Positions 1 to 31,631 of a stretch of 31,631 bases of DNA are shown here, piece after piece; position 1 is the stretch's first letter; each line of letters starts with the position of its first letter. Location: the NCBI RefSeq assembly GCF_000808015.1, contig NZ_JWHR01000104.1, positions 1 to 31,631 on the forward strand, read 5' to 3'. Made by a program: the position numbers and the translations under genes. The DNA comes from Terrisporobacter othiniensis (GTDB taxonomy: Bacteria > Bacillota > Clostridia > Peptostreptococcales > Peptostreptococcaceae). The notes under the pieces were generated by a model, which was given only the letters and a program-made list of their open reading frames with translations, was not told the DNA's origin and searched no databases.

Positions 1-139
1 CTACTAAGACAATATCCCTACTTTATTTATATCAAATATATTTACCTGGTATTATTTTGTCATATTATGGTTGACTTATAAATAATTGGTGCTACAATTT
101 AATTGCCATAAATATATATGATATTAGTTTATTCTTTTA
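1..139 (+). repeat. 139-bp direct repeat, copy 1 (promoter-bearing)
   Basis: This segment recurs at 3925-4063 with about five substitutions over 139 bases. It may continue upstream of the window edge, because copy 2 has further sequence before it that cannot be compared. It contains a sigma-A-like promoter (TTGACT at 71-76, 16-base spacer, TACAAT at 93-98). Downstream of the repeat the two copies diverge completely: this one leads into a 35-codon ORF and a hairpin, the other into an aminopeptidase gene. Confidence 0.93.
71..98 (+). promoter_or_regulatory. sigma-A-type promoter in repeat copy 1
   Basis: TTGACT and TACAAT are separated by 16 bases. Both boxes are unchanged in the second copy (3995-4022). 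Transcription would start near 105 and read the small ORF at 155-262. Confidence 0.7.
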
Positions 140-154
140 CATTTTAAGGAAATT

Positions 155-262
155 ATGGATTGTTTTATTTTATTATTCATAGTTGTTGGAATTGCAATTA
201 TTATATTAATAAATAATTATAAGTTGATTTATACTGTAGGGCTATTTTGCTTGAAAAAGTAG
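155..262 (+). CDS. possible 35-residue hydrophobic small membrane protein
   Basis: An ATG at 155 opens a 35-codon frame ending in TAG at 262. An AAGGA motif lies at 146-150, and the promoter of repeat copy 1 lies about 55 bases upstream. The peptide starts MDCFILLFIVVGIAIIILI, a single hydrophobic segment of about 18 residues, and ends in a short tail with three lysines. That layout resembles small toxins of type I toxin-antitoxin pairs and other small membrane peptides, but I recognise no family. Its correct placement behind a promoter and before a strong hairpin (284-329) is the main argument that it is real. AT-rich DNA can give such frames by chance. Confidence 0.4.
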   Translation: MDCFILLFIVVGIAIIILINNYKLIYTVGLFCLKK

Positions 263-283
263 TAAAAATAACTAAATATGGAA

Positions 284-329
284 CAAGTGTCCAAGGGTGT
301 ATCAAAAATGTTACACCCTTAGACACTTG
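284..329. terminator. strong 18-bp hairpin between the small ORF and the LRR gene
   Basis: The arms at 284-301 and 312-329 are complementary over 18 bases with one G-U pair, around a 10-base loop. It lies between the converging ends of the 155-262 frame and the minus-strand gene ending at 385. It probably terminates one or both, although neither side has a clean T-run. Confidence 0.65.
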
Positions 330-384
330 AAAGATTTATTTGACAGAAATTATATCTACACTTTTTAATGCTATACTAGAGTTT

Positions 385-2787
385 CTATTTAACTTTAATA
401 TATTTCACATCACTATATAAGCTATAATAATTTTTATCATCAACTCTTCGATAAGCTTTAATTTTATAATAATAAGTTTTTGAAGATGAAAGATTACTGT
501 TTGTATATGAAGTAGTACTTCCACTAGTTATGGTTTTTACTAAAGAATAAGTACCTTTTTTAGAAGTCGATCTATATATTTTATAACCTGATGCATTGTT
601 TATTTTATTCCAAGAAATAGTAACCTTTTTTTTCAGTGAAGATTTTAATTTGATACTAGGTTTTAACGGATTTGTAACTGCTACTGTTTTTGTATAATTA
701 CCATAATATGTAGTACCATTTGCTCTTTTTATAGGTTTAATTCTATAAGAATATTTTGTAGCATACTTACGATTTCTATCCGTATAATTTAAAACGCTAT
801 TACCTTCCACAGTTGCAATTCTCACATATGTTTTGCTTGTAGTATTGTATCTATATATAGCATATCCATCAGCACTTGAAACTTTATTCCAATTTAATTT
901 TATTGTTGATGGAGTTGTTGAATTTACAGTAAAAGATGTAGTAGACTTTGGATTTATTTTAAAATTAATATCATAAGATCCTGAATATGCTCCCATACCT
1001 TTTATTCTTATTGTGGCTGTTCCCACATTTTTATTGTTTAAATACTCAACAGTGTAATCAACATTTTTAACTAAGTTTCCTTGAGTAGAAGAAACTAATA
1101 CACTTGGCTTAATATATTTACCTGTGTAAGTTTGATTTTCTACTTTAGAAAAATTCAAATTTTTTATATTAATAGTATGATAGTTATATGTAAAGTTAGC
1201 ATCAGATAAAGTTTTTTCTGTTATGCTATCTTTATGAACATAAAGTTTTGCATATCTTGCTTTTGGAAAGGCATCTTCACCAATATATTCAATATTACTT
1301 GGCAAATATACATCACCAAGCTTATTGCAACTTGAAAAAGCATGCTTATAAATTTTAGTGACACTTTCAGGAATTTGTATATTTGTTAAATTAAAACAAG
1401 CACCAAAAGCATTTGGTCCAATTTCTAATAAATTTTTAGGAAAATCAATATTAGTTAAACTTATGCAATAATAAAATGCATCACGATAAATATATTTCAC
1501 AGAATCTGGAATAGAAACATTTTTAAGAGCGTAACATGAAAGAAACATTTCAGTAGGTATATACTCTAATTTAGCTTTTATACTCATATCTGTAAGTTTT
1601 TCACAATCCATAAAGGCTCTAGAACCGACCTTTTCAACACTAGGTGGAATTACAACAGATGTAATATTTTCACATCTAATAAAAGCACTATAACCTATAG
1701 TTTTTAATTTATTAGGTAAATTAAGATTACCTTCTAGACCACAGGATTCAAAAGCATTTTCCCCAATAGAAGTTAAGTTTTTAGAAAAAGTAAACTTTTT
1801 TAGCTCTGGTATTAATGCAAAGGCATAATCTCCAATTTTATTAATATTTTCACTGTTTTCAACTTTTTCTAAAGCTGTTGCTATGAAAGTATTATCTTTT
1901 ATTTGTGTTATTTTAGAAGGAATATAAATACTATCTAGTTTATAGCAGTTTTCAAAAGCTGCTTCACCAAGGTATTCCAATGAGTCGTAAAGATCTATAT
2001 TATTAAGTACTTTACAATTTTTAAAGGCACTATTTCCTATGGATTTTAAGTTTTTACTAAGTTTTGCACTTTCTAATCTTATACAACCTTGAAAAGCTGA
2101 TTCTCCTATTTCAGTTACATTTTCTAGATTTATATTTTCTAAAAACTCGCAACTTGAAAAAGCAAATTCATCGATTTTAGTTAAACCTTCAGGTAGTTCT
2201 ATGCTACTTATATTTGCATTATCAAAAACACCCCAACTTAAGCTTGTTAAGTTTTTAGATAGGGTAATCTCTGTAATAGAAGTATTTGAAAAAGCACCTT
2301 CACCTAGAGTAGTCACACTGTCTGGTAATATTAATTTTTTTATATTCACATTGCTTCTAAAAGCATCTTTCCCAATGCTTTCTAATGTACTTGGAAAATC
2401 TGCAGTGGAAAGAGCATAGCAGTCATAAAAAGCATAATCACCTATGGAAGTCAAATTTTTTGGATAATTAATAGTTCTTAAATTGTGACAATTTTCAAAA
2501 GCACCATCTTCAATGGTTATTAGACTATCTGGCAAGGTTACACTTATCATTTTTTTGCTACTTAAAGCATTTTCTCCAATAGTTGTTACACCATTTGGAA
2601 CTGTCACATTTTCAGCATCCCCCGTATACATAATTAGCACATTATCTTCAATAATAAAATCATCACTAGAAGATGTAGTTGATGATGTTAAATCAACAAT
2701 TTGTGCAAAAGTTTCATTTCCACCAGAAATTAAAATTAAACAAGCTACTAAGAATAAGACGCTTATTTTTTTAAAACAATTTAACAT
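385..2787 (-). CDS. secreted BspA-type leucine-rich repeat protein with Ig/FN3-like C-terminus
   Basis: This is an 800-residue predicted secreted protein. Residues 1-28 look like a signal peptide: a Lys-containing N-region, a hydrophobic core and TFA before the cleavage site. Residues about 50-545 are roughly twenty 22-24-residue repeats of the BspA/LRR_5 type, with recurring 'I(G/E)xxAFxxC' and 'LxxIxIPxSVxxI' patterns. Residues about 545-610 resemble an MBG/Ig-like domain (ending KGMGAYSGSYDINFKI). Residues about 615-705 and 708-800 are two fibronectin III-like modules. I see no LPXTG motif, CWB2 or SH3 domain, so it is probably released or loosely bound. The start is fixed by GGGAGG (plus-strand 2793-2798) six bases before the ATG. 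Related proteins act in adhesion and host or matrix contacts; that role is inferred here from architecture. Confidence 0.9.
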   Translation of the reverse strand: MLNCFKKISVLFLVACLILISGGNETFAQIVDLTSSTTSSSDDFIIEDNVLIMYTGDAENVTVPNGVTTIGENALSSKKMISVTLPDSLITIEDGAFENCHNLRTINYPKNLTSIGDYAFYDCYALSTADFPSTLESIGKDAFRSNVNIKKLILPDSVTTLGEGAFSNTSITEITLSKNLTSLSWGVFDNANISSIELPEGLTKIDEFAFSSCEFLENINLENVTEIGESAFQGCIRLESAKLSKNLKSIGNSAFKNCKVLNNIDLYDSLEYLGEAAFENCYKLDSIYIPSKITQIKDNTFIATALEKVENSENINKIGDYAFALIPELKKFTFSKNLTSIGENAFESCGLEGNLNLPNKLKTIGYSAFIRCENITSVVIPPSVEKVGSRAFMDCEKLTDMSIKAKLEYIPTEMFLSCYALKNVSIPDSVKYIYRDAFYYCISLTNIDFPKNLLEIGPNAFGACFNLTNIQIPESVTKIYKHAFSSCNKLGDVYLPSNIEYIGEDAFPKARYAKLYVHKDSITEKTLSDANFTYNYHTINIKNLNFSKVENQTYTGKYIKPSVLVSSTQGNLVKNVDYTVEYLNNKNVGTATIRIKGMGAYSGSYDINFKINPKSTTSFTVNSTTPSTIKLNWNKVSSADGYAIYRYNTTSKTYVRIATVEGNSVLNYTDRNRKYATKYSYRIKPIKRANGTTYYGNYTKTVAVTNPLKPSIKLKSSLKKKVTISWNKINNASGYKIYRSTSKKGTYSLVKTITSGSTTSYTNSNLSSSKTYYYKIKAYRRVDDKNYYSLYSDVKYIKVK

Positions 2788-2792
2788 AAATA

Positions 2793-2836
2793 CCTCCCAT
2801 TAATTTCAAATCTGTATAATTTTATTTTACATTATA
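2793..2836 (-). promoter_or_regulatory. RBS and possible -10 box of the LRR gene
   Basis: The RBS GGGAGG reads on the minus strand at 2798-2793. A TATAAT on the minus strand (2836-2831) could be its -10 box, but no good -35 box lies at the right distance. The 247-bp gap to the XRE pseudogene is otherwise AT-rich, with a TTGACA at about 2936 that has no matching -10. Confidence 0.35.
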
Positions 2837-3034
2837 TAGCTTTGAATGACATTATTTATTTATGTTTTTTTAAGAATCTTATGATAAGTAAAAATCATTT
2901 GTATTTACATAAATTTTTTGAATGTTAAATTTAGTTGACAAAATTTCAATTTTACTTGGTAGAAAATAACTTATCTTTAAAGTATACTATGCCTACAAGT
3001 TAACTAGGAATAAATGAAAAGGTTGTGATTATTA

Positions 3035-3473
3035 TGCTATTAGGAGATAAAATATTGAATTTACGCAAAAAGCTGGTTTATATCAAGAAGAAGTTGCCAA
3101 TAAATTAGATGTATCTAGGCAAACTGTAAGTAAGTGGGAAGCGAACCAAACAGTTCCTGAGTTAAAAAAAATAAAACTATTAAGCCAACTATATAATGTA
3201 AGTTATGATTATCTTATAAGTAAGAGTAATCCAAGTGGTGATATTACGAGTATAGAAATGATAGTTGATGAAATTGATTGGACTAGTGCATGGAGTAAAA
3301 AATATCCAATTTTAGCTTCGTATCAAGGTATCCAAGGAGTAAATGCTTATTGTGAAAAAATATCAAATTTATATGATGAGTTCAAAAATGAATTTAATTT
3401 TAATGACCAAGATACAGTATTAGTTTTAAAAGATATCCTTTACCAAAAATATAAAATAGAAAAAAATAAGTAA
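3035..3473 (+). pseudogene. frameshifted XRE-family HTH regulator
   Basis: The start at 3035 is preceded by AAAAGG and reads MLLGDKILNLRKK before leaving frame. One base earlier or later the sequence continues as a classic XRE helix-turn-helix: AGLYQEEVANKLDVSRQTVS, then KWEANQTVPELKKIKLLSQ. It runs on through an acidic C-terminal part to TAA at 3471-3473, about 146 codons in all. The break lies in the A-run at 3067-3071 (CGC AAAAA GCT), where one A appears to be missing. The second half alone has an ATG at 3258 but lacks the DNA-binding domain. It could be a decayed gene, a slippage-controlled gene or an assembly indel. The family match is clear. Confidence 0.8.
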
Positions 3474-3541
3474 ACTAAAAGTTATTTGTGAGATTTTAAT
3501 TCACAATTTTAACATATTACGAACTAGAAGAGTAGTAGCTA

Positions 3542-3568
3542 TTGATATGCTCCTACTTTTTCTATAAT
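3542..3568 (+). promoter_or_regulatory. possible promoter for the structured RNA
   Basis: TTGATA (3542-3547) and TATAAT (3563-3568) are separated by 15 bases, slightly short. It points at the structured segment 3671-3826. A second TATAAT at 3596-3601 has no convincing -35. Confidence 0.35.
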
Positions 3569-3670
3569 GGTGGATAATAAATCTAATTATATTGATATAA
3601 TAGCTAAGATACTTATTTTAAAGAATAAAGGAAACTTGAGAGATAAACAAAGAGGGACTATACGTAAGTT

Positions 3671-3826
3671 GATGGTTTAGAATTGTTGAAATTTGGAACC
3701 TATTATATTATCTTATAGTAAGAGATAAGATAATGGTAAAGAGGGGTTCGGTACGATTCATCTCCAGCATTCAAACCATCGAAAAGAGGATAAGGAACTA
3801 CTAAGTTTATAACTTAGTAGTTTTTT
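3671..3826 (+). ncRNA. candidate structured RNA ending in an intrinsic terminator
   Basis: The segment folds as one rod. GATGGTTT (3671-3678) pairs with AAACCATC (3773-3780). Inside it GAAT-GTTG (3680-3688) pairs with CAGCATTC (3765-3772) with one bulged T. GAACC (3696-3700) can pair with GGTTC (3745-3749). An apical perfect 10-bp hairpin joins ATTATCTTAT to ATAAGATAAT (about 3707-3734). A perfect 12-bp terminator (3796-3822) with a run of six T follows. No open frame of note overlaps it. I compared it by eye with T-box, tmRNA, 6S and common riboswitches and found no match. No gene follows within reach of a leader before the next promoter (3995), so a free-standing RNA is more likely than a riboswitch. 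Confidence 0.45.
3796..3826 (+). terminator. intrinsic terminator of the candidate RNA
   Basis: A perfect 12-bp stem (3796-3807 with 3811-3822) with a three-base loop runs into a T-run ending at 3826. The sequence after it up to 3924 shows nothing recognisable. Confidence 0.85.
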
Positions 3827-3924
3827 GTTAAAAGTGTACAAGCCTAACAAAGTTTTGGCATGAGATATAAAACTAGTTTAGCTTAGATTAATAATTAAAT
3901 ATTTTATCAGTGCTCCACAAACAT

Positions 3925-4063
3925 CTACTAAGACAATATCCCTACTTTACTTATACCAAATATATTTACCTGGTATTATTTTGTCATATTATGGTTGACT
4001 TATAAATAATTGGTGCTACAATTTAATTGCCATAAATCTATATGGTATTAGTTGATTCTTTTA
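3925..4063 (+). repeat. 139-bp direct repeat, copy 2
   Basis: Nearly identical to bases 1-139, with about five substitutions. It carries the promoter used by the aminopeptidase gene. Together the copies flank about 3.8 kb containing the LRR gene, the broken regulator and the candidate RNA. Confidence 0.93.
3995..4022 (+). promoter_or_regulatory. sigma-A-type promoter of the aminopeptidase gene
   Basis: TTGACT (3995-4000) and TACAAT (4017-4022) with a 16-base spacer. The expected start near 4029 leaves a leader of about 130 bases before the ATG at 4158. Confidence 0.7.
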
Positions 4064-4157
4064 ATGCACAAAGATATACAAATTGAAAGTTACATTTAAG
4101 AAAAAACTATATGGTTTAGTAGAAGACAAAAATACAAAAAAGAAGAGGGAATATGAG

Positions 4158-5945
4158 ATGAATATAGTAGAAAGAATTGAAAACTTACGTAAAGTTATGC
4201 AAGAAAAAAACATTGATGCTTACATAGTACCTACTGCTGATTTCCACCAAAGTGAATATGTTGGAGAGTATTTTAAATCTAGAAAATTCATCACTGGATT
4301 TTCAGGATCTGCTGGTACTGCAATTATAACAAAGACTGAAGGTCGCCTTTGGGTAGATGGAAGATATTTTATACAAGCTGCTAAACAACTTGAAGGTACT
4401 ACAGTTGAGTTAATGAAAATGGGAGAACCAGGAGTTTTAACTATAGAGGAGTATTTAAAAGAAACATTAAAATCTGGAGAAACACTAGGTTTTGATGGAC
4501 GTGTAGTATCTGTAGGTGAAGGTCAAGAATATGAAAAAATAGCAAAAGCAAATCATGCAAAAGTTAATTATAATGAAGACCTTATAAGTGAAATTTGGAA
4601 TGATAGACCAGAGCTTTCAAAAGAACCAGCATTTGCATTGGATATTAAATATACAGGTGAATCAACATCAGATAAATTAAAAAGAATTAGAGAAGAAATG
4701 GATAAAGCAGGGGCATCTATTCATGTTCTTACAACTTTAGATGATATATGTTGGACATTAAATATAAGAGGAAATGATATTGAGTTCTTCCCACTAGTTC
4801 TTGCATATGCAATAATTACTAAAAATACTGTAGAGTTATACATTGATGAGAGTAAATTAGATGATGAGATGAAGTCAAATCTTGCTAAAGACTCTGTTGT
4901 ACTTCATCCATACAATGATATATATGAAGATGCAAGAAAAATTGGAGAAAATGAAGTTGTACTTCTTGATCCATCAAAAGTAAACTATGCACTTTATAAC
5001 AATATTCCATCAAATGTATTAAAAGTAGAAAAAAGAAATCCAGAGATTTTATTTAAAGCTATCAAAAATCCAGTAGAGATTGAAAATATCAAAAAAGCAC
5101 AAATCAAAGATAGTGTTGCACATGTTAGATTTATGAAATGGTTAAAAGAAAATGTAGGTAAAACTACAATTACTGAAATTAGTGCATCTGAAAAATTAGA
5201 CGAACTTCGTGGTGAAATGGGTAACTTTATACGTCCAAGTTTTGAACCAATATCTTCTTTTGGAGAGCATGGTGCAATAGTTCATTATGTATCAACTCCA
5301 GAGACAGATGTTGAATTAAAAGAAGGAAGCTTGTATTTATCAGATACAGGTGCAGGTTTCTATGAAGGATCTACTGATATAACAAGAACTTTTGCTCTTG
5401 GGGAAATTTCACAAGAAATGAAAGACAACTTTACACTAGTTGCAATCAGTAATATGCAACTTGGAAGTGCTAAATTCTTAGAAGGATGCACAGGTATGAC
5501 ACTTGATATGCTTGCAAGAAAACCATTCTGGGATAGAGATCTGAACTTCAACCATGGTACAGGTCACGGTGTGGGATATCTTTTAAATATTCACGAGGGT
5601 CCAACAGGGTTCCGTTGGCAATATCGTAGTGGAGAAATAGAACCACTTCATGAAGGTATGATTATAACAAATGAACCTGGTATTTATATTGAAGGTTCTC
5701 ATGGTATACGTTTAGAAAATGAGTTACTTTGCAAAAAAGGTACTAAAAATGCATACGGACAATTTATGTACTTTGAAGCAATAACATTTATTCCAATGGA
5801 TTTAGACGCAATTAATCCAGATATAATGACAGCTGAAGATAAGAAACTATTGAATAATTACCACCAAGAAGTATTTGATAAAGTTTCACCATTCTTAAAT
5901 GAAGAAGAAACTGAGTGGTTAAGAAAATATACAAGAGCGATTTAA
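4158..5945 (+). CDS. pepP: Xaa-Pro aminopeptidase (M24B, aminopeptidase P type)
   Basis: A 595-residue cytosolic metallopeptidase that removes an N-terminal residue preceding proline. The N-terminal half holds two creatinase-like domains, with the family signatures DAYIVPTADFHQSEYVGEYF and TDGRYFIQA-like WVDGRYFIQA. The C-terminal half is the pita-bread M24 fold. Its metal ligands are visible: the two Asp of SDTGAGFYEGSTDITRTF, the His of HGTGHGVGYLLNIHEGP, and the Glu of NEPGIYIE and RLENELL. Length matches the long three-domain aminopeptidase P class. The frame is open upstream to a TTG at 4083, but AGAGGGA at 4144-4150 and the conserved N-terminus choose the ATG at 4158. It is monocistronic, between its own promoter and a terminator. 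Role: peptide turnover. The gene symbol is by family. Confidence 0.93.
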   Translation: MNIVERIENLRKVMQEKNIDAYIVPTADFHQSEYVGEYFKSRKFITGFSGSAGTAIITKTEGRLWVDGRYFIQAAKQLEGTTVELMKMGEPGVLTIEEYLKETLKSGETLGFDGRVVSVGEGQEYEKIAKANHAKVNYNEDLISEIWNDRPELSKEPAFALDIKYTGESTSDKLKRIREEMDKAGASIHVLTTLDDICWTLNIRGNDIEFFPLVLAYAIITKNTVELYIDESKLDDEMKSNLAKDSVVLHPYNDIYEDARKIGENEVVLLDPSKVNYALYNNIPSNVLKVEKRNPEILFKAIKNPVEIENIKKAQIKDSVAHVRFMKWLKENVGKTTITEISASEKLDELRGEMGNFIRPSFEPISSFGEHGAIVHYVSTPETDVELKEGSLYLSDTGAGFYEGSTDITRTFALGEISQEMKDNFTLVAISNMQLGSAKFLEGCTGMTLDMLARKPFWDRDLNFNHGTGHGVGYLLNIHEGPTGFRWQYRSGEIEPLHEGMIITNEPGIYIEGSHGIRLENELLCKKGTKNAYGQFMYFEAITFIPMDLDAINPDIMTAEDKKLLNNYHQEVFDKVSPFLNEEETEWLRKYTRAI

Positions 5946-5951
5946 TAAATA

Positions 5952-5991
5952 AATACACTTTTCAGTGACTTATCACTGGAAAGTGTATTTT
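5952..5991 (+). terminator. terminator after the aminopeptidase gene
   Basis: 17-bp stem (5952-5968 with 5973-5989) with a four-base loop and one G-U or mismatch, followed by T residues. Confidence 0.85.
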
Positions 5992-6001
5992 TAAATTGAG
6001 C

Positions 6002-6048
6002 AAATTAAATAACACCTAACCTTAAAAACAATACTTTTATATCAATAG
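6002..6048 (+). repeat. intergenic repeat copy A (matches 17565-17613)
   Basis: About 45 bases beginning AAATTAAATAACACCTAACC recur at 17565 with about six substitutions, mostly C/T. Both copies lie directly after a terminator and 50-160 bases upstream of a plus-strand gene. Beyond the core, both flanks keep weaker similarity (AATAG..., AAAATCA). Confidence 0.75.
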
Positions 6049-6081
6049 TATAGCCATTAATATAAAATCAGTGGCTTTTCT

Positions 6082-6200
6082 GATATAATTAAGGGATAAA
6101 TGGGAATTTGTAGCGGAGATTATTTATAAATAATGAGAAAATAAATTTCAGGTTGGTAATCTGGCAAACAGGAGTTGAAATTTCAAATTTAGAGGGGAGA
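6082..6200 (+). promoter_or_regulatory. promoter region and structured leader of the flavodoxin/ferredoxin gene
   Basis: A TATAAT (about 6084-6089) lies inside TCTGATATAATTAAGG, without a clear -35. The leader that follows holds a perfect 16-base palindrome, ATTATTTATAAATAAT (6119-6134). It also holds an 8-bp stem, AAATTTCA (6143-6150) with TGAAATTT (6176-6183), enclosing a 25-base loop with a possible CTG/CAG inner stem. GAGGGGAG (6192-6199) is the ribosome binding site, about 11 bases before the ATG. I recognise no riboswitch class; RNA control is a guess. Confidence 0.4.
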
Positions 6201-6210
6201 TATAACATAT

Positions 6211-6975
6211 ATGAAATTATTTAAAATTTATTTTAGTCCAACAGGTGGAACTAAAAAAGTAGCAGATTTAATAAGTGGACAATTTGATTTTGAAACAACA
6301 GAAATAGATTTATCTAATAACATGGAAGATTTTTCAAAATTTACATTTAGTGAAAAAGACCTTTGTATTATAGCAGTTCCATCTTTTGGTGGGCGTGTAC
6401 CCATGGCAGCAATGTCTAATATTAAGAAGCTAAAGGGAAATGGTTCAAAAATTATTTTAGTAGCAACATACGGAAATAGAGCATATGAAGATGTATTGTT
6501 AGAATTAAAAGATACATTAACAACATTAGGATTTTTCTGCATTGCAGCAATTGCTTCAGTTACAGAACATTCCATTATGCATCAATTCGCAACTGGAAGA
6601 CCAGATCTACAAGACAAAGAAGAATTAATAAAGTTTTCTGGTGATATTAAAGAAGTCTTGAAACATGGAAAAGTTACTAAAGATTTGTATGTACCAGGGA
6701 ATAATCCATATAAAGAGTATAAGGTTATTCCTTTAGTTCCACAGGTGAGACAAGAATGCGAGAAATGTGGTCTATGCGCTACAAAATGTCCAGTTGATGC
6801 TATTTCAAAAGATAATCCAATGTTGGTAGATAAAGAAAAATGTATCTCATGCATGCGTTGTGTAGCTATTTGTCCAAATAAAGCTCGAAGTGTAAATGAA
6901 GAGTCATTATTGGCAATTTCAAAAAAATTAGAAAAGGCATGTTCTGAAAGGAAAATGAATGAACTGTTTTTATAA
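6211..6975 (+). CDS. EFR1-type flavodoxin-ferredoxin fusion protein
   Basis: A 254-residue predicted cytosolic electron carrier. Residues 1-160 are flavodoxin-like: FSPTGGTKKVADLI (8-21) is the FMN phosphate-binding loop, and AVPSFGGRVP (55-64) and LVATYGNRAYED (83-94) are the flavin-flanking loops. Residues 180-225 are a bacterial-type 2[4Fe-4S] ferredoxin, with Cys 183, 186, 189, 193 and 211, 214, 217, 221 spaced for two cubane clusters. This order matches the family annotated EFR1 ferrodoxin (flavodoxin/4Fe-4S). No partner oxidoreductase is adjacent, so substrate and pathway are unknown. The ORF is monocistronic, as far as the 90-base gap after it shows. Confidence 0.92.
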   Translation: MKLFKIYFSPTGGTKKVADLISGQFDFETTEIDLSNNMEDFSKFTFSEKDLCIIAVPSFGGRVPMAAMSNIKKLKGNGSKIILVATYGNRAYEDVLLELKDTLTTLGFFCIAAIASVTEHSIMHQFATGRPDLQDKEELIKFSGDIKEVLKHGKVTKDLYVPGNNPYKEYKVIPLVPQVRQECEKCGLCATKCPVDAISKDNPMLVDKEKCISCMRCVAICPNKARSVNEESLLAISKKLEKACSERKMNELFL

Positions 6976-7067
6976 ATATTAAACTAATTTATTATAAGAG
7001 TAAAATATAAAAGTTAACACCATAAAATCCAATTTGCTAAGTATGTTTAATTCACCAATGTTATATA

Positions 7068-7346
7068 ATGCTACAAAATAAATTACCAAAGGGATATTAT
7101 ATAGTTTGTATGATATTTATACTAGCTGTTCTAATTAATTTTTCCTATGTTGATAGAAATGCACAAATATTAATTGATTTTGGACCTTACCATGCTTATG
7201 TATCAGATGTGGGGTTAGCTTTTGTGATAGGAATTATTAATTTGAGGGATTTAATTGCATATGGTGATTCCATATTTGTTATTGGGTCAATTAGTTTTTT
7301 ATGTGTGTTTGATTATCTTGTTTTTATTATTTCAAAAAAAGGTTAA
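7068..7346 (+). CDS. small membrane protein of unknown function
   Basis: A 92-residue protein with three hydrophobic stretches: residues about 10-26, 46-58 and 67-88, the last ending in a Lys-Lys-Gly tail. I recognise no family. The start is uncertain, because no good ribosome binding site precedes the ATG at 7068. A weaker alternative is the ATG at codon 15, with AAAGGGA well upstream, so the reading frame may be the surviving end of a longer protein. It lies 35 bases before the DUF3885-like gene and may be co-transcribed with it. Confidence 0.55.
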   Translation: MLQNKLPKGYYIVCMIFILAVLINFSYVDRNAQILIDFGPYHAYVSDVGLAFVIGIINLRDLIAYGDSIFVIGSISFLCVFDYLVFIISKKG

Positions 7347-7381
7347 AGAAACATTAAGTAAGTAAATAAGGAGATTAGTTA

Positions 7382-7945
7382 ATGAACTTGTATTTTAATA
7401 AGTTGACAGTTCAACATTGCTTTGAATTGAAAAAGTGTGTTTCATTTGATATATTGCCATATGAAAGTCCATATCATGAGGTTGAAGATATAGAGAATGA
7501 AGAGTTACAATGTAGGGAAGAGTATGTTGATTCCTGTGTTAATTATGCTTGTAAAGTATGGAATAGTTGTAATTTTTCTGATAAATTAACTGTAATATAT
7601 GAAGACAAATATAACAGTTCTAAAAAAAGAGAAAATGAGTTTGTTGAAATGTGTTTGGATTCTTTTGAAGGAGCTACTTTTCCTTTTGAATGGATTGATG
7701 ATGAGGAAATATATTATGGAACAAGATATATTTGGGAAACAAATAAAATAGATATTCATAAACTTTTTAGGAAGATTATTATTTCTGATATAGGAGATGA
7801 TACTGAGCTTGATTGTGCAGTATACATAATAGATAAAGAAACAGATAATGTGTTTTTTCTTTATGATGATAGGGGGATACATGTATTCTCCAATGATTGT
7901 ATGTTTATAGAAAAAATTAAATCAAATAAAAATATATTATTTTAA
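7382..7945 (+). CDS. DUF3885-like protein
   Basis: A 187-residue soluble, acidic protein. Its second half carries the pattern I associate with DUF3885: YYGTRYIWETNKIDIHKLFR (about 116-135), then IIISDIGDD, a VYIIDKETDNVFFLYDDRGI-type strand (about 152-171) and an aromatic or Lys-rich end. The biochemical role of that family is not established. Related genes are often found in arrays with other small orphan genes, some near polymorphic toxins, so an immunity role is possible but unproven here. AAGGAG (7368-7373) lies eight bases before the ATG. The following SF0329-like gene starts 37 bases after its stop. Confidence 0.75.
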   Translation: MNLYFNKLTVQHCFELKKCVSFDILPYESPYHEVEDIENEELQCREEYVDSCVNYACKVWNSCNFSDKLTVIYEDKYNSSKKRENEFVEMCLDSFEGATFPFEWIDDEEIYYGTRYIWETNKIDIHKLFRKIIISDIGDDTELDCAVYIIDKETDNVFFLYDDRGIHVFSNDCMFIEKIKSNKNILF

Positions 7946-7982
7946 TAGAAACTATCAGTTATAAAATGTAAGGGGGGACTAC

Positions 7983-8546
7983 ATGGGAAAATCGTGGAGT
8001 AGATTAAGAAAAGAGTTAGAGGAAGAATTTTTATGTGAAAGTTTGAGGGGACGTGTACAATATTTTTTGACACATTATCATGGAGCGCCAGATAATTATG
8101 GAAGATTTTGTGTTAGGGTTGATAAAAATGAGTATGCTAAGGCCAATCCATATGCATATGGTGTGAAGGGATACTATGAATTAGAAGATTTGACTAAAGA
8201 AGAACGTGGTATTCCAGAGAGACAATGGACTGATAAGGGATATTTGTATGATGAAGAAAATCGTGATATTGAAGATGAAGTCGTAAATATATCAATAAAT
8301 AATGGAGATTTTGATATTTACAATATCACAGATGCAATTATAGAATATAAAGAATTACCTATTGCAAAAAGCATTGTATCAGAAAATCCAATTGTTAGGA
8401 TGTTTGCTGTAATGGATAGACGTATAGGAAAAAGAACACTTAAAAAATTAGCAGAGGAAATTGATCTACAACCCCAATGGCTACAATTTTTCTACAAACT
8501 GCGTCTAGATTCTGAAAATATTAATTATTATAGTAAATATGTATAA
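7983..8546 (+). CDS. SF0329-family-like protein of unknown function
   Basis: A 187-residue soluble protein. The N-terminus (KSWSRLRKELEEEFLCESLR, then GRVQYFLTHYH and GRFCVRVDKNE) fits what I know as the SF0329 family, a widespread uncharacterised small protein. Residues 75-190 hold DLTKEERGIPERQ, an acidic strand-rich middle and a helical end with MDRRIGKRTLKKLA. The last segment is typical of proteins whose C-terminus predicts a small helical bundle. AGGGGGG (7970-7976) precedes the ATG. It is the last gene of a likely three-gene unit that ends at the 8660-8685 terminator. Function unknown. Confidence 0.75.
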   Translation: MGKSWSRLRKELEEEFLCESLRGRVQYFLTHYHGAPDNYGRFCVRVDKNEYAKANPYAYGVKGYYELEDLTKEERGIPERQWTDKGYLYDEENRDIEDEVVNISINNGDFDIYNITDAIIEYKELPIAKSIVSENPIVRMFAVMDRRIGKRTLKKLAEEIDLQPQWLQFFYKLRLDSENINYYSKYV

Positions 8547-8659
8547 ATTTAATGACAAAATACAAAAGGTAATCAATATGATTTAATTGGTTGTTGATAG
8601 ATAAAAAATTAATATATAAAATTGATAAATGGGAATTTGCATAAAGACTTAGCAGGTAA

Positions 8660-8686
8660 AAATCGGGATATCTATCCCGATTTTTT
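8660..8686 (+). terminator. terminator after the DUF3885/SF0329-like unit
   Basis: 11-bp stem AAATCGGGATA (8660-8670) with TATCCCGATTT (8673-8683), then more T. It lies 113 bases after the last stop and directly before a dispersed repeat. Confidence 0.85.
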
Positions 8687-8697
8687 AATTTCCAACC

Positions 8698-8796
8698 TTG
8701 TTGCTTGAGCAGCTGTTGGCCATATGAAGTAGAGCGCCAACGCAGTGGCTTAAAGTGTTTCAACCACACGTCGCTCAAGCGAAGCGAATTTTTTAT
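8698..8796 (+). repeat. dispersed hairpin-repeat family, divergent member R1
   Basis: A GC-richer segment in an AT-rich gap. It shares GCGCCAACGCAGTGGCTTAAA with members at 9411 and 25273 (GCGCCCACGCTGTGGCTTAAA). It also shares the tail AAGCGAAGCGAATTTTTT with members at 20488, 20549, 20832 and 25327. GCTTGAGC (8703-8710) is inverted as GCTCAAGC (8773-8780), and TGTTGGC is inverted as GCCAACG, so the unit can fold on itself. It follows a terminator, as other members do. Confidence 0.8.
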
Positions 8797-8819
8797 TCCA
8801 TATAAGTAGTTTATAATAG

Positions 8820-9332
8820 TTAGCTAATTATTTTTAGTTTTGTAAGATAATTTATAAATTTTTTAATAAAAATATTACAGATGCTTGAGTAAATAAGTGA
8901 AAATAAGAAAAATATTAAAAAAGTTAAAGTAGTTGAAAAAGAGCTAGCTAAATCTACAAAAGACACAATACCTACTATATAAGTTAAAAATATTATCCCA
9001 AGAGATAGTGCTACACTTGAAGATAGTATAGAAATTACTATTCCCTTCCTAAAAAGTAATGCTCCTATAACAATGCCTAGTAAACCTGTAGTGAAAAGCA
9101 GAATTATTGATTCTTGGATACTAATCATAGTAAGAATTAGTACTGAAGAAAAAAATACAGCAAGACCAAGAGGTATACTAGAAAAAGCAGCTATTGCAAT
9201 AGGTATAGTGCTTAATGGACTTAAGAACAATCCAATAGCTGGTAAAAATATAGGTGCTGATTGAAATATAACAGCTAATGTTGTTAATATGCCTCCAACA
9301 CAAATAAACCTGCTTATATTCATTTTATTCAA
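8820..9332 (-). CDS. polytopic membrane protein (about five TM segments)
   Basis: A 170-residue integral membrane protein with about five hydrophobic segments and very few charges: residues about 7-24, 27-49, 51-70, 75-90 and 100-160, the last of which may be two. The order of short loops resembles S-components of ECF transporters or DUF2232-type proteins, but no binding motif is visible and I do not assign a substrate. The frame is open to an ATG at 9365. However, AAGGAGG (minus strand, plus 9341-9347) sits inside that longer version, eight bases before a TTG at 9332, which I take as the start; an ATG at 9323 is the next option. It is alone on the minus strand, with dispersed repeats on both sides. 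Confidence 0.7.
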   Translation of the reverse strand: MNKMNISRFICVGGILTTLAVIFQSAPIFLPAIGLFLSPLSTIPIAIAAFSSIPLGLAVFFSSVLILTMISIQESIILLFTTGLLGIVIGALLFRKGIVISILSSSVALSLGIIFLTYIVGIVSFVDLASSFSTTLTFLIFFLFSLIYSSICNIFIKKFINYLTKLKIIS

Positions 9333-9380
9333 CTTTAATGCCTCCTTGTATAATATAGTTGTCATATTTGATAGAAAGTG

Positions 9381-9448
9381 GAGCGTCTACATACTGGCTT
9401 AAAATTGCATAGCGCCCACGCTGTGGCTCAAACGAAGGGAATTTTTTT
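9381..9448 (+). repeat. dispersed hairpin-repeat family, divergent member R2
   Basis: Contains GCGCCCACGCTGTGGCTCAAA (about 9412-9432), almost identical to the 25273 and 25370 members, and ends ACGAAGGGAATTTTTTT, a variant of the family tail. A first half TACTGGCTTAAAATTGCATA repeats the same theme in degraded form. It fills the gap between two minus-strand genes. Confidence 0.75.
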
Positions 9449-9453
9449 ATAAT

Positions 9454-10866
9454 CTAAGGAACAATCTCAAAAATAGTACCTTTGCCAAAATCAGCCACAT
9501 TGGCAGAGGCATAAACCCCTAAATAAAGTCTGGTTTGATTCATATTTGCCCCCAAACAAACATAATAAGCTGACTCAGAGCCAAAATCATAATCAGTTTC
9601 AATAACACTAAAATCATTTAGTTTAGAATCTTTTGTTGATTTTGTATAAGCTAAAACACCTTTCACTGGAGGTTTGGACTCTTCATTTTGGGCAAAATCA
9701 GTAAACACAACGCTTCCTGTTAAATCTGGTATATTGTTTCCCATATATGGCTGAACCCCTGTAAGAGCAGAACCATCAAATTTATCTGGTCGTGAATCCT
9801 TATGAAAATAACAGGCTAGAGGTGAAATACGCTGTGATGAAGTTTTTACTGCTTCATTGTAATAAGTAATTGTTATCTCGTTCAAAGTTGGACTTTCAGA
9901 GCAATCTCCTATAAGTGAAGTAGGTAAAGTACCTTCCCATCCACGCCAACCAAAGTTAATAAATTTTTCTTGTTCAGGTTGGGATTTTAAATGAGATTGA
10001 ACAAGATTAGTAACTGGCATTGGTCTATAATTAACAAATGAAAAAACTGACTCTACTAAATCCTGTCCAACATTCCCCACATATTTTATATATTGGTTAT
10101 AAAACTTTTGAAATGAAATTCCAGGGATATTGCGAACTCCTTTGGCCATTACAGTAAGGGTTTCTTGAATAGATATAGGAAGCTCATCAAAACGTGTGAC
10201 TACAGGCGGATCATTGATTAATGAATTCTTGTTTACATCAATTTCAATTATTTTACCGCAGATTTCCATATTATCCTGACTTAAGTTAAATGGATCATAG
10301 CCTGATCCACCATCTCCTGTTGTTAAAACAAGTTTTCCAGTTTCAGGTGAAAAGTTTAAGCTATTAACACCATTATGATTGAGAAATGGTCTTCTTAGAT
10401 TAAGCAATGTTCTTATTTTTTCAGGTTGGCCATTAGGTTGTAAAACCCATTCTTCAACTGTATCAATATGATCATATTTAGTATCTCTATGAGTCCATTT
10501 TAGATTTAAAGTTTCTATGTCACATGGGTTAGGTTTAAAAGGTTTTGAAAGAGCACCCGGACCTTGTGTTACTGCTACTGAATAATGAAGATAAAATAGA
10601 CCATTATAATAAAATGCTGGATGAAAGGCTAGACCTAGCAGCCCTCGTTCATCATATCCACCACTAGAAGTACCTAGTTCTATTATTCGAGGGCGAATAT
10701 CTAAAAAAGTATTTATAGCTCCCTTTGATATATAAAATATTCTTCCTACCTGAGTTGCAATAAATAAACTCTCACTTGAATCACCTGGCATGATAGTTGT
10801 TTTCAAAACAGTGGGTAAATCTATATTCTTAACAATAGGCTGTAAACTAACTTTAATTTTCTTCAT
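9454..10866 (-). CDS. glucose/sorbosone dehydrogenase-like beta-propeller protein
   Basis: A 470-residue protein of the GSDH type (soluble glucose dehydrogenase and HIP-like fold). ERGLLGLAFHP (73-83) is the family's most conserved motif. NHNG (163-166) contains the conserved His, TGDGG (183-187) follows it, and KGVRNIPG (about 253), GQDLVESVFSF (about 273) and NFGWRGWEG (about 312) match later blades. Characterised relatives use pyrroloquinoline quinone and calcium to oxidise sugars outside the cell. This protein has no signal peptide and no pqq gene is in view, so a redox reaction is uncertain. AAGGAG lies ten bases before the ATG on the minus strand. It is monocistronic, as far as can be seen. 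Confidence 0.85.
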   Translation of the reverse strand: MKKIKVSLQPIVKNIDLPTVLKTTIMPGDSSESLFIATQVGRIFYISKGAINTFLDIRPRIIELGTSSGGYDERGLLGLAFHPAFYYNGLFYLHYSVAVTQGPGALSKPFKPNPCDIETLNLKWTHRDTKYDHIDTVEEWVLQPNGQPEKIRTLLNLRRPFLNHNGVNSLNFSPETGKLVLTTGDGGSGYDPFNLSQDNMEICGKIIEIDVNKNSLINDPPVVTRFDELPISIQETLTVMAKGVRNIPGISFQKFYNQYIKYVGNVGQDLVESVFSFVNYRPMPVTNLVQSHLKSQPEQEKFINFGWRGWEGTLPTSLIGDCSESPTLNEITITYYNEAVKTSSQRISPLACYFHKDSRPDKFDGSALTGVQPYMGNNIPDLTGSVVFTDFAQNEESKPPVKGVLAYTKSTKDSKLNDFSVIETDYDFGSESAYYVCLGANMNQTRLYLGVYASANVADFGKGTIFEIVP

Positions 10867-11250
10867 TTAATACATACTCCTTCTTATTATTTGCTATAGA
10901 TAATCAAGTTCAATTTTTAACATATTTTTAGAGCAATGTTGATTTTTAAGCAGTGTGATTTAAAATGTTTGATTGAATTATGAAGATGTTTATCTATATT
11001 ACAATAATATGATTAGAACTATTGCATTAATACAGAATTGTGCCTAGAAATCCCTGGAGAGCAGTGTTTTAGAATCTAATATAATAGAAGTGGCAATTCA
11101 AGTTACTTCATGGCTTAAGAATTTATGTAAATAACTGGATACTTCATAGGCTTTTGCTATTTTTAGGATAATACTATTATTGATGATACTGTTATTATAG
11201 AAAAATATCACATTTTGATAATAAACTGGTAAATAAATAAAAAGAATTTA

Positions 11251-11361
11251 GTAATTTTATACTGTAAAGTATCTGTAAATGGAAAAAAACATATATTGAA
11301 GAAAAATGATATTGTATTAATTAATGGTACATTAAAAATATTTATAGTAATTATGTTTTAA
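11251..11361 (+). pseudogene. possible remnant of an AraC-type N-terminal cupin domain
   Basis: The frame reads VILYCKVSVNGKKHILKKND and then IVLINGTLKIF before a stop. The pattern 'G.....L+KNDIVLIN' is typical of the sensor domain of AraC-family regulators (NGKKYxLKKGDIILIN). It lacks a start, the rest of the domain and the DNA-binding part. The match is short, so chance resemblance is possible. Confidence 0.3.
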
Positions 11362-11413
11362 TATAAAAAAATATTTTTTTTGAAAAAACTATTTAAAATT
11401 TTTTAAAAATATG

Positions 11414-11419
11414 TATAAT
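11414..11419 (+). promoter_or_regulatory. -10 box of the riboswitch transcript
   Basis: TATAAT at 11414-11419, with TTTAAA 16 bases upstream as a weak -35. The expected start near 11426 leaves about 20 bases before the aptamer. Confidence 0.55.
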
Positions 11420-11442
11420 TTAGTATAGAAAATAAAAATTTA

Positions 11443-11635
11443 AAAACCGGCAAATCTAGAGAAATCTAGAGACGCAAAGCTAAAGGGGCTAAGGTTTAAT
11501 CAAACTATGCCAGCCAGTTGCCAAAGATTAATAGTCTTTGTTTTTGTATAGTGATTTTATAGTTATACTATAAGGTTATTTTATGATGTTTATTTTAGAT
11601 GGCAACTACCCTTTATATATAGGGTAGTTTTTTTT
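11443..11635 (+). ncRNA. class I cyclic di-GMP riboswitch (GEMM-I) with OFF-type terminator
   Basis: The aptamer spans about 11443-11523. GGCAA (11449-11453) pairs with TTGCC (11518-11522) as P1. P2 is TCTAGA-GAAA-TCTAGA with a GNRA tetraloop. The conserved GACGCAAAGC (11471-11480) follows, then the P3 arm ending ATGCCAGCCAGTTGCC. These are the signature elements of GEMM-I. A terminator stem (11604-11612 with 11621-11629) runs into a T-run. AGTTGCCA (11516-11523), the 3' side of P1, is complementary to TGGCAACT (11600-11607), which includes the base of the terminator's 5' arm. So ligand binding (P1 formed) frees the terminator, and absence of ligand permits an antiterminator. That predicts expression when c-di-GMP is low. 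Target: the M60 protease gene at 11729. Confidence 0.93.
11604..11635 (+). terminator. riboswitch-controlled terminator
   Basis: AACTACCCT with AGGGTAGTT, eight-base loop, followed by a T-run. The antiterminator alternative uses 11516-11523 with 11600-11607. Confidence 0.9.
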
Positions 11636-11728
11636 ATAAAATAATCATAAATCTACAATAAGATTATATTTGGGAATAGGTAGCAAAATCTTTATTTTTA
11701 AATTTATACATATGAGAGGGAGAATGGT

Positions 11729-14700
11729 ATGAAGAAAAAAATATCAGCAGTATTGGCAGTATCGATGATAGCTACTAACATTTCACCAGCAATAAATGTA
11801 TATGCCAATGAGATAGTAAAAGAAAAAGCTAGGATTATAGAGGAAAATGTAGTAAGCCAAGCTAAAATAACATCTTTTAATTTAAGGAATTATAGTAATT
11901 TTGAAGAGTACAATGCTAAATTTAGAGTAGCAAAAGAAGGAATTAAAAAAATATCTAATAACGGGGGCCAATATAGTTCTTCTAATTCAATAGAAAAGGC
12001 TATAGATGGAAATCTGTCAACTCATTGGGAAACTGGTACTCAAAATAGTGCAAATTTTAAAAATGAAGTTGTTATAGAATTTAATGATGTAGAATCGATT
12101 AATAGAATAGCATATGCAACAAGACAAGATGGAGCTAAAGGTAAGGGATATCCAACTAAATTTGAAATTTATTCATCTATAACAGGAGATGATCAAGATT
12201 TTAAATTAGTTTCCACTGGGGAACATTCTCAAACTGGAAATATGATGGAGTTTAAATTTGACACTATTACAACTAAGAAAGTTAAATTTGTATTTAAAGA
12301 AGCATATAATAACTGGGCAAGTGCATCAGAATTTTGGTTCTACAAAGAAGACAAAACTTTAGATAGTATGGAAAGTCTATTTAAAGACAGTGATAAAAAT
12401 GAAGTAAGTGATGAGTTCAAATCTGAAGAGAAACTTAAAGCTTTAGAGGATTGTGCTAAACAACATCCATTCTATGAAAATTTTAAAGAAGACTTAAACG
12501 ATGCTAGACTTATATTAGAAGGCAATAATGTAACTTATACAGATGCCAAAGTGTATAAGTTCAAAGCTATGGGAACTCCTGAATTAGCAGAGTATGATAA
12601 GACTTATAAGATAGCTAATAAGCATATAACTAATATAACTACTAACGGTAGACACTGGTCAACTAATACTATAGATAAAGCAATAGATGGTAATCCTGAC
12701 ACTTATTGGCACTCGGATGCTACAAACAATGAAAAACACACTAATGAAGTTATAATGACTTTAGACAAATTACAAACTTTAGATAAAGTAGTTTATACTT
12801 CACAAAGAGACAGAGGATTTGCTAAAGAGTTTGAAATTTATACTTCTAAAACTTTATCAGGAAATACATTCACTAAAGTAACTAGTGGTAGCTCTTCAAT
12901 AACTAGAGATTCAATAGCAATAAAGTTTAATCCAACTGAAGCTAGAAGAGTTAAGTTTGTATTTAAGAATGGTCACGAAGGCTGGGCATTAGCATCAGAG
13001 TTTGGACTTTATAAAGAAGATGCTACAATGAATAAGATGAATAGACTATTTACTGATAGCACTATGAGTAAAGTAAGTGATGAATTTAACACTTCTGATA
13101 AGTTAAAAGAATTAGAGGATGAATGCAAAAAACATCCATTCTATGATGATTTTAAAGAAGATTTAGATAATGCAAAGGCTATAGTAGAATCAATAGATGT
13201 AGAGAGTACTATGGCATCAACTAAGAAGTTTAATTATCTAGATAATAAAGAGTACGTAGATAAGTTCAGAATGCCTTATGAAAATATAAAACGTATAAGT
13301 AACAATGGTGGGCAATGGTCTACTATGAAAATAGAGAATGCTATAGACTCTAAATTAGATACATATTGGGAAACTAATACATATAACAGAGAAGATTGGA
13401 AGAACGAAGTAACTGTAGAGTTTGTAGATGCTGTTACTTTAGATAGAATAGTGTATGGAGCTAGACAAAGCGACAGAAAAGGATTCCTAGAAGAGTTTGA
13501 AATTTATGGTTCCAATACTACTAAAGGTGATACATTTAAATTAGTAGCAACAGCTAAAGCAGACTCTACTACTGGATTAGTAGAAGCTAAGTTTGAACCT
13601 ACAAGATTTAAGAGGTTAAAAATAAAAGTAATTAAGAGTAATCAAAACTGGGCAACATTAAATGAATTAATGTTCTTTAAAGAAGATGTTGTAGCAGACA
13701 AAGTTTATAACATATTTACTAATGATCTAATGAATGAGTTAAATTCAGAGTTCAACTCATTAGAAGTTATAGAAGCTTTAGAGAAAGAAGTAAAATCACA
13801 TCCACTTAAGAGTGACCTTATGGAAATTATAGATATGGCAAAAGATTTACTTAAAGCTCCTGATAAGTATCAAAGCAATGTTTATGAGTTAGAGAGCAGA
13901 GGAGATTCTATAAAGGAAAGTCAAAAGAGAAAAGTGTGGAATTTCCAAGACTGGCAACCTACAGGTGTAGCAGTTAAATCAGGTGAAAAGATAAATGTTT
14001 ATGTTGATGCACAACCTGGTACACCATTACCTAAGCTAGTATTCAAGCAAATGGATAGTCAACATAATGGTCAAGTGGTTATCAACTTAGTTAGAGGTAA
14101 GAATGAAGTTACAATACCTGAGGTTAATTCAAATGAACTAAGACCTGGAACTGCTAAAGCAGGAGTTTTATATACTTCAAACCCTTATACTGCAGAGCAA
14201 CAAATAAGAAATCCTAAGATAAGAATAGATGGTGGAGTAAGTTACCCACACTTCATAAAAGGTGTAGATAATGATGAACAGGTTATGGAGGAGTTACGTG
14301 AATACAATGCTAAGTTAGAAGCTGACCCTAAATTACCTGATGTGTTTGAAGTATTTAGTGATAAGACTTTAGTAAATGTTAAAGCAACATATGCTTTAGA
14401 CTGGTATACAAAGAATAACAAATTACCTAGCCAGACAGCAGATAAGTCTGATAAAGTAATAAAAGAAACAATGAGATATTGGGGATTTGACGGTTCAAAA
14501 GACGTACATTCAGACTTTAACTTTAGATATGTATCTATGGTTAAGTGGTTAGATAACGGTGGTTTCATGAATGCAGGAAACGGAATAACTGGATTTAACA
14601 AAGCAGAACAAGGTGGTGCCTTAAATGTTGACACTGGTTGGGGATTCATGCATGAAATGGGACACAATTTCGATACTAACAACAGAACAATAGGGGAAGT

Positions 14701-17467
14701 AACTAATAATATGTTACCTCTTCATTTCCAAAGAATAAATGGTGAACGTAGCAAAATATCTGAGCAAAATTTATGGGAGCGTAAAATATTCCCTAAAGTG
14801 AGTAAAGAAGATTACTCTAATAATGAGTGGTATCCAGATAATGATCGTAGTTTATTAACTCATATAGCTCCAATGTGGCAGTTACAATTATATGATGATA
14901 CATTCTGGCCTCGTTTAGAACAACAGTTTAGAGAAAGAAACATAGGTGGAGGAGATTGGGATAATAAACATGAAGCTTGGGCAGTAGTTGCATCAGATGT
15001 TCTTCAATTAGATTTAAAAGAGCATTTTGCTAGACATGGATTCTATGTTAGTGATGCTACAGCTGAGCATATGGCACAATATCCAAAACCAACTAAGAAG
15101 TTATGGTACCTAAATGATAATAAATACCTTAACAAAGGGGAAGGTTTTAACTCAGAACTTAATTATTCTGTAAAACATAGCCTAAGTCAAGATTCTGTTA
15201 AATTAGATATAACAATTGATAAAACTAATGCTAACAGTCTTCTTGGATATGAAATAATTAGAGACGGTGAAGTAATAGGATTTACTACTAAGGATACTTT
15301 TACTGATACTAATATAACTTCAGGTACTAATCACGAGTATAAAGTAGTAGCTTACGATACTCAATTAAATGCTTCTGAAGGTGTAAGTGTTAAAGCACAT
15401 CAACCTAAAATAGAAACAGTTGGAGGTTTAACTTTAAGTCTAAATGAGGAATTTAATGCACTAGATTACGTTAAAGCAACTGATTATAAAGGTAACCAAT
15501 TAAACAACATCACTTTTACTGACAATGTTGATGTTACTAAGCAAGGTAAGTACACAGTTACTTATGAAGTAAATGATAAAGGTACAGTTTCTAGAGAAAC
15601 TATGCAAGTTAATGTTGTTAGTGAGTACGACTATTTATCTGATAGTGAGTGGAAGAGTGTTGTAACAGGATACGGAACTCCTTCACGCAATAACTCTATA
15701 AAAGGAAGAACTTTAGGAGAAGTTAAAGACTATGATAAAGGGATAAGAGTACATGCTAATGGTGAAGTTGTTTATGATTTAGGTGAACATAACTATGACA
15801 ATTTCGAAGTAAAAGTTGGAGTAGATATGAATATGACACCTCAAGAAAACTCAAGTATAACTTTTAAAGTAGTTGGGGACGGAGAAACTTTAGCTACAAC
15901 AAAAGTTTTAAAACATGCAGATAATATGCAATATATAAATGTACCTATAAAAGGTGTTAAAGAACTTAAAATAGAAGTTAACGATGGTGGTAATGGAAAA
16001 ACTGCAGACCATGGTATAATGGTAGAGCCAAAGTTAACAACTAACAATGCTAAACCTAAGTTAAATATACCTAAATCTCAAACTGTTAAAGTAGGACAAG
16101 CTATAGAGAATATAGCTGGAACTTATAAAGCTACAGATGCAGAAGAAGGTAATTTAACTGAAAAAGTTGTAGTTACTGGACAAGATAAAGTTAACTTTAA
16201 GAGAGTTGGAAACTATACTATAACTTATAGTGTAACAGATAAAGATGGTAATAAAACAGAAAAGTCTAGAGTTATAAGTGTAATAAACCCAGAAGACTTC
16301 AAATATCTGAGCGATTTTGAGTGGAAGTCTGCAACAAAAGGTTGGGGAACTATAGGTAAAGATAATGCAGTAAGTGGTGCAAAGTTAAGACTTACTGGAG
16401 AAGATGGAAGTGTTGTAGAGTATGCTAAGGGTATAGGTACTCATTCTCATTCTGAGATAGTTTATGACCTAACAGACAAGAATGTTAACATGTTTAGTGC
16501 GTTTGTAGGTGTAGACCGTGCAATGTATAACAGCCCAGCAAGTATAGAATTCCAAGTTTATGTTGACGGAAAGAAGGAATACGAAAGTGGTGTAATGCGT
16601 GGTAGAGATGCTCAACAGTTTGTAGAGGTTGATTTAGCAGGAGCTAAAGAACTAAAGTTAGTTGCTACTGTAGGTGGCGATAATAATGGTTCAGATCATG
16701 CAAACTGGGCAGATGCTAAACTATACTTTGTGAATACTGATAGAATAGATACTACAGATTTAGATAAAGCTATAGAAGATGCTAATAAAGTAAATAAAGA
16801 TGATTACACTGAAGAAAGTGTAAAAACTTTAGAAGACAAATTAGCTAAAGCACAAGCTGTAGCAAAAGAAGAAAATCCTAGTCAAGAAGCTATAGACACT
16901 GCTACTTTTGAACTTCAAGAAAGTATAAAAAATCTAGTTGAAATAAATCTGGATGAAGTTGTAAATATACCTGATAAGTATTTAGTTAAGTCTTTAAGCA
17001 AAGCTTTAGGCAAAGAGGGTAACTTCACAATAGGTGATATGAGAAAATTAACTAAATTTAATGTAGGTTATGGTGTTGAAAGTCTTGAAGGTTTACAATA
17101 TGCTAAAAACTTAGAAATAATAGATGGCGAAAATAATGAAATAAGAGATCTTAGACCTATATCTAAATTAGAAAATTTAAAAGAGGTTAATTTCAATAAT
17201 CAATTTGTTCAAGTTGGTGAATTAAGACCTGTTGATGGTGTAGTTAAAGTTAATACAGAAGCTTACAATAGATTAGGAAAGAATGTAGCCACAAAAGTTA
17301 AATTAGTAGATAACAAAGGCAATTTAGTTAAGGAACAAATTATAGATAAAAACACTAAAGAAGTTGATTTAGATGTTAGAGGTATAACATCAGGTTACTA
17401 CGGAGTACATGTTACTTTTGAAGATACTGAGCTTAGTGGGATATTATTATATATGGCTATAATTTAA
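11729..17467 (+). CDS. secreted multidomain M60 (enhancin-type) metallopeptidase
   Basis: 1912 residues. A signal peptide (1-27, ending VYANE) is followed by three copies of a module of about 225 residues. Each has an F5/8 type C (discoidin) carbohydrate-binding domain (about 68-206, 295-430, 515-655) plus a helical linker ending HPFYENFKEDL or a variant. The M60 catalytic domain (about 725-1125) carries HEMGH at 975-979 with Glu990, fitting the HExxH(8-28)E zinc motif. Then come an FN3-like domain (1138-1225), an Ig-like domain (1228-1298), NPCBM (1298-1437), another Ig-like domain (1441-1520), a second NPCBM (1525-1669), a FIVAR helical pair (1672-1740), a short leucine-rich segment (1740-1815) and a beta C-terminus. 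Family members cleave mucin-type glycoproteins. No LPXTG or choline-binding anchor is visible. GAGGGAG precedes the ATG, and the c-di-GMP riboswitch lies 94-286 bases upstream. Confidence 0.95.
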   Translation: MKKKISAVLAVSMIATNISPAINVYANEIVKEKARIIEENVVSQAKITSFNLRNYSNFEEYNAKFRVAKEGIKKISNNGGQYSSSNSIEKAIDGNLSTHWETGTQNSANFKNEVVIEFNDVESINRIAYATRQDGAKGKGYPTKFEIYSSITGDDQDFKLVSTGEHSQTGNMMEFKFDTITTKKVKFVFKEAYNNWASASEFWFYKEDKTLDSMESLFKDSDKNEVSDEFKSEEKLKALEDCAKQHPFYENFKEDLNDARLILEGNNVTYTDAKVYKFKAMGTPELAEYDKTYKIANKHITNITTNGRHWSTNTIDKAIDGNPDTYWHSDATNNEKHTNEVIMTLDKLQTLDKVVYTSQRDRGFAKEFEIYTSKTLSGNTFTKVTSGSSSITRDSIAIKFNPTEARRVKFVFKNGHEGWALASEFGLYKEDATMNKMNRLFTDSTMSKVSDEFNTSDKLKELEDECKKHPFYDDFKEDLDNAKAIVESIDVESTMASTKKFNYLDNKEYVDKFRMPYENIKRISNNGGQWSTMKIENAIDSKLDTYWETNTYNREDWKNEVTVEFVDAVTLDRIVYGARQSDRKGFLEEFEIYGSNTTKGDTFKLVATAKADSTTGLVEAKFEPTRFKRLKIKVIKSNQNWATLNELMFFKEDVVADKVYNIFTNDLMNELNSEFNSLEVIEALEKEVKSHPLKSDLMEIIDMAKDLLKAPDKYQSNVYELESRGDSIKESQKRKVWNFQDWQPTGVAVKSGEKINVYVDAQPGTPLPKLVFKQMDSQHNGQVVINLVRGKNEVTIPEVNSNELRPGTAKAGVLYTSNPYTAEQQIRNPKIRIDGGVSYPHFIKGVDNDEQVMEELREYNAKLEADPKLPDVFEVFSDKTLVNVKATYALDWYTKNNKLPSQTADKSDKVIKETMRYWGFDGSKDVHSDFNFRYVSMVKWLDNGGFMNAGNGITGFNKAEQGGALNVDTGWGFMHEMGHNFDTNNRTIGEVTNNMLPLHFQRINGERSKISEQNLWERKIFPKVSKEDYSNNEWYPDNDRSLLTHIAPMWQLQLYDDTFWPRLEQQFRERNIGGGDWDNKHEAWAVVASDVLQLDLKEHFARHGFYVSDATAEHMAQYPKPTKKLWYLNDNKYLNKGEGFNSELNYSVKHSLSQDSVKLDITIDKTNANSLLGYEIIRDGEVIGFTTKDTFTDTNITSGTNHEYKVVAYDTQLNASEGVSVKAHQPKIETVGGLTLSLNEEFNALDYVKATDYKGNQLNNITFTDNVDVTKQGKYTVTYEVNDKGTVSRETMQVNVVSEYDYLSDSEWKSVVTGYGTPSRNNSIKGRTLGEVKDYDKGIRVHANGEVVYDLGEHNYDNFEVKVGVDMNMTPQENSSITFKVVGDGETLATTKVLKHADNMQYINVPIKGVKELKIEVNDGGNGKTADHGIMVEPKLTTNNAKPKLNIPKSQTVKVGQAIENIAGTYKATDAEEGNLTEKVVVTGQDKVNFKRVGNYTITYSVTDKDGNKTEKSRVISVINPEDFKYLSDFEWKSATKGWGTIGKDNAVSGAKLRLTGEDGSVVEYAKGIGTHSHSEIVYDLTDKNVNMFSAFVGVDRAMYNSPASIEFQVYVDGKKEYESGVMRGRDAQQFVEVDLAGAKELKLVATVGGDNNGSDHANWADAKLYFVNTDRIDTTDLDKAIEDANKVNKDDYTEESVKTLEDKLAKAQAVAKEENPSQEAIDTATFELQESIKNLVEINLDEVVNIPDKYLVKSLSKALGKEGNFTIGDMRKLTKFNVGYGVESLEGLQYAKNLEIIDGENNEIRDLRPISKLENLKEVNFNNQFVQVGELRPVDGVVKVNTEAYNRLGKNVATKVKLVDNKGNLVKEQIIDKNTKEVDLDVRGITSGYYGVHVTFEDTELSGILLYMAII

Positions 17468-17524
17468 CTTATAGCTCAAGCTAGAAATAGATTGGAAATT
17501 AAATAGAAACACAAGATTGAAGAT

Positions 17525-17557
17525 AAACCACTAAGTATAATCTGCTTAGTGGTTTTT
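17525..17557 (+). terminator. terminator after the M60 gene
   Basis: 11-bp perfect stem AAACCACTAAG (17525-17535) with CTTAGTGGTTT (17545-17555), then T residues. Confidence 0.88.
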
Positions 17558-17564
17558 ATTGTTT

Positions 17565-17613
17565 AAATTAAATAATACCCAACCTCAAAAACAATATATT
17601 TATACCCACAATA
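17565..17613 (+). repeat. intergenic repeat copy B (matches 6002-6048)
   Basis: Begins AAATTAAATAATACCCAACC. It lies ten bases after a terminator and about 50 bases before a plus-strand ribosome binding site, the same position as copy A. Confidence 0.75.
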
Positions 17614-17664
17614 GAGTTCTATACATGAAAATCAAATAATAACTTATATATGAGGGGGTGTAGA

Positions 17665-18588
17665 ATGAGGGAGAAAAAATTAGAAGAAAATCTTGGTGGA
17701 GCATTAAGATTTATAATAAAAAATTTTGGGAAAAATTCATTGTTAGACTCTGCTCATGTAAGTGCAATGATAAGTGAATTAAGACCAAATTTGCCTGAAG
17801 AATTGGCATGGCTAAAAGAAGCATTGGATATGGGCATAGCAGAGGTCCTTTTAGACAATAAAAACATTAATGACTTAAATAGAAAAATAGCCATAAATAA
17901 AGCGAGACTTATAATGGAAGAGAACCATATTCCCCAAAAAAGAATAAATTTCATATTGGAGACTTTAAAATATGGACTAAAATGGTCTAAAAATATTAAA
18001 ATAAAAGACAAAAAAATAGAGAGGTATTTACTAGAATATAATTTAAATGAGGAAGAAATCTTGAATGAATTATATGGTATTAATGAAGATAATCAAGATG
18101 AGCTAGATGATATTAATGAAGACAATCAAATGGGAAATGATATTTCAGAAAATAATATAAATTCTCAGGACTCGCAAGAAGATGACCCTACGTTAAGCTT
18201 TGCAAACAAAAAACATAATTACATGATTCCTTTGCTTATAGTACTTTTTATAGGAATTATAGGTACAACAATTTTTATAAGTTTAAACACAAGTAATGTA
18301 GATGTAACAGAAATTACATTTGATATGGATTATAAAAAAGGTGAGTCTACATATGTTTTTAAAAAAGGCGATTTTATAATAATGAATTTGACTCTTGAAA
18401 GTGATAAAAAAGAAGAAAAGATAGATGAAAAAAATCTTTCTTATGTTGTAGATGACACGTCCATTTGTAAAGTAAGTGATGAATTTGAAAAATGTAGGAT
18501 AACAGGGGTAGGTGTTGGAACTACTACTATTCATGTATATTACGGTAATAAGTTGATAAAAAACATAGATATATCATTTGAAGATTAA
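17665..18588 (+). CDS. single-pass membrane protein with helical N-terminal and Ig-like C-terminal domain
   Basis: 307 residues. Residues 1-125 are a soluble helical domain with the pattern 'LxDxxxVxAMISELRPxLPEELAWLKEALDxGIAEVLL', then 'AINKARLIMEENHIP...INFILETLKYGL'. I have seen this domain on several unrelated clostridial membrane and kinase-like proteins, but it has no firm function. Residues about 126-185 are a low-complexity Asp/Glu/Asn linker with a repeated (G/D)INEDNQ. One transmembrane helix (about 188-210) follows, then a C-terminal domain (about 215-307) ending in a Big-like strand pattern (ITGVGVGTTTIHVYYGNK). The helical part is probably cytoplasmic and the Ig-like part outside. 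The start at 17665 is fixed by GAGGGGGTG (17652-17660); an in-frame ATG at 17650 overlaps that site. Confidence 0.8.
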   Translation: MREKKLEENLGGALRFIIKNFGKNSLLDSAHVSAMISELRPNLPEELAWLKEALDMGIAEVLLDNKNINDLNRKIAINKARLIMEENHIPQKRINFILETLKYGLKWSKNIKIKDKKIERYLLEYNLNEEEILNELYGINEDNQDELDDINEDNQMGNDISENNINSQDSQEDDPTLSFANKKHNYMIPLLIVLFIGIIGTTIFISLNTSNVDVTEITFDMDYKKGESTYVFKKGDFIIMNLTLESDKKEEKIDEKNLSYVVDDTSICKVSDEFEKCRITGVGVGTTTIHVYYGNKLIKNIDISFED

Positions 18589-18766
18589 TGTAGGGGAATT
18601 TTGGGGATTTACAAACTGAAAGGAATTTTAGAAATTGATAAATTGAAGGTAATTTTGAAAATTCATGAACTTAAAATTTATAAAATAAAAATTTATTAAA
18701 AAAATTTGTAAAAAATGTATATAACTTCAAAATCGGGTCTATAATCTAAACATAGCAACACTTATT

Positions 18767-18785
18767 TTATTCATTCATTCATTCA
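18767..18785 (+). repeat. short tandem repeat (ATTC)n
   Basis: About five units of a 4-bp repeat (ATTCATTCATTCATTCATTC-type) in an otherwise AT-rich gap of 274 bases between converging genes. Confidence 0.7.
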
Positions 18786-18811
18786 TACACAATAATCTAT
18801 ACTTTATCCCC

Positions 18812-18840
18812 AAAGCCTGGACATCGGAAATCCAGGCTTT
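18812..18840. terminator. bidirectional terminator between converging genes
   Basis: Perfect 10-bp stem AAAGCCTGGA (18812-18821) with TCCAGGCTTT (18831-18840). T-rich or A-rich flanks on both sides suit the plus-strand gene ending at 18588 and the minus-strand amidase ending at 18863. Confidence 0.85.
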
Positions 18841-18862
18841 TGTTTTGCAAAAATTTAAAAAT

Positions 18863-19756
18863 TTATACATATATAACACGAGTATATTTACTACTAGCAG
18901 TAATATAAACATTGTTTTTGCACCTATACATCATAGTAGTGCCATTATTTGCAGGCAGAGGTCCAGCCACATAGGTCAAACTATCACCAGGTTTTAGAAC
19001 TCCAATAACTTTGCCATTCCAGTTGGCATCAGATCTTATATTAATACTTTCCTTTGAAATATTTTTTATTAGTTTTTTCTTGGTATTTGTAGAAGGTGTG
19101 TTTTCAGGCAAATCTTCATTTTTCATGTGATTTTTAATCAAAGGATAAAAATTATTAATAAAAGCAGATTTTGTGTTGCCAATTTCCATAAAATTAGTAC
19201 CAGGACAACTTTTGGCAGACATTAAGGCTTTATAATCACCAATATAAGTGCCAGAAGATGTAAACCAGCAGTGTGGTCTGATTGTGTCAGAGCCTGGGGT
19301 TAAATTAAACTTTTTACAAAGTAAAGCGTAAAGTGCTATGACTGATTTTTTCTGAGAAGAAGTCATAACATCTTGTTTATAATCAAAGTCGCCGTATATC
19401 TCCACACAAATAGCGCCCTCGTTCCAGCCTTTTATACCAATGGGTGTTGAGTTTAAATCACGACCAGTGGTGATTTTTCCATTTGGGAAAATGCTAAAAT
19501 GTTGGGCGATGTATTTACCATTTTTGTCTGGGATGTTCCATGTATTTTTGCCATAAGTGTTTAGGGAATTGGTGCGAGCAAGTTCTCTATTTGTTTTATA
19601 GACTCTTTTGTCTGTATTGTTCCAAGTGTTGTAGTTTGGAAGATCCATGTGATGAACTTGGAGTTTATTTATTTTTCTGTTTACTTTTTGTTTGGCTAGC
19701 CAATCTGTAAATTCACAAATACTATCAAATCTTATAAATCCATACTGTTTTTTCAT
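18863..19756 (-). CDS. N-acetylmuramoyl-L-alanine amidase (amidase_2/PGRP type) with SH3-like domain
   Basis: 297 residues. The catalytic domain (about 30-190) has the T7-lysozyme-type zinc ligands: His35/His36 in QVHHMD, His162 in RPHCWF and Cys184 in KSCPG. YIAQHFSIFPNGKITTGRD (82-100) and NEGAICVEIYGDF (112-124) are conserved strands. Residues about 228-297 form a bacterial SH3 domain (INIRSDANWNGKVIGVLKPG) that would bind cell wall. No signal peptide, as in phage endolysins that need a holin or similar for export. GGAG lies upstream of the ATG. It is the last gene of a set with YvrJ, DUF2922 and DUF1659 proteins, though the hairpin at 19776-19807 separates it from them. Role: peptidoglycan cleavage. 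Confidence 0.93.
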   Translation of the reverse strand: MKKQYGFIRFDSICEFTDWLAKQKVNRKINKLQVHHMDLPNYNTWNNTDKRVYKTNRELARTNSLNTYGKNTWNIPDKNGKYIAQHFSIFPNGKITTGRDLNSTPIGIKGWNEGAICVEIYGDFDYKQDVMTSSQKKSVIALYALLCKKFNLTPGSDTIRPHCWFTSSGTYIGDYKALMSAKSCPGTNFMEIGNTKSAFINNFYPLIKNHMKNEDLPENTPSTNTKKKLIKNISKESINIRSDANWNGKVIGVLKPGDSLTYVAGPLPANNGTTMMYRCKNNVYITASSKYTRVIYV

Positions 19757-19775
19757 TTTATCATCTCCAAAATAA

Positions 19776-19807
19776 AAGTGCGTATATTCTTAAGAACATA
19801 CACACTT
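19776..19807 (-). terminator. hairpin terminator or attenuator upstream of the amidase
   Basis: Imperfect 32-base palindrome around TTCTTAAGAA with arms AAGTG/CACTT. On the minus strand it is followed by TTTTATTTT and then the amidase's ribosome binding site. It could end transcripts from YvrJ or attenuate the amidase. Confidence 0.55.
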
Positions 19808-19839
19808 CAATATTTATTATAACATGTCTGAAGTGAAGC

Positions 19840-19980
19840 TAGGTGATTCGCCAACACGTTGCTCAAAGCCCAGTTATTGACGCTATGAATTTATTTATAA
19901 ATCATTTTAAGCAATGGACTTTCCCGAAGTGGAACAAGGGAATGTTGTTGACGCTATGAATTTATTTATAAATTCATTTT
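19840..19980 (+). repeat. dispersed hairpin-repeat family, member E with truncated neighbour
   Basis: The full copy E is left arm GCAATGGACTTTCCC (19911-19925), loop GAAGTGGAACAA and right arm GGGAATGTTGTTGACGC (19938-19954). The 13-bp stem has one mismatch and a bulged G. A truncated unit precedes it (GATTCGCCAACACGTTGCTC, 19843-19864), ending in GACGCTATGAATTTATTTAT (19879-19898). That string recurs at 19950-19969 and overlaps the last codons and stop of the YvrJ gene. Confidence 0.8.
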
Positions 19981-20112
19981 GATAATATTGTTGGACAACT
20001 CGTTTATACTATTTGTCAAAGCTTGAAGTTTCCCTTCAATCCTCACTAGTAAATAGAGAGAAATGGCAATGGGAAAGCCCAAGTTTGCTACAATAGTTTC
20101 AAAAGGTTCCAT
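19966..20112 (-). CDS. YvrJ family small protein
   Basis: A 48-residue protein starting MEPFETIVANLGFPIAISLY, with LLVRIEGKLQALTNSINEL following. This is the typical layout of the short YvrJ family: a brief membrane-seeking helix after GFPIA, then an amphipathic helix. The ribosome binding site is GAGGGTG seven bases before the ATG on the minus strand. Such proteins sit beside amidases and DUF1659/DUF2922 genes in many Firmicutes, and a holin-like or lysis-accessory role is often suspected but not shown. The last codons (IKMNL) lie inside a dispersed repeat, so the C-terminus may have been altered by the repeat. Confidence 0.82.
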   Translation of the reverse strand: MEPFETIVANLGFPIAISLYLLVRIEGKLQALTNSINELSNNIIKMNL

Positions 20113-20129
20113 ATTATCACCCTCTATAA

Positions 20130-20354
20130 CTAAACTTCTAAGTCGTACTCTGTAGTTGTAGAGTCAACCACTTTAGCAGAAACACAAGTTGCTATGTCAT
20201 ATCCCTTTGGTTGGAATATGTTTTTATCTTTTATCAGATTCATAGCATCTATTATTTCTTGCTCTTCCAAGTCTTCCCTTGGATTATCCACAGTAATAGA
20301 AAAACTATTACCTAAAGTATTTTTAAAAGTCATCAAAAGTCTTTTTTCCTTCAT
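20130..20354 (-). CDS. DUF2922 family protein
   Basis: 74 residues starting KEKRLLMTFKNTLGNSFSI and reading TVDNPREDLEEQEIIDAM, matching DUF2922: a strand, 'NxxGxxxxxxVxxPRxDLTxxEI', a helix, then 'AxxVDxxTTEYDL'. The family is small and uncharacterised and is found with DUF1659 and YvrJ proteins. GGGAGG lies eight bases before the ATG on the minus strand. The 17-base gap to YvrJ suggests co-transcription. Confidence 0.85.
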   Translation of the reverse strand: MKEKRLLMTFKNTLGNSFSITVDNPREDLEEQEIIDAMNLIKDKNIFQPKGYDIATCVSAKVVDSTTTEYDLEV

Positions 20355-20382
20355 AATTTAACCTCCCAAAATTTTTAAGTAA

Positions 20383-20566
20383 AGCGTAATTAGCAAAGCA
20401 AATCTTTAAGCAACGGAGTTTCCTGAAGCGATAGCGAAGGTAACTCGTTGGCGCTATGAAATGTTTCGCCGACACGTCGCTCAGGCGAAGCGAATCTTTA
20501 AGCAACGGATATGCCTAAAGCGATAGCGAGGGCACATCGTTGGCGCTATGAGCGAAGCGAATTTTA
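20383..20566 (+). repeat. dispersed hairpin-repeat family, members C and D
   Basis: Copy C: left GCAACGGAGTTTCCT (20410-20424), loop GAAGCGATAGCGA, right AGGTAACTCGTTGGCGC (20438-20454). Copy D: left GCAACGGATATGCCT (20502-20516), loop AAAGCGATAGCGA, right GGGCACATCGTTGGCGC (20530-20546), then the tail TATGAGCGAAGCGAATTTTA. Between them lies a unit with TTCGCCGACACGTCGCTCAG (20464-20483) and the same tail. The block fills the gap between the DUF1659 and DUF2922 genes. Confidence 0.88.
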
Positions 20567-20785
20567 TTCAGAGAGAGATGAGTTATCTACTCTGTTTGTG
20601 CCACATAAAGTATGTTCTTGTAACCCTGCAAGAGCAAGGACTACAGACATAATATTATCATTTGAAGCACCAGATTTTATGCTTGAATAAGTTTTTGTTT
20701 TTATTACTCTATCCCCATTTAAATCTGTACCATGATCAAATTTAACTTTGATAGAAGATGCGTTTGGTGTAGAAACAACTGCCAT
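20564..20785 (-). CDS. DUF1659 family protein
   Basis: 73 residues. The pattern SIKVKFDHGTDLNGDRVIKT, then KTYSSIKSGASNDNIMSVVL and ALAGLQ, is that of DUF1659. The family is uncharacterised and commonly precedes DUF2922 and YvrJ genes. A strong AAGGAGG lies seven bases before the ATG on the minus strand. Its stop codon lies at the edge of repeat member D, so the final residues (NSSLSE) read from repeat sequence. It is the first gene of the minus-strand set. Confidence 0.85.
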   Translation of the reverse strand: MAVVSTPNASSIKVKFDHGTDLNGDRVIKTKTYSSIKSGASNDNIMSVVLALAGLQEHTLCGTNRVDNSSLSE

Positions 20786-20812
20786 ATTATTACCTCCTTA
20801 AATTTTTTATAA

Positions 20813-20850
20813 AGGAAACTCGCCTATGTTATGAGCGAAGCGAATTTCAC
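20813..20850 (+). repeat. dispersed repeat family, tail fragment R5
   Basis: GGAAACTCGCCTATGTTATGAGCGAAGCGAATTTCAC-like sequence, carrying the TATGAGCGAAGCGAATTT tail but no left arm. It lies upstream of the DUF1659 gene. Confidence 0.7.
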
Positions 20851-20939
20851 TATACGTACATAATACTAGGAAAAGTTTAGGTACAGTTGAAAAGTATATT
20901 TATAAGTTATTTTTAAAAGTAAATCAAAAAAAGAATAAC

Positions 20940-21000
20940 TGTCCAATAAAAATGCTAAGTGTCCAATAAAAATACTAAATATCCAAATAGATATAGGATA
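20940..21000 (+). promoter_or_regulatory. 20-bp direct repeats, probable operator of the XRE gene
   Basis: GTCCAATAAAAATGCTAAGT (20941-20960) and GTCCAATAAAAATACTAAAT (20961-20980) differ at two positions. A third unit begins ATCCAAATAGATATAGGATA (20981). The 20-base period is close to two DNA turns, which suits tandem binding of a small regulator. It lies about 70 bases upstream of the XRE start. Confidence 0.6.
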
Positions 21001-21067
21001 ATATGTGCTAATATCTAAGTACATGTAGAAAAAATTTAGATTATATATGATTTTGGGAGGGAGTAAA

Positions 21068-21319
21068 TTGAAAGACAGATTTTATGTAAATGATGAATTA
21101 TACAAACTTAGAAAGGAAATGGGATTGTCCAGAGAAAAGCTTGCAGCAAGATGCAAAATTTCGCCTAAAACTATTCAAAGAGCTGAAAATGGGGAGAAAG
21201 TTAAAATTTATAGTATTGAAGAAATTGCAAATGGACTTGAGGTAGATAAGCATACATTGATAAATATGAATGAAGATGAAAATATTATAGAAAATAATAA
21301 AATTAAATTATTAGAATAG
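21068..21319 (+). CDS. XRE-family HTH transcriptional regulator
   Basis: 83 residues. The HTH spans roughly residues 9-62: ELYKLRKEMGLSREKLAARC, then KISPKTIQRAENGEKV and a helix with IEEIANGLEVD. The tail is acidic and Asn-rich. The frame is open to an ATG at 21047, but GGGAGGG (21055-21061) lies inside that version and six bases before a TTG at 21068, which is the better start. It is divergent from the minus-strand DUF1659 set and converges on the ABC-3C operon. Upstream 20-bp repeats suggest self-regulation. It may be a phage-type repressor remnant or the regulator of either neighbour. Confidence 0.85.
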   Translation: MKDRFYVNDELYKLRKEMGLSREKLAARCKISPKTIQRAENGEKVKIYSIEEIANGLEVDKHTLINMNEDENIIENNKIKLLE

Positions 21320-21473
21320 GGAAAGTTGTAAGTGGCAAAACGTTATTGTTAGATAAAGATAGAAGAGTATAATAGGAATAATCTGGAGTATTTACTATAT
21401 AAGTATAATCATAGAATCTATCATAATGTTTATACTATGTATGTTTTTGAGTATAGTAAGGATTGTTTAGGAT

Positions 21474-21505
21474 AAAGAACTTGGCAGTTTTGCCAAGTTC
21501 TTTTT
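21474..21505. terminator. bidirectional terminator between the XRE gene and the ABC-3C operon
   Basis: Perfect 13-bp stem AAAGAACTTGGCA (21474-21486) with TGCCAAGTTCTTT (21491-21503), loop GTTT. It has T residues after it on the plus strand and serves the minus-strand ABC gene ending at 21507. Confidence 0.9.
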
Positions 21506-21506
21506 G

Positions 21507-23318
21507 TTATTTATTATCTAAATAAAGAAACCCACACCTTCCAGGGCACTTGCCCTTTGTAAATTCAATCACATTTGCTCCAGAGGATTTATAATCAAGT
21601 TTTGGCATAGTATTTTTATTTTCCACAACTATGACCTGACCTTCACTTTGATTATCCATAAAGTATTTAAATAGAGCAGTTCTCATGCTTTCGGGAGCCA
21701 GGTCGTCTACGCCTTGGTCTAGGCCAAGGAGTGGAGAATCTATCATTAGTAGACCAGGATTATATTTGCTGTTATTTGCAAAGTATTTTCTAAATGTCAG
21801 TGTTAGAACTGTGTTGACAAATGCTTTGATACCTTTACCATGGCTAGCTGATTTTTTTGAGCCATTAATTTCTAAATCAAAATTACTAAGATTAAAATGA
21901 GCAGACACTAGATTTTCATATTTACATTTTTCTAAAATCTCGTAGGCGTAGTTGTCTATGGTAGTTATAAAATCATCGCTGAAATATTCTTTAGGTCTAT
22001 AGTTCAATTGGCTATTGTTTTGTGTTGTTAGCTGGCGCAAGTCTTGTGTAGTAGTTTGGGCGAAATCCTGGATAAAATCAATTTCGTTACTTAGTTTCAA
22101 AAACTCACCATAAATTTTAATAGATTTAGTAAGTTTTTTTGCACGTGGTTTTAAGTTTTCTGTAATTAACAATTCTATGTTTGATTTCTCATTTTCAAAA
22201 ATTTCAATTTGGCTTTGTATATTATGTTTTTCTTCTAAAATATCTTCTTCGCAGTTAATAAGATCTTTTAATTGGTAAGTTATGCGTGCAAGTTCACCAC
22301 GAGCAGATTCTTTGTAAGATATTTTATTGTTTGGTTTTATTTCTCCTTCACAAAAAGGACACTGAGTATTTTCAAGCATGGTTAGAAGATTGGACTCACC
22401 GTCTACAATAAAAGTCAATCTTTTAATATCAGCTATATATTGACTTTTCAAAGATTGAAATTGTGAGATGGATAATTCACATTTTGCGTATTTTTCTCTT
22501 AAATCAAAAAGAATACTTAGAAGGTCCTTGCTTTGCTCTGTTGCATTTATGATTTCTTTTTCTGTAGATTTAAGATCAGCTACAAGTTCTTCTATATCTT
22601 TTTCAATATTTATATTTTCAAAAGTACTCAATTGTTCAGTAAGCTCCCTCTTACGTTTTTCCATGTGACCTAGTTGTTTATTGATAAAATTTTCTATGGC
22701 TTTTTTATTGGAAGCTCTTATTTTCTCATTTTCCTGTGCATCAATATTAGAAAAACTATGTCCAGTAAATAAATATAATAAAGATGATAGAAACAATGTT
22801 TTTGAAGTGCTTTCCATAAGTTCCAGGAAAGATTTTGATGAACATACGTTATCTTCGTTAAGATAAATTAATTTCATAAAAGTTTTCCAAGTCATGCGGC
22901 GTTTTTCAAAACTTTTATTATATACAAGCATAATATCTTCATTAATACCTATAAGTTTTAGCCATAGGGAATTTATACAAGGAGTTTTGCTATTGCTATT
23001 ATATTCCACGTTATATTTTCCACCAGCTATATTTTTGTCTTCGCTAGTGACAAAGATTTGATTTCTTCCTAAACTTCGCTGGAGTTTAATGCTACCATTT
23101 TCTGTTGCTACAATCATTTCAACTTTAGAATAACCTGTGATTTTTGTATCAAAAGGTATTGTAGATTTATCAAACATAAAGTTTATGCATTTTAGTATGC
23201 AAGATTTCCCTGTATCAGATGGGCCATGTATAATGTTTAACCCTTTTGTAAATGTAATTACTGCATCTTTTTTCCCCTTACCAGATGCAATGATTTTTTG
23301 TATGTAAAAACTAGCCAT
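21507..23318 (-). CDS. ABC-3C system Rad50-like ABC ATPase (DUF3732 type)
   Basis: 603 residues. Walker A is GPSDTGKS (32-39). A long central coiled coil (about 195-440) carries a zinc-hook-like CPFC (320-323). The signature region is SASHGKGIKAF (490-500), Walker B is LLMIDSP (523-529) with Ser where most ABC proteins have Glu, and GLDQG (532-536) is the D-loop area. VVEN (564-567) stands at the switch-His position. These features and the genetic context fit the DUF3732-type ATPase of three-component ABC (ABC-3C) systems, which are predicted conflict/defence systems. AAGGAG overlaps the end of the previous gene, whose stop is five bases upstream, so translation is coupled. It probably senses or clamps nucleic acid; this is inferred from the family. 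Confidence 0.9.
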   Translation of the reverse strand: MASFYIQKIIASGKGKKDAVITFTKGLNIIHGPSDTGKSCILKCINFMFDKSTIPFDTKITGYSKVEMIVATENGSIKLQRSLGRNQIFVTSEDKNIAGGKYNVEYNSNSKTPCINSLWLKLIGINEDIMLVYNKSFEKRRMTWKTFMKLIYLNEDNVCSSKSFLELMESTSKTLFLSSLLYLFTGHSFSNIDAQENEKIRASNKKAIENFINKQLGHMEKRKRELTEQLSTFENINIEKDIEELVADLKSTEKEIINATEQSKDLLSILFDLREKYAKCELSISQFQSLKSQYIADIKRLTFIVDGESNLLTMLENTQCPFCEGEIKPNNKISYKESARGELARITYQLKDLINCEEDILEEKHNIQSQIEIFENEKSNIELLITENLKPRAKKLTKSIKIYGEFLKLSNEIDFIQDFAQTTTQDLRQLTTQNNSQLNYRPKEYFSDDFITTIDNYAYEILEKCKYENLVSAHFNLSNFDLEINGSKKSASHGKGIKAFVNTVLTLTFRKYFANNSKYNPGLLMIDSPLLGLDQGVDDLAPESMRTALFKYFMDNQSEGQVIVVENKNTMPKLDYKSSGANVIEFTKGKCPGRCGFLYLDNK

Positions 23319-23323
23319 GTATT

Positions 23324-23773
23324 TTATCTCCTTTGAAATCCCCTTATTGATTCTTTGCTTATTAGGCCTAAAATTTCTGTTTCTGTTTTAGATTCTAGGT
23401 ATTTATTTGTTAGTTTTGATAATTTCATATAAGTTTTGGCATAATCTGTTGTCATTTTATTGCATAAATCTATGCCGCCCTCTGTAATAAAATAGTAAAA
23501 TCCATTACTTTCAAATGAGACAGAGATAAGGTTTTGTAAAACTAATGATTTTATAGCATCATCAGTTAAGTACCTTCTAGCTGCAAACTCACTGAAACTA
23601 AATTCACTATCACCATGTAAATTTATATCAGCTACATTAAAATTTTTACTATATATAGTTATAAAATCAGCAGCCACAATATAATCAAACGTTTTCCTGT
23701 CTTCCTTAGTTACATAAAGTGTTAATAGTACTCTTAAGGAAATTTCAAAACTTGTATTAAATAGATTACTCAT
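23324..23773 (-). CDS. ABC-3C system middle component
   Basis: 149 residues. A mostly helical protein starting SNLFNTSFEISLRVLLTLYV, with a winged-helix-like middle and an ITEGGIDLCNKM segment near residue 105. The pattern (FNxxFEIxLRILLLL, then YI.xYSxDFNI..xNLHG) is typical of the small middle component linking the ATPase to the effector-like protein in ABC-3C systems. Its ATG overlaps the end of the upstream gene by eight bases, and its last codons contain the ribosome binding site of the ATPase gene. Function in detail unknown. Confidence 0.82.
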   Translation of the reverse strand: MSNLFNTSFEISLRVLLTLYVTKEDRKTFDYIVAADFITIYSKNFNVADINLHGDSEFSFSEFAARRYLTDDAIKSLVLQNLISVSFESNGFYYFITEGGIDLCNKMTTDYAKTYMKLSKLTNKYLESKTETEILGLISKESIRGFQRR

Positions 23774-24767
23774 TATCTAGCACCCACGTGAGTTCTTTGT
23801 CATTTACCAACATGTGGCAGATGCCTTTCCTTACACTTGGGCTAATCATATTTTGAACAGAGTCAAGTATTGATGTTGTTCTACTATCAACTGCTCTTTC
23901 TAAAACTTTAATCAATCTTTCATAACCATGTTTATAATCACCTTCATAAGTCTCTTGAATATATTCTAGGGTGTCATTTTTTAAAATATCAAACTGCTTA
24001 TCTGAACCAACAAATACTTCTCTCACTGAGCGGTGAAGATGCTCTGCTTTGTAAAAGTTTTTTCGCTGATTTTTAAAATTACGTTCGTATTTTTTACTTG
24101 AAAGGCTAGGCAAGTCATCTATGGTAATAGGCTCTCTATTTTCAGCATCACCATAAGCTGCAAATAGTGCATTTACATATATATTTTCTTGCACAGCGAT
24201 ATCATCAGGTGGCAGAAATTCTTTTGGAATGGAAATTGATTCATTACCAATGTGGATTTTACCATCTGAATGATCCAAATAAACTGTTGTAGCAGTTACT
24301 TCATGTATATGTTTCTTATCTTTAGTAACACTAGATGTTGATTTAGTAGAATGAGAATTGCCTGTAAAAATATCATCTAAAACTTTAGAAAAAACTTCTG
24401 CACAACTTTCACCCACATCATCAGAGTCAAAATCTAAAATATGCTTTTGTATGGAAGTTGCCATTTCTAATTGAACATCTATGGGTTTGCTGTTTATATA
24501 AGTAGCAAATTGGTGCTTGTCAATTTTCCCCTTTATAGCAGAGGCACTTCTTTTACTTATGGGATGTTTACCATTATAAATTCTATTAAGAGTATCTATT
24601 TTCAGTAAAGAAAGTGGATTATAAGTATCATTTTCAGATGCTTCAATATCCTCCTTAGAAACTGGACTGGTCATTATTTTGTCAACAAGAGTCTTAACAA
24701 ACTCAGATGGCAATTGTCCTTCAGCGCAAAATGGATATAGTATATTTGCAAATTCACTAAAATTCAT
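23766..24767 (-). CDS. ABC-3C system C-terminal-domain protein
   Basis: 333 residues and first in the operon. Residues 1-115 are a helical region containing SLLKIDTLNRIYNGKHPISK, which looks like a helix-turn-helix-sized element, not a known nuclease or toxin. A Ser/Thr/Lys-rich linker follows (about 142-155). Residues about 220-333 hold the ABC-3C C-terminal pattern: KNQRKNFYKAEHLHRSVREVF, then FDILKNDTLEYI, YERLIKVLERA and RKGICHMLVNDKELTWVLDN. In better-known members this domain tethers an effector to the ATPase. Here I see no catalytic motif in the N-terminal part, so its activity is open. AAGG lies about 12 bases before the ATG. Confidence 0.85.
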   Translation of the reverse strand: MNFSEFANILYPFCAEGQLPSEFVKTLVDKIMTSPVSKEDIEASENDTYNPLSLLKIDTLNRIYNGKHPISKRSASAIKGKIDKHQFATYINSKPIDVQLEMATSIQKHILDFDSDDVGESCAEVFSKVLDDIFTGNSHSTKSTSSVTKDKKHIHEVTATTVYLDHSDGKIHIGNESISIPKEFLPPDDIAVQENIYVNALFAAYGDAENREPITIDDLPSLSSKKYERNFKNQRKNFYKAEHLHRSVREVFVGSDKQFDILKNDTLEYIQETYEGDYKHGYERLIKVLERAVDSRTTSILDSVQNMISPSVRKGICHMLVNDKELTWVLDNE

Positions 24768-24795
24768 TTAATTTATTTATCCTTTCAAAAAAATA

Positions 24796-24903
24796 TCCGA
24801 CTTTCTCCCATTACCTCCGATTTACTCCTATGGAAAAGTTTTGTTTTTTGTAAACTAATTTATATAAAAAGGATTTATATAAAAATGATTTATAAAAAAA
24901 AGA
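24796..24903 (-). promoter_or_regulatory. upstream region of the ABC-3C operon with two sets of direct repeats
   Basis: TCCGACTTTCTCC (24796-24808) recurs as TCCGATTTACTCC (24816-24828), 20 bases apart. Further upstream, a 15-base unit ATTTATATAAAAAGG (24858-24872) recurs at 24873-24887 and, partly, 24888-24902. The second set is TA-rich on the minus strand and may hold the promoter; the first set may be a regulator site. The rest of the 243-base gap to 25010 shows nothing else. Confidence 0.45.
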
Positions 24904-25010
24904 AAAAATATCAGTCGAATTAAAATTACTTAATTATATTGTAGCAGGAAATTTTACAATTTTCAGTTGCATGTTTTCAAAGAGTGAAAATTTTAACAGG
25001 AGGTGGGAAT

Positions 25011-25160
25011 ATGGAGGTAATAAAAAATATTAAAGGTAAGACAGTTTGTCGTGTGGACTCTACAAATAAGACTGTGGAGATTGTTCAAAAAGGTTTTAAG
25101 ACAGTGATCCAGTTTATGGAAGATGGAAGTATGAAGATAATAAATACGCAGGTTATGTAA
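25011..25160 (+). CDS. small phage-type protein of unknown function
   Basis: 49 residues (MEVIKNIKGKTVCRVDSTN, then KTVEIVQKGFKTVIQFMEDG). It predicts a compact beta structure. Very similar short proteins open replication modules of clostridial phages and mobile elements; I know no function. AGGAGGTG (24998-25005) lies five bases before the ATG, an excellent start. A terminator follows, so it is transcribed separately from, or partially uncoupled from, the replication cassette. Confidence 0.75.
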   Translation: MEVIKNIKGKTVCRVDSTNKTVEIVQKGFKTVIQFMEDGSMKIINTQVM

Positions 25161-25193
25161 GCGTTGTTAAATAGAATAAATACAAAGAACCGC

Positions 25194-25245
25194 AAGACGG
25201 GCAAGGATGAGTATTCAGTTGAATACCACCTGCCCGTCTTTTTTT
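25194..25245 (+). terminator. branched terminator after the small phage-type gene
   Basis: Outer stem AAGACGGGCA (25194-25203) with TGCCCGTCTT (25231-25240), inner stem GTATTCA with TGAATAC, then a T-run. Dispersed repeat copy A starts at once after it. Confidence 0.9.
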
Positions 25246-25436
25246 GAGCAACGGATATATCCAAAATTTCATGGCGCCCACGCTGTGGCTTAAAGCGATA
25301 ACGAGGATATATCGTTGGCGATATGAGCGAAGCGAATTTTTGAGCAATGGATTTATCCCAAATTTCATGGGGCCCACGCTGTGGCTTAAAGCGATAACGA
25401 GGGTAAATCGTTGGCGATATGAGCAAGTAAATGAAA
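25246..25436 (+). repeat. dispersed hairpin-repeat family, members A and B in tandem
   Basis: Two 96-base units. A: left GCAACGGATATATCC (25248-25262), right GGATATATCGTTGGC (25305-25319). B: left GCAATGGATTTATCCC (25344-25359), right GGGTAAATCGTTGGC (25401-25415). Between the arms both have an extra insert with GGCGCCCACGCTGTGGCTTA or GGGGCCCACGCTGTGGCTTA, then the core loop AAAGCGATAACGA. The upper stems differ between A and B, but each matches its own partner. A full tail GAGCGAAGCGAATTTTT separates the units. Confidence 0.92.
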
Positions 25437-25450
25437 ACCAAAGGAGCTAA

Positions 25451-25945
25451 ATGATGAAAAGAAATTTTAAAACAAGTGAAAATAATCGTACTACTTATAG
25501 ATATTATAGTGTGGATGGAACAAAGATAGAGATTGTTCCTGGAGAAAGTGGAGTAAGTGAAATAGATATAGAAATCCTGCACTCTCTCGATGATGAAGAG
25601 GTAAATGAGAATCGCCGTTACGAATATAGAGTAACTACTCATCTGGATGCTTATGATGATGGGGGAAGTTTTATTGAAGATTCTAATAAATATATGAGAG
25701 ATAATGATTCAAATCCTATTTTATTACTTGTAGAAAAAGAAGATAAGCTGGAACATGAAAATAGATTGGATAAATTAAAGCATGGAATAAAGAGCTTACT
25801 GCCTAATCAACAGGAGTTATTTAAGAAAAAGTTCGTAGAAAATCGTACAAATACGGATATTGCTTTGGAGGAGAATGTTACAGAGGCAGCTATTAGAAAG
25901 CGTTTGAAGAATATCAAAAATAAACTTGGAAAAAGTTTCTGTTAG
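25451..25945 (+). CDS. sigma-70 region 4-like HTH protein (phage-type)
   Basis: 164 residues. The C-terminal 55 residues read GIKSLLPNQQELFKKKFVEN, then RTNTDIALEENVTEAAIRKR and LKNIKNKLGK. This is a sigma region 4-like helix-turn-helix as in phage late regulators and RNA polymerase sigma-like proteins. The N-terminal 105 residues are acidic and unlike sigma region 2, so it is probably not a full sigma factor. GGAG (25443-25446) lies four bases before the ATG at 25451 and seven before the in-frame ATG at 25454; the latter is equally likely. It is the first gene of the replication cassette. Confidence 0.78.
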   Translation: MMKRNFKTSENNRTTYRYYSVDGTKIEIVPGESGVSEIDIEILHSLDDEEVNENRRYEYRVTTHLDAYDDGGSFIEDSNKYMRDNDSNPILLLVEKEDKLEHENRLDKLKHGIKSLLPNQQELFKKKFVENRTNTDIALEENVTEAAIRKRLKNIKNKLGKSFC

Positions 25946-26017
25946 AGGGGTTCGAAAGGTATTTATTTTTCGCATATAGATGAGAGATACATAAAGATCT
26001 CAGAAAGGAGGCTTAAT

Positions 26018-26233
26018 ATGAGCCAAAAACATAAAGTAACAATAAATGTGACAAATCCTTATGATAGGAAAAAATCTGTAGTTAGAAGTAAAAAACGCAG
26101 TATCCGAAGCAAAGTTCTTGATTTTATCCTAGGAGAACAGGTGGGATTACTTGTGGTAGCTCCAGGGGAATGCGTAAAAACAGTGGAGATTCATGAGATG
26201 AAAGAAGGGGGAGATAGAAATTATGAAAATTAA
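26018..26233 (+). CDS. small basic phage-type protein
   Basis: 71 residues (MSQKHKVTINVTNPYDRKKS, a basic run VVRSKKRSIRSKVLDFILGE, then LLVVAPGECVKTVEIHEMKE). It is mostly strands with a Lys/Arg-rich middle that could bind nucleic acid. Similar short hypothetical proteins precede DUF2800 genes in clostridial elements. GAAAGGAGG (26002-26010) precedes the ATG. The last 11 bases overlap the next gene. Confidence 0.72.
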   Translation: MSQKHKVTINVTNPYDRKKSVVRSKKRSIRSKVLDFILGEQVGLLVVAPGECVKTVEIHEMKEGGDRNYEN

Positions 26234-26624
26234 AGGGTTGAATGAGGTAGTTAGTAATTTACGAGCTTTAGCAGATAGTTTGGAATCAGTTGAAGTGGTG
26301 AAAGAGAAAGTGAGTGCAAAAGAAAAATCAGTAGGCAAAGAGGATAGGGCACATAAGGAAGGTAAAGTGGAAAAAGAAAAGAGAGTAAACAAGCAAGATA
26401 AAGTAGATAAAATTGACAAAGCAGACCAAGGGGCTAAAGAAAGCAAGGTTAAAGAAATTTCCCTAGAAGAAGTTAGAGCTGTACTTGCCAAGAAAAGTCA
26501 GGCAGGATTTACAGATGAAATTAGAAGCATAATTAAGGGCTATGGTTGTAATAAGTTAAGTGAAATTGATTCAAAATATTATGCTGATATTTTAGAAGCT
26601 GCTGAGGTAATGATTAATGAATGA
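26223..26624 (+). CDS. Lys/Glu-rich phage-type protein of unknown function
   Basis: 133 residues in three parts. Residues 1-25 are a helix (IKGLNEVVSNLRALADSLES). Residues 26-80 are a highly charged Lys/Glu/Asp stretch with repeated (V)(D/N)K. Residues 80-133 read KEISLEEVRAVLAKKSQAGF, then TDEIRSIIKGYGCNKLSEID, a C-terminal pattern common to this gene position in clostridial elements. The start overlaps the previous gene, and GGGGGAG (26207-26213) lies nearby. The next gene's ATG overlaps its end by eight bases. Confidence 0.7.
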   Translation: MKIKGLNEVVSNLRALADSLESVEVVKEKVSAKEKSVGKEDRAHKEGKVEKEKRVNKQDKVDKIDKADQGAKESKVKEISLEEVRAVLAKKSQAGFTDEIRSIIKGYGCNKLSEIDSKYYADILEAAEVMINE

Positions 26625-27927
26625 TAACAACTTAAATTACCTAGTAGGAAATAATATTAATTCTTTAAATAAAAACAAAGAAAATACAATTGATTATTTA
26701 AATAAAAAGAAAAAAGGTGAAATTGATTATTTAAATAAGAACAAAAAAGGTAAATTTAAGAACAAAGAACACGCATTATTATCAGCATCATCTTCACACA
26801 AGTGGATCAACTGTACGCCTTCAGCCATATTAGAATTGGAGGTAGAAAATAAGGAAACAGAGTCAGCTAAGGAGGGAACAGCAGCACACAAATTATGTGA
26901 GCATAAACTTAAAACAGCTCTAAACATAAGCAGTAAAAAGTCTGAATCACATATAATTAGTAAAAAAAGTAAATCGGAGCATGATTCGCCTTATTATTCA
27001 GAGGAAATGGAGACGCATGCTTTGGAATATGTGCAATTTATACTGGAGCAACTTAACATATGCAAACAAAGTTGCAAAGATCCTTTAGTGCTTATTGAAG
27101 AGCGTTTAGAGTTTTCTGATTATGTTGAAGAAGGGTTTGGAACAGCAGATTGTATTATTATTGCAGATGAGAAACTCCATATTGTTGATTTTAAATATGG
27201 AGTAGGTGTGCTAGTTAGTGCTGAGGACAATCCTCAGATGAAGCTTTATGCCCTTGGTGCTTTGCAAAAATACGACAGTTTATATGATATTGAACAGGTT
27301 TCCATGACTATTTTTCAACCAAGAAGAGATAATGTTGATACATGGACTATATGCGTAGATGATTTGATTAATTGGGCAGAAAATGAACTAAGACCAAAAG
27401 CAAAGAAGGCTTACAAAGGAGAAGGGGAATTTGCATGTGGGCAGTGGTGCACTTTTTGCAGAGTAGCTCATAGATGTGGTTTTAGGGCTGATGAAAATTT
27501 AAAACTGGCAAAGTGGGAGTTTGGATTGCCGCCATTGCTTAGTGATGAAGAGATAGAAGAAATTATTATAAAATTGCCAGGTCTTACTAAATGGGCAGAT
27601 GAAATTATGGTTTATGCAAGTGAAAGGGCTATTAATGAAGGTAAGGAGTGGGAAGGTTTTAAGGTTGTGCAAGGGCGTTCAAATCGCAAATATAAAGACG
27701 AAAAAGCAGTGGCAAAAGTGGCAATGGAAAATGGTTATGAAGATATTTATAAAAAGACTTTGATTCCTATTACAGAAATGGAAAAGCTTATGGGCAAAAG
27801 TAAGTTCTCTGATGTTATGGCAGGTCTTGTATATAAACCAGATGGTAAGTTAGTTCTTGTGCCAAACTCTGATAAACGTAAAGCAGTGAATTTAAGTGAT
27901 GTAAATAAGGAATTTAAAAATAATTAG
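26617..27927 (+). CDS. DUF2800 Cas4/RecB-like nuclease
   Basis: 436 residues. Residues 1-48 are an Asn/Lys-rich extension of three 11-residue repeats (INSLNKNKENT, IDYLNKKKKGE, IDYLNKNKKGK). The DUF2800 domain begins near KEHALLSASSSHKWINCTPS (50-69). EGTAAH (86-91), the PD-(D/E)xK core GTAD (175-178) and DFK (191-193), and QMKLYALGAL (207-216) match RecB/Cas4-like nucleases. Cys274, 278, 281 and 287 would hold an Fe-S cluster, perhaps with an N-terminal Cys. It is likely an exonuclease for phage replication or recombination, in a conserved order before DUF2815 and a family A polymerase. The start overlaps the previous gene by eight bases. Confidence 0.88.
   Translation: MNDNNLNYLVGNNINSLNKNKENTIDYLNKKKKGEIDYLNKNKKGKFKNKEHALLSASSSHKWINCTPSAILELEVENKETESAKEGTAAHKLCEHKLKTALNISSKKSESHIISKKSKSEHDSPYYSEEMETHALEYVQFILEQLNICKQSCKDPLVLIEERLEFSDYVEEGFGTADCIIIADEKLHIVDFKYGVGVLVSAEDNPQMKLYALGALQKYDSLYDIEQVSMTIFQPRRDNVDTWTICVDDLINWAENELRPKAKKAYKGEGEFACGQWCTFCRVAHRCGFRADENLKLAKWEFGLPPLLSDEEIEEIIIKLPGLTKWADEIMVYASERAINEGKEWEGFKVVQGRSNRKYKDEKAVAKVAMENGYEDIYKKTLIPITEMEKLMGKSKFSDVMAGLVYKPDGKLVLVPNSDKRKAVNLSDVNKEFKNN
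26656..26754 (+). repeat. 33-bp tandem repeat in the DUF2800 gene
   Basis: Three in-frame units: 26656-26688 (diverged), 26689-26721 and 26722-26754. The last two start ATTGATTATTTAAATAA and are nearly identical. Confidence 0.85.
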
Positions 27928-28010
27928 AGCGAAAAATTCGTTTTGCTCAAAATAGCACTTTTTACATTGGTAGAGTAGTTAATTTATAAAAATTAGGAGG
28001 AGAAATATAT

Positions 28011-28583
28011 ATGTCAAAATTTAATGATACAAAGGTGATTACAAATACAGTGAAGTTGTCTTATGCAAATGTGTGGGAGCCTAAGTCAATAAATGGTGGA
28101 GCACCTAAATTTTCCACAGCTATATTAATACCTAAAAGTGATACAGAAACTATAGAAGCTATTGAAAGAGCAGTGGATTTAGCCATAGAAGAAGGGGTGC
28201 ATAAATTTGGAGGAACACTTCCAGATAAAAGTTCGTTAAAATTACCTCTTAGAGATGGGGACTTGGAAAGGGATGATGATGTTTATAAGGATTGTTATTT
28301 TCTAAATGCAAATAGCACTACTCCACCACAAATAGTAGATAGGAATGTTCAGCTAATTTCAGACCGTAGTGAAGTTTATAGTGGAGTGTATGCTAGGGTT
28401 TCTATGAATTTTTATGCATTTAATTCTGGTGGTAACAGAGGTGTGGCTTGTGGTCTTGGTAATATTCAAAAAATAAAGGATGGAGAGCCACTGGGAATAA
28501 GAAGCAAGGCAGAAGATGAATTTGGGAAGGTGGAGGAAAATTTCTTAGGTGATATGGATGAAAGTGAAGATTTCCTTTGTTAG
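28011..28583 (+). CDS. DUF2815 family protein (ssDNA-binding-like)
   Basis: 190 residues. The opening NDTKVITNTVKLSYANVWEP, then KSINGGAPKFSTAILIPKSD, the middle LRDGDLERDDDVYKDCYFLN and VYSGVYARVSMNFYAFNSGG are characteristic of DUF2815, a family resembling the gp2.5-type single-stranded DNA-binding fold. The tail is acidic (FLGDMDESEDFLC), as expected of an SSB-type C-terminus ending in acidic and aromatic residues. AGGAGGAG (27996-28003) precedes the ATG. It lies between the DUF2800 nuclease and the polymerase; the three together form a phage replication core. Confidence 0.88.
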   Translation: MSKFNDTKVITNTVKLSYANVWEPKSINGGAPKFSTAILIPKSDTETIEAIERAVDLAIEEGVHKFGGTLPDKSSLKLPLRDGDLERDDDVYKDCYFLNANSTTPPQIVDRNVQLISDRSEVYSGVYARVSMNFYAFNSGGNRGVACGLGNIQKIKDGEPLGIRSKAEDEFGKVEENFLGDMDESEDFLC

Positions 28584-28603
28584 AGTTGTTTTAGGAGAAA
28601 AAG

Positions 28604-28635
28604 AAAGGTCATGGAGTTTTCCATGGCCTTTTATC
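28604..28635 (+). terminator. hairpin between DUF2815 and DNA polymerase
   Basis: 12-bp stem AAAGGTCATGGA (28604-28615) with TCCATGGCCTTT (28620-28631), loop GTTT, one G-U pair, then TTTT. It could attenuate the polymerase. The following 85 bases hold no gene I recognise. Confidence 0.7.
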
Positions 28636-28721
28636 AAATGTGAAAGTGAATTCATTAAAACTTATTGATGATGAGCAAATAGACCAAGAGGTGAAAAGAG
28701 TATTACATAGGAGGGGAAATT

Positions 28722-30659
28722 TTGAAGAAGATTAGTATAGATATTGAAACTTATTCTAGTGTGGATCTTACCAAGTGTGGAGTGTATCCTTATGTGGAAA
28801 GTTGTGATTTTCAAATATTATTGTTTGCATATTCCATTGATGACAGTGATGTAAAAGTAGTAGATGTGGCAAAAGGTGAGAACATACCATCAGAAGTTTT
28901 ACATGCTCTTTGTGATGACAAAGTCGTTAAATGGGCATTTAATGCAAATTTTGAGAGGATTTGTTTATCAAAATATATGGGGAAATACTTATGCTCAAAA
29001 GGGTGGCATTGTACCATGGTATGGTGTGCTACTTTGGGACTTCCTTTGTCGTTGGAGGTAGTGGGAAAGGTGATGGGCCTTGAAAAACAAAAGCTTGCTC
29101 AGGGGAAGAGTTTGATTAAATATTTTTGTGCACCATGCTCTCCTACTAAGTCAAATGGAGGAAGAACACGTAATTTACCTATTCATGATGAAGAGAAATG
29201 GGAGATATTTAAAGAATATAACAAAAGAGATGTAGAAACTGAAATGATGATTCAAAAGAAGTTATCTAGGTTTCCTGTGTCCAACAAAGAATGGGAAAAT
29301 TACTGGTTAGATCAACTTATTAATGATAGAGGAATTATGCTTGATATGGATTTTGTGAAAAAGGCAATTGCTTGTGATAAGGAGTATAAAGAAGGTGTTG
29401 TTAAAAAAGCAAGGAGGCTGACTAAGCTGGAAAATCCAAACTCTGTATCTCAGTTGAAAAATTGGCTACAAGATAAAGGGATAAATGTGGCCTCACTTAA
29501 TAAAGCATCTGTTGAGAAATTGTTGGAAGAAAATGAAGGCATAGTTAGTGAAGTGTTGTTGTTGCGTAAAGAATTGGCAAAGTCCAGTGTTAAGAAGTAC
29601 TCCGCCATGGAAAATGTGGTGGGGAGTGATAATAGAGCAAGGGGACTTATCCAGTTTTATGGAGCAGCTAGAACAGGCAGATATGCAGGAAGGCTTATTC
29701 AGGTGCAAAACTTGCCACAAAACCATTTGAAAGATTTGGAGCTAGCAAGAAGTCTTGTTAGAAGTGGAGAGTACGAAACATTGGATTTGCTGTATGATAG
29801 TGTGGAAAATGTGTTGTCACAATTAATTAGAACATCATTTGTCCCAAGAAAAGGACATAAATTTATAGTTGCAGACTTTTCTGCCATAGAAGCAAGGGTG
29901 ATTGCTTGGCTGGCAGATGAGGCGTGGCGTTTGCAAGTGTTTGAAGAAGGTGGAGATATTTATAGTGCATCGGCTAGTAAAATGTTTAAGGTGGTAGTTG
30001 AGAAGGATGGCAAGAATAGTCACCTTAGGGAAAAAGGGAAAATTGCAGAGCTTGCTCTGGGCTATGGTGGTTCTGTGGGCGCTTTAAAAGCTATGGGTGC
30101 CACGAATATGGGAATTGAAGAAGGTGAATTGCAAGACCTTGTAAATTCATGGAGAAACTCCAATAGTAATATTGTCAAGCTGTGGTGGGAGATTGATAGG
30201 GCAGTGAAAAATGTGATTGCAACTAAGGATCCTATTACTGTTTATGGGTTGAGCATTTTTTATGAAAGTGGAATGCTTTTTATTAAGTTGCCTAGTGGTA
30301 GGAAACTAAGTTATGTGAAACCTGTTTTGGCTGAGAATAAATTTGGTGGTACGTCTGTTACTTATGAAGGGGTGGACTCTAGCAAGAAGTGGAGCAGGAT
30401 TGAAAGCTATGGTCCCAAGTTTGTGGAAAATATAGTGCAGGGGATTGCTCGTGATTTGCTGGCTGAATCCATGGATAGACTTGATAAGGCGGGGCTTGAT
30501 ATTGTGATGCATGTTCATGATGAGGTGGTGACTGAAGTTGAGGAAGGGAAGTCTTCTGTGGAGGAGGTTTGTGAGATTATGGCTGCCAGACCGCCTTGGG
30601 CGAAGGAGATGGTGCTTAGGGCTGAGGGGTATGATTGTGGGTTTTATAGGAAGGGGTAG
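28722..30659 (+). CDS. phage-type family A DNA polymerase with 3'-5' exonuclease
   Basis: 645 residues. The exonuclease domain has Exo I SIDIETYS (Asp7, Glu9), Exo II NANF (74-77) and Exo III YNKRD (166-170). The polymerase domain has motif A ADFSAIEARV (384-393, Asp385, Glu390), motif B REKGKIAELALGYGG (436-450) and motif C HDE (599-601). GAARTGRYAGRLIQVQNLPQ (314-333) is the usual template-contact segment. It has no 5'-3' nuclease domain, as expected for T7-like phage enzymes. The start is a TTG at 28722 with GAGGGG (28711-28716) six bases upstream. Codons near the 3' end are richer in G than nearby chromosomal genes. No helicase or primase gene follows. Confidence 0.93.
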   Translation: MKKISIDIETYSSVDLTKCGVYPYVESCDFQILLFAYSIDDSDVKVVDVAKGENIPSEVLHALCDDKVVKWAFNANFERICLSKYMGKYLCSKGWHCTMVWCATLGLPLSLEVVGKVMGLEKQKLAQGKSLIKYFCAPCSPTKSNGGRTRNLPIHDEEKWEIFKEYNKRDVETEMMIQKKLSRFPVSNKEWENYWLDQLINDRGIMLDMDFVKKAIACDKEYKEGVVKKARRLTKLENPNSVSQLKNWLQDKGINVASLNKASVEKLLEENEGIVSEVLLLRKELAKSSVKKYSAMENVVGSDNRARGLIQFYGAARTGRYAGRLIQVQNLPQNHLKDLELARSLVRSGEYETLDLLYDSVENVLSQLIRTSFVPRKGHKFIVADFSAIEARVIAWLADEAWRLQVFEEGGDIYSASASKMFKVVVEKDGKNSHLREKGKIAELALGYGGSVGALKAMGATNMGIEEGELQDLVNSWRNSNSNIVKLWWEIDRAVKNVIATKDPITVYGLSIFYESGMLFIKLPSGRKLSYVKPVLAENKFGGTSVTYEGVDSSKKWSRIESYGPKFVENIVQGIARDLLAESMDRLDKAGLDIVMHVHDEVVTEVEEGKSSVEEVCEIMAARPPWAKEMVLRAEGYDCGFYRKG

Positions 30660-31115
30660 GTTATATTAGAGATAGATTAATTGAGATAAGTTAAAACAAG
30701 GTATTGTACTAAAAATTAATGAAATTATTTTGAAATAGGAAAATTATTGAATATGATTTATAATTAGAGTTACAATTGTTATATATTGTGAACTAAGAAC
30801 ACTTTTCATACCATATTATGGACCTAAAGAAAGTTTGCCAAAAGTGAATCAATTAAATACAAAATAAAAAACAGACTAAAACTTTATATAATATAGAGTT
30901 TTGGTCTTTTTTAGTTGGGTTTATAACCTATAATCCAAATAAAAAGTTTTAATTAAATTATATATGCTATTTAAAGATAAGTTAGAATAAATATTTTAAA
31001 GAAATAAGGATTATTTTTATATAAAAATGCATCTTTCTATAGATGTTGTTTCGAATTCAAGTAAAAACAATTAAAATTAAATTAGGAGAAAGACATAAGA
31101 GGGGGACATAAGATA
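30660..31115. other. 456-bp gap after the polymerase: terminator and AT-rich filler
   Basis: No gene seen. It holds the strong hairpin at 30873-30912 and otherwise short stop-broken frames. The replication cassette therefore ends here, instead of continuing into the helicase, VRR-NUC or virE genes usually found after the polymerase. Confidence 0.7.
30873..30912 (+). terminator. terminator after the polymerase gene
   Basis: 17-bp pairing potential (30873-30889 with 30891-30907) including two G-U pairs, followed by a T-run. Confidence 0.85.
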
Positions 31116-31361
31116 ATGCAAAATGAAGAATATACAGCAATAAATACAGATAGACTATTTTCACTTAAGGTAATGATTATAGGTGCAAAACTAAAGAGAG
31201 AGGGTTATAGCAACAAAGAGATAAGATAAAAGTCAAAAAGTGAAAGTATCTTTCAAGTTAGAAATGAACATCAAAGGATAAAGACAACATTTACATTTTA
31301 TTTATTAGGAGTAGAGGAGAAAATTACTTTAAATTTATTTGCTAAGTTTTAGACATATTTT
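31116..31361 (+). pseudogene. HTH-like stub, apparently decayed
   Basis: An ATG at 31116, with AGAGGGGG (31098-31105) before it, reads 37 codons to TAA at 31227. The end is KVMIIGAKLKREGYSNKEIR, which looks like the first helices of a helix-turn-helix. Read past the stop in frame, the sequence continues KSKSESIFQVRNEHQ and later LLGVEEK before more stops. It may be a small regulator that lost its end or an insertion-sequence transposase remnant; neither can be proved from this piece. Confidence 0.35.
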
Positions 31362-31379
31362 TAACTTCTACATAGGAGA

Positions 31380-31631
31380 GTGTATTTAAGATATTTAGAG
31401 TATAATAAAAAATTTAATGACTTAGGAAAGGAAAAGTATATTTTGAAATGGGAAATAGAATTTTATAAAAACTATATATTAGGAGATAAAGATAAGGCTT
31501 TTGAAATAAGAAATGAATTTTTACCTAAAAAATTATATAAATATCAAGGAACTGAAGATTTTAGAATTACAACATTAGAGAATAATGAACTTTATTTTTC
31601 ATCAAAAGATAAATTGAATGATCCTTTTGAT
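31380..31631 (+). CDS. DUF2971-like protein, N-terminal part, cut by the window edge
   Basis: The open frame reads from a possible GTG at 31380 to the last base. It contains KWEIEFYKNYILGD and then LYKYQGTEDFRITTLENNEL and YFSSKDKLNDPFD. The last stretch is the DUF2971 signature (LYKY..., ...I..GELYFSSPxxFNDPFD). An in-frame TAA lies shortly before the GTG, and the AGGAG before it is only one or two bases away. The true start may therefore lie elsewhere, or the 5' end may be damaged. DUF2971 proteins are frequent in phage-defence and mobile regions; their activity is not well defined. Confidence 0.65.
   Translation, partial: MYLRYLEYNKKFNDLGKEKYILKWEIEFYKNYILGDKDKAFEIRNEFLPKKLYKYQGTEDFRITTLENNELYFSSKDKLNDPFD

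Follow-up and report, generated by a model that had tools for sequence, protein, structure and literature searches.

A dispersed family of hairpin elements at terminator T-tracts in Terrisporobacter othiniensis and related Peptostreptococcaceae

The window, i.e. the whole 31,631-nucleotide stretch of Terrisporobacter othiniensis DNA analysed here (contig NZ_JWHR01000104.1), contains similar hairpins whose upper stems differ from copy to copy, while each right arm matches its own left arm. A first-pass annotation made from the letters offered several readings: a REP/MITE-like element mobilised in trans, a structured RNA, or a barcode-like site. Which kind of element these hairpins represent, and how they came to occupy their present positions, is the question that this locus raises.

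Hairpins and remnants in the window

Read directly from the letters, the signature AGCAAYGG starts at 19910, 20409, 20501, 25247 and 25343. The pairing of each hairpin with its own arm was confirmed: all eight upper pairs form at 25247, eight form at 25343 once one T is bulged, and the hairpins at 19910, 20409 and 20501 each contain a single mismatch in eight pairs, with one additional T.G pair at 20501. An unpaired G follows CAACG or CAATG in all five hairpins. The tail that the five were said to share, GAGCGAAGCGAAT, is intact and unbroken only at 20501 and 25247; it is interrupted at 20409 by an inverted hairpin (20467-20481), shortened at 25343 and absent from 19910.

All features described here lie on the plus strand unless stated otherwise. 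An intrinsic terminator hairpin with its T7 tract (25194-25245), recognised by eye as a AAGACGGGCA../..TGCCCGTCTT inverted repeat, is the insertion target of a first element unit (25246-25341). This unit comprises hairpin B (AGCAACGG at 25247-25254, CGTTG at 25313-25317), an inverted hairpin C in the B loop (25275-25290), the mini-hairpin GCGAAGC (25327-25333) and a T5 run. A second unit with a truncated tail (25342-25425) follows as a tandem copy 3' of this T-run, and is 93% identical to the first over 88 nt. The element at 20404-20495 combines hairpin B (20409-20453), the inverted hairpin C mentioned above and a mini-hairpin (20485-20491). It is followed by a tandem copy (20496-20566) with hairpin B (20501-20545), a mini-hairpin (20552-20558) and a T-run, and preceded by a remnant mini-hairpin, GCAAAGCAAAT (20393-20403), of a further decayed unit. 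A diverged element at 19905-19960 (hairpin B from AGCAATGG at 19910-19917 to TGTTG at 19946-19950) is devoid of the mini-hairpin tail, and an inverted hairpin C is located on the minus strand at 19849-19863, where this strand reads AGC-AAC-GT..GTT-GGCG.

The diverged members near 8.70, 9.41 and 20.81 kb proved to be fragments of the same hairpin family. The first is a decayed composite (8700-8793) located 3' of a terminator (about 8661-8686) and consisting of a B remnant, an inverted C (8735-8750), a mini-hairpin (8779-8785) and a T-run; the second is a decayed composite (9380-9449) with an inverted C (9413-9428) and the remnant tail CGAAGGGAATTTTTTT; the third is a 5'-truncated remnant (20805-20848), the full hairpin of which is kept at a related locus (L167) in genome G003.

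Full-length copies of the family are about 115-200 nt long and contain a left hairpin, the variable hairpin B, inverted hairpins C, the 3' mini-hairpin GCGAAGC and a T-run; overall, the smallest copies, which consist of a solo hairpin B, measure about 65 nt, and the largest, with the order left hairpin, C, B, C, mini-hairpin and T-run, reach about 200 nt. The hairpin feet read GAGC..GGCG by eye. The foot pair N-N' is A-T in 132, C-G in 30, G-C in 17 and another combination in 6 of 185 cases (reversed control, 1), and the tail pair is G-C in 97, A-T in 31, G.T in 8 and A.C in 7 (n = 143). Loop mini-hairpins carry a GNNA loop in 40 of 45 cases, and the tail triloop is GNA in 122 of 148. PMC4686876 describes DNA mini-hairpins with a GNA or GNNA loop on at least two G-C pairs as extraordinarily stable, with a melting temperature of 78 °C for d(GCGAAGC). 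In DNA folding, the minimum fold of the unit at 25247 differs from the main stem (z -1.41), and a full element of the G011 type barely beats shuffles (z -1.12).

Distribution, mobility and insertion at terminators

In an exact-pattern scan, every match carried a Peptostreptococcaceae name or the label 'Clostridium sp.'. With up to two mismatches, the core pattern was present in 38 of 60 genomes of the family, 22 of which held at least 10 copies; the reversed control gave 0-2 matches per strand, and the lowest copy counts are therefore background. At up to three mismatches, CGTTGGCGNTATGAGCGAAGCGAA was found in 7 to 90 copies per genome in 10 genomes selected for holding an exact match, with a reversed control of 0 throughout. 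The window repeats are thus members of a dispersed, non-autonomous element family that is more abundant than expected by chance. An autonomous copy was not found among the 45 of 135 left ends that were read: 32 carry B and the tail directly, twelve of the other 13 can be read as lengthened or divergent forms of the same composite, and the last (L307) as the left part only.

It is well supported that the copies are mobile. The first-pass suggestion of a REP/MITE-like mobile element is upheld, as some sites are empty in relatives, almost identical copies occupy separate sites and insertion favours one kind of target. Among other examples, an empty site CTATTTTTTTGTAAATT corresponds to a filled site CTATTTTTTT-element-TTTTTGTAAATT. 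The window pair at 20.4-20.56 kb is lacking at the corresponding position of two G007 loci and of G004 and at a related place in G002, while G003 holds one copy there and a third G007 locus (L166) a diverged hairpin-like sequence. Window positions 8690-8784 have no G007 counterpart, as inferred from the coordinates of two adjoining G007 matches. As far as tested, copies are not confined to the same orthologous place. In G011, five listed pairs at different sites are 98.59-98.62% identical over 142-145 nt, and one pair in G010 is 99.3% identical over 144 nt. A 100% identical pair in G003 (L007/L023) has a common flank, so it probably reflects segmental duplication and was not counted as evidence for movement, and one apparent empty site turned out on inspection to be a hairpin deletion. 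In being non-coding, multicopy and missing from empty sites in relatives, the family resembles MITEs.

The preferred target is the T-tract of intrinsic terminators. A hairpin lies upstream of 51 of 72 full-length copies, in comparison to 155 of 737 control T6+ runs (odds ratio 9.1), which were drawn from all positions of loci over 8 kb and not just from those between genes. Full-length copies are preceded, on their own strand, by a T-run, but the full-length search itself required it, and only the empty sites together with the excess of terminators count as independent evidence. Terminators would represent a clear safe-haven target, and the family accounts for puzzling hairpins 3' of many genes in these genomes. 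In G011, co-orientation with replication is seen for 93 of 96 left ends, which does not significantly exceed the baseline set by genes (94 of 104; p 0.085); strand bias as a proof of movement as single-stranded DNA was dropped once this baseline had been measured.

Conservation of the fold and the proposed mechanism

In 23 hairpins of one size class, hand-picked from listings, 95.7% of cells are paired versus 81.6±1.2% in shuffles, and the covariation score is 0.440 versus 0.157±0.018, values that were reached in 0 of 500 shuffles in both cases. Changes on both sides are seen in 9 of 15 pairs, which 4 of 500 shuffles attain, and slid structures are at most 49.2% paired. An unselected scan of 129 distinct strings, many of which are chance or shifted readings, gave 3.74 own pairs of 7 versus 2.52±0.10 with swapped arms (0 of 5000 shuffles as high). 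An earlier hairpin scan with up to four mismatches was too loose (157/234 versus 105 in shuffles) and was dropped, and a strand test comparing G.T (68) with A.C (40) was left unused because its set contains chance strings. Covariation in the upper stem is present as far as tested, and these tests, the statistics of which ignore the kinship of copies, support the proposed selection for the folded form. The extrahelical G is found in all 84 minimal hairpins and all 23 chosen rows; 7 of 77 distinct inner strings start without G, some of them being misreadings. The family would offer a rich natural record of changeable base pairs versus a near-fixed unpaired base, which could help to find an enzyme that reads the folded strand.

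The best explanation, to which we assign a probability of roughly 55%, is a REP/BIME-like element that is moved in trans as folded single-stranded DNA. The elements would be non-autonomous and their mover a single-strand transposase, most likely of the HUH/Y1 type, which would read the folded strand by shape; the cues could be the conserved hairpin foot, the single extrahelical G and the tight GNA/GNNA mini-loops. Because recognition would be by shape, stem letters would be free to drift when both arms change together. Insertion would occur 3' of a T-run, preferentially that of an intrinsic terminator, which would keep a T-tract through the element's own terminal T-run; the new T-run end would then be a target for the next copy, leading to tandem arrays. 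We infer a single-stranded intermediate, a structure-specific enzyme, Y1-like chemistry and insertion without target duplication. Possibly, and quite tentatively, the family represents a class of single-stranded DNA elements without a Y1 enzyme of its own, in which a host or mobile single-strand recombinase would recognise the extrahelical-G hairpin by shape and join it to terminator T-tracts; the 3' mini-hairpin d(GCGAAGC) would then cap the single-stranded intermediate in a nuclease-resistant manner.

T-runs flank filled sites on both sides, which fits a carried T-run and target duplication alike. The latter would point to a MITE moved by a double-strand (DDE-type) transposase that duplicates a T6A target, with the hairpins as binding sites or by-products. 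An A follows the right T6 in 17 of 17 G011 cases by eye, and TTTTTTACGCTTAA/TTGAGCGTAAAAAA form inverted ends of the left part taken by itself. However, the ends of the full element, TTTTTTACGCTTAA.. and ..GCGAATTTTTT, are not inverted repeats by eye, the lengths of the left and right T-runs correlate weakly (Spearman 0.26, p 0.025), and the extrahelical G and the GNA/GNNA loops are left unexplained; we consider this origin unlikely.

The compensatory changes in the 23 hairpins would also suit a resident structured RNA maintained by selection on the transcript, e.g. for mRNA 3' end protection or termination, and of the 131 intergenic copies for which an upstream ORF was called, 106 lie 3' of a codirectional one. 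Yet full-length copies begin within the T-tract of the terminator, a region that should yield little transcript, GNYA loops (36) outnumber the RNA-type GNRA loops (4), and several fixed copies decay by deletion. Rfam, run on the whole window at gathering thresholds, left the repeats unmatched, its sole match being a c-di-GMP-I riboswitch (11439-11525). Positive evidence for a structured RNA or a barcode-like role was not found, and we consider the RNA explanation improbable.

Equally low is the likelihood that hairpin-templated repair (quasipalindrome correction), rather than selection, generates the paired changes and that mobility is a separate matter. The tandem units at 25247 and 25343 have near-identical loops, yet their stems show one double change, with A-T at the third upper pair becoming T-A, besides three single changes, and the inner mini-hairpin at 20409 differs from its G003 counterpart by two paired changes. 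Blind palindrome copying is nevertheless disfavoured because it should erase the unpaired G, which is nearly invariant, and one recurring mismatch is retained, with pair 12-37 unpaired in 10 of the 23 hairpins; a process that writes both arms, as initially considered, is not needed.

A SINE-like retroelement primed at T-tracts by a group II or other reverse transcriptase is very improbable: the conserved 3' end, the T-runs and some 5'-shortened copies (9 of 136 tails are without a left arm) would fit, but RVT_1 is found in 5 of the 22 genomes rich in copies, in 20 of the 38 poor in copies and in neither G011 nor G010, and the shortened copies that were examined at shared sites arose by secondary deletion.

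Search for the mover and relation to known systems

For the preferred reading, movement in trans as folded single-stranded DNA, a linked TnpA-REP transposase was sought and not found. Exact repeat motifs are absent from three Y1 loci (L057-L059), and at up to three mismatches no signature occurs within about 1.5 kb on each side of 15 of 16 further Y1 loci. At the 16th (L222, G011), the distance between a diverged copy and the insertion sequence is about 1.2 kb, and another element is located about 2 kb from a second of the four G011 Y1 copies; such nearness is unremarkable because G011 contains 96 left ends in 2.58 Mb. Repeat matches near Y1 in L211/L212 (up to four mismatches) correspond to the chance rate of 100 in 4.23 Mb of reversed sequence on both strands. 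Y1 occurs in 10 of the 22 genomes that hold at least 10 copies and in 19 of the 38 genomes below that number (Fisher p 0.79); G007 and G010 gave no Y1 match, and no Y1 (TnpA-REP) transposase was detected in T. mayombei and R. timonensis. For T. mayombei, four IS elements are reported, only IS21 being named in the available text (PMC10564238). On present evidence, a Y1 transposase is rejected as the linked mover. A Y2 (IS91-type) transposase, found in one of 12 genomes (G010), does not fit either, nor do reverse transcriptase and IntI, the latter being over cut-off in 0 of 12 genomes, with sub-cut-off matches in 12 of 12 and in 14 of 14 controls. The missing transposase poses a concrete, testable question.

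An open-licence literature search revealed no title or abstract start describing this clostridial hairpin family. REP/BIME/REPIN sequences, which are associated with TnpA-REP (RAYT), are described in PMC8266576 and PMC3733652 as short imperfect intergenic hairpins of high copy number. The present elements share these features, including an imperfect palindrome with a conserved unpaired base and units in both orientations that alternate as direct and inverted copies (C-B-C). They differ in their T-tract target, a unit of up to about 200 nt, their clostridial hosts and the lack of a linked RAYT; by eye, an unpaired GTAG or CGTC tag beside the stem is absent. Clostridia would thereby gain a REP-like family with signs of recent activity.

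Among Firmicute repeats, bcr1 of the Bacillus cereus group is likewise non-coding, occurs in tens of copies per genome and has mobile features, a T-rich motif (TTTAT) tied to mobility and no known mover (PMC6542083). By description, our family differs by its T6A in terminator T-tracts, recurring inverted units and the 3' GCGAAGC mini-hairpin. Clop-1 of C. perfringens and Clot-1 of C. tetani are also short clostridial stem-loop repeats with a predicted conserved structure, reported in other species, to which the present family may be related (PMC2267715). Mobile/repeat sequence candidates (MRSC) are comparable as multicopy structured motifs that are presumed mobile, with a possible relevance at the DNA level, and the part of PMC11109978 consulted names no matching motif. 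With integron integrases over cut-off in none of the 12 genomes, the elements also differ from integron attC sites.

PATEs are non-autonomous derivatives of IS200/IS605 elements. The window family resembles such derivatives in having a hairpin near each end, no inverted ends and a probable insertion 3' of a short preferred motif, but no Y1 partner was found and its hairpins differ by eye from those of the IS200-like element in G011. The Y1 insertion sequence of G011, present in four near-identical copies, itself lies after T-rich tracts, with at least two copies located, by eye, beside terminator-like hairpins.

Distribution and architecture of the repeat family

The five hairpins that the first-pass annotation had described can be read directly in the window (19910, 20409, 20501, 25247 and 25343) and belong to a real, mobile, clostridial family of REP/BIME-like elements that targets the T-tracts of terminators. 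Scanning 84,980 species for an exact pattern, the sole search beyond Peptostreptococcaceae, recovered 26 stretches, all named Terrisporobacter, Romboutsia, Faecalimicrobium, Paraclostridium or 'Clostridium sp.', which we take to be members of this family of bacteria; the named contigs served as genome handles, and the same pattern had no match in IMG/VR. Among ten repeat-carrying genomes, T. petrolearius (G003) and T. mayombei (G007) are closest to the window, with 84-89% identity in the longest matches, and judged by its sequence the window is Terrisporobacter DNA. With at most three mismatches, CGTTGGCGNTATGAGCGAAGCGAA is present in 7, 18, 20, 21, 22, 34, 38, 44, 65 and 90 copies in ten whole genomes, and its reversed control is absent from all ten. 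With at most two mismatches, GGCGNNATGARCGNAGYGAA was present in 38 of the 60 family genomes sampled, 22 of which contain at least 10 copies; counts of 1-3 per genome do not rise above background, because the reversed control yields 0-2 per strand and up to 3 in one genome. A description of the family was not found in the open-licence literature searched.

Full-length copies are immediately preceded by a T-run. Alignments define a long class of about 165 nt (11 copies, found in Terrisporobacter and Romboutsia) and a short class, mostly near 117 nt (13 copies; G001, G008 and G038), and both are arranged as left hairpin, main variable hairpin (hairpin B), GGCGNNATGA, mini-hairpin and T-run. A larger composite in G011 and G010 adds hairpin C on both sides of B. 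Hairpin C is the inverted form of the hairpin found as B, and the units therefore alternate in orientation, a property that the family shares with BIMEs. Upstream of 188 pattern-scanned mini-hairpin tails, the unit order is B in 104, B-B in 14, C-B in 10, C in 9, C-B-C in 7, B-C in 6 and B-B-B in 4 cases, with no unit in 31 and other orders in 3. G008 also contains tandem arrays of 48-nt repeat units, with six and five head-to-tail places listed on contigs C259 and C215 (L061 and L062), and G051 carries several copies of a diverged variant, GGCGCCATGAACTATGTGAA, and close forms, which may represent a separate subfamily.

Base pairing, the unpaired G and loop types

The first-pass annotation had also proposed paired change across copies, and 9 of 15 pairs are indeed altered on both sides among 23 hairpins of one size class. 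This number was reached by 4 of 500 shuffles and the covariation score by none of 500, with 95.7% of cells paired; the rows were hand-chosen from listings, leaving out other lengths and some poorly paired copies, and the statistics ignore the kinship of copies. When both letters were left free, the second foot pair was A-T in 132, C-G in 30, G-C in 17 and other in 6 cases (n=185; reversed-sequence control, 1), and much of this contrast distinguishes B hairpins from C hairpins. The closing pair of the tail mini-hairpin is G-C in 97, A-T in 31, G.T in 8 and A.C in 7 cases. In DNA folding, hairpin B plus tail scored z -2.41 (3/200 shuffles as good) and a full G011-type element z -1.12 (23/200). 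For the window unit at 25247, pairing with the C and B flanks is predicted to be favoured over the main stem (z -1.41, 21/200), which is a point against the drawn hairpin as the sole fold.

The unpaired base after CAACG is G in all 84 minimal hairpins, even with that position left free, and in 23/23 covariation rows. Another base starts 7 of 77 distinct strings, some of them misreadings, and in a loose hairpin set the position is G in 71/129. Proteins that read shape, such as TnpA-REP, require a near-invariant unpaired base of this kind within covarying stems; the activity of the E. coli REP depends on its bulge, according to PMC8266576.

Of 45 inner mini-hairpin loops scored, 40 are GNNA, and only 4 of these 40 are GNRA (49 distinct hairpins, four without inner loop; ambiguous readings counted as GNNA). 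Loops of minimal hairpins are GAA in 66/84 and GNA in 73/84, and tail triloops are GNA in 122/148 (summed by hand). PMC4686876 describes GNA/GNNA loops closed by at least two G-C pairs as extraordinarily stable DNA mini-hairpins, with GCGAAGC melting at 78 C and shielding a 3' end against exonucleases. The loop types are suggestive, not proof, of a function as DNA; CpG decay by itself could produce the AAA and TG variants.

Empty sites, insertion target and fate of copies

The proposed mobility is well supported by empty sites. The tandem pair at 20404-20566 is missing at two loci of G007 (L164, L165) and one of G004 (L170), as well as at the related place in G002 (L174); G003 carries one copy (L167) and one part-deleted copy (L168) there, and a third G007 locus (L166) contains diverged hairpin-like sequence. 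Of the 7 gap-type differences along a syntenic chain of about 165 kb between G003:C192 and G007:C221, 4 are G003 insertions with the element's signature; one more indel with this signature reflects deletion of a hairpin in G003. A search with 229 queries returned 43 candidate empty-site pairings; because these count some sites more than once and include paralogous alignments inside repeat arrays, we relied on eye-legible cases (L052, L259, L098, L114, L117, two at L180, L199 and the window pair). Individual empty sites could be mimicked by exact loss of a copy between its flanking T-runs, but such loss cannot account for dispersal over many unrelated sites. Mobility of the family is also supported by near-identical copies at different sites of G011 (98.59-98.62% identity over 142-145 nt in the five best listed non-tandem pairs) and by the best pair of G010 (99.3%), which point to recent copying.

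In 51/72 full-length copies the T-run comes directly after a hairpin with 6 or more effective pairs, compared with 155/737 other T6+ runs (p 2e-17). The search motif itself demanded three or more consecutive Ts, weak matches are included among the 72, and the controls come from genic as well as intergenic DNA. The right T-run of these copies has a length of 6 in 40, 4 in 20 and 5 in 10, and in G011 the base following the right T6 is A in 17/17 (by eye). Mechanically called ORFs, many of them short, are overlapped by 17/150 isolated copies; for the 133 intergenic copies, the preceding ORF is codirectional in 106, opposite in 25 and not called in 2. Orientation follows replication for 93/96 left ends and 35/40 right ends in G011, 17/22 in G057 and 8/10 in G027. 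On G010 contig C5, which lacks the origin, hand counts gave + in 25/25 below 1.05 Mb, - in 22/25 above 1.33 Mb and 6 mixed between. Genes are biased much like the elements (283/324 ORFs in 400 kb of G010, 94/104 in 140 kb of G011; p 0.085 for elements versus genes in G011), and orientation is therefore no proof of lagging-strand insertion.

Deletions, often starting at the T-run, have eroded copies at several shared sites (L167, L165, L183, L168 and window 20.81 kb). In these cases pairing is therefore not strongly maintained at fixed copies, a pattern compatible with selection that acts on active source copies and not on a resident function. A counter-case is the copy at 20409 and its G003 counterpart, whose inner mini-hairpins (GC-GATA-GC and AT-GATA-AT) are set apart by two paired changes.

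Candidate mover and neighbouring genes

The mechanism of movement we infer. A TnpA-REP-type transposase linked to the repeats, as suggested earlier, did not emerge: exact repeat motifs are absent from Y1 loci L057-L059, and 15 of 16 further Y1 loci contain no signature at up to three mismatches. At the sixteenth (L222), a single diverged copy lies about 1.2 kb away from the insertion sequence, and a second G011 Y1 copy has another element about 2 kb away. Y1_Tnp is encoded in 29/60 genomes (10/22 with at least 10 copies, 19/38 with fewer) and RVT_1 is rarer in high-copy genomes (5/22 versus 20/38); collapsed insertion sequences may be missing from draft assemblies. G011 contains four copies (L219-L222) of an IS200-like element (about 736 bp, Y1 transposase), 99.3-99.7% identical and located after T-rich tracts, some beside terminator-like hairpins. 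Thus, the genome in which recent amplification is clearest also has a Y1 enzyme with a target similar to that of the repeat family, but the hairpins of the IS200-like element look unlike those of the family, and its enzyme is a lead to the mover, not a link.

The small operon at 20120-20800 (also at L164-L170), a probable DUF2922 and DUF1659 type pair, is itself present several times over in Terrisporobacter genomes, with elements between its genes. An ABC-3C-type cluster of three genes (AAA_23, Middle Component 2 and CTD6; 21507-24767) is a candidate defence system. Right after the tandem elements, 25451-30659 encodes a phage-like DUF2800 nuclease, Enc34 ssDNA-binding protein and DNA polymerase A, with sigma-70 region 4 slightly below the cut-off, possibly a prophage edge. 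Elsewhere, a 139-nt direct repeat (1-139 and 3925-4063, 96% identical) flanks a leucine-rich-repeat protein gene (385-2787), and a c-di-GMP-I riboswitch (11439-11525, 83.9 bits) lies ahead of a 1912-aa Peptidase_M60-domain protein (11729-17467).
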